Shown here: positions 1-64,000 of the stretch, piece by piece
Position numbering within the stretch: position 1 is the first letter of the stretch
Layout: each line of letters starts with the position of its first letter
Assembly: GCF_900100925.1 (NCBI RefSeq)
Contig: NZ_FNKO01000002.1
Coordinates: 1,736,001-1,800,000 of the forward strand
DNA: 64,000 nt
Reading direction: 5' to 3'
Origin: Actinopolyspora saharensis
GTDB lineage: Bacteria > Actinomycetota > Actinomycetes > Mycobacteriales > Pseudonocardiaceae
Notes under the pieces: model-generated
Databases searched by the model: none
What the model was told of the DNA's origin: nothing
The model's input: only the letters and a program-made list of their open reading frames with translations
Translations under genes and position numbers: made by a program

Positions 1-288
1 CCGGGGCGGGAACCAGTCGGCGCGGATGTAGAAGGAGTACAGCCTGCCGACCTCCTTGAGGTAGTTCAGGAAGGAGAACGGCGAGGTCGGGTCGGCCATG
101 CTCACCAGGTCGGCCAGGAACGGCGTCTGCAGGGTGCTGTTTTCCAGCATCATCCCGCTGTGCCAGTCGAAGTCGGGTTTCCTCTCCAGGAAGAGCCCGT
201 TGAGCTCGCCGATCGGCTCGGTCAGGCAGGCCAGTCCCAGGTTGAACGGCCCGACTCCGATGGCGATGAAGTCGTGCGTGGGTTGCAT
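1..288 (-). CDS. desB: L-lysine N6-monooxygenase, N-terminal part (siderophore biosynthesis)
   Basis: Only the first 96 codons are present; the gene runs off the left edge. The protein opens with a flavin-binding segment, [18 protein letters not shown], typical of the FAD/NADPH-dependent lysine/ornithine N-hydroxylases (IucD/PvdA/SidA family). The conserved [20 protein letters not shown] region follows. These enzymes hydroxylate the terminal amine that becomes a hydroxamate iron ligand. It lies 58 nt downstream of the PLP decarboxylase on the same strand, the desA-desB order of desferrioxamine clusters. Lysine (or cadaverine) as substrate is inferred from that partner. The ATG at 286-288 is the only sensible start. 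Transcription probably comes from the iron-box promoter near 2070-2108. Confidence 0.88.
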
Positions 289-346
289 CCGTGCTCCGGT
301 TCGTCGTGTTCTCGGCTGGTTCGGCGCTGTTCGAGCCGAACTTCGA

Positions 347-1894
347 TCAGCTGGCTCGGCGCTGTTCGAGTTCCCGGGCGGTTCCGTGCTCCTCCAGGTA
401 CTGTCCGGCGTGTTCGGCCACGAGCTCGAGCACCGCGGTGATGTCGGCGCGCGTGGCCCTCGGGTTGAGCAGGGTGAACTTCAGGTGGTTGCGCCCGTCC
501 ACGACCGTCTCCGCGATCGCAGCCTCCGCCGAGTCGTAGAGCGCGCCGCGGGCGTGCAGGTTCGCCCGGTCGCAGAGCTCGGGGTCGATGTCGGCGCGCG
601 GGACGTAGCGGAACACCAGCGTGCTGAGCTCGGGGCGGGTGACCACTTCGAAGCGGGGGTCGGCGTTCAGCGCCTCCCAGGCCTGCTGGGCCAGGTCCAG
701 CACGTCGTCGAAGAGCTCGCCGAGGGCGTCCGGCCCCATCGTGCGCAGCGTGAGCCAGAGCTTGAGCGCGTCGAACCTCCGCGTGGTCTGGATGCTCTTG
801 TCCACCTGGTTCGGGATCAGCTGCTGCGCGTGGCGCTCCGGATTGAGGTAGTCGGCGTGGTAGGTGACGTGGCGCAGCGTCTCCCGGTCCCGCACCAGCA
901 CGGCGCTGGAGCTGACCGGCTGGAAGAAGGACTTGTGGTAGTCGACCACCACCGAGTCGGCGTGCTCGATCCCGGTCAGGGACGGGCCCTTGCCGGAGAT
1001 CAGCAGCCCGCAGCCGTAGGCCGCGTCCACGTGCATCCAGACCCCGGCTCGGGCGCAGCTGCCCGCTATCTCCAGGAGCGGGTCGATGCTGCCGAAGTCC
1101 GTGGTGCCCGCGGTGGCGACCACGGCCATCGGGGTCAGCCCCCGGTCGCGGCAGTCGTCCAGCGCGGCGTCCAGCGCGGACGGGACCATCCGCCGCTGCT
1201 CGTCGCAGTCCACCGGGATCACCGATTCGGAGCCGAGCCCGAGCAGCTTGGCCGCCTTGACGATGCTGAAGTGGCTGTCGCGGGAGGTCAGGATCCGCAT
1301 CCTGGAGAGCCGCTCGCCGGTGTCGGCGGTGTCCTCCTGCGCTGCCAGGGCCTGCTCGCGGGCCAGCAGCAGGGCCTGCAGGTTGGACTGGGTCCCTCCG
1401 CTGGTGAACACCCCGTCGGCCTGCTCGCCCAGTCCGACGCGGCCGGTGGTCCAGTCGATCAGCTGTTGTTCGATGAACGTGCCGCCCGCGCTCTGGTCCC
1501 AGGTGTCCAGTGAGGAGTTGATCGCCGAGCCGATGGCCTCGGCGAGCAGCGCCGGGATGACGACCGGGCAGTTGAGGTGGGCCAGGTAGCGCGGGTGGTG
1601 GAAGTGGACCGCGTCGCGGAGGTAGACCTTCTCCAGTTCGTCCAGCGCCTCGCTCGTGTCGCGCAGCGGGGCGTCCAGGTCGATCCGCTTGGTCTCCGGC
1701 TCGAGCTGTTCCGGCCGGATTCCGGTGGTGGGCCTGTCGCGTCCGGTGAGCTCACCGATCACGCGTTCGACGCCCTGCAGGACCGATGAGCGGTAGGCGG
1801 CGGTGTTGTGCTCGTCCAGCAGGTTCTCGCGCGGATCGTCCCGCTGTGCTGGTGTTCCGGACGGTTCCTCGTGCTGGTGGGCGAGGAAACTCAT
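347..1894 (-). CDS. desA: PLP-dependent decarboxylase, lysine decarboxylase type
   Basis: This 515-residue protein belongs to the group II PLP decarboxylases (pyridoxal_deC fold, DABA/lysine decarboxylase branch). The cofactor lysine is in DYHKSFFQ (Lys321), and HVDAAYG carries the Asp that contacts the pyridine nitrogen. The product, cadaverine, would feed hydroxamate siderophore assembly with the monooxygenase downstream. The frame is open 59 codons further upstream, but that extension is Arg/Pro-rich and runs into the iron boxes. The ATG at 1892-1894, preceded by GGAGGAC, is therefore the start and leaves a leader of roughly 180 nt. Whether lysine or another diamino acid is the substrate cannot be decided from sequence alone. 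Confidence 0.88.
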
Positions 1895-2066
1895 GACCCG
1901 TCCTCCTCGGTGCTCGGTGTTGCGCTGATCGTTTCGGGGCCTGTGGCGGGGGCGAGGGGGTGTTCGAGCTGTGGTGAGCGCGAGCGGCGCGCGCCGCTCG
2001 GCACTCCGGACGGACGGCGTCCCGTGCTGCTGTTCGGTGTCGGGCGGTTCGTGGCACGACCTCCTG

Positions 2067-2108
2067 AGCAAGGTTAGCCTAACTTTCCGAGAACTTAGGC
2101 TAACCTAT
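2067..2108 (-). promoter_or_regulatory. Tandem DtxR/IdeR (DmdR)-type iron boxes
   Basis: Two copies of the 12-base core TTAGGCTAACCT lie in inverted orientation. One is on the minus strand (about 2073-2084) and one on the plus strand (2095-2106). This core is the centre of the 19-bp actinobacterial iron box TTAGGTTAGGCTAACCTAA; each copy matches about 14 of 19 positions. They sit just upstream of the siderophore genes, so iron-loaded DtxR/IdeR repressor should shut off desA-desB. The dimer-binding function is known for the family; binding here is inferred. Confidence 0.88.
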
Positions 2109-2270
2109 ATCGCGCTCGCTGTGGCGTGACAACGTTCACGTTCGCGATCAGCGCCGAACCCGAACGGCGCGCTGCCCGAGCGGTGCCACTCGTGCTGAGC
2201 CGAAGAGGTTGAGCGGGGCGAACGGGAGGAACTCGCGGGAGATCGGCCCCGCGTCGCCGGGCTGCGCAGG

Positions 2271-4160
2271 TCAGCGGGAGCTGTCGCGCAGCGCGCGGAT
2301 CCGCTCCAGCAGCTTGTCCACCCGCTGCCTGCCGGTGGTCAGCTCCTCCAACCTCCGGTCCACGGTGCGCAGCTGCCGGTTCCGCTCGGCCGAGTCCAAC
2401 CGCAACGTGCGGTCGATCTCACGCAGCTCGCCCTCGATCGCCTCGACCCGCTTGGCCAGCGCTTCGTCCAGGGCCAGGGACAACTGCTGCTCGGCCTCGA
2501 TGAGCTGCTCCGAGACCAGCTGCTCCAGCGTGGAGCGAGCCTCGGCGACGACCTCGGTCAACCACTGCTTCACGTGCTGCTTGTCCGCCGCGTGCCTGCG
2601 CGTGCGGGCCATCCACCACCCCGCGCCCAGTCCCAGCGCGATCGTCACCGGCAGCACCACCGGGTTCAGCGCGCCCACCCCGACGCCGGCCAGCGGCAGC
2701 GCGGCGGCACGGCCCACCCCGAGCCCACCGGAGACCCCCATGAAGACCAGCAGCTTGTCCTCGGCCGTCGGCGGGCGCTTGTCCGGGTGGCGCAACGCGA
2801 CCGGAGCCCTGTCGCCCCTGGCGAGCTGGGAGCGGATCACGTTCAGCTCCTCGGCGGAGAACAGCTCGGCCAGGCAGGACCCGGCCACTTCGTCCAACCG
2901 GGTGGACAACAGCTCGGCGATCCGCCCGGACACCAGCTGCAGGGCCGAGTCGACCTGCTGGGGGAGCTGTTCCAGCCGGGTCCGGTCGGCGGCGTCGATC
3001 TCGCGCCGGAACCGGCTCTGCACCTCGCGCACCCGGTCGGAGACCTCGTGGTTGACCTCCACCCGCGTGCGCTGGATCTGCCCCCTGAGCCGCACCTGCC
3101 AGCCGCGCGTGGAGGACTTGCGCTCGGCGGTCAGCTCGTCGCGCCTGCTGCGCAGCGACTCGGCCTCCTGCTCGCCCGAGCTCAGCGCGCGCCTCTCGGC
3201 CTCCAGTCTGGACACGAGCTCGTCCAGCACCGTGGACAACCCGCGCATGGTGTTGGCCTCGCCGAGCATCGCCGAGTGGTCCGCGAGCAACCGGCGCAGC
3301 GCGGAGCGCAGCTCCGCGATCCCGGAGCGCTGCCACAGCTCTTCGACCTTCCGCGCGTCCGGTGCCCGCCCGGCGAGTTCGGCCATGCGCGCCGAAACCG
3401 GGTGGAAGGGGGCCTCGGCGAAGCGGGGGGCGTGCTCGGCGAGCAGCTTCCTGTTCTCCTCCAGGACGCGTCGCCACCCGCGGTGCTGATCGGTCCTGGT
3501 CAGCGCGAACAGCACGGTCTCGACCCGGTCACTGACCCCGCGCAGGAAGTCCAGCTCGCCACGCCCCAGCGGAGCCGAGGCGTCCACGACGAACAGCAGC
3601 GCCGTCGCCGAGGCGGCGGCCTCGGCGGCCAGCTCGTCGTGGACCGACTCGAGCCCGCCCACACCGGGCGTGTCGACCACAGTCAGCTCCTCGAGCAGCT
3701 CGATCGGGGCGTCGACCCTGATGTAGCGGGTCGGAAGCTCCCCGTGCGGGGGCTGCCCGGTGCCCGCGACCCGCTGCTCCAGCTCGTCCAGCCCGAACCG
3801 GAGCGGTCCGTCGCGCGCCGGGTGGCACGCGTACCCGGCCCGCTCGGAGCCGTGCTGGAACCACAGGTAGGTCGAGGTGGTCGCGCTCACGTCCACAGGG
3901 GACAGTTCAGGCTCGCCCAGCAGCGCGTTGACCAGCGAGCTCTTGCCGCGGTTGGTCTCCCCGAGTACGACCACGCTCGGCGTGCGCGGTCGCTCCGCGC
4001 GGATCCGCTCCACCCACTCGGCCGCATCCGGATCGACCTCGCGCAGCAGTGCGGACAGGGACTCGCGGGTCTGCTTGACCTGGGTGGGCAGCTGAGCGGC
4101 TGCCGCCACGTCGGCGCCGGGCAGCTGATCGATCGGGGAGTTCGGTGAGTTCGACGGCAT
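2271..4160 (-). CDS. Dynamin-like GTPase, membrane-associated (A)
   Basis: This 629-residue bacterial dynamin-like protein has a G1 loop GETNRGKSS (about residues 67-75), a G3 DTPGVGG and a G4-like LTRTDQ. Long charged helices (about 290-440) follow. A hydrophobic segment around residues 475-530 includes two glycine-rich stretches (FMGVSGGLGVGRAAALPLAG and VVLPVTIALGLGAGWW) able to dip into or cross the membrane. A C-terminal coiled-coil region closes the protein. This is the layout of IniA/IniC and DynA/DynB, which act in membrane repair or division-septum stability. The ATG at 4158-4160 has GGAAG upstream. It is the last gene of a run with a GrpE-like protein and a second dynamin. Confidence 0.85.
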   Translation of the reverse strand: MPSNSPNSPIDQLPGADVAAAAQLPTQVKQTRESLSALLREVDPDAAEWVERIRAERPRTPSVVVLGETNRGKSSLVNALLGEPELSPVDVSATTSTYLWFQHGSERAGYACHPARDGPLRFGLDELEQRVAGTGQPPHGELPTRYIRVDAPIELLEELTVVDTPGVGGLESVHDELAAEAAASATALLFVVDASAPLGRGELDFLRGVSDRVETVLFALTRTDQHRGWRRVLEENRKLLAEHAPRFAEAPFHPVSARMAELAGRAPDARKVEELWQRSGIAELRSALRRLLADHSAMLGEANTMRGLSTVLDELVSRLEAERRALSSGEQEAESLRSRRDELTAERKSSTRGWQVRLRGQIQRTRVEVNHEVSDRVREVQSRFRREIDAADRTRLEQLPQQVDSALQLVSGRIAELLSTRLDEVAGSCLAELFSAEELNVIRSQLARGDRAPVALRHPDKRPPTAEDKLLVFMGVSGGLGVGRAAALPLAGVGVGALNPVVLPVTIALGLGAGWWMARTRRHAADKQHVKQWLTEVVAEARSTLEQLVSEQLIEAEQQLSLALDEALAKRVEAIEGELREIDRTLRLDSAERNRQLRTVDRRLEELTTGRQRVDKLLERIRALRDSSR

Positions 4161-4212
4161 GGGCTTCCGCTGTGGAGGAGGACGCGGACGGGTGTGCTCG
4201 TTCGGGGAGTGA

Positions 4213-4614
4213 TCAGTCGCGCGGAGAGCGCGCCGTCCCCGGGGGCAGCTGGTACACCACCACCACCGGCGGGCGCAACATGCGGCCGCGATCGGCGAAC
4301 CCGAGGGTCTCGGTCTCGGCTATGAGCCCGTCCAGCGTGTGGTCCGCGGTGTGGACCGTGCCGCCCGCTTCGTGCCGGGCCGGGTCGAAGGGCTCTCCCC
4401 GCGGGCGCAACGCCGTCACCCCGATCGAGTTCATGCCTTCTTCCAGGCGCTCGGTCACCCCGGTGCTGCGCGCCCTGTCGTAGGCGTACATGCACAGGTG
4501 GATCAGCGTCTCCCGCTCGGCCAGGGCCCGGTCCAGCGGATCGACGAGTGGTTCGTTGCTCAAAGCGGCCATGTGCTTTCCGAATTCGGTGTCGTCGTCT
4601 CGCACCGTGATCAC
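4213..4614 (-). CDS. GrpE-domain protein within a dynamin operon
   Basis: This is a 133-residue protein starting with GTG at 4612-4614. Its C-terminal half matches the GrpE beta domain: a GVTALRPRGEPFDPARHEA-like stretch, then a GFADRGRMLRPPVVVVYQ-like end, comparable to GrpE GEPFDPNLHEAV...LGDRVLRPAMVVV. The N-terminal half is far shorter than the long dimerisation helix of true GrpE. It lies 52 nt upstream of dynamin A and about 150 nt downstream of dynamin B on the same strand. It is probably a nucleotide exchange factor for a dedicated Hsp70-like partner, but no Hsp70 gene is visible in the window. The family call is solid; the partner is inference. Confidence 0.75.
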   Translation of the reverse strand: MITVRDDDTEFGKHMAALSNEPLVDPLDRALAERETLIHLCMYAYDRARSTGVTERLEEGMNSIGVTALRPRGEPFDPARHEAGGTVHTADHTLDGLIAETETLGFADRGRMLRPPVVVVYQLPPGTARSPRD

Positions 4615-4765
4615 GGCGGGACGATCTGCGCGGGCTGTCGGCGACGTCGTGCGTGCCTGGTCGCCTTCGACGCGAACGCGCCTCGCCCCGGTTCCACCTC
4701 CGGGTGAAAATCCCGAGCTCGGCGCCCTGCCCGCGGGCCGGTCCCCCCCGGGGCGCGGCCGGGTG

Positions 4766-6298
4766 TCAGCGCAGCTGGCGCCAGATCAGGAAGTACGCGC
4801 GGTGCACCACGTGCGCCACCCGGCTCTGGGCCGGGGTGGCCCCCAGCGAGGCGAACGAGCGCCACCACTTCGCCCGCTCCAGCGCGAACTCGGTCAGCCG
4901 CTCGACGGGGGATCCGGGCATCCCCAGCCGCTCGGAGAAGTCCTCGGAACCGCCGAGTCGCAGGACCTCGTCGAGCAGGTCGGGCGGCAGCGTGACCGCT
5001 CCGGACGAGATCATGGTCAGCGCCTCGAGCAGCCTGAGCTGGTGCGCCTGCGGCTGGGTCAGCAGGCCCTCCAGCGCGGCGTGCAGCCGTGCGCGCTCGG
5101 TCGGGTCCGCGCAGGACTGCGCCACGGCGGCGACCGAGGCGAGTCCCGCGGCGGCCTTGATGCCGTCCGCGCGGCCGCGGAACACCGAGTTGATCCGGCT
5201 CAGCAGCGCGGACAGCCCGGAGGCCTCGTGCAGCCTGCTCCGCAGCCGCCCCGCGGTGATGTGCGGATCGGCGTCGATCTCCTCCAGGGCGCACCGGACG
5301 CCGTGCAGGTCCAGCAGTTCCAGCAGCCGTGCCCGCGTGTCGGCGGGAACTTCGCACTCCCACTCGGTGAACAGGTCCGCCGAGATCAGCATGGTCTCGC
5401 GCGTCGCCCCGTCCAGCGCGGCCAGCCGGTGCAGCGCTTCGGCGTCGGAGGAGGTGAACTCGCCGGACTCGGAGGTCTCGGCGAGCAGCCCGATCAGCGG
5501 CAGCACCTCGGCGACGCGTGGTTTGAGCTGCCGTTCCTGCTCGACCGCCAGCGCCCGTGCCGCCGTCCACGGCTCGCCCGCGCCGCCGCTGACCGAGTCC
5601 GGGTCGATCGCGTCCGCCTTGTTCAGCACGCCGAGCGCGTTGACCGGGCCGGAGGGGCGGCTGCCCGTGGCCGCCTTGAACGTGGACAGGGCCTGCCGGT
5701 CGTCGGCCCGCACCGACCGGGTGATCACGTGGAGCACCGCCTCGGCTCCCGCCACGGCCGCGTGCGAAACGGGGTCGAGTCGTTCGGAGTCCGCGCCCTC
5801 CTGCCCCCCGTTGCCGAGCACGGCTTCGGTGCGGGCGACCGAGTCGTCGTCCAGGGAGCCCAGCCCGGGGGTGTCGATCACGGTCAGGTCGCGCAGCACG
5901 GCGTTGGTCAGGTACGCCTCGACGTGTGACACCCGCTCCGGGCGTACCCCCAGGTCGGTGGGGATGGCCCCCTCGGCGGTGAACGGCAGGGAGTACTTGT
6001 TCCCGTCGAGCAGGACGACCTCGATCCGGTCGACCGTCCCGTACTGGAACCGGGTGACCAACTTCGTGCACTCGCCCACGTCGGTGGGCGCGACCCGACG
6101 TCCGATCAGGGCGTTGACCAGTGTGGACTTCCCCGACTTGATTCGCCCCACCACGGCGAGCTGCAGCGGAGCGCTCAGCCGGTCGAGCACCTCGCCCAGG
6201 CCGGTGGCGGCTCGCTGCCCGACGCGCGGGCGCACCTCCGCGCACAGCCGCGCCACGGCGGCGGAGAGCGGGCCGCGCACGCGCTGATGAGTGGTCAA
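4766..6298 (-). CDS. Dynamin-like GTPase (B)
   Basis: A 510-residue dynamin-family GTPase with G1 GRIKSGKST (residues 51-59), G3 DTPGLGSLD and G4 LNKAD. Unlike its partner it has no obvious membrane segment, and its C-terminal half is helical. Paired dynamins where only one carries a membrane anchor resemble IniA/IniC and DynA/DynB, which assemble as hetero-oligomers. The start appears to be TTG (6296-6298) preceded by AAGGTGG; no better ATG or GTG exists nearby. It is the first gene of a three-gene minus-strand run with the GrpE-like gene and dynamin A. Confidence 0.82.
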   Translation of the reverse strand: MTTHQRVRGPLSAAVARLCAEVRPRVGQRAATGLGEVLDRLSAPLQLAVVGRIKSGKSTLVNALIGRRVAPTDVGECTKLVTRFQYGTVDRIEVVLLDGNKYSLPFTAEGAIPTDLGVRPERVSHVEAYLTNAVLRDLTVIDTPGLGSLDDDSVARTEAVLGNGGQEGADSERLDPVSHAAVAGAEAVLHVITRSVRADDRQALSTFKAATGSRPSGPVNALGVLNKADAIDPDSVSGGAGEPWTAARALAVEQERQLKPRVAEVLPLIGLLAETSESGEFTSSDAEALHRLAALDGATRETMLISADLFTEWECEVPADTRARLLELLDLHGVRCALEEIDADPHITAGRLRSRLHEASGLSALLSRINSVFRGRADGIKAAAGLASVAAVAQSCADPTERARLHAALEGLLTQPQAHQLRLLEALTMISSGAVTLPPDLLDEVLRLGGSEDFSERLGMPGSPVERLTEFALERAKWWRSFASLGATPAQSRVAHVVHRAYFLIWRQLR

Positions 6299-6468
6299 AC
6301 CCAGCCACCTTCGCCGATCTCACGTGTCCCCAGGGCCGCTCCCGTCACCCGCCGGTGCCCCGAGCAGGAGGGCGATCCCCGGTGGACGAAGCGGCGCGGA
6401 GAAGTCTAGGGGGAGCGCGCGGACCCGTGTGCGGCCAGGAGCGCAACTACGCGGCACCGCTCGACGAC

Positions 6469-6510
6469 GGCCCCGGTGGAACGTTTCGCGCGAGAAGTCC
6501 CACCGGGGCC
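6469..6510 (-). terminator. GC-rich hairpin downstream of the aldose epimerase gene
   Basis: An 11-bp perfect stem, GGCCCCGGTGG (6469-6479) with CCACCGGGGCC (6500-6510), encloses a 20-nt loop. It sits between the end of the epimerase gene and the dynamin operon, both on the minus strand. There is no U-tract, as is common for actinobacterial terminators. Confidence 0.55.
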
Positions 6511-6526
6511 CGCGGAGCACGAGCTC

Positions 6527-6585
6527 GGCCAGCGCCTCAGCCCGCCGAGCGCCTCAGTTCGCCGAGCGCCTCAGTTCGCCGAGCG
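6527..6585. repeat. 17-bp tandem repeat overlapping the epimerase stop codon
   Basis: Two perfect copies of GCCGAGCGCCTCAGTTC (6544-6560 and 6561-6577) are flanked by a degenerate copy on the left (about 6527-6543) and the first 8 bases of a further copy on the right. In the epimerase frame (minus strand) each unit reads through TGA. The repeat therefore duplicated the C-terminal Ser-Ala-Asn-stop codons and the bases after them. Confidence 0.8.
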
Positions 6586-7641
6586 CAGCCCCCACGTGGC
6601 CGCGTGCCGCTCACCCGGTTGCAGCACGCGTACGGCCTCGCCGGTGACGAACGCGTTCGGCGGGCAGGTGTTCGGCTCGACGGTGATGCCCGACCGGGCC
6701 GGTTGCTCGCGGCTCTCACTCGGGGCGTCGTCGGTGTAGACCTGCAGGTAGCCGTAGGCCTCGTCCATCCAGAGCAGCACCTGCCCGCCGTCCTCGAGCC
6801 CGAACCGCACGACCGCGTTGCCGTGCTCGTCCCGCGCGAGGTCCTTGAACGCGGTGTCCATCTCGGTGGAGCCGATCTCGCGGCCCTCGCGGAAGTCGTA
6901 CTCCGTGCCGGAGACCGCGGCGGTTCCGGTCGGGATGAGCCGGTCGTCGGTGCGGTAGTACGTCTCGGCGGGCAGCCGCAGTCTCATCCGGTCGGTGCCG
7001 CCGGGGCCTGCCGCCAGGTAGGTGTGGTTGGCCCAGCCGACGGGTGCCGCGCTGCTTCCCCGGTTCTCGGCGGTGAGCGTGCACCGCACGCCGTGGTGGT
7101 CCACGGTGTACTCGATCGAGAACTCCACGGAGAAGGGGTAGCCGTACTGCGGGTGCAGCAGGTACCGCAGCCGCACGCTGTCCGCCCCGTGGTGCACCGG
7201 CTCCCACTCGACGAAGTTCATCAGGCCGTGCAGCGCCGCCTGCCTGGACGGCTCGTTGATCGGGACCTGGAGCTGCTCGCCGCCGAACTCGTAGGACCCC
7301 TGGTCGATCCGATTGGGCCAGGGCAGGATGGTTTTCCCCTGGTAGCCCTCACCCGGGTCGTCGGGGGCGTGGGTCAGCAGCATCTCCGCGCCGTCCAGCC
7401 GCCAGGACAGCAGGGTCGCGGCCACTCCCGCGACGACGACGCGGTTGCGGCCCGAGCGGATCTCGTAGAGCCTGCCGTTGGCGGTCTGCTCGTACCGGCC
7501 GCGCCCCGGTCCGCGATGTCCGGGCGCCGGCTGCGCGGCGGCGGCCCCGGCCCCGAGGGCCGTTGCTGCCGTGCTCGCGGTGAGGGTGGTCAGCGCGCTG
7601 CGCCTGCTCCAGCCGCGCCCCGCGGTGGCGGAATCGCTCAT
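6571..7641 (-). CDS. Exported aldose 1-epimerase family protein
   Basis: A 356-residue protein of the galactose-mutarotase (GalM-like) superfamily. Residues 1-41 form a Tat-type signal: GWSRRSALTTL with twin arginines, a hydrophobic Ala-rich core and an AAAAQPA cleavage region. The beta-sandwich body includes LLSWRLDGAEML, the WPNRI sequence near a predicted sugar site, and a central ...GWANHTYLAAG segment carrying the family His. It should interconvert anomers of a sugar outside the cell. It follows the GH2 gene on the same strand but is separated from it by a very strong palindrome (7788-7821), so co-expression may be partial. The substrate is unknown. Confidence 0.82.
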   Translation of the reverse strand: MSDSATAGRGWSRRSALTTLTASTAATALGAGAAAAQPAPGHRGPGRGRYEQTANGRLYEIRSGRNRVVVAGVAATLLSWRLDGAEMLLTHAPDDPGEGYQGKTILPWPNRIDQGSYEFGGEQLQVPINEPSRQAALHGLMNFVEWEPVHHGADSVRLRYLLHPQYGYPFSVEFSIEYTVDHHGVRCTLTAENRGSSAAPVGWANHTYLAAGPGGTDRMRLRLPAETYYRTDDRLIPTGTAAVSGTEYDFREGREIGSTEMDTAFKDLARDEHGNAVVRFGLEDGGQVLLWMDEAYGYLQVYTDDAPSESREQPARSGITVEPNTCPPNAFVTGEAVRVLQPGERHAATWGLRSAN

Positions 7642-7787
7642 GAACGTCCTTTCCGGTCGAACCGTTCGTGTCGTGGATCGGTGCGGTCCGGTGCGGCCCC
7701 CCGCTCCGCGGGGGAGTCTTCCGCGGGGAGTCGAGCGGGCTCGCCCGGCGAGCTGCGGGAGGTCTCGACGCCACCGGACCGGTGGGA

Positions 7788-7821
7788 CCGGGCCGGGCGG
7801 CAGCGCTGCCGCCCGGCCCGG
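7788..7821. terminator. 34-bp perfect palindrome between the GH2 and epimerase genes
   Basis: The sequence is a perfect palindrome centred between 7804 and 7805. Each arm reads CCGGGCCGGGCGGCAGC, 17 bases with no spacer. It starts 12 nt after the GH2 stop codon and can form a hairpin or cruciform in either direction. It is probably a terminator or attenuator for the GH2 transcript. Confidence 0.65.
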
Positions 7822-7832
7822 AGAGCGGGGGA

Positions 7833-9689
7833 TCAGGGCGTTCCCGCGTCGATGATCGCCCGGTTGCTCCTGCGGATGGATTCCACGTCGGGCTTGGTGA
7901 CCTTCCTGTCGTAGGTCATCAGGCCGTTGACCTCGTTCTCCACGTCCGACACCTGGGTGTAGACCGCCGCGGAGATCCCGTTCCGCTCGATGGCTCCGAT
8001 CAGGTCCTCGGAGAGCTGGCCGTAGCGCTCGGTGAGCTCGGAGCTGTTGTCGGTCATCTCGTAGGCGTGCGGGTCACCGGGCCAGAGGTGGCCCTGCTCG
8101 ACGAGCCCGAGGCCGCCGTACTCGCCGTCCACGGCGGCGCGCTCGGCCGTGGCCGTCGGGGTTCCCGGGCCGACGTAGGTGTGATCGTCGTAGATGTCGC
8201 CCGCCCCGGTGTCGGGCAGCGAGTTGCAGCAGTTGACCCCGCTGGAGGCGTCGACCAGCCGGTCGGGATCCTGCCGCTGGATCTCGCGCGTGATGCGGGC
8301 GGTGTCGAACTCGCCCCAGCCCTCGTTGAACGGCACCCAGGTCACCAGCGAGGTCACGCTGTCGAGCTGGTCGACGACCGCCGCGGTCTCGGCCTCGAAG
8401 TTGGCCCGGGACTGCTCGTCAGGGGGTCCGTGGGTGCCGCCCACGTTCGCGGACAGGGAGGGCATGTCCTGCCAGACCAGCATCCCCATCCGGTCTGCCC
8501 AGTAGTACCAGCGCTTCGGGGCGACCTTGATGTGCTTGCGCAGCATGTTGAAGCCCATCCGCTTGGCCTGGGCGATGTCGTGGCGCATGGCCTCGTCGGT
8601 GGGTGGGGTGTGCAGCCCGTCCGGCCAGAACCCCTGGTCGAGCATTCCCTGCTGGAACAGGATCTCGCCGTTGAGCGCCATCCGCTGTCGGCCCTGCGCG
8701 TCGGTGGTCAGGCCGATCGAGCGCATGCCCGCGTAGCTGTCGACCCGGTCCAGCTCGCGTCCGGAGGCGTCCAGCAGGCGCACTGTCAGGTCGTAGAGGT
8801 AGGGGTCGTCGGGGCTCCACAGCCTGGGGTCCGGTGCCGGGGCCTCCACCGCCGATCCGGCCCGCGTGCTGGTTCGCGAGACGACCTCGCCGTTCTCGCG
8901 GGAGACCACGGTCTCGACGCTGGCGGCTTCGGAGCCGCTGATCTCCGGTTCGAGCCGGAAGCTCCGCGAGTCGAGCCGCGGGGTGATGTTCAGCTCGCTC
9001 AGGTGGGTGTTCGAGACCGGTTCGAGCCAGACGGTCTGCCAGATCCCCGAGGAGCCGGTGTAGAAGATCCCGCCGGGCTGGTTGCTCTGCTTGCCCACCG
9101 GGTAGGAGCTGTCCTCGTTGGTGTCGGTCGCCGCCACGGTGACCCGCTGCTGCTTCCCGGGGCGCAGCGCGTCGCTGACGTCGAGCGTGAACGAGGTGAA
9201 CCCGCCCCGGTGCGAACCGACCCGCTCACCGTTCACCCAAACGGTGGCCTGCTGGTCGACCGCTCCGAAGTGCAGCAGCAGTTTCCCACCGCGCCACGAG
9301 TGGGGGACCTTGAAATCGCGCTGGTAGAGCATGTGGTCGTCGTGGCGTTGGATGCCGGACAGCCCGGACTCGACGGGGTAGGGGACGAGCACTCGCTCGT
9401 CGAGGTTCCCGTTCCCGTCGGGTGGGGTGGCTCCGCCCGCGTAGCGCCACTCGCCGTTGAGGTTCTTCCAGCGCTTCCGCTTCATCTGGGGGCGCGGGTA
9501 CTCCGGCAGGGCGTTGTTCGGACCGACCTGTTCGGTCCACGGGGTGCTCAGCGGCGGCTCCTTCGGGGTCCACTGCTTCAGAGGGGTGGCTGCCCCGGCC
9601 GGCACGGCGCTCAGGGCGAGGGTGCTCGCGAGCACGAGTCCGCCGAGGGTGCCGAAGAGCCGTCTGCGGGCGGGCCGTCGTGATTCCAT
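7833..9689 (-). CDS. Secreted glycoside hydrolase family 2 protein
   Basis: A 618-residue enzyme of the beta-glucuronidase/galactosidase clan (GH2). It starts with a Tat-like signal (ARRRLFGTLGG, then a hydrophobic core ending AVPAGAA). A sugar-binding jelly-roll with LLLHFGAVDQQATVWVNG follows, then an immunoglobulin-like domain and a TIM barrel. The acid/base glutamate is in VPFNEGWGEF (Glu456) and the probable nucleophile in DGEYGG (Glu523). The ATG at 9687-9689 is preceded by GAGGAGGATCG. It should hydrolyse a beta-linked plant or microbial glycan outside the cell. The exact sugar cannot be told; many GH2 proteins of this short type are uncharacterised. An extracellular epimerase is encoded next. 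Confidence 0.87.
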   Translation of the reverse strand: MESRRPARRRLFGTLGGLVLASTLALSAVPAGAATPLKQWTPKEPPLSTPWTEQVGPNNALPEYPRPQMKRKRWKNLNGEWRYAGGATPPDGNGNLDERVLVPYPVESGLSGIQRHDDHMLYQRDFKVPHSWRGGKLLLHFGAVDQQATVWVNGERVGSHRGGFTSFTLDVSDALRPGKQQRVTVAATDTNEDSSYPVGKQSNQPGGIFYTGSSGIWQTVWLEPVSNTHLSELNITPRLDSRSFRLEPEISGSEAASVETVVSRENGEVVSRTSTRAGSAVEAPAPDPRLWSPDDPYLYDLTVRLLDASGRELDRVDSYAGMRSIGLTTDAQGRQRMALNGEILFQQGMLDQGFWPDGLHTPPTDEAMRHDIAQAKRMGFNMLRKHIKVAPKRWYYWADRMGMLVWQDMPSLSANVGGTHGPPDEQSRANFEAETAAVVDQLDSVTSLVTWVPFNEGWGEFDTARITREIQRQDPDRLVDASSGVNCCNSLPDTGAGDIYDDHTYVGPGTPTATAERAAVDGEYGGLGLVEQGHLWPGDPHAYEMTDNSSELTERYGQLSEDLIGAIERNGISAAVYTQVSDVENEVNGLMTYDRKVTKPDVESIRRSNRAIIDAGTP

Positions 9690-10123
9690 CGATCCTCCTC
9701 ACACGACATCAGGTGACTCCGCCCCCCCGGGGGCGAGGTTCTCCGCCGCGCAAGTACCGGTGGCACATTCGGCAACAAAGAGCAACACAACCGGACGGCA
9801 GTCACCATCAACGAACATTGGTGTCGTAGAACACAACTCGCGTCAACATCACCGGGCGAGAATGCTCCGCCGGGAGCAGTGCCGCGGGGCCGAACGGCCG
9901 CACGTCGTCGACCGGAAGCGAAAACTCACCGGCCCGAGTGAGCGCGAGTGAGCGGTGGCCCTGCGCGGACCCGCTCGGGGCGCGGAAGCCGAGCGGAGGC
10001 AGTCCCCCGGGCCGGACACGGCTCCCCGGGGACGGAAGCGTGATCCCTCCCACCTCGGTGTGACGGGTCTTGCGACCGCGGAACGACGCGTCCGAGCAGC
10101 GCGACGGGCTACCGTTGGCGGAC
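9690..10123. promoter_or_regulatory. Divergent intergenic region, GH2 / histidine kinase
   Basis: This 434-bp region separates two divergently transcribed genes. The right end holds a TACCGT -10 box (10110-10115) for the leaderless kinase start. A short dyad CACCA-N11-TGGTG lies at about 9806-9826 on the GH2 side, too weak to name an operator. No further gene is supported. Confidence 0.45.
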
Positions 10124-11344
10124 GTGCGGAGACTGAGTCTGTGGATGCGCGCCCACCCGAGCGCCGGGGACAGCGTGCTGATGCTGGTGGTGCTGCTGGC
10201 CGAGGTTCTGCGCGGCACGTTCGGCGAATCCGTCGCAGGCTCCCCGGCCCCGCACTGGGACGTGCTCGCCGGGGTGCTGCTGGTCCTGCCGCTGGTGCTG
10301 CGGAGGAACCTGCCGGTTCCGGTGGCCTACCTGGTGCTGCTCGGCCTGCTGGTTCAGCTGGTCACGCAGCAGGACATGATCACCCGTCCGGGGGCCTGCG
10401 CGGTGCTGGTCATGCTGTACACCCTGGTCGCCTACGTGGGCAGGAGCGCGGCGGCGTGCTACGCCTGCGGAGCCGTGGTGACGTGGTTGGTCCCGGTGGC
10501 GCTGTTCGACAACCCCCACGGGTGGACGCCCCTCGTGCTCTTCGCGGTCCAGCTGGGGCTCGGACTCGGGTTCTGCTGGGTGCTCGGCGAGTACGTCGGT
10601 GCGCGCAGGGCGTACCAGGAGGCCACGGAGAGCAGGCTGCGCAGCCTGGAGTTCGAACAGGACCAGCAGGCCAGGATCGCGGTGGCCGAGGAGCGCAACC
10701 GCATAGCCAGGGAACTGCACGACGTGCTCGCGCACTCGGTGAACGTGATGGTCACCCACGCCGACGGAGCCGCCTACGCGGTGCGGCGGAAACCGGAGCT
10801 GGCCGAGCAGGCCTTGGCGACCATAGGCAGCACCGGCAGGGACGCCCTGAGCGAGCTGCGGAGCCTGCTCCACGTGCTGCGTCACCCGGAGGAGCGGGAC
10901 GACGCCGGGGACCGTTCTCCCCAACCCGGTGCGAACGGTGTTCGCGACCTCGTGGAACGCGTTCGTGCGCTGGGACTGCCGGTCACCCTGCGGATAGACG
11001 GGGAGCTGGACCGGGTGCCGACCGGGCCGGGGCTGGCCATCTACCGCATCGTCCAGGAGTCGCTGACCAACGTGCTCAAGCACGCGGGGTGGAACGCGAC
11101 GGCGACGGTGTCGCTGGAGGAGACGGGCGCCGGCATGCGCATCGAGGTGTCCGACAGCGGGGCGCGCGGCGTGCTGGCTCCGCGGACTCCGCAACCCTCC
11201 GGGGGCAACGGCGTCATCGGGATGCGGGAACGGGCCACCGTCTACGGCGGGAGCCTCGAAGCGGGCCCGAACGCCGAGGGCGGTTGGTGCGTGCGCGCCG
11301 AGCTCCCGCTGGAGGGCGAGCGAGCCGTGGCCGGGGCCTCGTAG
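10124..11344 (+). CDS. NarL-type sensor histidine kinase (system 1)
   Basis: A 406-residue membrane histidine kinase. About five N-terminal hydrophobic segments (roughly residues 15-165) carry no recognisable extracellular sensor domain. A HisKA_3 dimerisation domain follows with the phosphorylated His in ARELHDVLAHSVN (His199), then an HATPase_c domain (NVLKHAG; GNGVIGMRERATVYGG). It should autophosphorylate and pass the phosphate to the response regulator starting at 11497. The GTG at 10124 lies 8 nt after a TACCGT -10 box, so the transcript is probably leaderless. Upstream in-frame codons were rejected for that reason. The signal is unknown. Confidence 0.87.
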   Translation: MRRLSLWMRAHPSAGDSVLMLVVLLAEVLRGTFGESVAGSPAPHWDVLAGVLLVLPLVLRRNLPVPVAYLVLLGLLVQLVTQQDMITRPGACAVLVMLYTLVAYVGRSAAACYACGAVVTWLVPVALFDNPHGWTPLVLFAVQLGLGLGFCWVLGEYVGARRAYQEATESRLRSLEFEQDQQARIAVAEERNRIARELHDVLAHSVNVMVTHADGAAYAVRRKPELAEQALATIGSTGRDALSELRSLLHVLRHPEERDDAGDRSPQPGANGVRDLVERVRALGLPVTLRIDGELDRVPTGPGLAIYRIVQESLTNVLKHAGWNATATVSLEETGAGMRIEVSDSGARGVLAPRTPQPSGGNGVIGMRERATVYGGSLEAGPNAEGGWCVRAELPLEGERAVAGAS

Positions 11345-11496
11345 CCGGGACCCGTAGCCTGCCCCCCGGAACCGGGATCCCCGCGGGCAGCGCAGGCCCG
11401 CCGCTCCCGTCGGAAGCCGCGGAGACGGCGCGCGAGGTTCCGTCCCCGCGCCGTCGAGCGACCCCGGAGGCGGGGAGCTGCTATAGGCTGACCGGC

Positions 11497-12153
11497 ATGG
11501 TTCGCGTGGTACTGGTCGACGATCAGGAACTCATGAGGGTCGGCCTGCGCATGGTGCTGGACTCCCAGCAGGACGTGCAGGTGGTCGACGAAGCGGAGGA
11601 CGGGGACTCCGCCGTGGCGAAGGCGCGCGAACACGCTCCGGACGTGGTGCTCATGGACGTCCGGATGCCGGGGACGGACGGGGTGCGCGCCACCGAGCTC
11701 ATCGTGGGTGAGGACCTGGCCAAGGTGCTGGTGATGACCACCTTCGACCTCGACGACTACGCCCTGTCCGCGTTGCGGGCCGGGGCCGCCGGGTTCCTGC
11801 TCAAGGACACTCCGCCCGACGACCTGGTCTCGGCCGTGCGCTCCGTGCACGAGGGCGACGCCGTCGTCTCGCCCAGCGTGACCAAGCGGTTGCTGGACCG
11901 CTTCCTCGGGGCCTCCGGGGGCGAGCTGCGGGACGACTCCGTGCTGGAAGTGCTCACCGACCGCGAGCGCGAGGTCCTGGTCAACACGGCCCGTGGGCTG
12001 TCCAACGGCGAGATCGCCGAGCGCATGTTCCTCTCCGAGGCCACCGTGAAGACCCACGTCGGGCGGGTGCTGTCCAAGCTCGAGCTGCGTGATCGGGTGC
12101 AGGCCGTGGTGCTGGCCTACGAGACCGGTCTGGTGCGTCCGGGTGCGGAGTAG
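11497..12153 (+). CDS. NarL/FixJ-family response regulator (system 1)
   Basis: A 218-residue regulator with an N-terminal receiver domain: acidic pocket Asp8-Asp9, phosphoacceptor Asp54 in VVLMDVRMPG, Thr in MTTFD, and the FLLKD lysine. A C-terminal LuxR-type helix-turn-helix follows (LTDREREVLVNTARGLSNGE, then LSEATVKTHVGRVL). It is the cognate partner of the kinase that ends 152 nt upstream. A TATAGG -10 box at 11482-11487 stands 9 nt before the ATG, so it can also be made from its own leaderless transcript. Its target genes are unknown. Confidence 0.88.
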   Translation: MVRVVLVDDQELMRVGLRMVLDSQQDVQVVDEAEDGDSAVAKAREHAPDVVLMDVRMPGTDGVRATELIVGEDLAKVLVMTTFDLDDYALSALRAGAAGFLLKDTPPDDLVSAVRSVHEGDAVVSPSVTKRLLDRFLGASGGELRDDSVLEVLTDREREVLVNTARGLSNGEIAERMFLSEATVKTHVGRVLSKLELRDRVQAVVLAYETGLVRPGAE

Positions 12154-12172
12154 CTCCGCGCCCGGCGGAGCT
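12152..12172 (+). terminator. Hairpin overlapping the response-regulator stop codon
   Basis: An 8-bp perfect stem, AGCTCCGC / GCGGAGCT, with a 5-nt loop begins inside the TAG stop codon. It probably ends the two-component transcript. Confidence 0.5.
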
Positions 12173-12267
12173 CGTCCGGCTTCCCGCGGGGAGCTCGTTC
12201 GGCACGTTTCGTGCGAGACGGCGCACGTTCCGGCTGCGGCGGTGCGTGTGGTGGATAGGCTTCCGGT

Positions 12268-13074
12268 GTGACCGCAACATCCAGTTGGAAACCACGTCTG
12301 GTCGCGCTCGACGTGGACGGAACCGTGCTCGATCCGGACACGCAGACGATATCGGCGCCGGTGCGCGCCGCCGTGTCCCGCGTGGCCGCGCAGGCCCAGG
12401 TGGTCATCGCCACCGGCAGGAGCATGCTCGGCGCACTGCCCGTGCTCGACGAGCTGGGGATGGACTCGGGGGAGGCCCTGTGCTCCAACGGGGCCGTCCG
12501 GGTGGACGTCGCCACGGGCGAGGCCGTCTCGGTGGAGACCTTCGATCCGCAGCCCGTTCACGAGCGGTTGAACCTGCTGCTGCCGGGTGCGTTGTTCGCG
12601 GCCGAACAGCTCGGCAAGGGGAGTCTGGTCACCGAGCCGTTCCCCGCGGGGGAGCTGCACGGGCCCCAGTGGCCCAGCGGGGTCCCCGAACTGGTCGCCA
12701 AGCCCGTCCCCAGGCTCATCGCGAACTGGGCCGGGCACTCCCCGGCCGAGGTCTGGGGGAAGCTGGAGGGGGTGGAGCTGCCCGGCTGCATTTACACGAT
12801 CGACCACTACGAACCGTGGGTGACGGTCGTCCCCGACGGAGTGACCAAGGCCGCTTCCCTGGAGAAGTTGCGGGTCGAGCTCGGGGTTGCCTCCGAGGAC
12901 ACGCTGGCGGTCGGTGACGGGGACAACGACATCCAGATGTTGAGCTGGGCCCGGCACGGGGTGGCCATGGGGCAGGCGCCCGCCACCGTGCGGTTGTCCG
13001 CCGACGAGGTGACCGGTGCGGTCGCCGAGGACGGTCTGGTCGGTGCGCTGGAGCGCTGGTTCCCGCTCGATTGA
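12268..13074 (+). CDS. Cof-type HAD-IIB phosphatase
   Basis: A 268-residue HAD hydrolase. Motif I is VALDVDGTVLD with the nucleophilic and acid/base Asp pair, motif II is VVIATGRS, and motif III/IV is VGDGDNDIQML. The large cap between motifs II and III places it in the Cof (C2B) branch, which dephosphorylates sugar phosphates or cofactors such as FMN and pyridoxal phosphate. The GTG at 12268 is 6-7 nt after a GATAGG -10-like box, suggesting a leaderless mRNA. The substrate cannot be assigned from sequence. Confidence 0.85.
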   Translation: MTATSSWKPRLVALDVDGTVLDPDTQTISAPVRAAVSRVAAQAQVVIATGRSMLGALPVLDELGMDSGEALCSNGAVRVDVATGEAVSVETFDPQPVHERLNLLLPGALFAAEQLGKGSLVTEPFPAGELHGPQWPSGVPELVAKPVPRLIANWAGHSPAEVWGKLEGVELPGCIYTIDHYEPWVTVVPDGVTKAASLEKLRVELGVASEDTLAVGDGDNDIQMLSWARHGVAMGQAPATVRLSADEVTGAVAEDGLVGALERWFPLD

Positions 13075-13283
13075 TCTCCACCGGTGGTCCTTCCCCGGGA
13101 CTCCGGGGAGGTCTTCGGGAAGGACTGGGACGTCCTGGGGGAGGAAGTACGACTTGAAGACTACTCGGTTTTAGACCGAAGGCTGACGCGCGCGCACCCG
13201 ATCAGCGGGCAACCTGGGGTGTGGCATGGGCCGGAACTCGGATCGTTCGTTCCGGCCGTCACCGAGTCCTCCCAGGAGTGAAG

Positions 13284-14246
13284 ATGATCGAGGCTGTGGG
13301 CCTCACCAAACGCTACGGTTCGACGGTCGCGGTGAACGATCTGTCGTTCACCGTCAAGCCCGGCAAGGTGACCGGTTTTCTCGGGCCGAACGGCGCGGGC
13401 AAGTCGACCACCATGCGCATGATGCTCGGACTGGACCAGCCCACGGCGGGCAAGGTCCTCTTCGACGGCAAGCGCTACACCGAGCTGACGAATCCGCTGC
13501 GCACGGTCGGCGCCCTGGTGGACGCGAAGTGGGTTCACCCGAATCGTTCGGCGTACGCGCACCTGAAGTGGATGGCGCGGTCCAACGAGATCCCCGTGAA
13601 GCGGGTGGACGAGGTGTTGGACACCGTCGGGCTCACCGAAGTGGCGCGCCGCAGGGCGGGCAGCTTCTCGCTCGGCATGTCCCAGCGCCTCGGGATCGCG
13701 ACGGCCCTGCTCGGCGACCCGGACATCCTGATGTTCGACGAGCCGGTGAACGGTTTGGACCCGGAGGGCATCAACTGGATTCGCCGGTTCATGCAGCGGC
13801 TGGCCGCGGAGGGACGCACCGTTCTGGTCTCCAGTCATCTGCTCTCCGAGATGGCCCAGACGGCCGAGGAACTGGTGGTGGTCGGCCGCGGAAGGCTGAT
13901 CACCCAGTGCACCACCGAGGAGTTCGTGAACAGCACCAGCAGCTCCTCGGTCAAGGTCCGCGCTCCTCGGGCGGAACAGCTCCGCGAGGTGCTGACCGCG
14001 CAGGGGATGGCGGTGGCTCCCCCGGACTCCCGGGAGCCCGACAGCCTGGTCGTCTCCGAGTCGAGCACCGAGCAGATAGGCGAGCTCGCCGCGGAGCACG
14101 GTTTCGTGCTGCACGAGCTGTCCGCCCAGCGCGGTTCGCTCGAGGACGCGTTCATGCAGATGACCGGGCAGGACGTGGAGTACCGCACCGGTGAACCGGA
14201 ATCCGCTCTCCCCGGGAACGGGTCGCTCGCGACTGCCGAGAAGTGA
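13284..14246 (+). CDS. ABC transporter ATP-binding protein
   Basis: A 320-residue ABC-type ATPase of the drug/bacitracin-export (CcmA/DrrA-like) kind. It shows Walker A GPNGAGKST, signature FSLGMSQRLG (a variant of LSGGQ), Walker B ILMFDEPVNGLDPEG and switch His in VSSH. The Walker A and Q-loop region includes LVDAKWVHPNRSAY. About 90 residues after the nucleotide-binding domain form an accessory C-terminal domain. The ATG at 13284 has AGGAGTG upstream. It energises the permease encoded 132 nt downstream; the substrate may be a peptide or lipid-type compound but is not known. Confidence 0.88.
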   Translation: MIEAVGLTKRYGSTVAVNDLSFTVKPGKVTGFLGPNGAGKSTTMRMMLGLDQPTAGKVLFDGKRYTELTNPLRTVGALVDAKWVHPNRSAYAHLKWMARSNEIPVKRVDEVLDTVGLTEVARRRAGSFSLGMSQRLGIATALLGDPDILMFDEPVNGLDPEGINWIRRFMQRLAAEGRTVLVSSHLLSEMAQTAEELVVVGRGRLITQCTTEEFVNSTSSSSVKVRAPRAEQLREVLTAQGMAVAPPDSREPDSLVVSESSTEQIGELAAEHGFVLHELSAQRGSLEDAFMQMTGQDVEYRTGEPESALPGNGSLATAEK

Positions 14247-14378
14247 AGCCGAGCTGAGCCGGTGGCCGGTCGCCACCGGTGTTGACCTCCTCGATCCACA
14301 GTCCACACGTGTGCGGCGACGGCGGTTCTGATTCACTCAGCGAACTGCTGGCCCGCACCTTTTCAACGGGATTCTCCT

Positions 14379-15128
14379 ATGACATTGATCTCAGTCGAAC
14401 GCATGAAGCTCTTCTCCACCCGGTCCCCGTGGTGGTGCATCGCCACGGCACTGGTGCTGACCATCGGGTTCGCCGCGATGTTCGCCTCCCAGATGCAGGA
14501 AATGGTTCCGATGAGCGTCGGGATGACCCAGCAGGGGGCCCAGTTCGGTCTCATCGTGGTCATGGTGATGGCGACGTTGGCCGTGACCACCGAGTACCGG
14601 TTCGGAACCATCCGGGCGACCTTCCAGGCGATGCCCAACAGGGTGGCCGTCATGCTGGCCAAGACCTCCGTGGTCGCGGTGCTGGCCTTCCTGATCGGCG
14701 AGCTGGCCGCCTTCGGCTCGTGGGCCGCGGGGTGGCTGCTCACCTCGGACCAGGCTCTGGTGCTGGACACGGCGACGGAATGGCGACAGGTCGCCGGAGT
14801 GGGACTGGTCTTCGCGGGGGCCGCGATCTTCGCCCTTTCCGTGGGTGCGCTGGTGCGCCAGACGGCCGGTGCGGTGACGCTGGTGATGATCTGGGTGCTG
14901 TTGGCCGAGTCGTTGATCCAGCTGCTGCCCACCATCGGGGACGACATCTACGAGTGGTTGCCGTTCGCCGCGGCCTTCAGGTTCATGCGCGGGGGAGGGG
15001 GGTCCACTGTGGGCCAGCCCGTCTCCGAGATGCCGATCGGACCGTGGGCCTCCCTGGTCTACTTCCTCGCCATCGCGGTGGTGCTGCTCGTGGTGGCGTT
15101 GGTCACGGTTCGCAAGCGTGACGCATGA
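14379..15128 (+). CDS. ABC-2 type transporter permease
   Basis: A 249-residue integral membrane protein with six predicted hydrophobic helices: WCIATALVLTIGFAAMF; LIVVMVMATLAVTT; VAVLAFLIGELAAF; VGLVFAGAAIFAL; TLVMIWVLLAESLIQ; LVYFLAIAVVLLVVALV. The N-terminal SVERMKLFSTRSPWW is the amphipathic coupling segment usual in this family. It pairs with the ATPase just upstream. The short intergenic region has no clear terminator, so the two genes are likely co-transcribed. Confidence 0.83.
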   Translation: MTLISVERMKLFSTRSPWWCIATALVLTIGFAAMFASQMQEMVPMSVGMTQQGAQFGLIVVMVMATLAVTTEYRFGTIRATFQAMPNRVAVMLAKTSVVAVLAFLIGELAAFGSWAAGWLLTSDQALVLDTATEWRQVAGVGLVFAGAAIFALSVGALVRQTAGAVTLVMIWVLLAESLIQLLPTIGDDIYEWLPFAAAFRFMRGGGGSTVGQPVSEMPIGPWASLVYFLAIAVVLLVVALVTVRKRDA

Positions 15129-15882
15129 GCCCACCGTCTGTTTTTTCCTCCCTTCGGGTGAGCGATATCCGAAAATCGATCTGTTCATCATCAGGCAGTT
15201 GCTTGAGCAGAGATGGCACTCATCCATCCGGGTGAGCTAGTCACGCGAAGGGGAATCAAACCTCCTCGTGTGATTTCACGCTGTTACCCATCCCGGGGGA
15301 GAGACTGCTCACCCCTGCCGATAAGATCACCGCAGTTGGTCCTATAGGGACCGCTGTAGGCCTAACGATCCGCTGTGCACTCTGTCGGGGTGAGTTCTAG
15401 CACAACCGGATCGACCGGCTGTACGGGCGCTTCGGGGGTGCCTAACGGTCGGGACGGGGGAGGGCCAGGGCTGTCATTCGGGGGACGGCCCTGGCCCTGA
15501 TCACTTCCGGTGGGTCGCGTCACCACGCGGCCCCGCTTTCCACCGCTGCCTTCTTCGACTGCCTTCCACGGCTGTCTCCCGCGCCCGGTCCTCGCGAACT
15601 TGCGAGCTTTTACTCCGGACTTCGAGCGCACGCAACTCGACGAGCACTGTGCGGGCTGCTTCGATTACGGTTCGATTGATTCTGCGCTACTATCGATGGC
15701 CCCCGTACGTGAGCACGGGGTCACGATTCGAGAGGGTGTGTTTACCCCTCGCGTTCGTGGTAATTCGTAAAGTGAGCGGTGCGATCCCGAACCAACGCCG
15801 TTTCCGGGGCGCATCCCCTGGGGGTGCTTGCCGCGAGTGCCTATCCGACCCCTCTCGCGGTGCTCGCGGAGGAAGGTGAGTT
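15129..15882 (+). other. 754-bp intergenic region with hairpin and GGGTGAG motifs
   Basis: No gene is supported here. The left half (15140-15370) is less GC-rich than its surroundings. It contains the motif GGGTGAG or its complement at about 15155, 15226, 15308 (minus) and 15388, plus the near-palindrome GGTCC-TATAG-GGACC (15338-15352). A strong hairpin follows at 15461-15498. The right part carries several TA-rich steps (for example TACTAT near 15690) that could be promoter elements for the gene at 15883. Short open frames here have poor codon structure. Confidence 0.4.
15461..15498. terminator. 11-bp perfect hairpin
   Basis: AGGGCCAGGGC (15461-15471) pairs perfectly with GCCCTGGCCCT (15488-15498) around a 16-nt loop. 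It lies about 330 nt after the ABC permease stop codon, too far for a simple terminator of that gene. It may instead end an unannotated transcript in the region. Confidence 0.45.
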
Positions 15883-16455
15883 GTGGTTCTTTCGAGTGAG
15901 TTTTCGTCGCATGAGCAAAAAGCGGAGGCGAACGGGGACGAGGAAAACGATGTACGACTGATCCCGATACCTCGTCTGGAGTGGTCCCTGGCCACCGAGC
16001 CGGTCCCCTCCGCGGACGAGGCCACCTCTCCCGCATCGGTGCGGTGCGGCTGGGTGCACACCGCACCGGAGGGGCACGTGCTCGAACTGTTCCGCCGGCT
16101 CGACGGTTCGGCGGGGCGGCTGCCGGTCCCGTGGTGGTTGCGTGCCCTGGAACGGGGTGAGATCGCCACGCGCGCGGAGGGTTTCGAGTTCGAGGACGCA
16201 GTGCACTCACTGCTGAGCAAGCGGCGGGGGTGGATCTTCGTCCCCTGGTCGACGGCGGGTGAGATAGGTTACTGGGAGTACACTCCTTCCGACCGGCCTC
16301 CGATGACCGTCCCGACCACCGTCACGTTGACGGACCAGCACCCCGGCTGGCTCAACATCCTCCCCGCCCAGGTGGACAGCGGTAGAACGATCCCGGTTCC
16401 CGAACCGGGGCTCGACGGACTGTCCGAGCTCCTCCCGCGCATCGAGTCCTGGTGA
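15883..16455 (+). CDS. Conserved hypothetical protein upstream of trmB
   Basis: A 190-residue protein starting with GTG at 15883 behind GAGGAAGGTGAG. It has no signal peptide or membrane segment. It is acidic at the N-terminus and contains several Trp-rich motifs (GRLPVPWWLRALERGE, RRGWIFVPWSTAGEIGYWEY). I do not recognise the family. Codon usage agrees with neighbouring genes and there are no frameshifts. It lies about 107 nt before trmB on the same strand, but trmB has its own -10 box. Confidence 0.6.
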   Translation: MVLSSEFSSHEQKAEANGDEENDVRLIPIPRLEWSLATEPVPSADEATSPASVRCGWVHTAPEGHVLELFRRLDGSAGRLPVPWWLRALERGEIATRAEGFEFEDAVHSLLSKRRGWIFVPWSTAGEIGYWEYTPSDRPPMTVPTTVTLTDQHPGWLNILPAQVDSGRTIPVPEPGLDGLSELLPRIESW

Positions 16456-16562
16456 TCCGGCACGGACGACGAGTTCGACCGGGTTGTGCGAAGGGCGCGT
16501 GAAAGCCCGACAGCACTGGTCGAACTCGGGAACCGGAGTCGAGTTTGCGATACTGACCTCCC

Positions 16563-17276
16563 GTGAGTGCTTCCGACCAGCAGGTTCCCCAGCGGCGCAC
16601 GGTTGTCAGCTACGTGCGGCGCGGTGAGCGGATGACAGCCGGGCAGCAACGTGCCTGGGACCGGTATTGGGCGGAGTTCGGCCGTGACATCTCCGAACTC
16701 CCCGAAGGGTCACTGGACACGACCGGTTGGTTCGGCCGCTCCGCGCCGTTGGTTCTGGAGATCGGCTCCGGGATGGGGGAGACGACAGCGGAACTGGCCG
16801 CGGCCCGACCGGATCTCGACCACCTGGCGGTCGAGGTGTACAAGCCTGGACTGGCGCAGCTGCTGCTGCGTGCCGAGAAAATGGGAATCGACAATCTCCG
16901 CCTGCTGCGCGGTGACGCGACCGTGTTGCTGCGTGAGCACGTGGCGTCGGGGTCACTGGCGGAGGTGCGGATCTTCTTCCCGGACCCCTGGCCCAAGAAG
17001 CGTCACCACAAGCGGCGGCTGATACAGCCCGAGTTCGTCGAACTGGTGGCCTCGAGGCTGCGGGAAGGGGGAGTGCTGCACCTGGCGACCGACTGGCAGG
17101 ACTACGCCGAGCAGATGATGGAGGTCTGCACCGCCCGGCCCGAGCTGCGCAACAGCTACGCCGATCATCCGGGTGGCTGGGCGCCGCGTCCGGAGTGGCG
17201 ACCGGTCACCAAGTTCGAGGAACGTGCTCATTCCGAGGGGCGAGCGGTGCACGATCTGATATTCGAACGTCACTGA
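16563..17276 (+). CDS. trmB: tRNA (guanine-N7-)-methyltransferase
   Basis: A 237-residue class I SAM-dependent methyltransferase that forms m7G46 in the variable loop of tRNA. Hallmarks are the SAM-binding VLEIGSGMGETT, an acidic strand end at LAVEVYKPG, the catalytic motif RIFFPDPWPKKRHHKRRL, the LATDWQDYAEQM segment and the C-terminal TKFEERAHSEGRAVHDL motif. Length matches the bacterial family. The GTG at 16563 lies 7 nt downstream of a GATACT box, implying a leaderless transcript. Confidence 0.95.
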   Translation: MSASDQQVPQRRTVVSYVRRGERMTAGQQRAWDRYWAEFGRDISELPEGSLDTTGWFGRSAPLVLEIGSGMGETTAELAAARPDLDHLAVEVYKPGLAQLLLRAEKMGIDNLRLLRGDATVLLREHVASGSLAEVRIFFPDPWPKKRHHKRRLIQPEFVELVASRLREGGVLHLATDWQDYAEQMMEVCTARPELRNSYADHPGGWAPRPEWRPVTKFEERAHSEGRAVHDLIFERH

Positions 17277-17290
17277 CGTCGTCTCCCGTG

Positions 17291-17319
17291 CCCGATCTCT
17301 TCCGAGAACCGGGATCGGG
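17291..17319 (+). terminator. Hairpin after trmB
   Basis: CCCGATC (17291-17297) pairs with GATCGGG (17313-17319), 15 nt after the trmB stop codon. It is a modest 7-bp stem that plausibly ends the trmB transcript. Confidence 0.45.
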
Positions 17320-17418
17320 AAGTCTCGTGGACGGGTCGGTCTGCCCGGAGTACGGATGGGACGTCTTCCGGTCGTGGTCTCTCGCTGGGGACAGGCGTAG
17401 CGAGTGGCCTCACTCGGC

Positions 17419-17532
17419 TCAGCGACTCTGGAACGCTTCCCAGATGTCGGGCAGGGCCGAGCTGAGTGCCATCAGCACCAGTACCGTTAAAGCCACGGCC
17501 GTTCCCAGAACGGTCAGTACGGTCGTAAGCAC
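17419..17532 (-). CDS. Small single-span membrane peptide (37 aa)
   Basis: A short frame begins with GTG at 17530-17532, preceded by AAAGGAG at 6-nt spacing, and encodes 37 residues. The sequence starts MLTTVLTVLGTAVALTVLVL and ends LPDIWEAFQSR before TGA. It forms one clear transmembrane helix (about residues 4-25) with a short amphipathic C-terminus. The good ribosome site and coherent hydrophobic pattern support a real gene despite its size. It converges on trmB and is divergent from the histidine kinase at 17875. The function is unknown. Confidence 0.6.
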   Translation of the reverse strand: MLTTVLTVLGTAVALTVLVLMALSSALPDIWEAFQSR

Positions 17533-17874
17533 GTGCGGCTCCTTTCGTAGTGCCGTCTTCGCGGTGCCGTAAGTGCGCGTACGAGGCTGCGCGGGCCGCG
17601 GTACGAGCGTGCCGCGCGGAGTCGGGTGGTCGTCGTTTTCCTGAACTGCCGCACCGAGCTTGGCCTCTCCGAGGCGTGGGACGCATCGGCCATGTGGTTG
17701 TCAAAATCGGCCGATCGGACAACAGTCCCCAGCCGGGCTCGCAGGACCGGTTCACGCGGGTGATTCCGCAGCGGATTAGCTGGTCAGCACGGGTGTCATC
17801 CGGTTGCTCTCCGGGGCGGTCAGGGGCGAGCAGCGCGCGGACGCACCCGACGGTGCGCTACTAGAGTGCGCCCG

Positions 17875-19701
17875 GTGCGCTATCAGACGGATTCCGACAC
17901 CGCGGGCTCGCCCACGCTGCGGGAGCGACTACCGGGCTGCGCGCGTCGTTGCGCCGACGCCGTCCGCAGTCAGTGGATCTTCGCCGCGCTGCTGGGGATC
18001 ACCTGGTGCGGCGAGGTGTTGCTCGTCCTCGCGCGGGGCAGCGCGGTTGGACTTGGACTCGCCGTGCCCACGGTGCTGTTGCTGCTCGCCCTGGCGGCCC
18101 CGCGCCGTCCCGCTGCCTGCGGGGTGCTCGGGGCCGGTTTTCTGGTGCTGGCCACCGCGCTGACCAGGTTCGCGGGCATCGAATCGGGGCCGGGCATTCT
18201 GCGCGGGGTCTCGTTCACCGAGAACTTCGCGGGGATGCTGCTCGTGCTCCACGCCTTCCGGGCGCTGTCCAGGATCAAGGCCGCCTCGGTGACCGCGTGC
18301 CTGGTAGCGGCGTGCCTGCTCGCGGTCTTCGCCCGCTCACCCCTCGGAGTGCTCCCCCACGGCCCGCAGGGCGACATCTTCGGTCTCTCGCTGTCCCGCG
18401 TGCTCGAGGTCGGGGGACTGCAGCTGGTGCTCGCGGTGGGCACGGGGCTCTACCTGCGTGGAAGCCGGCGACCGACCACGCAGCACCCCACGGCGGTTCT
18501 GCTGCGCAAGCACTGGCCGGTGATCGCCGTGCTGTCCGTGCTGCTGTTCTACCAGCTGTTCAACGACGGGTTCGGCGTGCAGCCGTTCGACAGGGTGTTC
18601 CTGTTCACCAGCAGTGCGATCATGGCGGTGCTGGCCGTGTTCGCCCCGCTGCGACCGCTGCAGGCCGCCCTGTTCGGCGCCGCCACCCTGTTTCTCACCG
18701 TGGGCGCGACCGTGCTGCTCAGGATCGAGGGCTCGACCTCCCTGCTCGGTCCCCTGCCACCGGGCACCGTCGCCTCCGGGATGTTGCTGGTCGCCTTCGC
18801 GGTGCGCCTCCGCCCGCTGCGGGAGGCGGCCGCGGCCACGGCCGCGCTGACTTCGGCCGCCGTCGCGGGCGTGTTCCTCATGCCGCGGAATCTGCACGGG
18901 TACGGCACCATGCCTCCGACTGCGCTGTTCCAGCCGCTGTTCCTTGGCGGTGTGCTGCTGGTGCTGTCGGTGGGCACGGGGATGTACTTCCGCGCCCGCG
19001 ACGAGGAGCGGGCCAGGGGAGTGAGCGCCGCCGTGGCCGAGGCGCAGCACGCCGAGCGGATGGCGCTGGCCCGCGAACTGCACGACGTGGTCGCCCACCA
19101 CGTCACCGGGATCGTGGTGCAGGCCCAGGCAGGCTTCACGGTCGCCGAGCGGAATCCGCGGGCGGCACGCGAGTCGCTGGAGCGGATCTCGGCCAGCGGC
19201 ACCGAGGCGCTCACCGCGATGAGGCGGCTGGTGGGCAGCATGCGCGATGGCGAGGCTTCGGCCTCCGGGGAGATAGCCAGCACCGACCTGCGGGCGGACC
19301 TGCGCGAGCTGCTCGAGCACCACGGAACGGGGGAGGCGGGAGCCGAGACGCGGCTCGACGTGGTGCTGGACACCGAGGTTCCGCAGGAAGTGGCCCGCTC
19401 GGCCCTCCGGCTGGTGCAGGAGTCGATCACCAACTCCGACAAGCACGGCCACGACGTGTCGGTGATCGACGTCACCGTGCACACCGTCTCCCGGGAGCTG
19501 CTTGTCTGGGTGGAGGACGACGGTTCGTCCGGTGGTGGGAGTCCAGCGGGTGGATCCGGGGGATACGGTCTCGTCGGCATGCGGGAGCGCATCGAGCTGC
19601 TCGGCGGCACGTTGACCGCGGGGCCCGCTCCGCGGGGCGGTTGGCAGGTCGAGGCCCGGCTGCCGTTGACAGACTCGGACGCGGGGAGAGGACGGGCATG
19701 A
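17875..19701 (+). CDS. NarL-type sensor histidine kinase with large membrane domain (system 2)
   Basis: A kinase of about 608 residues. Residues 1-370 hold around ten hydrophobic helices in two repeated blocks, larger than in system 1. The HisKA_3 domain follows with the phosphoacceptor in [14 protein letters not shown] (His403), then the HATPase_c domain ([17 protein letters not shown]). A TACTAG -10 box at 17859-17864 predicts a leaderless start at the GTG at 17875; the GTG at 17866 is the in-frame alternative. The stop codon overlaps the next ATG (ATGA), so kinase and regulator are translationally coupled. The signal may be a membrane or small-molecule cue, but none is identifiable. Confidence 0.86.
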
Positions 19702-20360
19702 TTCGGGTCCTGATAGCCGATGACCAGGAAATGGTGCGTGCCGGTTTCCGCATGATCCTGGACGGCGAGGAGGACATCGAGGTCGTCGGCGACGTCGGAA
19801 ACGGGGACGACGCCCTCCGGCTCGCGCGGGAGCTGCGCCCGGACGTGTGCCTGATGGACATCCGGATGCCGGGCACCGACGGGTTGGAGGCCACCCGCAG
19901 GCTGGCCGGGCCCGGGGTGAGCGATCCGGTGCGGGTCGTGGTCGTGACGACCTTCGACCTCGACGAGTACGTCGCCAGCGCGCTCGCCAACGGGGCCAGC
20001 GGTTTCCTGCTCAAGGACGCCGGCCCCGCGCTGCTGGTCGAGGCCGTTCACGCGGCGGAGCGCGGCGACGCGATGGTCTCGCCCCAGATCACCGTCCGGT
20101 TGCTCAAGCACTTCAGCGGAGGGGCCGCTTCCGGGGTAGCGCGCGAGTCGGACCGGCCGAGCGAGGAGCTCACCGAGCGGGAGCGGGACGTGGTCCGCGA
20201 AGTCGCCAACGGACTGACCAACACCGAGGTCAGCGGGCGGTTGTACATGTCGCTGTCCACGGTGAAGTCCCACCTGGCCGCGGTGCAGGGCAAGATCGGT
20301 GCGCGCAATCGCGTCGAGACCGCTGCCTGGGCGTGGCGGACCGGTCTGATGGCCGAGTGA
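19698..20360 (+). CDS. NarL/FixJ-family response regulator (system 2)
   Basis: A 220-residue regulator. The receiver domain has Asp8/Asp9, phosphoacceptor Asp54 ([10 protein letters not shown]), VTTFD and FLLKD. The C-terminal LuxR helix-turn-helix reads [18 protein letters not shown], then [20 protein letters not shown]. It starts within the kinase stop codon (4-nt overlap). It is a paralogue of the regulator at 11497; the two systems are about 8 kb apart and may derive from one duplication. Confidence 0.88.
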
Positions 20361-20544
20361 TCCCGCTGCCGGAGCGGCGCGGTCCCGAGCGGGGAGCGGC
20401 GCGTGCTCGCCGGGGGCGGAGGTGGACCGGTGACGGGCTCGGCCGCGAGGACGAGTTCCCCGCCGCGTTTTCCGACCGATAGTAGGAGTTCACCCGGCCG
20501 ATGAGCCGAGGTGCGGCGAGCTCCGCCGGGAGCATGCTGAGGTC

Positions 20545-20757
20545 ATGGCACAACAGCTGTCCATCGGACCTTCACTTTCGAGCGATGCGGTGCAGGAGCG
20601 GCTCCTGCGCCCCGCGGCCTCCTCGCTCCGGAGCGGGCGGGCTGCGCGCTCGAGGGCGTGGTTGAGCCGGGACAACATTGTTTGCGTACTGCTCGTCGTC
20701 GGCGTGCTCACCGCGGGAGTGGCGATGTTCCAGGCGATGAACACGATCGGTCCGTGA
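20545..20757 (+). CDS. Small membrane protein (70 aa)
   Basis: A 70-residue protein with a charged N-terminal half rich in Ser/Arg and a single C-terminal transmembrane helix (NIVCVLLVVGVLTAGVAMFQ, about residues 44-63). No known family is recognised. The stop codon overlaps a possible GTG start of the amidohydrolase (GTGA at 20754-20757). The two may therefore be coupled, although the downstream gene more likely uses the ATG at 20775. Confidence 0.62.
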   Translation: MAQQLSIGPSLSSDAVQERLLRPAASSLRSGRAARSRAWLSRDNIVCVLLVVGVLTAGVAMFQAMNTIGP

Positions 20758-20774
20758 ACCGTGAGAATGTCGGT

Positions 20775-22106
20775 ATGCCGATCGCTCGACGCCTACGTGC
20801 TCCCCTGGTACTTCCCTGTGATCCGCAGTGCTCGGTGCTGCGCGACGCCGTCGTGGACATCGACGAACGGGGGCGGATCGCCCACTGCGGCTCGCGCGCG
20901 CAAGCCCCCGAGGTCGGCTCGGACACGGTGGTGCTGGACTGCGCGGGCATGTTGTTGCCCGGCCTGGTCAACGCGCACGCGCACAGCCCGATGACGCTGC
21001 TGCGGGGGATGGGTGGGGACCTGCCGCTGCTCAGGTGGCTGCGCGAGGTGGTTTGGCCCGCGGAGTCGGAGCTCACCCCGGAGGACATCCGGGCGGGGAT
21101 GAGGCTCGGAAGTCTGGAAATGCTGCGCTCGGGGGTCACCACGAGCAGCGAGATGTACTTCTCCGGGGAGTCGGTCGCCGAGGCTGTGCTCGAAGTCGGT
21201 TCGCGCGCCGTGATCGCTCCGGCGGTGATCGCGGCTCCCGATCTGGGCGAGCTGGGTGGTTGGCGGCGGATGGTCGCCGACATCAGCAGCTGGATCGACG
21301 CGGACGGGCTGCGGTTCGGTCCGGGGGAGCGGATAGAGCTGGCCTACGGCCCCCATTCCGCCTACACCCTGCCACCGGAAGCCCTGCGCGCGATCGGGGA
21401 GCAGGCCCGCGAACGCGGCGCTCTCGTGCACACCCATGTGGCCGAGACGGCCGAGGAGGACGTGGAACAACGCCGCGCCTACGGGTCAGTGCCCAGGATG
21501 CTTGCCGAACTGGGCGTGCTGGACGGAAGGGTGCTGGCCGCCCACGGAGTGCACCTGGACGAGGAGGACGTCCGCGTCCTGGCCGAGAGCGGTGCCGGTG
21601 TGGCGCACTGCCCCGGCTCCAACGCGAAGCTGGCCTCCGGAACGGCCGGGCTCACCGAACTGCTCGAAGCCGGTGTGCCGGTGGGGCTCGGTACCGACGG
21701 GCCGTCCAGCAACGACGACCTCGACCTGTGGGAGGAGATCCAGCTCGCGGGGATGTTCGCCAGGTTGCGCACGGGGGACGCCACCGCGCTCGGTTCGGCT
21801 GCCGCGTTGTTGGCCGCGACGCGTGGTGGGGCCCGAGCTCTGTACCGGGACGACATCGGTGCGCTGGAGAGCGGGCGCTGGGCCGATGTGGTGCACGTGG
21901 ACACGGACAATCCGGCCTTCGTGTGCGGCGTGGACACCACGGACGAGCGGATTCTGTCCAATCTGGTCTGGGCCGCGGGGGCGGAGTGCGTCCGCGACGT
22001 CTGGGTGGCCGGCGAGCCGGTGCTGCGGGACGGGGAGCCCACCACCGTCGAGCGGGCCGAGGTGCAGGAGACCGCGCGCTCGGCCGCCAAACGGATCGAA
22101 GGTTGA
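20775..22106 (+). CDS. Amidohydrolase, SAH/MTA deaminase-like
   Basis: A 443-residue metal-dependent hydrolase of the ATZ/TRZ branch. Zinc ligands are visible in NAHAHSPMTLLRG, HTHVAETAEED (His), LAAHGVHLDEED (His) and GTDGPSSNDDLD (Asp). The region GMGGDLPLLRWLREVVWP resembles S-adenosylhomocysteine/5'-methylthioadenosine deaminases, which convert the adenine ring to hypoxanthine, but guanine- and cytosine-type deaminases are related. ATG 20775 stands 6 nt after GAGAAT; the GTG at 20754 is an alternative start. A partial copy of the intergenic repeat follows directly after the stop codon. Confidence 0.82.
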   Translation: MPIARRLRAPLVLPCDPQCSVLRDAVVDIDERGRIAHCGSRAQAPEVGSDTVVLDCAGMLLPGLVNAHAHSPMTLLRGMGGDLPLLRWLREVVWPAESELTPEDIRAGMRLGSLEMLRSGVTTSSEMYFSGESVAEAVLEVGSRAVIAPAVIAAPDLGELGGWRRMVADISSWIDADGLRFGPGERIELAYGPHSAYTLPPEALRAIGEQARERGALVHTHVAETAEEDVEQRRAYGSVPRMLAELGVLDGRVLAAHGVHLDEEDVRVLAESGAGVAHCPGSNAKLASGTAGLTELLEAGVPVGLGTDGPSSNDDLDLWEEIQLAGMFARLRTGDATALGSAAALLAATRGGARALYRDDIGALESGRWADVVHVDTDNPAFVCGVDTTDERILSNLVWAAGAECVRDVWVAGEPVLRDGEPTTVERAEVQETARSAAKRIEG

Positions 22107-22124
22107 CCGAGACCGCTGCTGACC

Positions 22125-22164
22125 AGCGGCCCAACGCTGCCAGGGCGCCGATTCACGTGTCGGC
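22125..22164 (+). repeat. Stand-alone copy of the second module of the interspersed repeat
   Basis: The stretch contains GCGGCCCAAC followed by GGGCGCCGATTCACGTGTCGGCT. It matches GCGGCCCAAC...GGCGCCGACTCACGTGCCGGCT at 60016-60055 and the second half of this at 35500-35520. It begins 19 nt after the amidohydrolase stop codon in a convergent intergenic space. Confidence 0.7.
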
Positions 22165-22202
22165 TGGCCGAGCACGTACGCGGAGATCCGCGGTGCGGGG
22201 AC

Positions 22203-22892
22203 TCAGTCGTTCGGACGCAGCACGATCTCCGTCATGTGGGCGTCCGAACCGGCCCGGACCGTGGACACGACGGAGTCGGCCACCGACTCCGGCCGCAGGT
22301 AGCGCTCCGGTTCGAAGGAACCGCCCTCGGACTCGCGCACCTCGCGCTGCATGTCGGTGGCCACGCGTCCGGGGAACACGGAGGTGACTCGGAGTCCGTT
22401 GGCGGATTCCTCACCGCGCAGCACGTCGGCGTAGGCCCGCAGGGCGAACTTGCTGGCCGCGTAGGAACCCCAGTTCGGCTTCGCGGTCAGGCCCGCGCCC
22501 GAGTTGATCAGCACGACGTGCCCGGAGGCGGCGCGCAGCGCGGGAAGCAGGGTCCTGGTCAGCTCGGTGACCGCGAAGAGGTTCAACTCGAAGGTGCGCC
22601 GCCACGAGTCCACGCCCGCTTCGGAAACGGAGCCGATCTCGACCATTCCCGCGCTGTGCACCAGCACGTCGAGGTGGTCGATGCCCGCGGCTGCCTCGGC
22701 GATTCCGTCGTAGTCGGTGAGCTCGGCCGGCCACGGCCGGGAACCGGGGATGTCCTGCGCCATCTTGTGCAGCGCCTGTTCGTCCCGGCCACCGAGCAGT
22801 ACGTCGTGCGTGTCGGACAAGGAGCGTGCCACTGCCGCGCCCACTCCGCGCGAAGCGCCCGTGACCAGTGCTGTCGGTCGTGAAGTCATCAT
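22203..22892 (-). CDS. Short-chain dehydrogenase/reductase
   Basis: A 229-residue classical SDR. The nucleotide-binding TGASRGVG lies at residues 11-18, and HSAGMV is the NAG-like motif. Ser131, Tyr144 and Lys148 (SYAASK) complete the catalytic set. Arg/Asp choices after beta-2 (GGRDEQ) suggest NADP(H). Two adjacent ATGs (22890-22892 and 22887-22889) lie 4-7 nt after TACTGT, indicating a leaderless mRNA. The substrate is unknown; the family covers alcohols, ketones and sugars. Confidence 0.85.
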   Translation of the reverse strand: MMTSRPTALVTGASRGVGAAVARSLSDTHDVLLGGRDEQALHKMAQDIPGSRPWPAELTDYDGIAEAAAGIDHLDVLVHSAGMVEIGSVSEAGVDSWRRTFELNLFAVTELTRTLLPALRAASGHVVLINSGAGLTAKPNWGSYAASKFALRAYADVLRGEESANGLRVTSVFPGRVATDMQREVRESEGGSFEPERYLRPESVADSVVSTVRAGSDAHMTEIVLRPND

Positions 22893-22987
22893 CGATACAG
22901 TAGCGCTCGCCACGACGGAACGGCCGCGTCCCCCGGCGGTGTCGTGCGAGGTTCCGGGGATGCCCGGCAGGTCGCGGGGACCGGACC

Positions 22988-23024
22988 CCCGGGGGCGGGG
23001 ACTGCGGGAGTCCCCGCCCCCGGG
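22988..23024. terminator. 16-bp perfect stem-loop after phoX
   Basis: CCCGGGGGCGGGGACT (22988-23003) and AGTCCCCGCCCCCGGG (23009-23024) pair perfectly around a 5-nt loop. It is the strongest terminator-like hairpin in the window. It lies 40 nt past the PhoX stop codon and insulates the SDR gene. Confidence 0.75.
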
Positions 23025-23064
23025 AGTTACGGGAGCTGGGTCACGCGACCTGCCTGCGCCGGTG

Positions 23065-25140
23065 TCAGCGCTTGCCGATCTCCCCGACGTGGTGCCCGTC
23101 GGTGCGCCAGACGGCCACCAGCGAGGGGCGGGGGTGCGCCCGGCCGCCGTCCGGCCAGTGCGAACCGGGGTTCTCCGCTCCGGAACCGTTCTCACCGGGG
23201 TGCTGGACGCAGACCGTCACGAGTTCGTCGGTGATGATCGGCCCGCACGTCTCGGCACCGCTGGGCACGGTGAGGAACTGCTTGACGTGTCCCCGCGCGG
23301 GACCGTCCACGGGGACCGCGAACAGGCCGTCGTGCGAGCCGAGCCCGTTGCCGTCGGTGGCGATCCACAGGTTCCCGTGCCGGTCGAAGGCCACGTTGTC
23401 CGGGCACGAGATGGGGCTGACCTGGTCCTTGTCGAACCCTCCGAAGTAGGTGTCGCCCTGCTGCGGGTCACCGCAGACCAGCAGCAGCCGCCACGCCATC
23501 TTCGTCGCGGTGGGGTCGTCGGACTTCTCGGCGAGTTCCAGCACGTGGCCGTGCTTGTTCTCCGCACGCGGGTTGGGCTCGTCGGCGGGAGCGTGCTCCG
23601 GGGCGCCCCGGTTGGAGTTGTTGGTCAGGGCGCCGTAGACCCGCCCGTTGACCGGGTTGGGCTCGATGTCCTCCGGTCGGTCCATCTTCGTCGGTGCGAC
23701 CTCGTCGGCCGCGAGCCTGGTGAAGACGTAGACCTCCTCGGCCGTGAAGCCGGGCACGTGCGAGGTGTCGCCAGTGGCCAGCGGGAGCCACTCGCCCGCG
23801 CCGTCGAACTCGCCGTCGGAGGGCAGTTCGCCGCTGCCGTCGATCTCGGACTCGGGGCTGTTGCCCGAGAACCTGGCCACGTAGAGCGTGCCCTCGTCCA
23901 GCAGCGACATGTTGTGCCGCCGGGCGTGGGAGCTGCGCCCGTTCTTCACCCTGCCGCTGGAGACGAACTTGTAGATGTACTCGAACCGCTCGTCGTCACC
24001 CATGTAGACGACCACGTGCCCGTCCTCGGCGACGCGGACGGTCGCTCCCTCGTGCTTGAACCGCCCGAGCGCGGTGTGCTTGACCGGTGTGGAGTTCGGG
24101 TCGTTGGGGTCGATCTCGACGACCCAGCCGAACCGGTTCGTCTCGTTCGGCTCGGCGCTGGCGTCCCAGCGCTGGTCGAAGCGCTCCCACTTGCGGGTGC
24201 TGGACCCCGTGTTGATCCCGTAGCGCTGCATCCGCTGCTTGGCGACCGGGTCGTTGACCTGGTCGGCGTGGGCGAAGTACTGGTGGAAGTTCTCCTCGCC
24301 GGAGAGGATCGTCCCCCAGGGGGTGACGCCGCCCGCGCAGTTGGCGATGGTTCCGGCGATGCTGGTCCCCTCCGGGTCGGCGGAGGTGCGCAGCAGTTCG
24401 CTTCCGGCGGCGGGGCCGCGGGCGGCGAATTCGGTGTTGGCCGTGATGCGCCTGCTGTACCGGCCGGGGAGCGGGACGAGTCCGCCCCGGGCGGGGTCAC
24501 GCTTGACCTGCAGGACCGTCAGCCCGTGCGCGGCCCAGGCGATCCGAACCTGCTCCTCGGTCGGGTTCTGCGGGTCGTAGCCGCTGAACATGTAGGTTTC
24601 GCTGGTGTACTCGTGGTTGACCACCAGCAGGCTGTGGATGCCCGCGTTGTCCAGCGGGACCAGCCCGGCGAAGTCGTTGTTGTAACCGAACTGGGCCTGC
24701 TGGGCGGCCTCGCTCTGGTTGTCGAAGTCGAACTCGGGGGCCCCGGGCAGCACCGGGTCGCCCCAGCGGATGACGACTTCCTGGTCGTAGCCCTCCGGGA
24801 TGACCACCCCGTCCCGGGTGTTCGGGGGGACCGGGTCGAAGTCGATGCCCGCCGGGGCGGGGGTGTGGCCGTGCTTCTTCCCACGTGCCGCGGCCGGGAT
24901 TCCGGTGGCGGCCGCCACCCCGGCAGTCAGGGACAGCACCGCTCCGGCCCGCAGGACACCGCGTCTGTCGAGAGCGCGCCGGACGATGTCACCGAAGTAC
25001 GTGTTGGCCGAGGTGTTCGGCGCGTCGTGGGCGCAGGCGTTGCCGCAGCGGTATTCGCAGGTGGTCGCCGAGCGACTTGCGGTGTGGTGCGTGGCCAGCG
25101 GCAGCGGGATCATGCGCTGGTCGGCTGAGTTGGTGGACAT
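23065..25140 (-). CDS. phoX: PhoX-family alkaline phosphatase, Tat-exported
   Basis: A 691-residue protein of the PhoX/DUF839 beta-propeller phosphatases, which use calcium and iron to release phosphate from phosphomonoesters outside the cell. Near the N-terminus is the Cys/His cluster CEYRCGNACAH. The Tat-type RRALDRRGVLRAGAVLSL segment follows, then an Ala-rich signal core. Typical internal motifs are IAWAAHGLTVLQV, GTIANCAGGVTPWGTILSGEENF and NETNRFGWVVEIDP. The ATG at 25138-25140 has AAAGG upstream. A candidate Pho box (25211-25232) suggests induction by phosphate starvation through PhoP. Confidence 0.88.
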   Translation of the reverse strand: MSTNSADQRMIPLPLATHHTASRSATTCEYRCGNACAHDAPNTSANTYFGDIVRRALDRRGVLRAGAVLSLTAGVAAATGIPAAARGKKHGHTPAPAGIDFDPVPPNTRDGVVIPEGYDQEVVIRWGDPVLPGAPEFDFDNQSEAAQQAQFGYNNDFAGLVPLDNAGIHSLLVVNHEYTSETYMFSGYDPQNPTEEQVRIAWAAHGLTVLQVKRDPARGGLVPLPGRYSRRITANTEFAARGPAAGSELLRTSADPEGTSIAGTIANCAGGVTPWGTILSGEENFHQYFAHADQVNDPVAKQRMQRYGINTGSSTRKWERFDQRWDASAEPNETNRFGWVVEIDPNDPNSTPVKHTALGRFKHEGATVRVAEDGHVVVYMGDDERFEYIYKFVSSGRVKNGRSSHARRHNMSLLDEGTLYVARFSGNSPESEIDGSGELPSDGEFDGAGEWLPLATGDTSHVPGFTAEEVYVFTRLAADEVAPTKMDRPEDIEPNPVNGRVYGALTNNSNRGAPEHAPADEPNPRAENKHGHVLELAEKSDDPTATKMAWRLLLVCGDPQQGDTYFGGFDKDQVSPISCPDNVAFDRHGNLWIATDGNGLGSHDGLFAVPVDGPARGHVKQFLTVPSGAETCGPIITDELVTVCVQHPGENGSGAENPGSHWPDGGRAHPRPSLVAVWRTDGHHVGEIGKR

Positions 25141-25210
25141 CTCCTGCCTTTCCACGGCATCGATCGGGAACGAATCGAGGCTATGTGGATCAGGCGATGT
25201 CGCGACTTCT

Positions 25211-25232
25211 TGGAGGTGAACGGCGAGCGAAT
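25211..25232 (-). promoter_or_regulatory. Candidate Pho box upstream of phoX
   Basis: On the minus strand two adjacent 11-nt units read ATTCGCTCGCC and GTTCACCTCCA, close to the actinobacterial PhoP direct repeat GTTCACCCGCC. The site is about 70 nt before the phoX ATG. One unit matches well and the other moderately. Confidence 0.5.
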
Positions 25233-25459
25233 TCGTTACTCGTGGTCGGCAACGAATCATTCGCACGGATGAGCTCCTGCTGTTTTGCCGGGCGAGCGGA
25301 AGCAGGATCGAACACCGAGAGTGATTGCGTTGCCGCGGCCCGAAGGGGCGCAGCGAGCTCGCTCGCTTGTGCCCCTTCCGAACCAGGGCCCGTGCGGGGG
25401 ATGTTTCAGCTCCGGCCGGTTCCGGGCGTGTCGGGGGTGCTGCGCGGTCCGGCCCGGAG

Positions 25460-26683
25460 TCAGAACTCCTCGCCCACGACAGCGGCTTCCTGCGGCACCT
25501 TGTGCGGATCGGTCCGGCCGGAGCGCAGCCCGACGGCGAGCAGGCCCGCGGCCACCAGGCAGGCGACTGCGCCCACGGCGAACGGCGCCTGCTGCCAGCC
25601 GAACCAGGTCGCGATGTGGCTGACCAGCGTCGCTGCCAGCGCGCCGCCCAACCAGCGGCAGAAGTTGTATCCCGCGCTGGCCACGGGGCGGGGGGCCTTG
25701 CTCACGCTCATGGCGCTTCCGGTGAACAGCGTGTTGAGCAGTCCCGAGGCCAGCCCGCTCACCACGATGGCCGCGATGAGCACCGCCTTGTTGTCGATGG
25801 TCATGATCGCCATCAGGGCGGCGTACATGAGCACGGCCAGCACCGTTCCCCCGAGCTCGCCGAGCCGGTTGGCCAGCCGCGGGGCCAGGGTCACGCCCGC
25901 CACGGCCACGCAGATCCCCCAGCCGAAGAACACCAGCCCGACGGCTATGGCGCCGAACTCGAGCACGAAGGGGGACCAGGCGAGCACGGTGAAGAACGCC
26001 GCGGTGTACAGCGCGGAGCCGATCGAGGTGCGCAGCAGCGCTCCGTGGCGCAGGGCGCGCAGCGGGTCCAGCAGCTTGACCGGGTCCTTGCTCCTCCCGC
26101 CGTCGGAGGGCAGGAAGCCCACGGCGAGGATGAGCGCGATGGCCATCAGCACCGCGGTCCCGGCGAAGGGGCCGCGCCAGGACAGGTGCCCGAGCAGCGC
26201 CCCGAGCAGCGGTCCCGTGGACAGGCCGATGCCCAGCGCCGCCTCGTAGAGCAGGATCGCGGCCTGCTGACCACCGCTGGCCGCCCCGACGATCACCGAG
26301 AGGGCCGTGGCGATGAACAGGGCGTTGCCGAGCCCCCAGACCGCGCGCAGCGCCACGAGCTGCACGACGGAACCGGCCAGGGCGCAGGCCAGCGTGGCGA
26401 GCACGATCAGCACCAGCCCGGTGACCACGGTTCGCTTCGCCCCGAAGCGGGCGCTGAAGGCACCCGTGATCAGCATGGCCAGCACCTGGACGCCGAGGTA
26501 GGAGGAGAACAGCAGCGTCACCTGCTCGGGCCCGGCGTCGAGCGCTTCCGCGATGGAGCGCAGGATCGGGTCGACCAGGCCGATGCCCATGAAGGCGATC
26601 ACAGCGGCGAAGGCCGTGATCCAGACCGCTTTGGGTTGTCCCTTGAAGACTTCGAGCAACCGGACGTCTGATGACGCGCTCAT
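25460..26683 (-). CDS. MFS transporter, drug-efflux type
   Basis: A 407-residue membrane protein with twelve predicted helices and an MFS loop 2-3 motif (GAFSARFGAKRTVV). It resembles Bcr/EmrD-like or sugar/arabinose exporter families (DHA1). The ATG lies at 26681-26683 behind GAGGAGCACGTCGCCG. Upstream is an AT-rich stretch with the outer dyad AAAGT...ACTTT (about 26705-26737), a plausible repressor operator. The HAD gene at 26827 is divergent. The substrate is unknown. Confidence 0.83.
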   Translation of the reverse strand: MSASSDVRLLEVFKGQPKAVWITAFAAVIAFMGIGLVDPILRSIAEALDAGPEQVTLLFSSYLGVQVLAMLITGAFSARFGAKRTVVTGLVLIVLATLACALAGSVVQLVALRAVWGLGNALFIATALSVIVGAASGGQQAAILLYEAALGIGLSTGPLLGALLGHLSWRGPFAGTAVLMAIALILAVGFLPSDGGRSKDPVKLLDPLRALRHGALLRTSIGSALYTAAFFTVLAWSPFVLEFGAIAVGLVFFGWGICVAVAGVTLAPRLANRLGELGGTVLAVLMYAALMAIMTIDNKAVLIAAIVVSGLASGLLNTLFTGSAMSVSKAPRPVASAGYNFCRWLGGALAATLVSHIATWFGWQQAPFAVGAVACLVAAGLLAVGLRSGRTDPHKVPQEAAVVGEEF

Positions 26684-26703
26684 CGGCGACGTGCTCCTCG
26701 GCT

Positions 26704-26738
26704 AGACAAAAGTGTTTCGTTTGAAATGCTAACTTTCT
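26704..26738 (-). promoter_or_regulatory. AT-rich putative operator of the MFS gene
   Basis: A short AT-rich island in a GC-rich context contains AAAGTTAGC and CGAAACACTTTTG on the minus strand, with 5-bp outer arms AAAGT/ACTTT. It lies between the divergent MFS and HAD genes. It could bind a TetR or MarR regulator, but none is encoded adjacent. Confidence 0.35.
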
Positions 26739-26826
26739 GGGGGTTTCGCGGCCAGTCGGTTTGAGCAAGCTCACCGGGGATCCCGTGGTGGTGGCCCCTC
26801 CGGTGCGCGCGAAATAGCATCGGACC

Positions 26827-27501
26827 GTGGCAGTCAGTAGCGGAGAACCGCGTGCGATCCTTTTCGACCTCGACGGCGTGCTCGCCGACTCCGAGCACCT
26901 CTGGGACCGGATCCGCCGCGAGGTCACCCACGAGTTCGGTGGGCGATGGGCCGAGGGCGCGACCGAGGCCATGATGGGGATGAGTACCCCGGAGTGGTCC
27001 GAGTACCTGGTCAAGGAGCTGGGAGTGCAGCTGTCCCCGGAACGGGTCGCCGAAACGGTCATCGACCGGATGAGCCGGCGCTACGAAACCGAGCCCCCGG
27101 TGATCCCCGGTGCGGCGGAAACGGTCCGCGAGGTCGGCGGGCGGTTCCCCACGGCGATCGCGAGTTCCGCCCCGCCGCGCATAATCCGGGCCTTCCTCGA
27201 CGCGACCGAGCTGGGCGACGTGGTGCGCCACACCGTCTCCAGCGAGCAGACGCGAGCAGGCAAACCCGCCCCGGACGTCTACCTGCGTGCGGCCGAGGGG
27301 CTGGAGGTGCCCGCGGAGGAGTGCGTGGCGGTGGAGGACTCGAGCAACGGGCTGCGCGCCGCAGCGGCCTCCGGGGCCACCGTCGTCGCCGTCCCGAACC
27401 CGCACTTCCCGCCTGCCGAGGACGCCCTGGAACTCGCCGCGGCCAGGTTGGCGGGGATCGGGGAACTTCCCCGCGCCCTCGCCGAGCTGTCCGAGCGCTA
27501 G
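26827..27501 (+). CDS. HAD-superfamily hydrolase, phosphoglucomutase/phosphatase type
   Basis: A 224-residue HAD subfamily IA protein. It has motif I ILFDLDGVLADSE, motif II IASSAPP (Ser), motif III GKPAPDVYL (Lys) and motif IV AVEDSSNGLRAA. The helical cap 1 lies between motifs I and II. The family contains beta-phosphoglucomutase and 2-deoxyglucose-6-phosphatase. The GTG at 26827 follows a TAGCAT -10-like box by 6 nt. The substrate is unassigned. Confidence 0.85.
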   Translation: MAVSSGEPRAILFDLDGVLADSEHLWDRIRREVTHEFGGRWAEGATEAMMGMSTPEWSEYLVKELGVQLSPERVAETVIDRMSRRYETEPPVIPGAAETVREVGGRFPTAIASSAPPRIIRAFLDATELGDVVRHTVSSEQTRAGKPAPDVYLRAAEGLEVPAEECVAVEDSSNGLRAAAASGATVVAVPNPHFPPAEDALELAAARLAGIGELPRALAELSER

Positions 27502-27621
27502 CTCGGGGCGGAACCCCGTCCGGCCGGGGCGGGGGGCGTCACTGGTTCGGAGCTTCGCCGTTTCGGCGGTGCTGCGGGGCGCCTCGAGCGGCGCCCCCGG
27601 GCGTTGTTCGGGGAGTCGAGG

Positions 27622-28128
27622 ATGCGGGACCCTGGTGTGGTGCGCGTCCGAGAAGCAGTGGCCGATGACTGGCCCGCGATCTGGAAGTTCCTGCGTCACG
27701 TCGTCTCGGCCGGGGAGACCTTCTGCTGGCCGCGCGACATCGCCGAACCGGCGGCCCGCGCCTCCTGGATGCGGCAGTCGCCCGGGCGCACCTTCGTCGC
27801 CGTCGACGAGCGGGGGACCGTGCTGGGCACCGCGGAAACGCACCCGAACAACGCGGGGCCCGGGGCGCACGTGGCCAACGCCGGGTTCATGGTCGACCCG
27901 GAGCACGCGGGCAAGGGGGTCGGACGCGCGCTCGGCGAGCACGTGCTGGAGCAGGCGCGTTCCGACGGCTACCGCGCGATGCAGTTCAACGCGGTGGTGG
28001 AGACCAACACCGGTGCCGTCGAGCTGTGGCTGTCCCTGGGCTTCGAGATACTGACCACCGTTCCCGAGGCCTTCGAGCACCCGGAGAAGGGGCTCGTCGG
28101 GCTGCACATCATGCACCGCGGGCTCTGA
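27622..28128 (+). CDS. GNAT family N-acetyltransferase
   Basis: A 168-residue GNAT protein. The acetyl-CoA loop is in PEHAGKGVGRALGEHV (R/Q-x-x-G-x-G/A type), and the final strand and helix contain ETNTGAVELWLSLGFE. ATG 27622 sits behind GGGGAGTCGAG; a TTG 18 nt upstream is in frame but lacks a ribosome site. The target (antibiotic, small amine or protein) is unknown. It converges on dnaB. Confidence 0.83.
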   Translation: MRDPGVVRVREAVADDWPAIWKFLRHVVSAGETFCWPRDIAEPAARASWMRQSPGRTFVAVDERGTVLGTAETHPNNAGPGAHVANAGFMVDPEHAGKGVGRALGEHVLEQARSDGYRAMQFNAVVETNTGAVELWLSLGFEILTTVPEAFEHPEKGLVGLHIMHRGL

Positions 28129-28207
28129 AGCGGACGACTTCCGGGCAGGTCGCCTCCCGACCGGTCCGCCCCCGTGCGGCAGCCGACGGGTCCCGCACCG
28201 CCGAGCG

Positions 28208-30514
28208 CTACTCCTGGGCCATGTCCACGAAACGGCTGTAGTGCAGCTGGTGGGCGACCGTGACCGTCTCGGTGGGGCCGGCACGGTGCTTGGCCAGGAT
28301 CAGATCGGCCTCGCCCATGCGGGGGTCGTCGCGTTCGAAGGCGTCCGGGCGGTGAATCAGGATCACCACGTCGGCGTCCTGCTCCAGGCTGCCCGACTCG
28401 CGCAGGTCCGACAGCTGGGGACGCCGGTCGTTGCGCTGCTCGGGACCACGGTTGAGCTGGGAGATCGCCACCACCGGCACTTCGAGCTCCTTGGCCAGCA
28501 GCTTGAGGTTCCTGGAGAACTCGGAGACCTCCTGCTGGCGGGACTCGACGCGCTTGCCCGAGGTCATCAGCTGCATGTAGTCGACCACGATCAGGCTGAT
28601 GTCGTTGCGCTGCTTGAGCCGCCGGGCCTTGGCCCGGATCTCCATCATCGTCAGGTTCGGCGAGTCGTCGATGAACAGCGGCGCCTCGTTGATCTCGCTC
28701 ATGCGCCGCGCCAGCCGCGTCCAGTCCTCGTCGGTCATCCGCCCGCCGCGCATGTCACCGAGCCGGATGCGGGCCTCGGCCGAGAGCATCCGCATCACGA
28801 TCTCGGTGCGCCCCATCTCCAGCGAGAAGATGACGCTGGCCGCGCCGCCCTTGATGGAGGCGGCGCGGGCGAAGTCCAGTCCCAGGGTCGAGTTGTGGGT
28901 GGGTAGGAAGGAGCGGCTGGCCAGGTAGAGCCGATCGGAGGAGTCCACCTCGACGCAGCGCACCGGAACGCTGCGGGTGGCGCGGACGGCGACGACGTGC
29001 CTGGTCGACGATCCCGCCGCGCGGTTCAGCTTGTGCTGCTCGACCTTCTCGGGAAGCCGGAACACCTGGTCCTGCCCGCTGTCGAAGACGAGCAGGGTGG
29101 TCGGTGCCGTCTCCCCGGCCGTGGAGTCCACTGTGGCCGTGCACGGGTACCCCAGGGTGAGCACCAGCTCGCGCACCCGCACGGAGAGGGACTCGCGCAC
29201 CCGCAGCCGCACCCGTCCGTCCTCGCCCACGTCGCCCGCGGCGTCGGCGAGCCCGGCCAGCAGGTCGCGGCGCTGCCGTTGGCTGGCGCGGAGGTACTCG
29301 ACGGGAACCTCCGGTTGCCGCCGGGCGCCCAGCTCGGCGAGCTCGGCGGCGGTGTCCTCGTCGACGACGGGACGCTCACCGGCGCTGTCGACCCCCTCCG
29401 GTTCGAGGTCGGCCAGCACCTCGGCGGGAACTCCCGCGAGTTCGCCGGTCTCCGGATCGCCCGCGGCCAGCCACACGCCCAGCGAGTAGGGCGGAACGGG
29501 CAGATCGCGCTGCTCCAGCTCGAGAGCGGCGTGCTCGGGCAGCTCCCCGCGCTGCTCGTCGTGCAGCATCGCCGTGGTGCGCACGTTGCCGTCGCGCAGG
29601 GTCCACTGGTGCTGGGCGTCGGCCACGACGGTGGTCCCGTCCGAGAACTCGATCTCGTAGCAGGTGTGCCCGTTCATGACCTCGGTGGCGTTGACGACCC
29701 GCACCGGGGCGCCGTTCGCACCGAGCAGCTCGTCCCCGACGGAGACCGCCCCCATGGTGGTCCAGCCGTCCGGTGTGGGCAGTGGGGTGTCCAGGGCCAG
29801 CGCCTTGCCGACGCCGGGCCGTGCCGCGACGATCACCATCTGCCCGGGGTGCAGCCCGTTGGTCACGCCGTCGAGGTCGACGAAGCCGGTGGGCAGCCCC
29901 TGCGACTCCCCGCCGCGCGAGGCGATGGCGTCGATCTCGTCCATCGTGGGCTGCAGCAGGTCTTCCAGGGCCGCGTAGTCCTCGGAGGTGCGGCTTTCGG
30001 TCACGTCGTAGATGGCGGCCTGCGCCCGGTCCACGACCTCCTCGATGGCGGCGCCCTCGGCGCCGTTGTAGCCGTACTGGACGACCCTGGTCCCGGCCTC
30101 CACGAGCCTGCGGAGTATCGCCTTCTCGGAGACGATCTCGGCGTAGTAGTTGGCGTTGGCCGCCGTGGGCACCGTCTGGATCAGCGTGTGCAGGTACGGC
30201 GCGCCGCCCACGCGGCCCAGTTCGCCGCGTCGTTCCAGCTCCGCCGAGACGGTGATGGGGTCGGCGGGTTCGCCGCGTCCGTACAGGTCGAGGACGCAGT
30301 CGTATATCGCGTGGTGGGCAGGACGGTAGAAGTCCTGCGGACGGAGCATCTCGATGACGTTGGCGATGGCGTCCTTGCTCAGCATCATCCCGCCGAGCAC
30401 GGACTGCTCGGCGGCGACGTCCTGCGGGGGCTGGCGGTCGACGCTTCCGTCCGGTCCGGAACCGGCCTTGCCGTTGGAGGACGGATCGGCTCCGCGTTCG
30501 TCGGACAACGACAC
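28208..30514 (-). CDS. dnaB: Replicative DNA helicase DnaB with in-frame intein
   Basis: A 768-codon frame. Residues 1-237 and 542-768 join to a 464-residue DnaB, the normal actinobacterial length. The N-terminal domain contains QSVLGGMMLSKDAI, and the RecA-like domain contains Walker B LIVVDYMQLM and the C-terminal QDADVVILIHRPDAF. An intein interrupts the P-loop, between GVGK and STLG. The start is GTG (30512-30514) behind GGAGGTGG. DnaB unwinds DNA at the replication fork. The gene follows rplI as in mycobacteria, but here a DnaA-box cluster lies in the intervening space. Active helicase requires protein splicing. Confidence 0.95.
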   Translation of the reverse strand: MSLSDERGADPSSNGKAGSGPDGSVDRQPPQDVAAEQSVLGGMMLSKDAIANVIEMLRPQDFYRPAHHAIYDCVLDLYGRGEPADPITVSAELERRGELGRVGGAPYLHTLIQTVPTAANANYYAEIVSEKAILRRLVEAGTRVVQYGYNGAEGAAIEEVVDRAQAAIYDVTESRTSEDYAALEDLLQPTMDEIDAIASRGGESQGLPTGFVDLDGVTNGLHPGQMVIVAARPGVGKALALDTPLPTPDGWTTMGAVSVGDELLGANGAPVRVVNATEVMNGHTCYEIEFSDGTTVVADAQHQWTLRDGNVRTTAMLHDEQRGELPEHAALELEQRDLPVPPYSLGVWLAAGDPETGELAGVPAEVLADLEPEGVDSAGERPVVDEDTAAELAELGARRQPEVPVEYLRASQRQRRDLLAGLADAAGDVGEDGRVRLRVRESLSVRVRELVLTLGYPCTATVDSTAGETAPTTLLVFDSGQDQVFRLPEKVEQHKLNRAAGSSTRHVVAVRATRSVPVRCVEVDSSDRLYLASRSFLPTHNSTLGLDFARAASIKGGAASVIFSLEMGRTEIVMRMLSAEARIRLGDMRGGRMTDEDWTRLARRMSEINEAPLFIDDSPNLTMMEIRAKARRLKQRNDISLIVVDYMQLMTSGKRVESRQQEVSEFSRNLKLLAKELEVPVVAISQLNRGPEQRNDRRPQLSDLRESGSLEQDADVVILIHRPDAFERDDPRMGEADLILAKHRAGPTETVTVAHQLHYSRFVDMAQE
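28892..29803 (-). mobile_element. DnaB intein (304 aa), class 3 type with degenerate LAGLIDADG endonuclease
   Basis: Residues 238-541 of the dnaB frame form the intein. It begins with Ala instead of Cys or Ser and ends THN before the extein Ser. Block B reads AQHQWTL (His302, Trp304), block F has Cys520 in VRCVEVD, and block G has Thr539-His540-Asn541. This Trp-Cys-Thr set defines class 3 inteins, known from mycobacteriophage Bethlehem DnaB, which splice through the block F Cys. The endonuclease blocks survive as LGVWLAAG and LLAGLADAAG; both catalytic acids (expected LGxWLGDG and LxDTDG) are Ala. The element therefore probably splices but no longer homes. Confidence 0.9.
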
Positions 30515-31036
30515 GGGTTACTGCCACCTCCTGGACGCAGAGCTGCGAGCTGTAGTCCGGCCATACTCGCCACCCGCGTCCGCCGAGGCAACGACCGACA
30601 TCGGACTCGTTCGAGCGGGTGGTCGTGACGAAGTCACCGGTTCCGGTGAGGTCGCGCTGGGCGCACGGGCGGGGCCGCCGCACGCGCGTGCTCGGACGGC
30701 CCTCGCGCGGACGGCCGCCCCCACGAACAGCTTGTGGACAAATTTTGTCCCCTGTGGAAACCGCATCGACCTGAAGACGCGCGCTGTGGACAAGTTGGGG
30801 AAAACTTGACCGTCACAGGAAGCAATCCCAGGTAAGCGCCTGTGGATAGCTTGTGGACAGCTCATGGGGACAACTGTTCGTCCACCGGTGTCCCGGACCT
30901 GTCGGTCCGAACGACGGAGCAGTGGAACCGCCCCGCCACGACGGAAATCAACACCGCCGCGAGCGCGAGCGGCTTCTCGAGTGGTTCCGCGCGGTGGGCG
31001 AACGCGGCGCACACCGCGCGGAACTCACTGGCGAAG
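30515..31036 (-). other. 522-bp dnaB-rplI intergenic region
   Basis: No convincing gene is seen. The centre (30733-30860) holds five DnaA boxes and a perfect dyad CAAGTT-N6-AACTTG (30791-30808), and is locally less GC-rich. Mycobacteria carry an extra small gene at this place; here no frame with a good start and codon pattern is present. The dnaB promoter must lie within this region. Confidence 0.55.
30733..30860 (-). promoter_or_regulatory. Cluster of five DnaA boxes
   Basis: The plus strand reads TGTGGACAA (30733-30741), TGTGGAAAC (30753-30761), TGTGGACAA (30785-30793), TGTGGATAG (30841-30849) and TGTGGACAG (30852-30860). On the minus strand two are the perfect actinobacterial box TTGTCCACA and three differ by one or two bases. 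All point the same way, towards dnaB. They may serve DnaA-dependent regulation of dnaB or titrate DnaA. Confidence 0.72.
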
Positions 31037-31492
31037 TCAGCTGCCCGCCGGGTTGACCTCGACGTACATCGAGGCGTAGACGTCCGGGTGCAGCCGGACA
31101 CCGACGGCCATCTTGCCGAGCGACTTCACGTTGCCCTTCAGCTCGATGGAACGCTTGTCCAGGCTGGGGCCGCCGGCCTGGCGGACGGCGGAAGTCACGT
31201 CGGACTCGGTGATCGAGCCGAACAGCTTGCCCTTCTTGGAGACCTTCTTGGACAGCTGCACCATCCCCATGTTCTGCAGCTGCTGCTGAAGCTCCCTGGC
31301 GTGCTCCAGATCGCGAACGCGGCGGTTCTCCTGGGAGCGGCGGATCGACTCGACCTGCTTCTCCGCGCCCTTGGTGGCCACGATGGCCATGCCCTGCGGC
31401 AGCAGGTAGTTGCGGGCGTAGCCGTCACGTACCTCGACGGAGTCACCCGAGGCGCCGAGACCGCTCACGTCCGAGGTCAGGATGATCTTCAC
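31037..31492 (-). CDS. rplI: 50S ribosomal protein L9
   Basis: A 151-residue protein with the L9 N-terminal signature MKIILTSDVSGLGASGDSVEVRDGYARNYLLP, a long connecting helix (EKQVESIRRSQENRRV) and the C-terminal rRNA-binding domain ending in SMYVEVNPAG. It binds 23S rRNA domain V near the L1 stalk. It follows rpsR by 206 nt on the same strand, with a GC hairpin in between. The ribosome site AAAGGAG precedes ATG. Confidence 0.97.
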   Translation of the reverse strand: MKIILTSDVSGLGASGDSVEVRDGYARNYLLPQGMAIVATKGAEKQVESIRRSQENRRVRDLEHARELQQQLQNMGMVQLSKKVSKKGKLFGSITESDVTSAVRQAGGPSLDKRSIELKGNVKSLGKMAVGVRLHPDVYASMYVEVNPAGS

Positions 31493-31631
31493 GGCGTGTC
31501 TCCTTTCAAAGCCGAACCGAGGTCAAACCCCGGCCCCGTAAACGACCGAAGCGGAAGTGCACCGAGCAGTCGGTCGGTGTTGTCGTGCGGATACCGCGGA
31601 CGCCGGACCGGGGCGACGAGCCCGCGCCCGA

Positions 31632-31650
31632 CCGGCCCGGAGCGGGCCGG
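31632..31650 (-). terminator. Hairpin in the rpsR-rplI spacer
   Basis: CCGGCCCG-GAG-CGGGCCGG is an 8-bp perfect stem with a three-base loop. It is placed inside the ribosomal operon between rpsR and rplI, where it could act as a partial terminator or RNA-processing barrier. Confidence 0.5.
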
Positions 31651-31698
31651 AGCGCGTTCCGCGCGCGAATTCCCGGGGCCGTGGTCGGAAGTCTCGGT

Positions 31699-31938
31699 TT
31701 ACCGGGCGGTCGAGGTGTACGGCAGCAGCGCCATCTCGCGGGCGTTCTTGACCGCGATGGCGACATCCCGCTGGTGCTGGCTGCAGTTACCCGTCACACG
31801 ACGCGCGCGGATCTTGCCGCGGTCGGAGATGTACTTGCGCAGCAGCGTGGTGTCCTTGTAGTCGATGCTCAGGACGTTCTGGTCGTCGCAGAAGGCGCAG
31901 ACCTTCTTCTTCGGCTTGCGCACGGGCGCCTTGGCCAT
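31699..31938 (-). CDS. rpsR: 30S ribosomal protein S18 (zinc-ribbon form)
   Basis: A 79-residue S18 starting [20 protein letters not shown] and containing the [15 protein letters not shown] motif. The CxxC pair plus the later Cys and His mark the zinc-binding (C+) form of S18. Many actinobacteria also carry a C- paralogue used under zinc limitation. It sits between ssb and rplI. ATG 31936-31938 is preceded by AAAGGAGC. Confidence 0.97.
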
Positions 31939-32097
31939 GTGCTTGCTCCTTTGAAGAGAGCGAGAACTCCGTAGAGGGCTTTCGTTCGGCCGCGACACCG
32001 GTGTCGTTTCCGTGCACCGGTCGCGGCCGGGCATTCGCGGAACGGTATGGCCACACCCCGGACGGAAGAACCGCCGGACCGTGGTGTTCCACCCTGG

Positions 32098-32580
32098 CTA
32101 GAAGGGCGGTTCGTCGCTGAAACCGCTACCCGAACCGGCCGGTGGAGCGGAGCTCCAGGGGTCGTCCCCGCCGAATCCGCCGGATCCACCGGAACCGCCT
32201 CCCGAACCACTGCCGCGGCTGATCTTGTTGACCTTGGCCGTGGCGTAGCGCAGCGAGGGGCCGACCTCGTCGACCTCCATCTCGACGACGGTGCGCTTCT
32301 CGCCCTCCTTCGTCTCGAAGGAGCGCTGGCGCAACCGCCCCTGCACCACCACGCGCATTCCGCGTGCGAGGGTCTCGGCGACGTTCTCCGCGGCCTGTCG
32401 CCAGATGTTGCAGCGCAGGAACAGCGCCTCGCCGTCCTTCCACTCGCCCGCCTGGCGATCGTAGAACCGCGGCGTCGAGGCGACGGTGAAGTTCGCCACC
32501 GCGGCGCCGGAGGGCGTGAAGCGCAGTTCCGGGTCGGCCGTCAGGTTGCCGACCACCGTGGTTACCGTTTCACCGGCCAT
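32098..32580 (-). CDS. ssb: Single-stranded DNA-binding protein
   Basis: A 160-residue SSB. The OB-fold ([20 protein letters not shown] to about residue 115) is followed by a Gly/Ser-rich disordered linker and an acidic tip ending DEPPF, which recruits partner proteins. This is the essential SSB encoded between rpsF and rpsR. It coats ssDNA at the fork, near the dnaB gene. Confidence 0.97.
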
Positions 32581-32642
32581 CGCCTGGAAACTCCGTCTCT
32601 GTGCTGCGGTCGGGCATCATTGCCGGTCGCCTTCGAAGCGGA

Positions 32643-33023
32643 TCAGGCGGAGGTGCCGACCGCGCTCTGGGCCTGCTGCTGGGCCGCCTTGGCGGCCTTG
32701 GCGCTGGCCCGGGCGAGGCGGGCTTCCTTGCGCGGCTGGACGATCTTGCGCAGCATCTTGGTGCGCAGCACGTTCTCGCTGATGTTGAGCTGCCTGTCGA
32801 GCTCGTTCACGGTCGAGGACTCGCAGTTCAGGTCCAGCACAACGTAGATGCCCTCGGCACGCTTGTTGATTTCGTAGGCGAGCCTGCGACGGCCCCAGAC
32901 ATCCATCTTCTCGATGCTGCCGCCGTCGTTACGGACGACCTTGAGGTAATTCTCCAGGGACGAGGACACGTTGCGCTCGTCCAGACTCGGGTCAAGAATG
33001 ATCATGACCTCGTAATGACGCAT
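32643..33023 (-). CDS. rpsF: 30S ribosomal protein S6
   Basis: A 126-residue S6 with [19 protein letters not shown] and the [20 protein letters not shown] motif; the C-terminal tail is Ala/Lys-rich. S6 forms a heterodimer with S18 on the platform of the small subunit. AGGAGG lies 12 nt before the ATG at 33021-33023; a GTG three codons upstream lies too close to the ribosome site. It heads the rpsF-ssb-rpsR-rplI operon. Confidence 0.97.
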
Positions 33024-33188
33024 GAAGACCACTCACCTCCTGTGGACTCACGGCCACGGACTCTCCGTGGCAGGAGGGTCGCCGCGTGGGCGAGCCGGAC
33101 CAGTCTAGCAACCCGGTGGAAAACTCCGGTGACCTGGGTGTTGTTTCGCCCCGCCCCGGGTGGTGCGCACTCGAGGGCGGCAGCTCGG

Positions 33189-34193
33189 TCAGGTTCGGCG
33201 CAGCACCCAAGTCCTGATGAGCGCCGAGGTCACCCCGGCCAGCGAGATCGCGGCGAGCAACACCGGCAGGGCCACCCTCTTGCCCGTCTCGGAAGGCAGC
33301 GCCTCGGCGCTGCCCGCCTCACGCACGCGGTCCTGCTGGTCGTGCTTCTCGTCGCTTCGCAGCTCACCCGTCTCGGCTCTTCCGCCGGGAGCCTCCCCGA
33401 ACCGGGTGTCCGACCACGGCGGTAACGACCCCGGGACATAAGCGTAGTCCGAGGGGTTCACGTGCTCGGCGGGCCCTGGGGGGTGGTTCGGAGTGGTGCC
33501 ACCCGGTGTCGAGTCGTCCGTCCGCGGAGCAGGCGAGCTCGACCGCTGCTGCCCGGAGGACTGCTCTCCGGAACGCCCGTCCCCGGAGCGTTCCTCTCCG
33601 GAGGGGGCGTCGGTTTCGGTGGGTTCCGGAGCCGAGGACGGCGGGGGCTCGGACGGTGAGGTGGAGGGCTGCGAGGTGCCCGGCTGCTCCTGCCCGGGCA
33701 CGGAAACCCCGCCGAGGCAGCCCACGGCCGCGAGATTGCCCACGTGGAAGTTCATCGCCTCGCCCGCGTCCCCCACCGCGGGGAGCGCGGTGATCTCGGG
33801 GGCGAGCGCCTCGGCCAGGTCGCGACCGGAGAACTCCTGCTCCTGCCCGGTGACGGAGCCGAGCTCGACCGGCTCCGACTCGAGGAACTGCTTCCTGATC
33901 CGCTCGGCGCGTTCGAACTGGAACGGGAAGACGAGCAGCGCGGCCTGCTCGACCTTCGCGTCGAGCGCGGTCGGTGCGGCCACGATTCGCTGCCCGGGGG
34001 TGTCGCTGCTCACGTCCTCGGTGCAGGTGCCGATCGCGACGGGACTCGACGACGCCGCGGCCGCTCCCGCACCGGCGAGGCCGCCTGCGAGCAGCACCGC
34101 GCTCACCACGGGGAGCGCGGCGCCGCGCAGTCCTGCGGCCGGTCCGCGGGAACGGTGGCTCGCCGCGCGTTCGCGGTCGTGTTCGCTGCTCAT
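33189..34193 (-). CDS. Secreted/anchored Ser-Pro-rich protein of unknown function
   Basis: A 334-residue protein. The N-terminal signal region (residues 20-50) has a hydrophobic core ALPVVSAVLLAGGLAGAGAA. A globular part (about 50-175) has four cysteines, then a Ser/Pro/Glu-rich spacer (about 180-275) and a C-terminal membrane helix (LPVLLAAISLAGVTSALIR) with a short positive tail. The architecture fits a cell-surface protein held in the membrane with a flexible stalk. The motif LPSETG just before the last helix resembles a sortase signal but has one residue too many. It is divergent from nfo. I do not recognise the family. Confidence 0.65.
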   Translation of the reverse strand: MSSEHDRERAASHRSRGPAAGLRGAALPVVSAVLLAGGLAGAGAAAASSSPVAIGTCTEDVSSDTPGQRIVAAPTALDAKVEQAALLVFPFQFERAERIRKQFLESEPVELGSVTGQEQEFSGRDLAEALAPEITALPAVGDAGEAMNFHVGNLAAVGCLGGVSVPGQEQPGTSQPSTSPSEPPPSSAPEPTETDAPSGEERSGDGRSGEQSSGQQRSSSPAPRTDDSTPGGTTPNHPPGPAEHVNPSDYAYVPGSLPPWSDTRFGEAPGGRAETGELRSDEKHDQQDRVREAGSAEALPSETGKRVALPVLLAAISLAGVTSALIRTWVLRRT

Positions 34194-34487
34194 ACACGCA
34201 CCCCTGCAGAGCTTTTCCGGTTCGGTCGTGCCGGCTCGGCGGAGCGGAAACCTCCCGCGACTCGAGACGAAGTCCTGACGAAGCCGTTGCCCGGACCAAC
34301 GCGCGAGTTGCCGTGCGGTGACGCGGCGGGACGGTGTCGTTACCGGTTGGTGATCGGATTTCCGCGCCGGGCACGGTCCGGCACGCTCCCGCCGGGCGAG
34401 CCTCCCGCCGCCGAAGCGGGGCGGCGACGCCGGGGTGATCCGGCGACCACGCGCAGCGGTTCCCAGGCGCACTCTAGACTCGGGCCC

Positions 34488-35246
34488 ATGCAGATCGGGG
34501 CCCACGTCCGCGACGAGGATCCGCTGGAGGCCGCGGCCGAGCGCGATGCCGATGTCGTGCAGTTCTTCCTCTCCGACCCGCAGGGCTGGAAGGCACCGCA
34601 ACCACATCCGCAGGCCGAGCGCCTGAGGGAGTCCGAGCTGAAGGTGTTCGTCCACTCGCCGTACGTCATCAACGTCGCCTCGCTGAACAACCGCGTGCGG
34701 ATACCCTCCCGCAAGGCGGTGGTGCAGCAGGCGCGGGCCGCCGCCGAGGTCGGTGCGTCCGGGGTGGTGGTCCACGGTGGACACGTCACCAAGAACGACG
34801 ATCCGGCCGAGGGCGTCGCGAACTGGCGCAAGGTGTTCGAGCGCCAGGAGACGGAGGGCGGCTTCGATGTCCCGGTGCTGATCGAGAACACCGCCGGGGG
34901 CGCCAACGCCATGGCGCGCGGATTCGACGACCTGGCCAGGCTCTGGGACGCGGTCGGCGAGTTCGGGGCCGGCTTCTGCCTGGACACCTGCCACGCGCAC
35001 GCCGCGGGCGAGGACCTGGTCGGGATCGTGGAGCGGGTACGTTCGATCACGGGACGGCTGGACCTGGTCCACCTCAACGACTCGCGGGACGAGTTCGGCT
35101 CCTGGCGCGACCGGCACACCAACATCGGCTCCGGCACCGTGGACCCGGAGGTGTTGCGCGAGGTGTGCTCCAGCGCCGGGGCGCCGGTGGTCGTGGAGAC
35201 GCCCGCGGAGGGGCAGGCGGCCGATATCTCCTTCCTTCGGGGGTAG
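34488..35246 (+). CDS. nfo: Endonuclease IV (AP endonuclease)
   Basis: A 252-residue TIM-barrel enzyme that cuts at abasic sites in base-excision repair. Zinc ligands are visible: His in VFVHSPYVINVAS, His in VVVHGGH, Glu in VLIENTAGG, Asp/His in CLDTCHAHAAG, Asp-x-His in WRDRHTNIGSG and a terminal Glu in VVETPAEG. A TAGACT -10 box at 34475-34480 lies 7 nt upstream of the ATG, so translation is leaderless. It is followed, 36 nt after the stop codon, by the first copy of the interspersed hairpin element. Confidence 0.93.
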   Translation: MQIGAHVRDEDPLEAAAERDADVVQFFLSDPQGWKAPQPHPQAERLRESELKVFVHSPYVINVASLNNRVRIPSRKAVVQQARAAAEVGASGVVVHGGHVTKNDDPAEGVANWRKVFERQETEGGFDVPVLIENTAGGANAMARGFDDLARLWDAVGEFGAGFCLDTCHAHAAGEDLVGIVERVRSITGRLDLVHLNDSRDEFGSWRDRHTNIGSGTVDPEVLREVCSSAGAPVVVETPAEGQAADISFLRG

Positions 35247-35281
35247 GAGGGTCGGCGGGTCCTTTTGCTTGGGTGGTTGCG

Positions 35282-35457
35282 TGGCGGAACCTCTCGCGGG
35301 CTCTCGCTCCGGGGAGGCCCGACATCGGGTAGCCACCTACACAACGTCGGGCCTTCCTCGCGAGAGCACCACGAGAGAACCCGCGGCGGTGCCGACTGCG
35401 TAGGCTCACAGCGCTCTCGTCGGCGTGGGGCTCTTGATCGGGAGCTCCTGTCCGGGG
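35282..35457 (+). repeat. Interspersed structured repeat, copy A (module 1)
   Basis: This is the first of three copies. It starts TGGCGGAACCTC and has nested inverted arms: CTCTCG/CGAGAG (35291-35296 / 35372-35377), CTCTCG/CGAGAG (35301-35306 / 35361-35366), AGGCCCGAC/GTCGGGCCT (35315-35323 / 35346-35354) and apical GTAG/CTAC (35329-35332 / 35337-35340). A conserved tail GAACCCGCGGCGGTGCCGA and GGCTCACAGCGCT follows. The outer stems differ in sequence from copies B and C but still pair. Confidence 0.85.
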
Positions 35458-35479
35458 CGTTGGCGCGCTGGAGGGGAAT

Positions 35480-35560
35480 TCTGCGCACTTCCGATGCAGG
35501 GCGCCGACTCACGTGCCGGTTACCCGACCACGCGAGCAAAGCTCTGTTGCGGACTCTCGA
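35480..35560 (+). repeat. Interspersed repeat, module 2 (copy A)
   Basis: Contains TCTGCGCACTTC, then GGCGCCGACTCACGTGCCGG (35500-35519) and CAAAGCTCTG (35537-35546). The same two blocks recur with identical 37-nt spacing at 60034-60053 and 60071-60080, and the first block alone near 22143. Confidence 0.75.
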
Positions 35561-35661
35561 AAAGCAAGGCCCCGAGATCGCCTCTCGGGGGCAGTGACCA
35601 TCCGGTTCGAAGGTAGCGCGGTATCGAGACCACGAGGAGAACGCCGTCACGGGACGGTTCG

Positions 35662-37020
35662 GTGACGTCCACGCGTCGGGGCCGGGGGCTGTCCGCGCTG
35701 GCTCTGACGGTGCTGTGCGTGCTGGCCGGGCTGACGATGCTGCTCGGCTACGCGCACAAGGCCCGCTGCACGGGCCCCACCTTCGACGAGTCGGGCAGCT
35801 CCGGACCGGAGCTGTGGAAGCGCTCCTACGGGGTGGTGTGCTACTCGGACCTGCAGCAGCTGTGGGGCTCGCGGAACCTCGACGAGATGGTCGTGCCGTA
35901 CGTGAACGGCGGGATCACCGACAGCGGGCAGCTGTACGGCGGCGTGGTCGAGTACCCGGTGCTGATCGGTGTGCTCATCTGGCTCGGTTCGCTGCTCGTG
36001 TCCACCGACGCGGGCTTCCTCGCCGCCTCGGCCCTGCTGCTGGCGCCGTTCGGACTGCTCACCGCGTGGTGGCTCGGCCGGTTGAGCAGGTGGCGAGCCC
36101 TGATCTGGGCCTTGGGGCCGCCGCTGGTGCTGTACTCCTTCCACAACTGGGACCTGGCCGCCGCGGCGTGCGCGGTCGCGGCGGTGTACACGGTGCACAG
36201 AGCGGGCAGCGGTCCCCCGCGAAGAGCTGCCGTGTTCGCGGCGGTCCTGCTGGGGCTGGGCGCGGCCGTGAAGTTCTACCCCGGGATTTTCGCGGTTCCG
36301 CTGGCGCTGTACGTGCTCACCGGAGGCCCGCGGGGGGACTCCCCGCCGGAGCGGGCGCGGCGCTTCGACGTGCGCGGCGCGCTGCGCGTGCTCGTCGTGA
36401 CCGCGGGGACCTTCGTGCTGGTGAACCTCCCCTTCGCCGTGCTGGGCTTCCAGGGGTGGCTGGCCTCGTTCCGCTTCCAGATGCAGCGCGCGGTGGACGT
36501 CAGCACCAACTCGATCTGGTACTGGGGGCTGCGCCCGCTGGTGGAGGAGGACCGGTTCGAGTCCCTGGTTGGGGTGCTTTCCCCGGCGCTGATCCTGCTC
36601 TCCTTCGCGCTGGCCTGCTCGCTCGGCATGCGCAGGCGAGCGCTGACGGGGACGTTCCCGTGGATCGCCGTGTCCGCGGCGATGCTGTGCGGGTTCCTGC
36701 TGTTCCACAAGGTGCACTCGCCGCAGTTCGTGCTCTGGTTGCTGCCGTTCTTCGTGCTGCTGCGCGTGCCTGCGGGCTGGGTGGTGGCCTACCTGCTGGC
36801 CGACGCGGCCATGGGGATCGGCTTCTTCCGCTGGATGTACCTGATCAACGCAGAGGAGCCGTACAGCATCTACCAGTCGCTGGCCGCGCAGGCCGTCGTC
36901 ATCGGGGTGTGGGGCCGGGCGGCGTTGCTGGTGGGGCTCTTCGTCGCGTTCCTGCGAGCCCCCGAGACACCGCGGGAGCCCGCCGCGGTGGGATCCGGTG
37001 CTCCCGCGGTGAACTCCTGA
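35662..37020 (+). CDS. GT87-like membrane glycosyltransferase (DUF2029), paralogue 1
   Basis: A 452-residue polytopic membrane protein with about ten helices, of the GT-C class that uses polyprenyl-phosphate mannose or a similar donor at the outer face. The first extracytoplasmic loop contains CYSDLQQLW...EYPVLIGVLIWLG, closely matching CYTDLIPRY...EYPVLTGLFQWVN in the gene at 39614-41305. The later motif AAVKFYPGIFAVPLAL is also shared (ATKLYPLLLLGPVL). The start is GTG 35662. It probably acts in envelope glycan synthesis (arabinogalactan/lipomannan-type). Acceptor and donor are not determinable. Confidence 0.75.
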   Translation: MTSTRRGRGLSALALTVLCVLAGLTMLLGYAHKARCTGPTFDESGSSGPELWKRSYGVVCYSDLQQLWGSRNLDEMVVPYVNGGITDSGQLYGGVVEYPVLIGVLIWLGSLLVSTDAGFLAASALLLAPFGLLTAWWLGRLSRWRALIWALGPPLVLYSFHNWDLAAAACAVAAVYTVHRAGSGPPRRAAVFAAVLLGLGAAVKFYPGIFAVPLALYVLTGGPRGDSPPERARRFDVRGALRVLVVTAGTFVLVNLPFAVLGFQGWLASFRFQMQRAVDVSTNSIWYWGLRPLVEEDRFESLVGVLSPALILLSFALACSLGMRRRALTGTFPWIAVSAAMLCGFLLFHKVHSPQFVLWLLPFFVLLRVPAGWVVAYLLADAAMGIGFFRWMYLINAEEPYSIYQSLAAQAVVIGVWGRAALLVGLFVAFLRAPETPREPAAVGSGAPAVNS

Positions 37021-37105
37021 CTCGCGCTCCTGGGCCCTCGGTCGGTGACGCAGGCCCGGCGGGGGTTCGCGACCTGCCCGCGGCGAGCCGTTGGATACTC
37101 GGCTC

Positions 37106-37561
37106 ATGTGCGGTTTCTGGTCGTTCCGTCCGGCGAGGCCCGAGGACGCCGAGTGGCTGGTCGAGTTGAAGGAGCAGGCCATGCGCCCCGATCTGGAACG
37201 TCTGGGGGTGTGGGACCGCGAGCGGGTGCGGCAGCGCTTCTTCGACGAGTTCGTCCCGGCCAACAGCCGCGTGGTGCTGCTGGACGACTCGGCCGCGGGC
37301 ATGATCGCGGTGCGTCCCGAACCGGACGCGCAGTGGGTCGAGCACTTCTATCTGCACCCGTGGGCGCGGGGACGGGGGATAGGCGGTCGGGTGTTGAGCA
37401 GCGTGCTGGAGCTGCACCGCGACCACCGCCCGTTCCGGCTGCTGGTGGTCCGCGGCAGCGCCGCGCGACGGCTCTACGAGAGGCACGGTTTCGTGCACGA
37501 GCACGACGAAGGGGTCGATCAGGTGCTGACTACCGTCGAGCACCGGCGAGCCGCCTCGTAG
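37106..37561 (+). CDS. GNAT family N-acetyltransferase
   Basis: A 151-residue GNAT protein with the CoA loop in HPWARGRGIGGRVLSSVLEL and the final motif SAARRLYERHGFVHE. ATG 37106 stands 7 nt after GATACT (leaderless). An in-frame TTG at 37091 falls inside the promoter and is rejected. The acceptor is unknown. Confidence 0.82.
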   Translation: MCGFWSFRPARPEDAEWLVELKEQAMRPDLERLGVWDRERVRQRFFDEFVPANSRVVLLDDSAAGMIAVRPEPDAQWVEHFYLHPWARGRGIGGRVLSSVLELHRDHRPFRLLVVRGSAARRLYERHGFVHEHDEGVDQVLTTVEHRRAAS

Positions 37562-37626
37562 AACTCCTCCGCGCGCTGCTCACGGCGACCCGGTCGCCCC
37601 GGGGAGCCGATTCCCACCTTCCGCGG

Positions 37627-38589
37627 TCAGCCGTCCGCGTACAGCTCGGCGAGCTCGCGGGCGCCCCGGGCCGCCTCGGCCCTGGCCTCGGGCGGTTCGA
37701 GCACTTCGGCGTCGGCGCCGAACTGGAGCAGCTGGCGCACCGCTCCCAGGGCGGGGCAGTGCAGCTCGATCTCCGTCCACTCCCCGGTGCTGTGCTCGCC
37801 CTCGGGGCGCACGCTCATGCGCGATCCGATGATCCTGCCCGCCATGTCCAGCCGGTGAGTGCGCATCCGGGCCCGCACGCGGACCAGCTCGGGCCGCTCC
37901 TGCACGTCGCGCCGCAACTTCTCCCAGACCTCGGCCAGTGACACGTCCCGGTGACGCGCCGCTCGCCCGGTGAGCTCGGTGCGCGCTATCCGGTCGGCCC
38001 GGAACAGTCGCGGCGAGCGCCGGTGGTCGGCGACCAGGTACCACACGCCCGCTTTGCAGACCAGCCCGTACGGGTCCACCGCGTACTCGCGGGTGGTGGT
38101 CTCCCCGCTGTGCCGGTACTCGATGCGGACTCCGCTGTCGGAGAGCACGGCCGAGTGCAGCAGGTCGAGCTCGGCCGGCGGTCGCGCGTCGCTCATCCAG
38201 CGGTCCGGGTCGACGAGCACGCGCCCGCTGGTGCGTTCCGCGGTGGGCCGGTGGGTTTCCGGAAGAGCGCTGAGCACTTTGCGCAGCGCCGAGCCCAGCG
38301 CCCCGCTCAACCCGAGGGCGCCGTGGACGTTGCCGGTGGCGGGCACGAAGAGCGCTCGTGCCTCGTCGGGGGTGAGCCCGCTGACGTCGGTGCGAAACCC
38401 CGACAGCAGGCGAACGCCGCCGTTCCGGCCGCGCTCGGTGTAGACCGGCACGCCCGCGGCGGACAGCGCCTCCACGTCGCGGTGGATCGTGCGCGGGGAG
38501 ACCTCGAGCCGCCCGGCCAGCTCGGTGGCGCGCGCTCTCCTCTCGACCTGCAGGATCAGCAGGATCGCCAGCAGTCGATCTGATTTCAC
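37627..38589 (-). CDS. WYL-domain transcriptional regulator (HTH_11/DeoR-like)
   Basis: A 320-residue YafY-type regulator. The N-terminal winged helix (VKSDRLLAILLILQVERRAR, then VSPRTIHRDVEALSAAGVPV) is followed by a WYL ligand-sensing domain (EYAVDPYGLVCKAGVWYLVADH) and the C-terminal WCX region. The GTG at 38587-38589 lies behind GGAGGCCGGAGCC. It is divergent from the maleylpyruvate-isomerase-like gene at 38707. The perfect dyad GACAG-TTC-CTGTC (38645-38657) in the 117-bp spacer is a candidate operator controlling both genes. Confidence 0.86.
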   Translation of the reverse strand: MKSDRLLAILLILQVERRARATELAGRLEVSPRTIHRDVEALSAAGVPVYTERGRNGGVRLLSGFRTDVSGLTPDEARALFVPATGNVHGALGLSGALGSALRKVLSALPETHRPTAERTSGRVLVDPDRWMSDARPPAELDLLHSAVLSDSGVRIEYRHSGETTTREYAVDPYGLVCKAGVWYLVADHRRSPRLFRADRIARTELTGRAARHRDVSLAEVWEKLRRDVQERPELVRVRARMRTHRLDMAGRIIGSRMSVRPEGEHSTGEWTEIELHCPALGAVRQLLQFGADAEVLEPPEARAEAARGARELAELYADG

Positions 38590-38644
38590 GGCTCCGGCCT
38601 CCGCTCGTCGCGTCCGGTCCGCACCAGAATGCCGGAGGAAACAC

Positions 38645-38657
38645 GACAGTTCCTGTC
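38645..38657. promoter_or_regulatory. Candidate WYL-regulator operator
   Basis: GACAG (38645-38649) and CTGTC (38653-38657) form a perfect inverted repeat around TTC, in the middle of the short divergent spacer. The position strongly suggests a regulatory role; the bound protein is inferred. Confidence 0.5.
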
Positions 38658-38706
38658 CGGTTTCCGCGCGAGACTCGGCCGCGACACGATCGGAGAGGAG
38701 GACCGG

Positions 38707-39291
38707 ATGAGCACCATGGCGGACCCGCGCCCCTGGTTGAGCGGGGCCACGGAACAGCTGTCCACACTGGTGGCCGAAGTGCGGCCCGCCCAGTTGGAGG
38801 CGCCGACGCCCTGCACGGAGTTCGACGTTCGGGCGCTGCTGGATCACGTGGTCGTGATGACCGGGTGCTACGCGAACCTCGGAGCGGGCGAGACCGATGC
38901 CGCGGCCGCCACCCCGCCGCCGCGGAACGCGGGTGACCGAGAGTGGGCCGAGGTCTACGCCGCGGAGGCCGCGCGGTTGAACGAGGCCTGGGCCGACGGA
39001 GCCGCGCTCGACAGGAAGATGTCGCTGCCCTGGGGAGAGCTGCCTGGGCGGGAAGCGCTGCTCGGATGCCTGCTGGACACAGTGACCCACAGCTGGGACC
39101 TCGCCCGGGCGCTGGGGATCGAGGACGACCGGCTGGACGAGGAACTGGCCGAGAAGACCCTGGAGGTGGCGCGGGAGATCATGCCCGCCGAGCGGCGCGG
39201 ACGGCCGACACCGTTCGAACCGGTGCGGCCCGTCGAGCCGGAAGCACCGGCGGCCCGGAGGTTGGCGGCCTGGTTGGGGCGTTGGCCTTGA
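38707..39291 (+). CDS. TIGR03086 / mycothiol-dependent maleylpyruvate-isomerase-like protein
   Basis: A 194-residue helical-bundle protein of the DinB-like superfamily. The metal-binding histidines fall in the usual places: DHVVVMTG near the N-terminus and DTVTHSWDLARALG in the middle. The N-terminal PAQLEAPTPCTEFDVRALLDHV is diagnostic of TIGR03086. Family members use mycothiol, the actinobacterial thiol, in isomerase or S-transferase reactions. ATG 38707 has GAGGAGGACCGG upstream. Copy B of the interspersed repeat begins 41 nt after the stop codon. Confidence 0.8.
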   Translation: MSTMADPRPWLSGATEQLSTLVAEVRPAQLEAPTPCTEFDVRALLDHVVVMTGCYANLGAGETDAAAATPPPRNAGDREWAEVYAAEAARLNEAWADGAALDRKMSLPWGELPGREALLGCLLDTVTHSWDLARALGIEDDRLDEELAEKTLEVAREIMPAERRGRPTPFEPVRPVEPEAPAARRLAAWLGRWP

Positions 39292-39613
39292 AGCCTCCAG
39301 GTCCGGGGTGCCGGTGGCCTAGCGGGTCACTTGGCGGAACCTCAGTCGGCGCCCGGCTGCGGGTGCCCCGACATCGGGTAGCGACCTACACAACGTCGGG
39401 GCCGTCCTCGCCGGGCACTCGACTGAGAACCCGCGGCGGTGCCGATGGCTTAGGCTCACAGCGCTCGCGTTGGGGTGGCGCCCTGGTCGGGAGTTTCCGT
39501 CCCGGTTTCGTGGTGGCTCGGTTGCCCCGCGGCGGTGCCGACTGCCTGGGGCTCGTGAGCACCTGTGTCGGGCCCGTCCGGAGAGGCGGCCGGGCGGGCC
39601 CGTTCGGGGGCGA
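39292..39613 (+). other. Convergent intergenic region filled by repeat copy B
   Basis: This 322-bp space between two convergent genes is mostly repeat copy B (39332-39505) and a further partial duplicate of its tail (39525-39554). No gene is supported. Confidence 0.6.
39332..39505 (+). repeat. Interspersed structured repeat, copy B (module 1)
   Basis: Nested arms are CTCAGTCG/CGACTGAG (39341-39348 / 39420-39427), CCGGC/GCCGG (39353-39357 / 39410-39414), CCCCGAC/GTCGGGG (39366-39372 / 39395-39401) and GTAG/CTAC (39378-39381 / 39386-39389). It ends with the conserved tail GAACCCGCGGCGGTGCCGA. The block CCCCGCGGCGGTGCCGACTG recurs again at 39525-39544. Confidence 0.87.
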
Positions 39614-41305
39614 TCAGCTCGTGCGCGGAGGGCGGGACGGCACCGGTGAGCTCGCCCGACCGATTCGGAGCCTGTCCGGAAGGGACGGCGCGGGCAGCAC
39701 GAACCGGTCCCGCGTGCCGTCGAGGAACCCGCCGTGCGGGTCGGCCGTGAGCGTCCGGCGCACCTTGTCCTTGCCCGGGCGCAGGATCTCCCCGACGATG
39801 AGCGCGCAGATCACCACGACCATCGCGTCGCGCACCAGTACCGCCCCGAGGAACCAGCCCTCGGGCAGTCCCTTGTTCGAGGTCCCCAGGAAGTAGTACA
39901 TCCGAGGGGCCCAGACGGCGGCGTCGACGAGCATCCAGCTGATCAGCAGCCTCCAGCGCGGTACGGCCAGCACTGCCAGCGGCACCAGCCACAGCGAGTA
40001 CTGCGGACTCCACACCTTGTTGGTCAGCAGGAAAACCGCGACGACGAGGAAGCACAGCTGGGCCAGTCTGGGACGCACCGGTGCGGACAGCCCCAGCCAG
40101 GCGATCAGCGCGCAGCCGGTCAGCAGCAGCGCGAAGCTGACCGCGTTCAACACCGCGGGAACCTCGCCGTGGGAGAGCGGGCCGTCGAAACCTGCCCAGC
40201 CGGTGTAGTGCATCAACGCGTTGTACAGCGAGTCCGGATCGGCCGGACGGGTGTTGTTGAGCCGGAAGAACTCCCACCAGCCACGTGGGAACAGCACCAT
40301 GATCGGCAGGTTCACGACCAGCCACGAACCGAGCGCGGCGATCAGGCAGCGCAGCCCTTCGCGGATTCTTCCCGCCCGCAGGGAGAGCACGAGCACCGGG
40401 CCGAGCAGCAGCAGGGGGTAGAGCTTGGTGGCCGCGCCGAGGCCGAGCAGCACTCCCGCCAGCCCCACGCGTCTGCGCGCCCAGGCGAGCAGTCCCGTGG
40501 TGGCCAGCGCGGTGGCCAGCGCGTCGAAGTTGGTGAAGGCGTGCACGAACACCAGCGGTGAGATGGCCGCCAGCGCGGCGTCCCAGATCCGGAACCGGCA
40601 CAGCCGGGTCAGCGCCCACACCGTGACCAGCCAGGCGCAGGCCAGCCAGAACGCGCTGATGTCGAAGTAGACCACACTGGACGCCGAGGTGGGCAGCAGT
40701 CCGTACTGCGCCAGGCTCGTCCAGCCGTCGGTGAACTTGGCGTTGACCCACTGGAACAACCCGGTCAGCACCGGGTACTCCATGTAGCGGACCTGCTGCT
40801 GCGGTGTCCCCCGGTTCTCCACCCAGGAGGTCTTGTACGGGAAGGCGTCGTCGGAGGCCAGGTCGCCTTTTTCGTAGCGGGGGATGAGGTCGGTGTAGCA
40901 CAGCGCGGTGTACTGGCGGTGCTGGCGCCAGTCGACCGACTGGTGACCCTGCCCGGTCTCGTAGGTCTGCGTGCAGGGAGCCTTGAGCAACCAACCCGAG
41001 GCGAGCAGCAGCACCGCGAGCAGCAGGATCACTCGCAGTGGTGTCCAGAACCACTGCCTGCCGATCTGGGCGTGTCTGCCGAGCCCGCCGCCGAAGGGTT
41101 TGCTGAGCTCGGCGGCGAGCGGCTCCGTCCAGGTGGGAGCCACCCGTTGGGCCGGGCCGAGCGAGTCGTTGTCCACGGGAGCGGATTGCCGCGGCCGCCG
41201 GTTCTCGGCGGTTTCCGCTCTGGTTCGCCGCTGGCTCCCGGAGTCCGCCGTGGGCCGCTCGTTCGGTGGTTGCTCGGGTTGATCCGGCTCGGACACGGTC
41301 CGCAT
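39614..41305 (-). CDS. GT87-like membrane glycosyltransferase, paralogue 2
   Basis: A 563-residue polytopic protein with a charged cytoplasmic N-terminus (about 85 residues) and roughly ten membrane helices. The first large loop holds CYTDLIPRYEKGDLASDD and MEYPVLTGLFQWVNAKF. Mycobacteria have a comparable membrane protein next to ponA1. It shares its loop pattern with the gene at 35662. A role as a lipid-linked-sugar-dependent glycosyltransferase in the envelope is inferred from the family. It follows the small membrane gene at 41375 and ponA on the same strand. Confidence 0.75.
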   Translation of the reverse strand: MRTVSEPDQPEQPPNERPTADSGSQRRTRAETAENRRPRQSAPVDNDSLGPAQRVAPTWTEPLAAELSKPFGGGLGRHAQIGRQWFWTPLRVILLLAVLLLASGWLLKAPCTQTYETGQGHQSVDWRQHRQYTALCYTDLIPRYEKGDLASDDAFPYKTSWVENRGTPQQQVRYMEYPVLTGLFQWVNAKFTDGWTSLAQYGLLPTSASSVVYFDISAFWLACAWLVTVWALTRLCRFRIWDAALAAISPLVFVHAFTNFDALATALATTGLLAWARRRVGLAGVLLGLGAATKLYPLLLLGPVLVLSLRAGRIREGLRCLIAALGSWLVVNLPIMVLFPRGWWEFFRLNNTRPADPDSLYNALMHYTGWAGFDGPLSHGEVPAVLNAVSFALLLTGCALIAWLGLSAPVRPRLAQLCFLVVAVFLLTNKVWSPQYSLWLVPLAVLAVPRWRLLISWMLVDAAVWAPRMYYFLGTSNKGLPEGWFLGAVLVRDAMVVVICALIVGEILRPGKDKVRRTLTADPHGGFLDGTRDRFVLPAPSLPDRLRIGRASSPVPSRPPRTS

Positions 41306-41374
41306 GTTACGGAGCGGCCGAAGCGCGGGTGAGCGCGGCCGGTGGTCATCGGGCCGCTCGCCCGCGGTGGACGG

Positions 41375-41818
41375 TCATGCGGGTGCGTCGTGTCGGTGGG
41401 GTGGTTCGCGGTGGTTTCTGCGGGCGAGGTGCGCGGCTGTGAGGGCGCAGGCCGCTGCTGCGATCAGGAAGGCGTACAGCAGCGGGGCGACGTGGTCGGG
41501 GACGAGGTCCGTGGTGTTGCCGTTCGCCCACACGCATTCGGCGCTCGGCGGGAACAGGCCGTAGTCGATCCGCTCGAAGCCACGCCCGCGAGGTCCTCCC
41601 CGCGAGGAGAGCAAACACCTCTCCGCCACATCCAGTCCGGCGAACTTGTGCCAAGACCCCCAGCAGTACGTGAGGGCTGCGAGACAGAGGAAGATCACCG
41701 CCCCGTCCGCGGGGGCTCTGATCGGTCGGCGACTACCCGTGATCAAGAGGTGTAGGACCGTAACCACGAGTACGCACAGGACAACCAGCGGCAGCAGCAG
41801 GAGAGCGACCAAGAGCAC
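41375..41818 (-). CDS. Small polytopic membrane protein
   Basis: A 147-residue protein with three predicted membrane helices: LLVALLLLPLVVLCVLVVTVL at the N-terminus, GAVIFLCLAALTYCWGSWH in the middle, and APLLYAFLIAAAACALTAAH near the C-terminus. Three Cys occur in or near the second helix and the following loop. GTG 41816-41818 is preceded by AGGAGGTTCAG. I do not recognise a family. Its place between ponA and a membrane glycosyltransferase suggests an envelope role. Confidence 0.68.
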   Translation of the reverse strand: MLLVALLLLPLVVLCVLVVTVLHLLITGSRRPIRAPADGAVIFLCLAALTYCWGSWHKFAGLDVAERCLLSSRGGPRGRGFERIDYGLFPPSAECVWANGNTTDLVPDHVAPLLYAFLIAAAACALTAAHLARRNHREPPHRHDAPA

Positions 41819-41921
41819 CTGAACCTCCTGTCCGTCCGCTCCCGCGGACTCGCCGATGTGGACGGGCCACCGCGGACATCATCGGACGACCGCCCACGCC
41901 GCGTCGAGCGGCGGTGACGAA

Positions 41922-41955
41922 AGGAGCGCGGCCGGTCGGAATCGGCCGCGCTCCT
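41922..41955 (-). terminator. 13-bp perfect hairpin after ponA
   Basis: AGGAGCGCGGCCG (41922-41934) and CGGCCGCGCTCCT (41943-41955) pair perfectly around an 8-nt loop, 72 nt past the ponA stop codon. This is a clear terminator candidate. Confidence 0.72.
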
Positions 41956-42026
41956 GGTCACGCGCTCTGTTCGGGTGTGCGGACTCCGGAAGTCACGACG
42001 CCTCGTGCTCCGGTCGAGCCCACGGG

Positions 42027-45000
42027 CTAACCGTAGCTGGGGTCACGACGGTTCTCCTCCGGTCTCCCCTGAGCGTTCGGTCCCTCTTCGTCCTCGCTGT
42101 TGCCGTTGCCCGGATTCTCCTCGCCCGCTTCGCAGCCGGTGTCCCAGTACGGGTTGCAATCGGAGGTCTCCGTGGGCTCGGACGTGGAGCTCGGCGGCTC
42201 GCTGCTCGTGGAGCTCGGCGGGTTGCTGCTCGAGGAGGGCGGCTCACTGCTCGAGGAGGGCGGTTCGCTGCTCTCGCTCGCCGACTCCGAGGTCTCCGAG
42301 GTCGACATCGGTGGGGTGGTGTACTGCCCGATCTTCTCGCTCGGCTTCGGCAGCTGCTCGACCGACTTGCCCTCGTGATAGGCGTTCATGAACTGCTGCC
42401 AGATGTCCCCGGGCAGATCGGCCCCGTAGATGTCGCTTCCGGCCTTGTTCAGCACCGCCTCGGGGCCGTTCTTGGTCTCGGCGTTCATGGACACCGCCGT
42501 GGACAGCTGCGGGGTGTAGCCCACGTACCAGGCTCGCGCATTGTGTCCGGTGTCACCCAGCTGGTGCGTTCCGCTCTTGGAAGCCACCGGCCGGTTGCCG
42601 TCCAGGGTCAGGTGGGAGTGCTCGGCCACGTCGAGCATGCTCTGGGTCACGTTGGCCGCGATGTTGCGGCTCTCGGACGAGCTCGTCGAGAACGCGTTCT
42701 CCGGGTTGTCGTTGAAGTTCTCGACGAGTTCGCCGTCGCTGGTGACGACCTTCTTGACGAAGTTGGGTTCGGCCCGCTTCCCGTCGGCGAAGGCCCCGTA
42801 GGCATTGGCCATGTTGGTCGTGGTCACCGGGTAGGAACCCAGCGCGATGCCGAGGTTCGTCCGACCGGTCTTGTGGTCGACCAGCGTCTCGGTCGTCTCA
42901 CCGTTCGCGGTGCGCTCCTCCGGGATGCCCGCCTGGTGCGCGGCCGCGGCGACCTTCTCGGGCCCGAACTTGGCGGCCATGTTCACGAAGGCGGTGTTCA
43001 CCGAGTTCGTGGTCGCCTCGCGCACCCCGCAGTGCTTGGGGTGCTCGCAATCGACCCCGGCCGCGTTGGCGTACTCGGTCCCCCAGATGGTCTGGTTGTC
43101 GGAACCGTCGTAGACCTCGCCGATGCCGTAGCCCTGCTTCAGGCCCGCCGCCGTGACGAACGGCTTGAACGAGGACCCCGCCGGCTGCGGGTAGCTCGCC
43201 CAGTCCCGGCCGACCGAGTTTCCGCCGTAGTAGGCCCGCACGGCCCCCGTCTCGGGGTCCACGGCGGACAGAGCCGGGATGAGTCTGTCCGGCTGGTCCT
43301 GCATCACCTGCTTGACGGTGCTCTCCGCCGCCTGCTGGGCCGTCTTGTCCAGAGTGGTCACCACGCGCAGTCCCTGGCTGGTCATCTCACCCTGGGTGTA
43401 GCCGTGCTCCTCCAGCTCGCTGATGACGCGCTGCTTGATGTGCAGCTGGACGGGCGTGATGGAAGTGGTCCAGGCCCACATCGGCTCGGTCTTGGGCATG
43501 CTCATGCTCTGCGGGTCCTTGGAGCCGAGCCAGCCCTCGTCGGCCATCTGGCCGATGACGTAGTTCCAGCGATCCTGGGACCGCTGCGGATCGACCCTGG
43601 GGTCGTTGCCCTTCGGGAGCTGCACCATCCCGGCGAGCACGGCGGACTCGGCGGCGTTGAGCTCGCTGGGCTTCTTGTCGAAGTAGGCGTCCGCCGCGTT
43701 GGAGATCCCGTAGGCGCCCCGGCCGTAGTAGGCGGTGTTGAGGTAGGCCTTCAGGATCGTGTTCTTGTCGTACTGGTTGGTCATCTTGAACGCCCGCACG
43801 ACCTCGGTGAACTTGCGCTTCACCGAGTGGCTGTCCTTGCCGGTGCTGAGCTTGACGTACTGCTGGGTGATGGTCGACCCACCGCCCTGGCCACCGGAGA
43901 GCTGGTTGTACACGGCCCGGGCGATGCCGCTGACCGAGAAGCCCGGGTTGCTGTAGAAGTCCGCGTCCTCGGCGGCCATGGTGGCGTGGCGCATCTCGGG
44001 GGAGACCTCGTCGAGGCTGTCGATCAGCACTCGGTTTTCGCCCTCGGCCGGCGAGAACTTGTTCAGCAGACTTCCGTCCGAGTAGTTGACCACCAGGCTG
44101 GTGTTGTAGTTCGCGGCGGTCTCCTGGGGAGAGGTGATGTCGAAGGTGAAGTAGCACCAGGCGAACACCGCCGCCGGGGTCACGATCATCAGCGCCGCTG
44201 CCACGTAGCAGGTGCGGCGGAGTCTGCGCCAGAGCTTTCGGCGTCCGTGTTTCTTGCGGGCGGCGTTCATGTCGTCATCCGGGTCCTCGGGTGGGTCGAA
44301 GTCGTCGTCGAAGTCGAAGTCCTCGTCGTGCTCGCGCTCGTCGGCGTAGCTCTCGGGGGCGGAGTGGTAACCGCTGTCGAAGTCGTCCTCGTACGGATCG
44401 TCGTCCGTGTAGTAGTTGTACCCGCCCTGAGCCGCGCGGTGGGTGATCAACCCGGGATCGCTGTCGGAATCCTCGTCCCCCACCCGGGTGGGCTCGGAGG
44501 CGGACGGCGGCTGCCCGCTCTCGGCGCCGAGCAGGGAGGTGGATTCGGTGGAGTCGCGGTTCCCGGAGCTCCCGGAACCGGCTGCTCCCGCCGCGCCCGC
44601 GGCTCCACCGGCAGCACCAGCGGCACCAGCAGCACCAGCAGCACCGGCGGCTCCCGCGGCTCCGCCCAGAGCCGCGGCGACACCTCCCGCGCCCGCGGAG
44701 GGGCCGGGGTGGCGACGCGTCCTGTCCTGCTGCTCGTTCTCCGGGGAGGGCACCGACGCGATGTGCTCGGTCGGCTGTTCGCCCGGGTCGTCCGGTCGCC
44801 CGGTGTGCGGAGTTCGGGCGGTCGGCGGCTGCCCACCGGGAACCACCGGCGGGGTCTTCCGGGTGGGCGCATCGTCCGGCGGTGGTCCCTGTGCGGGGCC
44901 CTGCGCGGAAGCGTTCAGCGTCTCGTCACCGGTGCGGCCGGGGCGCTCGGGAGGCGTTGCCGCGGAGTTCGCGGGACCGCGCGGGTCCTGCCCGGAGGGC

Positions 45001-45632
45001 ACGGACGGCTGCTGGACGGTCGCGTCCGGGTCCTCGCCGCGGGGTGGTTGTCCGGGAGGGCCTCCCCGGGGCGGGACCTGGTCGCCGGGGGGTTGTTCCC
45101 CGGGCCACTGCGGTGTCGCTTCCTCCCCGGGCCAGGCGGGTTCCCCGTCCGGGTGCGCCTGCTGGCGCCCCTGGGCAGCGCCGGGCGGGCCTCCGGGGCC
45201 AGGTGGGGGAGGCGGGCCCTGCGGATTGGGGGGGTGAGCGCCGCGCGGTGGCCCCTGCGGGGGTTGCGGAGGCTGCTGCGGGGGGTGTTGCTGCTCCGGC
45301 GGTAACTGTCGTCCGTCCGGACGCTCCTGACCGGGGCGCTGCGGAGGTCCCTGCTGCCCCGGAGCGGGCTGCTGCCCGGGGTGCTGCGGAGCCTGTCCAC
45401 GTGGAGGTTGCGGGGGATGCCCCGGCGGACCCGGCGGTTGCCCACCTTGTTCGGGCGGCCGCTGTGGATCGTTGCGGGGATCGCGCTGGGGGTCCTCGCT
45501 CCGGCCGTCCTGTCTGCGCTGCCCCGCGTGCGGGGGCGGTCCGGGGTGTTGCCCGTGTTCCGGCTCCCGGTCTCCGGCGGCGGGATGCCTCGGGTGGCGG
45601 CCGTCGGACCGGTCGTCACGCTCGTCAGTCAC
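42027..45632 (-). CDS. ponA: Class A penicillin-binding protein (bifunctional)
   Basis: A 1201-residue peptidoglycan synthase. Residues 1-455 are a disordered cytoplasmic tail rich in Pro/Gln/Gly, with a Gly-Ala-Ala repeat tract (about 322-352) and an Asp/Glu-rich stretch (about 408-454). A membrane helix follows at about 475-497. The GT51 domain has catalytic Glu555 (AAEDADFYSN) and GGGSTITQQYVK. The transpeptidase has Ser820-x-x-Lys823 (GSSFKPF), SVN (877-879) and KSG (1019-1021). A Ser/Pro-rich C-terminal tail ends the protein. It starts with GTG 45630-45632. The position next to DUF5318, PadR and ino1 matches mycobacterial ponA1. The cytoplasmic tail is unusually long. Confidence 0.93.
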   Translation of the reverse strand: MTDERDDRSDGRHPRHPAAGDREPEHGQHPGPPPHAGQRRQDGRSEDPQRDPRNDPQRPPEQGGQPPGPPGHPPQPPRGQAPQHPGQQPAPGQQGPPQRPGQERPDGRQLPPEQQHPPQQPPQPPQGPPRGAHPPNPQGPPPPPGPGGPPGAAQGRQQAHPDGEPAWPGEEATPQWPGEQPPGDQVPPRGGPPGQPPRGEDPDATVQQPSVPSGQDPRGPANSAATPPERPGRTGDETLNASAQGPAQGPPPDDAPTRKTPPVVPGGQPPTARTPHTGRPDDPGEQPTEHIASVPSPENEQQDRTRRHPGPSAGAGGVAAALGGAAGAAGAAGAAGAAGAAGGAAGAAGAAGSGSSGNRDSTESTSLLGAESGQPPSASEPTRVGDEDSDSDPGLITHRAAQGGYNYYTDDDPYEDDFDSGYHSAPESYADEREHDEDFDFDDDFDPPEDPDDDMNAARKKHGRRKLWRRLRRTCYVAAALMIVTPAAVFAWCYFTFDITSPQETAANYNTSLVVNYSDGSLLNKFSPAEGENRVLIDSLDEVSPEMRHATMAAEDADFYSNPGFSVSGIARAVYNQLSGGQGGGSTITQQYVKLSTGKDSHSVKRKFTEVVRAFKMTNQYDKNTILKAYLNTAYYGRGAYGISNAADAYFDKKPSELNAAESAVLAGMVQLPKGNDPRVDPQRSQDRWNYVIGQMADEGWLGSKDPQSMSMPKTEPMWAWTTSITPVQLHIKQRVISELEEHGYTQGEMTSQGLRVVTTLDKTAQQAAESTVKQVMQDQPDRLIPALSAVDPETGAVRAYYGGNSVGRDWASYPQPAGSSFKPFVTAAGLKQGYGIGEVYDGSDNQTIWGTEYANAAGVDCEHPKHCGVREATTNSVNTAFVNMAAKFGPEKVAAAAHQAGIPEERTANGETTETLVDHKTGRTNLGIALGSYPVTTTNMANAYGAFADGKRAEPNFVKKVVTSDGELVENFNDNPENAFSTSSSESRNIAANVTQSMLDVAEHSHLTLDGNRPVASKSGTHQLGDTGHNARAWYVGYTPQLSTAVSMNAETKNGPEAVLNKAGSDIYGADLPGDIWQQFMNAYHEGKSVEQLPKPSEKIGQYTTPPMSTSETSESASESSEPPSSSSEPPSSSSNPPSSTSSEPPSSTSEPTETSDCNPYWDTGCEAGEENPGNGNSEDEEGPNAQGRPEENRRDPSYG

Positions 45633-45726
45633 GAGTAGTCGTCCTCCGGGACAGGCGTCGGCAGACGCCGTTCGGTGCGTTCACGTCGACCCGGCAGCCG
45701 GGGGTGCTGCCGGAGAGGTTGCGTGC

Positions 45727-46131
45727 TCACTCGGCGGCAGTTCTTCGTCCTCCACCGCGGCCGTGCCGGCCCCCGGTTCCAAGGACGTACGACTGCACCA
45801 GGTGGTTCCAGTTACATGTACGACAAACCTCGACGACGAACACGTTGAACTCTTCGAACATGGTGGCCATCCGGGCCAGCTCGGCGTTGCTCCGCGCCGA
45901 GTTGTCGGCGTGCTTGAGCTGGTCACCGAAGACCCAGGATACGTAGGTCAGCCGTTCCTTGCGGCATACCGGACAGACCACGTCGCTGGACTCACCATGG
46001 AACTTGGCGGCCTGTAGCAGGTACGGGCCGGCGTCGCAGACCTCCATCACCCCGACGCGGCCAGCATGGAGCTGCGCGAGCAGCGACCGTCGCCGCAACG
46101 CGTAATCCACCACTTGCCGTTGGGTCCGCAC
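45727..46131 (-). CDS. DUF5318 zinc-ribbon protein
   Basis: A 134-residue protein starting RTQRQVVDYALRRRSLLAQL. It has two CxxC pairs (VVCPVCRKE and EVCRTCNWN) that should bind one zinc ion, with a His nearby. It matches the conserved protein upstream of ponA1 in mycobacteria. The GTG at 46129-46131 stands 6 nt after TACGCT; the GTG at 46135-46137 is in frame but falls within the promoter. The function is unknown. It is co-oriented with ponA (94 nt apart) and divergent from padR. Confidence 0.8.
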   Translation of the reverse strand: MRTQRQVVDYALRRRSLLAQLHAGRVGVMEVCDAGPYLLQAAKFHGESSDVVCPVCRKERLTYVSWVFGDQLKHADNSARSNAELARMATMFEEFNVFVVEVCRTCNWNHLVQSYVLGTGGRHGRGGGRRTAAE

Positions 46132-46309
46132 GCCCACAGCGTACGTGTCGTGCGCCCGATCTCCATGGGCCGTTCAGGGAACGCCCTCCGGAGGAGTGGT
46201 GTGTGACACCCGAACCCGGCTCTCGTCCCCGGCGGAGCGGGGCGCTCCACGCCTGCGCGCGGTCGGGCTGTAGCACGGGACACACCTGCCGGTCTGGTTT
46301 CCGAAGTGA

Positions 46310-46328
46310 TATATCGAGGCGATATAAT
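46310..46328 (+). promoter_or_regulatory. PadR operator overlapping a TATAAT -10 box
   Basis: TATATCG (46310-46316), AGG and CGATATA (46320-46326) form a 7-bp inverted repeat typical of PadR-family operators. TATAAT (46323-46328) is a perfect -10 element inside the right arm. Bound PadR would block the padR promoter, giving autorepression. Confidence 0.72.
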
Positions 46329-46377
46329 CCGATCGGAGTGTTGCTCGTTCGGAGCTTCACTCGCAGGAGGGGTGCCG

Positions 46378-46911
46378 ATGCTCGAGTTCGCGGTGCTCGG
46401 TTTGCTGCACGAAACGCCGATGCACGGCTACGAGTTGCGCAAGCGGCTTCAGGAGATCCGCGCGTTCTCCTGTGGGACGGTCTATCCGACGCTGCGGCGG
46501 ATGCTGCGGGCCGGGCTGATCGAGGAGGAGCCGGACGAGCAGGGCGCACAACAGGGATCGCGACGTCCCCGGCGCGTGTATCGGCTCACCGGGGCGGGGC
46601 GGGACCGCTTCGTGGAGCTTGCCGAGGACTGCGGGCCGCGGGCGTGCCAGGACGAGACGTTCGACGTGCGGCTGGCGTTCTTCGCGCGGACCCCCGCGCC
46701 GATCCGGATGCGGATCCTGGAGAGCCGTCGCCGGCGTCTGGAGCAACGCCGGGAGGGCCAGCGCGCGATCCTGGCCAGAGCCGACGAGCAGTGCGACCGG
46801 TACACGGCGCAGCTGCACCGCCTGGGGCTGGACCACAGCGAGCTCGAGGTTCGCTGGCTCGACGAGCTGATCGCACACGAACGGGCCGAGCAGGACGCGG
46901 ACCCGGCGTGA
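46378..46911 (+). CDS. PadR-family transcriptional regulator
   Basis: A 177-residue PadR regulator: N-terminal winged helix (LEFAVLGLLHETPMHGYELRKRL, FSCGTVYPTLRRMLRAGLIE), wing PRRVYRLTGAG, and C-terminal dimerisation coiled coil (about residues 95-165). ATG 46378 has AGGAGGGGTG upstream. It lies 70 nt before ino1, as in mycobacteria, and probably forms an operon with it. An operator-like palindrome lies over its own -10 box. Confidence 0.9.
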   Translation: MLEFAVLGLLHETPMHGYELRKRLQEIRAFSCGTVYPTLRRMLRAGLIEEEPDEQGAQQGSRRPRRVYRLTGAGRDRFVELAEDCGPRACQDETFDVRLAFFARTPAPIRMRILESRRRRLEQRREGQRAILARADEQCDRYTAQLHRLGLDHSELEVRWLDELIAHERAEQDADPA

Positions 46912-46981
46912 GCGCGGGAACGTCGGGCGGAACTTGGACAGGTAGACGAACGGGACATGACCTAGAAGGAGGCCGGCGACC

Positions 46982-48085
46982 ATGGGCGGAGATCGTCACG
47001 ACGAGGCGACGCGAAGCAAGGTCCGGGTGGCGATCGTTGGTGCGGGCAACTGCGCCGCGTCGCTGGTGCAGGGCGTGCATTACTACGGGGAGATGGACCC
47101 CTCCGGGCGGGTACCCGGGCTGATGCACGTCGACTTCGGCGGGTACCACGTCGGTGATCTCGAATTCGTCGCCGCGTTCGACGTGGACGCGAAGAAGGTG
47201 GGGCGCGACCTGTCCGAGGCGGTCGTGGCCAGCGAGAACAACACGATGAAGATCGCCGACGTTCCGCCGCTCGGGGTGCCGGTCCAGCGCGGTCACACCC
47301 TGGACGGGCTCGGCCAGTTCTACGCGGAGACCATCTCCGAGTCCGAGGAGCAGCCGGTCGACGTCGCCGCTGCGCTGCGCGAGGCCGAGGCCGACGTGCT
47401 GGTTTCCTACCTGCCGGTCGGTTCCGAGGACGCCGACAAGTTCTACGCGCGCGCCGCCCTGGACGCGGGAGTGGCCTTCGTCAACGCGCTGCCCGTGTTC
47501 ATCGCCTCCGACCCGGAGTGGGCGCGGGAGTTCACCGAGGCGGGAGTGCCGATCATCGGGGACGACATCAAGTCCCAGGTGGGGGCGACCATCACCCACC
47601 GCGTGCTCACCAAGCTGTTCGAGGAGCGCGGGGTGCACGTGGACCGCACGATGCAGCTCAACGTCGGCGGCAACATGGACTTTCTGAACATGAAGGAGCT
47701 CGGCAGGCTCGAGTCCAAGAAGACCTCGAAGACCAACTCGGTGACTTCGCAGGTCGAGCGCGAGATGGGCGACCGCAACGTGCACATCGGTCCTTCGGAC
47801 TACGTGCCGTGGCTGGACGACCGCAAGTGGGCCTACATCCGGCTGGAGGGCCGCGCCTTCGGTGACGCCCCGGTCAACCTGGAGTACAAGCTCGAGGTGT
47901 GGGACTCGCCGAACTCGGCGGGCATCATCATCGACGCGATCCGCGCGGCGAAGATCGCCGCCGACCGGAACATCGGGGGGCCGGTGCTGTCGGCCGCCTC
48001 CTACTTCATGAAGTCGCCGCCGGAGCAGTACTCCGACTCGGAGGCCTACCAGGCGGTCGAGGACTTCATCGCCGGGCGCGCCTGA
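46982..48085 (+). CDS. ino1: Inositol-1-phosphate synthase
   Basis: A 367-residue enzyme that cyclises glucose-6-phosphate to inositol-1-phosphate with NAD, the first step to mycothiol and phosphatidylinositol. It shows the Rossmann motif [16 protein letters not shown] and the conserved [27 protein letters not shown] and [31 protein letters not shown] core. The length equals the actinobacterial family. AAGGAGGCCGGCGACC precedes ATG 46982. It is probably co-transcribed with padR and ends at a 15-bp hairpin. Confidence 0.96.
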
Positions 48086-48126
48086 GCCGCGGAGCCGGTT
48101 CGCGGGACCGCCCCGACGCGCGGGTT

Positions 48127-48170
48127 CACGGCCGCGCCCCGCCCGCTTCGGCGCGCGGGGCGCGGCCGTG
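48127..48170 (+). terminator. 15-bp perfect hairpin after ino1
   Basis: CACGGCCGCGCCCCG (48127-48141) pairs perfectly with CGGGGCGCGGCCGTG (48156-48170) across a 14-nt loop, 41 nt after the ino1 stop codon. Confidence 0.75.
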
Positions 48171-48309
48171 CGCGTTCGCGGCGGAGACGTGCCGGGGTGG
48201 GGGTGCGGGAGTGCCGTGACCGGGCAGTCCTCCGGCCACGGCTGCTTCGTCCGCTCCGGGCCTCCGGGGACGGACGTGGCTGACGACGTGTTGTCCGGCG
48301 GGATCGCCC

Positions 48310-49005
48310 TTAGACGTTCGACAGGTTCCCGATCACCATTTCCGCGATCCTCCTGCCCAGCTGCTCCGTGGCCGCGTCGTCGCCGCGCACAGTGGACTGG
48401 ACGTCCACGCGGGAGCTGTCGGCGACGGCGATGCCGATCAGGCAGTTCCCGTACTCGCACTGGATCTTGGCGCGGTGCTCGGCGATGGTGGTGTCCTGCG
48501 GATCACCGTTGACGCCGGTGAACTCGTCCAACCCGCTGTTCTCGTGGATCTCGAGCTGGGCGCTGGTTCCGGCACCGCTGTCCTCGGGCGGACCGAACTC
48601 GCAGCTGCGCGAGCCGTCGCCTTGCTCACTGCTGGTGGGGCCGGTGAGCCCGACTTCCTTCCGCTGGGGCTCGGTGAGCAGTGCGCACGGGTCCGTTCCC
48701 GTGAGGGAGACCTTCGGCGGCGGGGGCTCGACCGCGCTGACCGACTCGGGCACGGATCTCGTGCTGCTGAAGTCCCAGGAGGGCAGCGGAGCCGTTTCGG
48801 AGGACTCGGAGGTGGTGGACGTGGAACTGGTGACCTCGGGAGACCGCTCGGAGGTCGCAGTGGACGCGGCGGAGGAGGTCTCCTGCGGCGGGTCCGCCGA
48901 CTCCGCGGACTCGCCACCGCAGGCCGCGATCGTCAGCAGGCCGATCGCGGCCAGCGAGGTGACGGTCGCGCGCACGGTGCCGGAGCGTAAGTAGCGTCGT
49001 GTCAT
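48310..49005 (-). CDS. DUF3558-like lipoprotein
   Basis: A 231-residue secreted lipoprotein. The signal peptide ends in the lipobox LTIAACGG (Cys29 would be lipidated). A Ser/Thr/Glu-rich linker (about 32-95) follows, then a globular domain starting DPCALLTEPQRKEVGL, typical of DUF3558 proteins of actinobacteria. The domain holds further cysteines (SRSCEFG, IQCEYGNCLIG). ATG 49003-49005 lies about 12 nt after TATACAT. The role is unknown, probably at the cell envelope. Confidence 0.82.
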   Translation of the reverse strand: MTRRYLRSGTVRATVTSLAAIGLLTIAACGGESAESADPPQETSSAASTATSERSPEVTSSTSTTSESSETAPLPSWDFSSTRSVPESVSAVEPPPPKVSLTGTDPCALLTEPQRKEVGLTGPTSSEQGDGSRSCEFGPPEDSGAGTSAQLEIHENSGLDEFTGVNGDPQDTTIAEHRAKIQCEYGNCLIGIAVADSSRVDVQSTVRGDDAATEQLGRRIAEMVIGNLSNV

Positions 49006-49147
49006 GGTCCCGCCAATGTATAGCCAACGCCCCGGTGTCCAGAACGCTCCGGTGCCGTGAACGCGCTCGCGCGGCACACCCGGGCAGTCCTCCCGGAAGG
49101 GTCCACCCGGGAGTGTCCGTTCAGGAGAGTGCTCCGCCTCGCGGCTT

Positions 49148-50191
49148 TCAGTCCCGCAGGTCCACGACCACCTTCACGTCGTCGCTCTCCGAGCTGAGCG
49201 CCTCCTGCCAACGGTCGAGCGGCACCCGTCGCGAGATCAACCGGCCGAGCCACGCGCGGTCGGCGTTGTCCAGCGCCTGGACCGCGCTGCGGTAGTGCCG
49301 CAGGTTCGCGCTCACGCTGCCGAGCACCACGTCGTTGTCCAGCACCAGCTCGTCGTTGAGCGCACCGGTCGGCACCCGCACCGTGCGGTCGCTGCCCGAG
49401 ATCCCGAGCAGCACGGTGATCGCGTTGCGGGAGGTGCGGCGCAGCACGTCGAACACCACCTCCCCGGAACCGGTCGCCTCGAACACCATCTCCGGCTCGA
49501 AACCGAGCTCGTCCAGCGAGGTGTGGTAGCTGGCGCCCAGCTCCCGGACGAGGTCCGGCTTGACCCCGTCGCTAACCCGGTCCATGACGTGGACATCCAG
49601 CTCGCGCTGCACCCCCATCAGCGCGGCGAGCAGGCCGACGGGTCCGGCCCCGGTCACCAGCACCCGGCGCGGGGCGAAGTAGGACCGCTTCCCGACCTTC
49701 TCGGCCTGCTCCCACGCCTTGGCCACCACGGAGGCCGGTTCGGTGAGCACCCCCAGATCACCGAGCCGGTGCGCCACGGGAACGGCGAACCGCGGCTCCA
49801 CCGTCCAGAGCTGCGCACCGAAACCGTCCAGTTCCTTGATCCCGCACTCGGTGTAGCCGTTGTTGCGGCAGAAGTCCCACTGGCCCGCCGCGCAGGCCGC
49901 GCACGGCTGCGGGTCCGGTCTGCGGACCACCCCCACCAGGTGGTCGCCCTCGTGGAACCCGCTGATCGCGGGGGCGTAGCGCACCCGCCCGAGCGACTCG
50001 TGGAAGAGCACCAGCCGGTCCTTGCCCGCGGGCGCTGATCCGTGCGCGGCCCCGACGACCTCCTCGTCGGTTCCGCACACTCCTGCCAGCAGTCCCTCGA
50101 CCAGCAACTCACCCGGTTCCGGATCCGGATCCGGCAGCTCGTTGACGGCCGAGGAATCCGGTTTTCCCGGAATCACGGTCGCCGCCCTCAA
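49148..50191 (-). CDS. Zinc-dependent glucose 1-dehydrogenase (MDR family)
   Basis: A 347-residue medium-chain dehydrogenase. The catalytic zinc region includes CGTDEE and LVLFHESLG, and a structural zinc loop is PCAACAAGQWDFC. The Rossmann motif is VLVTGAGPVGLLAALM. The pattern CGIKELDGFGAQLWT and the C-terminal half match archaeal/actinobacterial glucose dehydrogenases, which oxidise glucose to gluconolactone with NAD(P). The start is TTG (50189-50191) behind AAGGAG and overlaps the stop codon of the GH15 gene (TTGA). The two are co-translated, so glucose released by GH15 could be the substrate. Confidence 0.83.
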   Translation of the reverse strand: MRAATVIPGKPDSSAVNELPDPDPEPGELLVEGLLAGVCGTDEEVVGAAHGSAPAGKDRLVLFHESLGRVRYAPAISGFHEGDHLVGVVRRPDPQPCAACAAGQWDFCRNNGYTECGIKELDGFGAQLWTVEPRFAVPVAHRLGDLGVLTEPASVVAKAWEQAEKVGKRSYFAPRRVLVTGAGPVGLLAALMGVQRELDVHVMDRVSDGVKPDLVRELGASYHTSLDELGFEPEMVFEATGSGEVVFDVLRRTSRNAITVLLGISGSDRTVRVPTGALNDELVLDNDVVLGSVSANLRHYRSAVQALDNADRAWLGRLISRRVPLDRWQEALSSESDDVKVVVDLRD

Positions 50192-52065
50192 CGCCTTCTC
50201 CTTCCGTCGCGACGACTGGGCTCGTTGCGAGTGTGCCCGCCGTAGAGCACAGCCGCCGAGTTGACCAGGGCCAGGTGGCTGAACGCCTGCGGGAAGTTGC
50301 CGGTGAACCGGCTGGAGCGCACGTCGTACTCCTCGGCCAGCAGCCCCACGTCGTTGGCCATGCCCAGCAGCTCCTCGAAGACGCGCTCGGCCTCGTCCCG
50401 CCTGCCGCACATGGCCAGCGCGTCGACCAGCCAGAACGAGCAGGCCAGGAAGGAGCCCTCCCTGCCGGTGAGGGCGTCCACCGAGCTGGTCCCCTCGTGG
50501 GTGCTGTAGCGGTCCACCAGCACACCGTGCCGCAGCTGGCGCTCCACCGCCCGGAGCGTGCCGAGCACGCGCTCGTCGTCGGCGGGCAGGAATCCCAGCT
50601 CCGGGATCAGCAGGGTCGCCGCGTCCAGCGTGGTCCCGCCGTAGTACTGGGTGAACGCCCCCAGGTCGGAGTTGAAGCCGTGCTCGAGCACCTCCTGGTG
50701 GACGGTGTCGCGTATCTCCCGCCACCGCTCCACCGGACCGGGCAGCCCGTCCTCCTCCACGGCGCGAACCGCGCGGTCGAACGCCACCCAGATCATCACG
50801 CGGGAGTGCGTGAAGTACCTGTCCGGACCGCGCACCTCCCAGAGACCCTTGTCCGGCCGCTGCCAGATCGTCTCCAGGTGCTTGATCATGCCGCGCTGCA
50901 GCGCCCAGGAATCGGGGTTCTCGGTCACCCCGCGCTCCCGCGCCAGGTGCAGCGCGTCCATGACCTCGCCGAACACGTCGAGCTGGAGCTGCCCGTACGC
51001 GGCGTTGCCGATGCGCACCGGGGCGGTGCCCTCGTAGCCGGGCAGCCAGTCGGGCTGCCACTCCAGCAGGTGCCGCTCCCCGCCGACCCCGTACATGACC
51101 TGCACGTCAGCCGGGTCGCCCGCCACGCTGCGCAGCAGCCAGCGCCGCCAGGCCGCGGCCTCGGCGGAGCAGCCGTAGTTGTCCAGGGCCAGCAGCACGA
51201 GGGTGGCGTCGCGCAACCAGCAGTACCTGTAGTCCCAGTTGCGGTTGCCGTCGAGGGCCTCCGGCAGCGAGGTGGTCGGGGCCGCCACCATCCCCCCGGA
51301 CGGCGCGTAGGTCAGCGCCTTGAGAGTGGCCAGCGAGCGGTAGACGGCTTCCTTGTGCGGGCCGTTGTAGGTGATCCGCTGGGACCACTCCCGCCAGAAC
51401 TCCTCGTTCTCGCGCACCTGCTGGACCGGATCCACCGGTGGCGGGAGGCGGTCCGGGTCCTGGGACCACTGCATCACCCAGGAGTGTTGCTCACCGGCCC
51501 GGACGGTGAGCGTGGTCTCGTGCGCCCGCTCGTCGTCCTTGCGCCGGGGCAGCTTGTCCCCGCGCAGCACGACGGTGTGCGGACCCGCGAGCGCGAGCAG
51601 GTACTTGTCCAGCAGCGGCTCCCGCTCGCGGATGGTCCGCACCCAGGGCTTCGAGTGACCGTAGGCGAAACGCACCACCCACCGCACTCGGACGTCGACC
51701 TCGCCCGTGACGCCCTCGATCGTCCGCACGACGCACGGCTGGTCGTTCTGGTTCTTCTCGTGCGGGGGCATGCTGTCGATCAGCCGCACGGTGCCGTAAT
51801 CGGTGTGGAAGTCGGTTTCCAGCACCAACGAGTTGTCCCGGTAGCGTCGCTGCACCCGCTGCACGGGACAGGTGGGCTCGATCAGCCAGTGACCGTGCTG
51901 GTCGTCGCCGAGCAGCCTCGTGAAGCAGGACGGCGAGTCGAATCGGGGAAGGCACAGCCAGTCGATGGAACCGTCCCTGCCGACGAGCGCGGACGTGCGG
52001 AGGTCGGAGAGCAGCGCGTAGTGCTCGATCAGGCTCGGACCAGTGCGTTGTTGATCGTCTGCCAC
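50188..52065 (-). CDS. Glycoside hydrolase family 15 protein (glucoamylase/trehalase type)
   Basis: A 625-residue cytoplasmic GH15 enzyme. The N-terminal beta-sandwich (IEHYALLSDLRTSALVGRDG) is followed by an (alpha/alpha)6 barrel with NRNWDYRYCWLRDA, GLWEVRG and the catalytic base region LLAEEYDVRSSRFTGNFPQ. In mycobacteria and streptomycetes this family includes trehalases as well as glucan hydrolases. The start is GTG 52065, about 9 nt after GATAAT. There is no signal peptide. A 4-nt overlap couples it with the glucose dehydrogenase downstream. Confidence 0.87.
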   Translation of the reverse strand: MADDQQRTGPSLIEHYALLSDLRTSALVGRDGSIDWLCLPRFDSPSCFTRLLGDDQHGHWLIEPTCPVQRVQRRYRDNSLVLETDFHTDYGTVRLIDSMPPHEKNQNDQPCVVRTIEGVTGEVDVRVRWVVRFAYGHSKPWVRTIREREPLLDKYLLALAGPHTVVLRGDKLPRRKDDERAHETTLTVRAGEQHSWVMQWSQDPDRLPPPVDPVQQVRENEEFWREWSQRITYNGPHKEAVYRSLATLKALTYAPSGGMVAAPTTSLPEALDGNRNWDYRYCWLRDATLVLLALDNYGCSAEAAAWRRWLLRSVAGDPADVQVMYGVGGERHLLEWQPDWLPGYEGTAPVRIGNAAYGQLQLDVFGEVMDALHLARERGVTENPDSWALQRGMIKHLETIWQRPDKGLWEVRGPDRYFTHSRVMIWVAFDRAVRAVEEDGLPGPVERWREIRDTVHQEVLEHGFNSDLGAFTQYYGGTTLDAATLLIPELGFLPADDERVLGTLRAVERQLRHGVLVDRYSTHEGTSSVDALTGREGSFLACSFWLVDALAMCGRRDEAERVFEELLGMANDVGLLAEEYDVRSSRFTGNFPQAFSHLALVNSAAVLYGGHTRNEPSRRDGRRRR

Positions 52066-52107
52066 ACGGTGGAGATTATCCGCGACGGGCCCGGTTGAAA
52101 CTCCTGA

Positions 52108-52680
52108 TCACTGTTCCGTGGACGACTCGACCAGCATGTCGTACGGGATCACCGCGCGTATCGGGTCGTCGAGGTTGAGCCCCAGGTCCATTCCGGCGAG
52201 CAGCTTGGGCAGTTGCTCACCCGGGACGACGCGGTGGCTCGGCCAGTCCTCGGGCACCCGCTTCGCCGAGGTGCAGGCGGGCACGAGCCTGCTGCCGTCG
52301 TCCAGCTCCGCCTCGTAGAGGGACTCGTCCTCGGAGTTCTCGGCGTAGAGCACCAGCTCGGCGGCCAGCACGGCAGGGGGCAGTTCGGACTCGGGGGCCT
52401 GCCCGGTGGAGATGCGCTCGAGAACCCGCTCGAGCTCGTTGACCGGTTCGATCGTGCCGACCCTGGGCTCGTACTCCTCGTTCGGGTGGAACTCCTGCTC
52501 GATCTCGCCGTCCGAATCGATTCGGAAGGCGCCGACCACGCCCTCGGGTGGCACGTCCTCACCGGAGCTCTCGTAGGAGGGGTCGACGATGTAGAGCCAG
52601 CTGTCCGGGGTCTGCTTCGCCTGCTCCCGCATCTCGTCGGTGATCTGGGGGACGTAGGGCTGTGCCGGTTCTTCGGTCAT
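52108..52680 (-). CDS. Type VII secretion-associated (SseB-like) protein
   Basis: A 190-residue, strongly acidic protein. The DSWLYIVDPSYESSGEDVPPEGVVGAFRID motif and the following DGEIEQEFHPNEEY agree with actinobacterial proteins annotated as type VII secretion-associated, often found singly. It has no signal or membrane segment. No ESX core genes occur in the window, so the link to secretion rests only on family naming. The start is ATG 52680. Confidence 0.6.
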   Translation of the reverse strand: MTEEPAQPYVPQITDEMREQAKQTPDSWLYIVDPSYESSGEDVPPEGVVGAFRIDSDGEIEQEFHPNEEYEPRVGTIEPVNELERVLERISTGQAPESELPPAVLAAELVLYAENSEDESLYEAELDDGSRLVPACTSAKRVPEDWPSHRVVPGEQLPKLLAGMDLGLNLDDPIRAVIPYDMLVESSTEQ

Positions 52681-52933
52681 CTCGTGACGGTCCTTTCGGA
52701 TACTGTGCTGGGCGCTCGCGCGGTCCCTCCCGACGTTTCACGCCGTGGAGTGAGTACTCCGCGTCGACCTCGTAGACGGTGTCAGACGTGTGCGAGGGAA
52801 CCGCGTTCGGTCTCGATGTGACAACGGACACGGTCCGCGTGGGTGAGCGGGATGCCTCCCGCGGCCCAGACGTGCAGACTTAACCACCGATGCTCGTGTC
52901 GGGGCGAGCAGGTGGGTGGGAGGTGGTTTGCTC

Positions 52934-53368
52934 ATGATCGGACAGCGGGAGGCGTTGCGACTGGCCGGATGTGACACGTTCGACCCGAGAGGCCATCGGC
53001 TCGGGGTCGTGGGTCGGATCCTGGTGGACGCCGACACCGAACAGCCCGTGTGGGCGACGGTGCAGACCGGTTTGTTCGGAACCAACGAGAGTCTCGTCCC
53101 CCTGGAGGGGGCGGCGTTCGACGGTGACACGTTGACCGTCGCCGTTGCCAGGGACTCCGTGCGGAAAGCGCCGTGCGTGCCGCTTCAGGAAGGTGATCTC
53201 GAAGCGGAGCGGGAGAGGGAGCTCTACCTGCACTACGGCATGGAGGACGGGAGACGGCCGCGTGCTCCGGAACCCGCGGTCGGCAACACCACGAACTCGA
53301 CCGAGGCCGTGGTGAGCTACGTGCGAGCTGTCAGCTCGCGGTTGCGCCGCCTGGTCGCATCCCCCTGA
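52934..53368 (+). CDS. PRC-barrel domain protein
   Basis: A 144-residue protein. The first 85 residues form a PRC-barrel (DTFDPRGHRLGVVGRILVDADTEQPVWATVQ, then a hydrophobic core ESLVPLEGAAFDGDTLTVAV). The remainder is charged and helical. PRC-barrels act as small protein- or RNA-binding modules. ATG 52934 has GGGAGGTGG upstream. The gene is divergent from the type VII-associated gene; a stress-related role seen in relatives is only inference. Confidence 0.72.
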   Translation: MIGQREALRLAGCDTFDPRGHRLGVVGRILVDADTEQPVWATVQTGLFGTNESLVPLEGAAFDGDTLTVAVARDSVRKAPCVPLQEGDLEAERERELYLHYGMEDGRRPRAPEPAVGNTTNSTEAVVSYVRAVSSRLRRLVASP

Positions 53369-53654
53369 GTCGGGGGTGCCGTGCGGGCGCTGTCGTCGGT
53401 GTGGCCGCGGTCTCGCGTGGAAGCGGGCCGGGCCCATCCGGCGGCACTTCGCACCCGGGGTCCCGCCGGTGCCGCGGCGGAGCGCAGCTCGGGTGATCAC
53501 GGCGGATCACTCCGCGGGGACTAAGCCGTGCGGTTGGATCGCCTCCTCCGAAAGTGGGTTCCTGAAGGTGTCCGGTTCGGATAAGTTGCCGTTCGGGGCC
53601 GGGTGACCACCCGAAACCCGAGACCGGGCCGTGCATCCACCGAGAGGGGCCGTC

Positions 53655-54434
53655 GTGCCGAGCACTCAAGCCGAAATGCTGCGACCCGCACAGCCGAGAA
53701 CCGCGAAGCAGTCCCCGAGTGAACGCGAGATCCGCACGAACGCCGGCCGCACCGTCGATTCCGTCGCGCGAAGCGCCCGGACCTCGCGGGAGGGCGTGCT
53801 GCGTATCGTTCACGGTGCCGAGTGCATCGGAAGCGTGGCCCACCGCTTGCAGCGCGACGCCACGCGCGTCGTGCGCGGCGTGGTGAAACCCCCCTACGTG
53901 GCGACCGACTCCCTGGACGCGCTGGAGTGCCACAAGCTCTCCGAGGGCGTCGACTACCAGGTTCTCTACGATCGCTCCGCGCTGTCCCACCGCTCACAGC
54001 TGGACAGGACCTCGCGGATGCTGCAGCTGGGCGAGCAGGCTCGGGTCGTTCACCTGGCTCCGGTGAAGGTGCTGCTCGTCGACGACGAGATCGGGCTGCT
54101 GCCGCTCACGAGCACCTCCCAGACCATCGACAGTGCCGTGCTGCTGCGCGGTTCCACCATGCTCTCCGCGATGAGCAGCGTTTTCGACGATCTCTGGCGG
54201 CTGGCCGCGCCGCTGTGCGCGAACGGCGGGGACGAGGTCACCGACGCTCCCTCGGAGGAGGAGCGCTGGATCCTGTCCCTGCTGGCCGCGGGAGCCACCG
54301 ACGAGGCGATCGGGCGCCACATGGGGTTCAGCTCGCGCACCGCGCACCGCAGGGTTCGCGAGCTGATCTGGCGGCTGGGAGTGCAGACCCGTTTCCAGGC
54401 CGGAGTGCGCGCGGTGAAGCTCGGCTGGCTCTGA
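53655..54434 (+). CDS. LuxR-type HTH transcriptional regulator
   Basis: A 259-residue regulator. A C-terminal LuxR/GerE-like helix-turn-helix ([19 protein letters not shown], then [20 protein letters not shown]) follows a central region (about residues 60-185). That region resembles the sugar-binding/PLD-like domains of TrmB-like regulators ([20 protein letters not shown]). There is no receiver Asp. The GTG at 53655 has GAGAGGGG upstream; a GTG at 53631 is an alternative. Its targets are unknown. Confidence 0.75.
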
Positions 54435-54516
54435 GCACCAGCGGGCCCCCGACCGGGGTTCCGCCACGCAACCCGCCACGCAACCGGCGCCGGTGACCCT
54501 TATTAACCTCGGAGGA

Positions 54517-54924
54517 GTGAGTAGAGGTTCGCCTGACCCGACCCACCTTCGCGAGACCGTGGCCGGCACGCTCGGTTGGCTGAGCGGGCACGAGTCCCGT
54601 CCGGAGCGGAGCGAGCTCGCCGGGGCCGTTCGGATGACGCTGCGCGCTCTCGAGGGGGTCGCTCCGGGGCGGAGCGTCGAGGTGCGGGTGCCGCCGTTCG
54701 GGGCGGTGCAGTGCGTGCCGGGACCCGAGCACACCAGAGGAACCCCGCCGAACGTGGTCGAGACCGACCCGCACACGTGGTTGTCACTGGTCACGGGGAG
54801 GTTCTCCTGGCAGGGGGCCGTGGCCGACGGGCTCGTCTCGGCCTCGGGGTCCCGAGCCGACCTGTCGCACTGGCTTCCGCTGCTGCGCTTCGACTCCGCC
54901 GGTGACGAGCCAGCGGAGAAGTGA
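54517..54924 (+). CDS. Sterol-carrier-like (SCP2-fold) protein upstream of purF
   Basis: A 135-residue protein that occupies the conserved slot before purF, as in mycobacteria. The N-terminal part contains [27 protein letters not shown] and the C-terminal half [23 protein letters not shown], a segment typical of SCP2-like domains (xDPxTWLxLxxG). The start is not secure: GTG 54517 has GGAGGA immediately before it and TATTAA at 54501-54506; GTG 54493 is the in-frame alternative. The function is unknown and a lipid ligand is speculation. Confidence 0.68.
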
Positions 54925-54969
54925 CCGGGCACACGTTCGGGAGGTGAACACCGGAGGATGACACGCAGT

Positions 54970-54976
54970 TTATACT
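54970..54976 (+). promoter_or_regulatory. Probable purF promoter -10 box
   Basis: TATACT (54971-54976) in the 89-bp space before purF fits a sigma-70-type -10 element. Transcription would begin near 54983 and give a leader of about 30 nt with GGGAG before the GTG. Confidence 0.5.
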
Positions 54977-55013
54977 GAGGTGTAACTCCGACTCCGTCAT
55001 CAGGGAGTTTTCG

Positions 55014-56585
55014 GTGGTCACCGACCTGCCATATCCGGGAAGAGCCGAGTCGACCGAGCAGGACGTCCCACGTGAGGAGTGTGGCGTCTTCGGCGTGTGG
55101 GCCCCTGGCGAGGAAGTCTCCAAGCTGGCCTTCTACGGACTTTTCGCGCTGCAACATCGAGGTCAGGAAGCCGCGGGGATCTCCGTCGGAGACGGTTCCC
55201 AGATGCTGGTCTACAAGGACCTCGGCCTGGTGAGCCAGGTGTTCGACGAGCAGGTGCTCGCCTCGCTGCGGGGGCACGTGGCCGTCGGCCACGCCCGCTA
55301 CTCCACCACGGGCGGTGGCAGCTGGGAGAACGCGCAGCCGACCTTCCGGACCACCGTGGCCGGCAGCGGGCTCGCTCTCGGGCACAACGGAAATCTCGTG
55401 AACACCGCGGAGCTGTTCGAGCGCGCGGTGGCCGAGGGGGCCGACGCCTCCACACCCAACGCCTCCGCGGCCACGGGCTCCCAGCGGGCCACGACCGACA
55501 CCGACCTGGTGTGCGGGCTGCTGGCGGCGAACGCGGCCGACAAGGGGGTCGAGCAGGCGGCGATGGAGCTGCTGCCGACCGTGCGCGGCGCGTTCAGCAT
55601 GGTCTTCTCCGACGAGTCGACGCTCTACGCGGCCAGGGACGGCCACGGCGTGCGCCCGCTGGTGCTCGGCAGGCTGGAACGCGGCTGGGTGGTGGCCAGC
55701 GAGACGGCGGGCCTGGACATAGTGGGGGCCTCCTTCGTGCGGGAGGTCGAACCGGGAGAGCTGCTGGCGATCGACTCCGAGGGGCTGCGTTCCCAGCGCT
55801 TCGCCGCGCCGGAGCCGAAGGGCTGCGTGTTCGAGTACGTCTACCTGGCCCGCCCCGACACCACGATCGCGGGACGGTCGGTGCACAGCACCAGGGTGGA
55901 CATCGGTCGCAAGCTGGCTCGGGAGAACCCGGTGGAGGCGGACCTGGTGATGCCGGTCCCCGAGTCCGGAACCCCCGCGGCCGTGGGCTACGCCGAGGAG
56001 TCCGGCATCCCGTACGGCAACGGTCTGGTCAAGAACGCCTACGTCGGCCGCACGTTCATCGAGCCGTCGCAGACCATTCGCCAGCTCGGCATCCGCCTCA
56101 AGCTCAACCCGCTGCGCGAGGTGATCCGGGGCAAGCGGCTGGTGGTCGTCGACGACTCGATCGTGCGCGGAAACACCCAGCGAGCCCTGGTCCGGATGCT
56201 GCGCGAGGCCGGAGCTCTCGAAGTGCACGTGCGCATCGCCTCACCGCCGGTGCGCTGGCCGTGCTACTACGGCATCGACTTCGCCTCCCGCGCCGAGCTC
56301 GTGGCGAACGGGCTCGACCTGGACGGGGTGCGTCGCTCGATCGGAGCAGACTCGCTCGGCTACATCTCCCTGGACGGGTTGGTGGCGGCCTCCGAGCAAC
56401 CGCGCAACCGGTTGTGCGCGGCCTGCTTCGACGGGCAGTACCCGATTCCGATCCCGGAGGAGGACCGGCTCGGCAAGCACATGTTGGAGGACTCCGATGG
56501 TGCGCGGAGCGAGGAATCCTCCGGAGCGGCCGACCCCGTTTTCCCCAGTGGTTACGGGGCCGAGGACGCGGTGGGCCGGCCGTGA
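55014..56585 (+). CDS. purF: Amidophosphoribosyltransferase
   Basis: A 523-residue enzyme that makes 5-phosphoribosylamine from PRPP and glutamine, the first step of purine synthesis. A 22-residue propeptide precedes catalytic Cys23 (EECGVFGVW). The glutaminase domain contains HRGQEAAGIS and GHNGNLVN. The PRPP site is VVVDDSIVRGNT. Cysteines in KGCVFEYVYLAR, WPCYYGIDF and LCAACFDGQ fit the [4Fe-4S] type known from Bacillus. The start is GTG 55014 behind GGGAG. purM follows 175 nt downstream. Confidence 0.96.
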   Translation: MVTDLPYPGRAESTEQDVPREECGVFGVWAPGEEVSKLAFYGLFALQHRGQEAAGISVGDGSQMLVYKDLGLVSQVFDEQVLASLRGHVAVGHARYSTTGGGSWENAQPTFRTTVAGSGLALGHNGNLVNTAELFERAVAEGADASTPNASAATGSQRATTDTDLVCGLLAANAADKGVEQAAMELLPTVRGAFSMVFSDESTLYAARDGHGVRPLVLGRLERGWVVASETAGLDIVGASFVREVEPGELLAIDSEGLRSQRFAAPEPKGCVFEYVYLARPDTTIAGRSVHSTRVDIGRKLARENPVEADLVMPVPESGTPAAVGYAEESGIPYGNGLVKNAYVGRTFIEPSQTIRQLGIRLKLNPLREVIRGKRLVVVDDSIVRGNTQRALVRMLREAGALEVHVRIASPPVRWPCYYGIDFASRAELVANGLDLDGVRRSIGADSLGYISLDGLVAASEQPRNRLCAACFDGQYPIPIPEEDRLGKHMLEDSDGARSEESSGAADPVFPSGYGAEDAVGRP

Positions 56586-56760
56586 GACCGGTGGGCGCCG
56601 GGGCGTTCCGCCCCGCTGCCGCGCTTCGCGGTGAGCCGGCCCGCAACTCGGCGGTTCCGTGCTCGTTACCCGAGTCGTCCATGATCACGCGTAGCGTGGG
56701 GTCAGCCGCACGAACGCGCACACTCGATCGTCAAATCGCGCACCAGATCTGGAGCAAGAC

Positions 56761-57885
56761 GTGTCCGAAGACCTGATGACAGGGTCGAATTCCGGTACCG
56801 CCGATCCGGACGGGCCCGCGGCCACCTATGCCGACGCCGGAGTCAGCATCGAAGCGGGCGACGAGGCAGTGGACCGGATGCGCCCGTGGGCACAGCGCGC
56901 CACACGTCCGGAAGTGCTCGGCTCGCTCGGCGGTTTCGCGGGGCTGTTCCAGCTCAAGTTGGACCGGTGGAACGAGCCGGTGCTGGCCTCGTCCACCGAC
57001 GGGGTCGGGACGAAGCTGGCCGTGGCCCAGGCCATGGACGTCCACGACACCGTGGGCATCGACCTGGTCGCGATGGTGGTGGACGACCTCGTGGTCTGCG
57101 GGGCGGAACCGATGTTCCTCCAGGACTACATCGCCACGGGGGCGGTGGACCCGGACCGGATCGGCAGCCTGGTCAAGGGGGTCTCCGAGGGCTGCGTGCA
57201 GGCCGGCTGCGCGCTGCTCGGTGGGGAGACCGCCGAGCACCCGGGGATGATGTCGCCGGGTGAGTACGACATATCGGCCACCGGCGTGGGTGTCGTCGAG
57301 GCCGACGACGTGCTCGGTCCGGATCGGGTGCGCCCCGGGGACGTGTTGATCGGAATGGGTTCCTCCGGGCTGCACTCCAATGGTTACTCGCTGGCGCGGC
57401 GGGTGCTGCTCGAGCAGGCGAGGATGCCGCTTTCCGGGCACGTCGAGGAGTTCGGGCGGACCCTGGGCGAGGAGCTGCTCGAACCGACCCGCATCTACGC
57501 GAAGGAGTGCCTGTCACTGGCTGCCGAGGCCGAGGTGCGCACTTTCGCGCACGTCACCGGAGGCGGCCTCGCGGCCAATCTGGAGCGGGTGCTGCCGCAG
57601 GGACTCGGCGCGGTGGTCGACAGGGGAAGCTGGACCCCCGACCCCGTTTTCGGGCTGATCGCCCAGCGCGGGCGGATCGACACCGCCGAGATGGAGCGCA
57701 CCTTCAACATGGGGGTCGGCATGGTCGCCGTGGTGGCCGCGGAGGACGTGGACCGGGCGCTGGCCGTGCTCACCGCGCGGCACTCGCCGGCCTGGGTGCT
57801 CGGCGAGGTGGCCAAGGAGTCGGCCGTTCCGGACCTGGAGGGCGAGCAGCGCGTGGTGCTGCGCGGCAATCACCCGAGGTTCTGA
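56761..57885 (+). CDS. purM: Phosphoribosylformylglycinamidine cyclo-ligase (AIR synthase)
   Basis: A 374-residue ATP-dependent enzyme that closes the imidazole ring of AIR in purine synthesis. Typical motifs are TYADAGVSIEAGDEAVDRM, VLASSTDGVGTKL, GIDLVAMVVDDLVVCGAEP, ALLGGETAEHPGMM and THVTGGG-like FAHVTGGGLAANLERVLP. GTG 56761 starts the gene. A bidirectional hairpin (58170-58234) separates it from the convergent DUF3073 gene. Confidence 0.96.
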   Translation: MSEDLMTGSNSGTADPDGPAATYADAGVSIEAGDEAVDRMRPWAQRATRPEVLGSLGGFAGLFQLKLDRWNEPVLASSTDGVGTKLAVAQAMDVHDTVGIDLVAMVVDDLVVCGAEPMFLQDYIATGAVDPDRIGSLVKGVSEGCVQAGCALLGGETAEHPGMMSPGEYDISATGVGVVEADDVLGPDRVRPGDVLIGMGSSGLHSNGYSLARRVLLEQARMPLSGHVEEFGRTLGEELLEPTRIYAKECLSLAAEAEVRTFAHVTGGGLAANLERVLPQGLGAVVDRGSWTPDPVFGLIAQRGRIDTAEMERTFNMGVGMVAVVAAEDVDRALAVLTARHSPAWVLGEVAKESAVPDLEGEQRVVLRGNHPRF

Positions 57886-58360
57886 AGGAGCCGTTGGAGT
57901 CTCGCGCTGAGCTCGTCGTGGCCGCTTTCGCGGCGGCGCCGATCGATCGGGTGATCGTTTCGGCGTCGCCCGCGCCGGAAGCAGCGCGCTGATCCGCAGC
58001 ACGACGGGGAAGCGGCGGTCCGCGACGGCGCGCAGGAGATCGGGTGCCGGCACGTCGGTCGGCACCCTGCTGCGCTTTTCGGAAAGCCTGGCGGAATCGC
58101 GCACCGCGGCCTGCGCGCTGCGCCGCCGTGCGACTCGTCCGCGACTCGCGCGTCCCTCAGCAGGGCACAGTTCGGGGACCGTCGGGTGGGTGCGCTCGAC
58201 AGGAGCCGCCACCCACCCGCGGTGGTGTCCGAACATTCGGTCGTGTCCCCGGCGCGTCAGAGTGGCCGGACAGCTGTACCGGCACTCGACCCAACCGCTA
58301 ACCGGACCTCGACAGCACGATCACCCGCGGGAGCGGTTCCCGCGACTCGCGGGTGAACGT
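57886..58360. other. 475-bp convergent intergenic region after purM
   Basis: There is no supported gene. A large bidirectional hairpin (58170-58234) is the only clear element; the rest is GC-rich unique sequence. Confidence 0.5.
58170..58234. terminator. Two-part bidirectional hairpin between purM and DUF3073
   Basis: An outer stem GTTCGGGGAC / GTGTCCGAAC (58170-58179 / 58225-58234, one mismatch) encloses an inner perfect stem GGGTGGGTG / CACCCACCC (58184-58192 / 58210-58218) with a 17-nt loop. It can serve both converging genes. Confidence 0.6.
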
Positions 58361-58534
58361 TCACCTTCGGTAGTCGTCTTCCCCGTCGTAGTAGTAGTCG
58401 TCCTCTTCATACCACTCTGGGGTGTAGTCAGCGGAAAGCTCACGCTCCAACGCCTTGAGGTCAACACTGGGGGAGTTGTACTTCAGCTCGCGGGCCACTT
58501 TTGTCTGCTTGGCCTTGGCACGGCCGCGCCCCAT
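58361..58534 (-). CDS. DUF3073 protein
   Basis: A 57-residue protein, MGRGRAKAKQTKVARELKYN at the N-terminus and an extremely acidic Tyr/Asp/Glu-rich C-terminus (YEEDDYYYDGEDDYRR). This is the well-conserved actinobacterial DUF3073 family found next to purM in mycobacteria. A basic head and acidic tail suggest nucleic-acid or ribosome association, but the function is unknown. ATG 58532-58534 is preceded by GAGGGGGTCG. Confidence 0.88.
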   Translation of the reverse strand: MGRGRAKAKQTKVARELKYNSPSVDLKALERELSADYTPEWYEEDDYYYDGEDDYRR

Positions 58535-58779
58535 GGCTCGACCCCCTCGCGCAGGGTTTGCGGGGCGGCCAGGGGAACGGCGGCCCCGCATGAATCTCAA
58601 CAACCTTTTCCTGTAACTACCGTACCGTGCCGATGCGGTTCTTCGCGACGTGGTGCGCCCAGCGAGCCGACTCCGCAACGGTGACGTGAGCCGCACCGGA
58701 CGCGGACGTGGAATCGGCCGGTGCGGAGTGGGGGCGGGCGCCGCCGGAAGCGGTGCGCGGACATGGCAACATACACGCT

Positions 58780-59664
58780 GTGCCGGAGCCGTTCGTCGCC
58801 TACATGAGGGTGTACGAGCCCCTGTCATCGTTCGAGTCGCCCCGACAGGAACAACTCGCCGAAGCGCTGGATCAGGGTGCCGTGGATCCGGTCGGGGTCG
58901 GTGCTCGCGAGCAGAACAGGTGGCTGCGTAGCCAACTGTCCATCCGACCGCGTCTTCTCCCCGGGGAGGGAATCGACGGAACACCGCAGGGGCAGGAGGA
59001 GGTGCTCGCCCTCGACCCCGAGGACGTTCCCGCCGAGTCCGCCGACACCGTCGGTCCGGGACCGCTGGTCTGCCCGCTCGACATCCGGGGACGCGCGGCA
59101 GCCGCACTGGTCGGTTTCATCGGAGCCGCCGACCCGCCGCTGCGCACGGCGGCGTTGACGATGCCCGAGGACACCGCCAAGTCCAAGGCCTCGGCCGTGG
59201 TCAACGAGATGTCCGACAGCGCGGTGCACGTGATCTCGTCCACCTGGACGATCCCGCTGCCGTGGTTCGCCGTGGTCGACCCGGAGCAGCGCGTGCTCTT
59301 CGAGGACTCGCACGGCGGGGTCGAACGGGTCTACTGGCGCACGCCGATGGCGGAGGCCAGGCGCAGGGTCTCGCGGGCGCACACCGTCACCAGGAACACG
59401 CTGGGCGACGAGGGGCCGCCGAAGATCCTGCGGGAGACCGGGCGCTGGCTGGAGCGGTTCCACCCGCACTCGGCGGTCGAACTCGACTACGGCGGCCTGG
59501 TGCGCATGATGCGGGACGAGGACCTGCGCGCCGACACCTCGGCCGAGGACGTGCACGCGATCGTCGACGCCATGGAGCTCGGGCACACCAACGAGGTGGC
59601 GGAGCGCTACGAGGCGCTGCGCGAGTTCTGGGCGGAACTGGCAGCGCACGAACGCTACAACTGA
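58780..59664 (+). CDS. Conserved hypothetical protein
   Basis: A 294-residue soluble protein without signal or membrane segments. Recognisable stretches are EPFVAYMRVYEPLSSF at the start, VCPLDIRGRAAAALVGFIG, IPLPWFAVVDPEQRVLFEDS, and HTNEVAERYEALREFWAELA near the end. No catalytic motif or family can be named with confidence. GTG 58780 lies a few bases after CATACA (leaderless); ATG 58804 is an alternative. Copy C of the interspersed repeat begins 40 nt after its stop codon. Confidence 0.68.
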   Translation: MPEPFVAYMRVYEPLSSFESPRQEQLAEALDQGAVDPVGVGAREQNRWLRSQLSIRPRLLPGEGIDGTPQGQEEVLALDPEDVPAESADTVGPGPLVCPLDIRGRAAAALVGFIGAADPPLRTAALTMPEDTAKSKASAVVNEMSDSAVHVISSTWTIPLPWFAVVDPEQRVLFEDSHGGVERVYWRTPMAEARRRVSRAHTVTRNTLGDEGPPKILRETGRWLERFHPHSAVELDYGGLVRMMRDEDLRADTSAEDVHAIVDAMELGHTNEVAERYEALREFWAELAAHERYN

Positions 59665-59703
59665 CCGGTCTGCTCGAGTGGGCCCTCTGCTCGGCGGGTC
59701 GCT

Positions 59704-59878
59704 TGGCGGAACCTCAGTCGGCGCCCGGCTGCGGGTGCCCCGACATCGGGTAGCGGCCTACACAACGTCGGGGCCGTCCTCGCCGGGCACTCGACTGAGA
59801 ACCCGCGGCGGTGCCGGTGGCTCGGGCTCAGAGCGCTTTCGTTGGTGTGGGCCTGTTGGTCGGGAGTTTCTGTTCCTG
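59704..59878 (+). repeat. Interspersed structured repeat, copy C (module 1)
   Basis: Stems are identical to copy B: CTCAGTCG/CGACTGAG (59713-59720 / 59792-59799), CCCCGAC/GTCGGGG (59738-59744 / 59767-59773), and apical GTAG/CTAC with loop CGGC where copy B has CGAC and copy A CCAC. The tail GAACCCGCGGCGGTGCCGG and GGCTCAGAGCGCT follows. Confidence 0.87.
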
Positions 59879-59953
59879 TTCGGGTGCTCTGCGCACTTCA
59901 GATGGAAGGTTCCGTTCCACGCGAGTGCTTCAGCCTGATCAGGACGAGAAGCT

Positions 59954-60080
59954 CCGGTGCGTGAGTCGGATGCATTGCAAGGCCGGGCCGCTCGCCGCGT
60001 AGGTGGCTACTCAAGAGCGGCCCAACACAGCAAGGCGCCGACTCACGTGCCGGCTAAGCAACCGCCTACGCAAAGCTCTG
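59954..60080 (+). repeat. Inverted pair of repeat module 2
   Basis: The forward arm (60015-60053) contains GAGCGGCCC and CCGACTCACGTGCCGG. The left arm (59954-59993) contains their reverse complements: GGGCCGCTC perfectly, and CCGGTGCGTGAGTCGG with two mismatches. The pair could fold into a long hairpin. CAAAGCTCTG (60071-60080) completes module 2 as in copy A. Confidence 0.72.
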
Positions 60081-60092
60081 CTACGCGCTCCC

Positions 60093-61061
60093 TCAACCAA
60101 AGAGGTCGGCCGTTGGGCGAACCTTCCCCACGGTGCGCCCACCGCCGAGCACGGGGGTCTCGGCCAGTGCGTCCAGCTCCTCGCTGGCGACCCCGACCGA
60201 GCGCAGCGCGGCCACTGCCACGGGCAGCCTCGCCCGCGCCGAACCGTCCGCGATCTTGACCGCCACCGCGTGACCGTCCGGCAACGCCAGGGCCAGCACC
60301 CCCTCGACGCCCGATTTGCTGAGCAGACCGTCGACCGCGCGCATGAGCAACGTGTCCTCCCGGTCGGTGCCCGCGACCAGCCAGGGGTGCGCGCGCATGG
60401 CGTCGGCCACCCTGCGCTGCGGAGTCCCCGGTTGTGCGGTGACCATCGTCCGGAACGTGCGCGCCAGACCGGTCAGCGAGACGGCGAACAAGGGGGCGCC
60501 GCACCCGTCCACCGAGGTGGCGGCGACCGGCTCGCCCGCCAGCTCGGAAACGGTCTCGTGCAGGTCCACCTGCAGCGGGTGCTTGGTGTCGAGGTAGTCC
60601 TCCAGCGCCCAGCCCCGCTGCGCGCAGGTCGCCAGCATCGCGGCGTGCTTGCCCGAGCAGTTCATCGTGATGCGCTGCTTGCCGAACCCCTCGGAGGCGC
60701 GCTGGTCCCGCTCCGCCTCCCGCAGCGGCCAGTCCGTCGGGCACCGCAGGGCGTCCTCGGTCAGGTCGTGCCGGTTGAGCAGCTCACGCGTTCGCAGCAG
60801 GTGCTCCGGCTCGCCGCTGTGCGAGGAGGCCGCCAGCGCGACGTCGGCGTCCTCGGTCAGCTCCAGTCCGGAGCGGATCATGCCGACGGCCTGGGCCGGT
60901 TTGTTCGCCGAGCGGGGGTACATGGGCTGGTCGGCCCCGCCGCGCGAGTGCTTCACCCGGCCGTCCGGGGCGAGGACGACGACCGAACCGTGGTGCAGGC
61001 CCTCCACGATGTCCCCGCGAACCATTTCGACCAGCGGTACCGGGCTACCGTGCTCGTTCAA
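60093..61061 (-). CDS. Asparaginase family protein (AnsA-like, PF06089)
   Basis: A 322-residue protein of the thermolabile/Rhizobium-type asparaginase II family. Key stretches are FRSAN-like PMYPRSANKPAQAV, LAASSHSGEPEHL, MNCSGKHAAML and SVDGCGAPLFAVSLTG. It should hydrolyse asparagine to aspartate and ammonia, though many members are untested. The start is TTG (61059-61061) behind AAAGGGA and overlaps the rsiG stop codon, so the two are translated as a coupled pair. Confidence 0.83.
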   Translation of the reverse strand: MNEHGSPVPLVEMVRGDIVEGLHHGSVVVLAPDGRVKHSRGGADQPMYPRSANKPAQAVGMIRSGLELTEDADVALAASSHSGEPEHLLRTRELLNRHDLTEDALRCPTDWPLREAERDQRASEGFGKQRITMNCSGKHAAMLATCAQRGWALEDYLDTKHPLQVDLHETVSELAGEPVAATSVDGCGAPLFAVSLTGLARTFRTMVTAQPGTPQRRVADAMRAHPWLVAGTDREDTLLMRAVDGLLSKSGVEGVLALALPDGHAVAVKIADGSARARLPVAVAALRSVGVASEELDALAETPVLGGGRTVGKVRPTADLFG

Positions 61062-61618
61062 TGTCCGTCCCTTTCCGCTGCCAGTAATTCGTCCACCGAG
61101 GCGACCCCTTCGCGGTATCGGCGCGCGATCTCCTCGTTCAGCTGGTCCACCACCGTCTGGACCTGCTTGCGCCGGGTGGAGACCGACTCCTCCTCGGACT
61201 CGAAGGCGCGCAGGGTGGCGTCCAGCTTCTCGCTCGACAGCGACATCACGTCGGACAGGTCCACATCGGAGACCAGGGCCTCCACGTGTCTGCGGTGCGA
61301 CTCCGCCCTGGAGGGCTCCATGGTCTGGTACCGACCGGAGCCGGAGGCCGGTCCCACGGCGTTGTCCGAGAGGATCCCGACCAGCTCCTCGACAACGGTG
61401 GCCGAGCCGTCCTCGTCGCGTCTGCGTTGCTCGGCCCGGACGATGTCGATCCGCGCGTGCAGCATTCTCCGCAGGTAGGACAGGTCGGTCTCCTCCTGTG
61501 CTGCTTCGTCGCGCAGTTCGCGCACTTCGTCCAGACCGCGTTGTTCGACATCGCCGACGTAGTCCGGGGAGAGAACCCGGTCGATGCGTCGGCGGCCTCC
61601 GGGGCGCACTTCGATCAC
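61058..61618 (-). CDS. rsiG: RsiG-type anti-sigma factor (c-di-GMP binding)
   Basis: A 186-residue helical protein matching the RsiG/AmfC (aerial mycelium formation) family. In Streptomyces it holds the sporulation sigma factor WhiG inactive when bound to cyclic di-GMP. The signature ExxxSxxRxxxQxxxD is perfect at Glu143-Ser147-Arg150-Gln154-Asp158. A second copy at Glu43-Ser47-Arg50-His54-Asp58 has His in place of Gln. GTG 61616-61618 is chosen as the start (AGAGG upstream); ATG codons 22-23 codons earlier are alternatives. It is coupled to the asparaginase gene; whiG is not in the window. Confidence 0.83.
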   Translation of the reverse strand: MIEVRPGGRRRIDRVLSPDYVGDVEQRGLDEVRELRDEAAQEETDLSYLRRMLHARIDIVRAEQRRRDEDGSATVVEELVGILSDNAVGPASGSGRYQTMEPSRAESHRRHVEALVSDVDLSDVMSLSSEKLDATLRAFESEEESVSTRRKQVQTVVDQLNEEIARRYREGVASVDELLAAERDGH

Positions 61619-61739
61619 GGCTACAACCTCTGCATCCTGGCGCTGAGTTCGCCGGAGCCGGCGCTTCGGCGCTGCTTCCCACATCATAGGCCAGCGGTGT
61701 GGCGTGCTTGGGGGAGTAACAGGTGTGCCGCCGATCGAG

Positions 61740-62513
61740 TCACTCGATCAGCCCGAACAACCCACGAACGTGGGATACCGAAAGCGGCATTCGCTGTGCG
61801 ATCTTGGCCAAGCCGGACGCCCGAGCGACCAGCTGAGCGTTGTCCCGTACCGGAACTCCGCTGGAGTACTCCAGCGTGTCGGCCATCCCCACGCGGAGAT
61901 GTCCGCCCGCGGCCAGCACACCCAGCATCACGGGCAGCGCGGCCGCACCCAGCCCCGTCGCCGTGAACTCCGCTCCGGCCGGGAGCCCCTCGACGGCCGC
62001 GCTGAGTGTGCCGATGTCGCCGGGCATCCCCGCGCCGAAGACGAGAACGACGTGCACGGGCAACGAGTCCCCGGCGCACAGCTGGCGCAGCTTCGGCAGG
62101 TCGTCCAGCTCCCGCACCTCGTAGTGCACGGCCAGTCCCCGCTCACTCGCCCCGGCACGCAGGTCGGAGACGAACTCCTCCGGGGCGTCCACCGGACACG
62201 TGAGCACCTGGGCCCCCGAATCCAGCAGGGTGGCCAGGGTTTCCGAACGCGCGTAGGCGGCGACCCGCACCAGCAGATCGGTCCGACCGCGGACAGCGCT
62301 GACCACGTCCGGGACGGCGGTGTCGTGCCGGGGCTCCAGGTCCACCACCGAAGCCCCCACTCGCTCGCAGGCGGCGGCAGCGGCGGCCACCTCCTCGCTC
62401 CCGACCGGCAGGGTGGGAACGTCGGCCTTCGCATGGGCCCCCGTGGCGGCCACCGTGATGATCGTTCCCGCTTGGGCCGGAGATCCGCCGGTCTCGGCTG
62501 ACGACGCTGTCAT
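61740..62513 (-). CDS. BKACE-family (3-keto-5-aminohexanoate cleavage-like) protein lacking zinc ligands
   Basis: A 257-residue TIM-barrel protein of PF05853. It has TIITVAATGAHAKADVPTLP, SVVDLEPRHD and GGHLRVGMADTLEYSSG. Active beta-keto acid cleavage enzymes bind zinc with two His in a VxLHxR-type strand and a Glu in RVGLED. Here these positions read Asp58, Glu60 and Ala211. Either a different metal site or loss of activity is implied. ATG 62511-62513 is chosen over an upstream frame with poor coding pattern. It is one gene downstream of ygfZ and upstream of rsiG on the same strand. Confidence 0.75.
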   Translation of the reverse strand: MTASSAETGGSPAQAGTIITVAATGAHAKADVPTLPVGSEEVAAAAAACERVGASVVDLEPRHDTAVPDVVSAVRGRTDLLVRVAAYARSETLATLLDSGAQVLTCPVDAPEEFVSDLRAGASERGLAVHYEVRELDDLPKLRQLCAGDSLPVHVVLVFGAGMPGDIGTLSAAVEGLPAGAEFTATGLGAAALPVMLGVLAAGGHLRVGMADTLEYSSGVPVRDNAQLVARASGLAKIAQRMPLSVSHVRGLFGLIE

Positions 62514-62678
62514 ACTCCGATCTTGGCACAGCGGACGGCTCCGCCGATCCCCGCGGCCCGGCTGCCGGACGGTCCGGGGATCGGGCGAGCACTCGTTCGG
62601 TCGTGCCTGCTGCCGGGCAAGTCGAGCAAGCGGCGCGGCCCGCTCGCGAACCACCCGAGCGGACCGGGCCGGACGCTC

Positions 62679-63827
62679 TCACTGTCCGCGCAGCCCCTGC
62701 ATGGCGATCCGCCCCGGCGGTTCCCCGGTGTCCGGAGGCACCGAGTCGGGGTCGACCGTGGCCGCGATGGCCCGCTCCTGCTCGGAGTCACCGGCCGTGA
62801 ACTGCTCGTCGACCGGGGCCGAGCGCTTTATCAGCGCCAGCGCGACCGGGCCGAGCTCGTGGTGCAGCACGACGCTGCCCACCCGGCCCACGGAACGTTC
62901 CCCGCGGTGCACCGGATCCCCGGTCTCGGGACGGATCTCCAGCGAGCCGTCGAGGTGCAGCAGCAGCATCCGGCGCGGAGGCTTGCCCACGTTGTGCACC
63001 TTGGCCACCGTCTCCTGGCCGCGGTAGCAGCCCTTGGCCACGTGTGCGGCCGTGTGGATCCACCCCAGCTCGTGCGGGATGGCCCGATCGTCGGTGTCCA
63101 CCCCCACCCGGGGGCGCAGCGCCTCGACCCGCAGCGCCTCGTAGGCCATGGTTCCGGCCTTGCGGGCTCCGGCTCCGGTCAGCCGCATCCACCAGTCGAC
63201 CATCGAGTCCCGCGGCACCAGCAGGTCGGCGGTGTAGACCTGCCGGAACGGGACCTGCCGAACCAGCCCGCCACCCGGCAGCGCGGCGACTCCGTAGGGC
63301 TCGGTGGGCGGTTCGGTCACTCCGGCCTCTTCGAGCACGTTGGTCGCCCCGGGCCCGATGACCGTGAACACGGCGAACTCCCCGGTCGCGTCGCGCGGTT
63401 CGACCGCGGACCAGAACCGCATCGCCTCCAGGTACTCGAAGAGCGACTGAGTGCCGTCCGTGCCCATGGTGGGCAGCGCGCTGGTGGCGGTGGAGCCCGC
63501 TTCGCAGTCCAGGTAGACGACCTCGTCGTGGTGCGCCACCATCATGTGGCTGTCCACCCGCCCCTGGCTGTCCAGCACGAGCGCCTCGGTGCCCCGGTCG
63601 TCGGCCAGCTCGGTGAGGTGCTGGGACAGCACCAGGTGCAGCCAGCTCAGACGTTCCTCACCGGGTACGGCGATGACCTGGCGGTGCGAGCGGTCCACCA
63701 CGACGGCGTTGCGGACGGCCGCGCGCTGCTCGCCGAACGGGTCGCCGAAGTGCCACGGCACTCCCGAATCGAGCGAGTCCTCCGGCGCGGGGACCGCGCC
63801 CGGCAGTTCGAGCAAAGGTGAGTTCAA
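62679..63827 (-). CDS. ygfZ: Folate-binding protein YgfZ
   Basis: A 382-residue GcvT-like protein. The hallmark KGCYRGQE lies in HVAKGCYRGQETVAKVHN, with the Cys essential in the family. YgfZ binds tetrahydrofolate and helps assemble or repair Fe-S clusters. The N-terminal domain contains VVVDRSHRQVIAVPGEERLSWLH. The start is TTG (63825-63827) with GAGGAG upstream. It has the same position relative to purF/purM and DUF3073 as in mycobacteria. The stop codon is 166 nt before the BKACE-like start codon. Confidence 0.92.
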   Translation of the reverse strand: MNSPLLELPGAVPAPEDSLDSGVPWHFGDPFGEQRAAVRNAVVVDRSHRQVIAVPGEERLSWLHLVLSQHLTELADDRGTEALVLDSQGRVDSHMMVAHHDEVVYLDCEAGSTATSALPTMGTDGTQSLFEYLEAMRFWSAVEPRDATGEFAVFTVIGPGATNVLEEAGVTEPPTEPYGVAALPGGGLVRQVPFRQVYTADLLVPRDSMVDWWMRLTGAGARKAGTMAYEALRVEALRPRVGVDTDDRAIPHELGWIHTAAHVAKGCYRGQETVAKVHNVGKPPRRMLLLHLDGSLEIRPETGDPVHRGERSVGRVGSVVLHHELGPVALALIKRSAPVDEQFTAGDSEQERAIAATVDPDSVPPDTGEPPGRIAMQGLRGQ

Positions 63828-63896
63828 TTCCGCTCCTCGGCGGTTGTTGCGAGGGGTCCGCTCGGTGTCCGAACCGAACGGGACGCAGACGACGGT

Positions 63897-64000
63897 TCAC
63901 GTGTCCCGAGGGGGACGGTCCTCGGAGGCGCTCCGATCCTCCTCCCCGGCGGTGCGGCACTTGCCGCAAGTGCCGGACAGGGCGAGATGGGTGGCGTCCA
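63897..64000 (-). CDS. Fur-family metalloregulator, C-terminal fragment
   Basis: Only the last 34 codons before TGA (63897-63899) are in the window. The peptide DATHLALSGTCGKCR followed by a charged tail matches the C-terminal zinc-binding end of Fur/Zur/Nur/CatR proteins (HxxLxGxCxxC). The gene enters from the right edge. Its metal (iron, nickel, zinc) or peroxide specificity cannot be judged. In Streptomyces similar regulators lie in this neighbourhood of ygfZ and amfC. Confidence 0.7.
   Translation of the reverse strand, partial: DATHLALSGTCGKCRTAGEEDRSASEDRPPRDT

Follow-up and report, generated by a model that had tools for sequence, protein, structure and literature searches.

The window, a stretch of 64,000 nucleotides from the genome of the salt-loving actinobacterium Actinopolyspora saharensis, hosts three copies (A, B and C) of an intergenic element, each lying downstream of a plus-strand gene. 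Copy A is located between two plus-strand genes, while copies B and C lie between convergent genes; the GC3 values of the three upstream open reading frames are 0.83, 0.86 and 0.88, in the order A, B, C. The copies at 35282, 39332 and 59704 have the sequences described in the original prediction, and three is an undercount, with a divergent fourth copy in the window (59952-60055, minus strand, 59.8 bits) and at least 123 matches genome-wide. We refer to the family of copies A to C as F1, and to a second family, which has the F1 architecture with other sequence, as F2. The features are as follows:

22114-22165, minus strand: 5' half of an F2 element (81% identity), stopping at the hairpin tip
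34488-35246, plus strand: gene upstream of copy A, encoding an AP_endonuc_2 TIM barrel
35247-35281, plus strand: leader A, running from the TAG stop up to the hairpin and ending in a TTGCNTRGGTGGTTNCG-like stretch (evidence from upstream information content and leader similarity)
35282-35386, plus strand: F1 hairpin, copy A, stem types A/A/g, 104.3 bits
35387-35457, plus strand: tail of copy A, beginning with GGCGGTGCCG
35496-35522, minus strand: 27-nt 5' piece of an F2-type element
38629-39291, plus strand: gene upstream of copy B, with an MDMPI_N domain
39292-39331, plus strand: leader B
39332-39436, plus strand: F1 hairpin, copy B, stem types B/B/c, 127.2 bits
39437-39505, plus strand: tail of copy B
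39523-39570, plus strand: second tail-like unit without a hairpin
58690-59664, plus strand: gene upstream of copy C, without a Pfam match
59665-59703, plus strand: leader C
59704-59808, plus strand: F1 hairpin, copy C, stem types B/B/c, 125.1 bits
59809-59878, plus strand: tail of copy C
59952-60055, minus strand: F2 hairpin, 37 nt past the stop of the asparaginase-like gene
60093-61061, minus strand: asparaginase II-like gene, with the F2 copy at its 3' end

The repeated unit is composed of a leader of about 35 nt starting at the stop codon or a few nucleotides later, followed by a multi-loop hairpin of 105 nt and then a tail. The core folds into one long hairpin of five helices, interrupted by several internal loops that are fixed, and the folding z-scores of copies A, B and C are -8.47, -5.15 and -4.61 (200 dinucleotide shuffles each). 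Of the approximately 175 bp initially regarded as shared, the core takes up 105 nt and the next 70 nt or so form a looser tail; the constancy attributed to both loops and tail holds for the internal loops and only in part for the tail. The stop codons of the upstream plus-strand genes have their last base at 35246, 39291 and 59664, which places them 35, 40 and 39 nt ahead of the cores, in agreement with the proposed spacing of 35-45 nt. The last 30 nt of leader A have a similarity of 0.97 to leaders in two other genomes (G001 and G005). The outer stems change on both sides, as had been noticed: CTCTCGCG/CACGAGAG versus CTCAGTCG/CGACTGAG in the first, CTCTCGC/GCGAGAG versus GCCCGGC/GCCGGGC in the second and AGGCCCGAC/GTCGGGCCT versus CCCCGAC/GTCGGGG in the third. 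Copy C and the neighbouring F2 hairpin constitute an F1-to-F2 inverted composite.

We built a covariance model (R1) as originally suggested and searched the genome with it, scoring 150 candidates. Of the at least 123 matches, at least 108 reach 60 bits or more, which is a lower bound because only 150 candidates were scored, and more F2-type matches exist near 60 bits. The score of copy B, 127.2 bits, is common to 10 copies of the genome, copy B included. Matches were detectable in 40 of 150 genomes of the Pseudonocardiaceae (best 26 candidates scored per genome) and in 2 of 394 genomes of the class (10 candidates scored per genome), namely the source genome and another member of the Pseudonocardiaceae. 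All matches thus fall within one family, identified as Pseudonocardiaceae by its named relatives. The proposed Rfam look-up, carried out for the window at the gathering score and for four loci with E values of up to 10, returned no curated model at the element, and a search of open-licence PMC papers returned no description of the repeat.

The F1 copies are strongly associated with gene ends: 91 of 108 follow a gene on the same strand and 17 do not, and most copies sit some 37 nt behind a gene. Sixty-nine of these 91 start 30-49 nt past the stop codon, compared to 6.7 expected from uniform placement within the same gap and a maximum of 17 in 2000 simulations. Among the 33 copies outside the first position, 15 are preceded by another member of their own array. 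The same arrangement is seen for F2 (23 of 30 copies follow a same-strand gene and 7 do not, the distance being 30-40 nt for 18 of the 23) and in other species and genera, where 54 of 60 regular-expression matches lie behind a gene on their own strand, 48 of these at 24-57 nt; the 60 include some loci retrieved in duplicate and a few readings of the palindrome from the opposite strand. In G009 and in two named species, a divergent gap contains a copy in antisense orientation. TAG stops are enriched beside F1 (19 of 75, against 101 of 866 genes overall). Confinement to a single recent duplication lacking a preference for 3' ends is excluded. Genes were called with a hexamer predictor on 81 sources (982,580 bases, including the window), of which 77 are the window or were chosen around F1 hits and four are controls without an R1 match (L241-L244). 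One of these controls, L244, contains a hairpin-less form of the element.

To describe the pairing, we used an alignment of 150 of 151 matches from 99 loci (A4), some F2 and chimeric rows included, with shuffles and slides as controls. In total, 24 of 34 stem pairs are changed on both sides and 94.9% of the alignment cells pair; none of 500 shuffles was as good, where shuffling leaves the relatedness among copies in place. Of 141 distinct rows, 134 have the apical GTAG/CTAC helix completely paired, and the arms of helix P3 are of the same type in 78 of the 85 distinct copies in which both can be typed. Unpaired loops and the tip are nearly constant and stems differ in a matched fashion. When one fixed G-U pair and one often-unpaired position are excluded, stems contain about 82 G-U and 57 A-C combinations; this excess is small, so that it gives no clear sign of selection acting on the RNA strand, and we set the comparison aside as a strand test.

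At orthologous gene ends of three species, the stem type differs in 21 of 28 F1 copy pairs and at 14 of 20 sites, and is unchanged at the remaining 6 sites. Half of the pairs (14 of 28, which come from 20 sites and are not independent) differ in all three helices when the 5' arm is scored, and at the orthologues of locus A both arms have switched. The nested patterns 000, 001, 011 and 111 account for 27 of the 28 pairs, which would fit an exchange proceeding outward from the tip, but we do not lean on this observation because stem types are linked. Given the differences at 21 of 28 pairs, much of the covariation is block exchange, and the matched stem changes look largely like swapping of whole hairpins between copies. 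The covariation proposed at first is therefore real; at orthologous sites it arises at least partly by whole-hairpin exchange between subtypes, and its value as evidence for RNA selection is lower than had been assumed. Turnover at these ends also includes loss, replacement between F1 and F2, and deletions. The occupancy of gene ends is overstated, since the stretches of the relatives were chosen around high-scoring F1 hits, and typing by regular expression includes spurious items, such as the 'F1' at C2:1775614 and two distant 'F2' in G001.

Incomplete and composite forms also occur. Among 32 5'-anchored partial copies missing their 3' part, 26 end at positions 50-62, corresponding to the hairpin tip; one of them reads as an internal deletion (L267, ending at 53) and one is weak (L190, 77% identity). 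Leader and tail without a hairpin occur in five forms, three of them in the source genome. On either side of the inner hairpin lies the direct repeat GAACC, which is nearly constant, and the hairpin-less forms could be slippage deletions between GAACC repeats. Head-to-head F1-F2 heterodimers resembling BIMEs are also present. At locus C, the element is present in 3 genomes and, reading by eye, absent in 7, whose empty sites are too diverged to align, and in one of the 3 occupied genomes the entire F1-F2 block is inverted. On contig 2, 70 of 95 copies point away from dnaA, compared to 412 of 673 predicted genes (P-value = 0.023).

We looked for enzymes that could move the element. The RAYT-type gene (Y1_Tnp, PF01797) has no match in the source genome (G000), nor in G008, G022, G060, G076 and G087, each of these six genomes with at least 26 copies scored. 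It is present in 16 of 40 genomes, a set that does not coincide with the copy-rich ones, and we reject RAYT dependence in present genomes; it is conceivable that an enzyme spread the copies and was lost later. Reverse transcriptase (PF00078) was found in 3 of 20 genomes, with one match in the source genome and none in most copy-rich relatives, leading us to reject a retroelement of retron or intron type and reverse-transcriptase dependence in present genomes. Ku (PF02735) occurs in 15 of 15 genomes, including copy-poor ones, so that end joining is permitted and the distribution is not explained. attC sites and bridge RNAs were considered and tentatively set aside.

Several known repeats resemble this family. 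BOX elements of pneumococcus form modular mosaic arrays with RNA-like folds. They share these properties with the present family but differ in sequence and architecture, and the strict 3'-end placement sets the family apart. ERIC/RU-1 and other MITE-like intergenic repeats are imperfect palindromes of about 100-130 bp. Size, imperfect palindrome and intergenic location are shared with these repeats (PMC2759123), whereas here we saw no inverted repeats at the termini accompanied by a target duplication that varies, and the spacing to the stop codon is fixed. The closest likeness is to the REP/BIME repeats of the GTAG and CGTC superfamilies, which according to PMC3733652 occur in high copy number between genes near flanking 3' ends, form head-to-head heterodimers and fall into subfamilies whose complementary stems come in alternative versions. 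In many cases a GTAG REP provides a TAG stop, and F1 is likewise adjoined by enriched TAG stops; CGTC REPs also occur without a known transposase (PMC3733652). The words 'actino', 'streptomyces' and 'saccharo' are absent from the main text of that paper. REPs, as presented there, are 20-40 bp long and GTAG is an unpaired foot, in contrast to 105 nt, five helices, several fixed internal loops and a GTAG paired at the tip in our case. The family is thus high-copy, extragenic, near gene 3' ends and organised in head-to-head heterodimers like GTAG REPs, and lacks their short palindrome with unpaired foot and, unlike the REPtron, a RAYT-type gene in the source genome. The earlier idea of a REP-like palindrome at gene 3' ends is supported by the number of copies, where they lie, the inverted dimers and the turnover, although the family does not belong to the GTAG REPs that come with a RAYT.

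We consider it probable that these are REP/BIME-like non-coding repeats of the Pseudonocardiaceae, forming a putative hairpin at mRNA 3' ends and shuffled by exchange between copies. Because the element lies mostly on the sense strand of the gene that it follows, it is probably part of the 3' untranslated end of the mRNA, where an RNA hairpin may limit read-through or shield the 3' end just past the terminating ribosome. From sequence, such an RNA role is likely. Of the structured RNA proposed at the outset, the folding and the sense-strand position behind genes are borne out, and a transcribed, functional RNA is a prediction. Related species hold different types at one gene end, as would result from exchange; breakage at the hairpin tip, followed by repair from another copy or imperfect joining, would account for exchanges, tip-truncated copies and half-and-half chimeras. 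A bolder version, which we consider rather unlikely, sees stop-anchored slots at gene 3' ends of the Pseudonocardiaceae in which dedicated or breakage-driven cutting of the tip would swap genome-wide subtypes independently of a transposase, keeping slot and loops.

Other explanations differ in how they treat the gene end. The hairpin could be a DNA-level mobile cassette, cut as folded single strand at its tip by a putative recombinase, with gene ends as tolerated docking sites. Breakpoints at the tip, the filled, empty and inverted states of locus C, the orientation relative to dnaA and the five hairpin-less forms all favour this explanation, but no candidate enzyme emerged from the PF01797 and PF00078 distributions and a DNA mechanism alone does not predict a sense-oriented spacing of 30-49 nt; we regard it as possible, at rather low probability. 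About equally doubtful is a selfish or neutral repeat without an RNA role, homogenised by tip breakage and homologous repair and found near stops as a harmless place to insert. The fast turnover at orthologous ends and the near absence of copies from G006 (3 matches) are consistent with it. Avoidance of harm, however, predicts a wide spread rather than concentration in a 20-nt band, and gene ends tend to remain occupied as the type changes, in a sample chosen around F1 hits.

Matching of the arms may also come from self-templated repair, since template switching inside hairpins is reported to create compensatory changes (PMC8794818) and would need neither donor copy nor selection. In that case mismatched internal loops should vanish, yet they are nearly constant, and the arm types swapped at orthologous sites are frequent at other places in these genomes; already disfavoured, this explanation is improbable. 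Similarly improbable is the intrinsic transcription terminator that had been entertained: position past the stop and a strong hairpin agree with it, but a terminator-like site with a T-run was not detected at any of the hairpins of copies A to C, and a classical intrinsic terminator is therefore not supported.

The family makes it possible to test in a natural setting how repeats of REP type reach gene ends, with close relatives that carry different hairpins at one and the same gene end. It is also a warning that covariation among interspersed repeats can stem from copy exchange and need not reflect slow compensatory selection. If hairpins are indeed swapped within stop-anchored slots, this would represent transposase-independent shuffling of mRNA 3' structures. 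If the RNA role is true, the element would act at the 3' ends of many dozens of genes in one genome, in a group related to antibiotic producers.

We defined F1 as a repeat family with a 105-nt hairpin core, three copies of which lie in the window. A covariance model of F1 (R1), built from 44 copies, gave a fourth match there, which belongs to a second subfamily, F2:

35282 (start), plus strand: F1 copy A
39332 (start), plus strand: F1 copy B
59704 (start), plus strand: F1 copy C
59952-60055, minus strand: F2 match, differing in sequence from F1

When re-read, the sequences of copies A, B and C agreed with the original prediction, which described them as an intergenic element with a nested hairpin whose outer stems change on both sides. 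In all three, the core is bounded by TGGCGG and CCCGCGG and forms one long hairpin (folding z -8.47, -5.15 and -4.61, respectively). From base to tip, its helices are P1 (GCGG/CCGC), P2 (8 bp), P3 (7 bp), P4 (11 pairs together with a three-pair step) and P5 (GTAG/CTAC at the tip), separated by near-constant unpaired stretches (AAC/AAC, a TGC-type loop and ATCGG/ACAAC). Pairing is kept in 93.8% of the cells of the 44-copy seed, with both-sided changes in 17 of 34 pairs, and in 94.9% of those in the alignment of copies matching R1 (141 distinct rows), where such changes affect 24 of 34 pairs. Neither 500 shuffles nor slid partners come near the pairing of this larger alignment, which is biased towards structure by being fitted to the covariance model, and the shuffles leave relatedness in. 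G-U and U-G combinations outnumber A-C and C-A ones in the stems (201 versus 100; around 82 versus 57 without one fixed G-U pair and one often-unpaired position). This excess is at best a weak sign of selection on the RNA strand. The F1 hairpin may act as an RNA.

Copy B used as a DNA query returned 76 matches in its own genome at E up to 10. R1 detected 123 (E-value at most 1e-3; one site is counted on both strands) and 108 at 60 bits or more, which is a lower bound; the score of copy B (127.2) is shared by ten matches, itself included. The family appears restricted in its distribution: in the Pseudonocardiaceae search, R1 matches occur in 40 of 150 genomes, from 13 of 46 genera, and class-wide in 2 of 394 genomes, namely A. 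saharensis and one more member of the Pseudonocardiaceae. A protein search returned Actinopolyspora as nearest relatives (A. biskrensis being closest for that protein, 96%), followed by Saccharopolyspora and other Pseudonocardiaceae.

Most copies stand a short distance after a gene end. The upstream stop codons end 35, 40 and 39 nt before cores A, B and C, and, according to our own gene predictor, a same-strand gene precedes 91 of the 108 F1 copies; the other 17 are counter-examples. The core starts 30-49 nt past the stop in 69 of the 91, compared to 6.7 expected under uniform placement in the same gaps and a maximum of 17 in 2000 simulation runs. Partial conservation of the approximately 33 nt preceding the core places the start of the repeat unit almost at the stop codon. 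Beside F1, TAG is over-represented among the stops (19 of 75, versus 101 of 866 genes in all; P-value 0.0005, Fisher test). Fifteen of the 33 F1 copies outside first position stand behind another element of their own array. The same trend is detectable for F2 (a same-strand gene precedes 23 of 30 copies, at 30-40 nt in 18 cases) and at loci of other species and genera, where 54 of 60 regular-expression matches follow such a gene, 48 of them at 24-57 nt, with some loci included twice and a few matches being reverse-strand readings of the palindrome. Two further features were noted around locus A:

35570-35590, minus strand: terminator-like hairpin, its tail rich in T, on the opposite strand shortly downstream of locus A
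7843-7947 of stretches L093 and L095, minus strand, and in L287 (genome G009): antisense F1 copy, a further counter-example to the sense placement, in the divergent gap 5' of the gene that in the window precedes copy A, in G009, A. xinjiangensis and A. mzabensis (one of which may be G009)

F2 shares the layout and the GTAG/CTAC tip of F1, and the two often face each other in a composite of approximately 400 bp, as at locus C. This locus is occupied in A. saharensis and in relatives G001 and G005, the latter holding the whole F1-F2 block reversed, and, as read by eye, has no element in the seven other members of the genus that were compared. Locus A has the same TAG stop and similar leaders in three species (0.93-0.97 alike over the last 30 nt) and three hairpin types, both arms switching together between species. 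An element is present in one or more of three species at 42 gene ends, 20 of which carry F1 in two or all three. Stem type, scored on the 5' arm, differs in 21 of the 28 F1 pairs at these 20 sites (all three helices in 14, P3 and P4 in four, P4 only in two, P2 and P3 in one), which corresponds to 14 sites with and six without a difference. At 11 of the 42 gene ends, F1 in one species is matched by F2 in another. One segment, flanked on each side by F1/F2 elements or halves, is inverted compared to G001 and G005:

L207:16674-19012 (contig 2, 1363673-1366011 of A. saharensis): inverted two-gene segment of approximately 1.8 kb

Thirty-two of 45 partial copies keep the 5' start, nine only the 3' end and four neither. 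Of the 5'-anchored ones, 26 end at positions 50-62, at the tip loop or immediately 3' of it; for A. saharensis alone, the count is 20 of 24. One of the 26 looks like an internal deletion, and another is a weak match. The P3 arms are of the same type in 78 of 85 distinct copies typed on both arms; the other seven are chimeras, some in tandem arrays. Breakage at the hairpin tip may be a step of F1 turnover and would produce both the tip-ended partials and the chimeras; we propose that 5' halves prevail because a loss extending into the preceding gene would be counter-selected. A part for SbcCD in F1 tip breakage is suggested by literature only: PMC3733652 cites the removal by this enzyme of structures formed by inverted repeats, for which the shortest stem is 8-16 bp. 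Separately, one unrelated motif, GGTCCRGGATTCGYACGRTYTCGCGCGA, follows three F1 5' halves (L227, L257; contig 2, 2194792, 947576 and 962572) and may be a third partner in composites.

As for what spreads F1, the RAYT-type domain PF01797 has no match in A. saharensis, G008, G022, G060, G076 or G087, each with at least 26 scored copies. Of 20 genomes searched for the reverse transcriptase domain PF00078, three contain it, A. saharensis among them (contig 1, 1621462-1622088). Neither enzyme therefore seems needed for the present copies, although an enzyme may have been lost after spreading. Of the 95 copies on contig 2, 70 are oriented away from dnaA, modestly more often than the predicted genes (412 of 673; P-value 0.023). 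Thirteen of the 108 strong copies are on contig 1 (2.06 Mb), only four of them in its 1.65-Mb stretch from 0.4 to 2.05 Mb; dnaA is on the other contig.

Our search of the open-licence PMC literature returned no published description of the F1/F2 family. F1 was rejected as a GTAG-REP because of its excessive length, the paired state of its GTAG at the tip and the lack of a RAYT match in A. saharensis. According to PMC3733652, REPs of two super-families lie near gene 3' ends, form heterodimers and have subfamilies with alternative complementary stems; they often provide TAG stops, and CGTC REPs are without a dedicated transposase. With respect to these features, the F1/F2 family of the Pseudonocardiaceae works alike.
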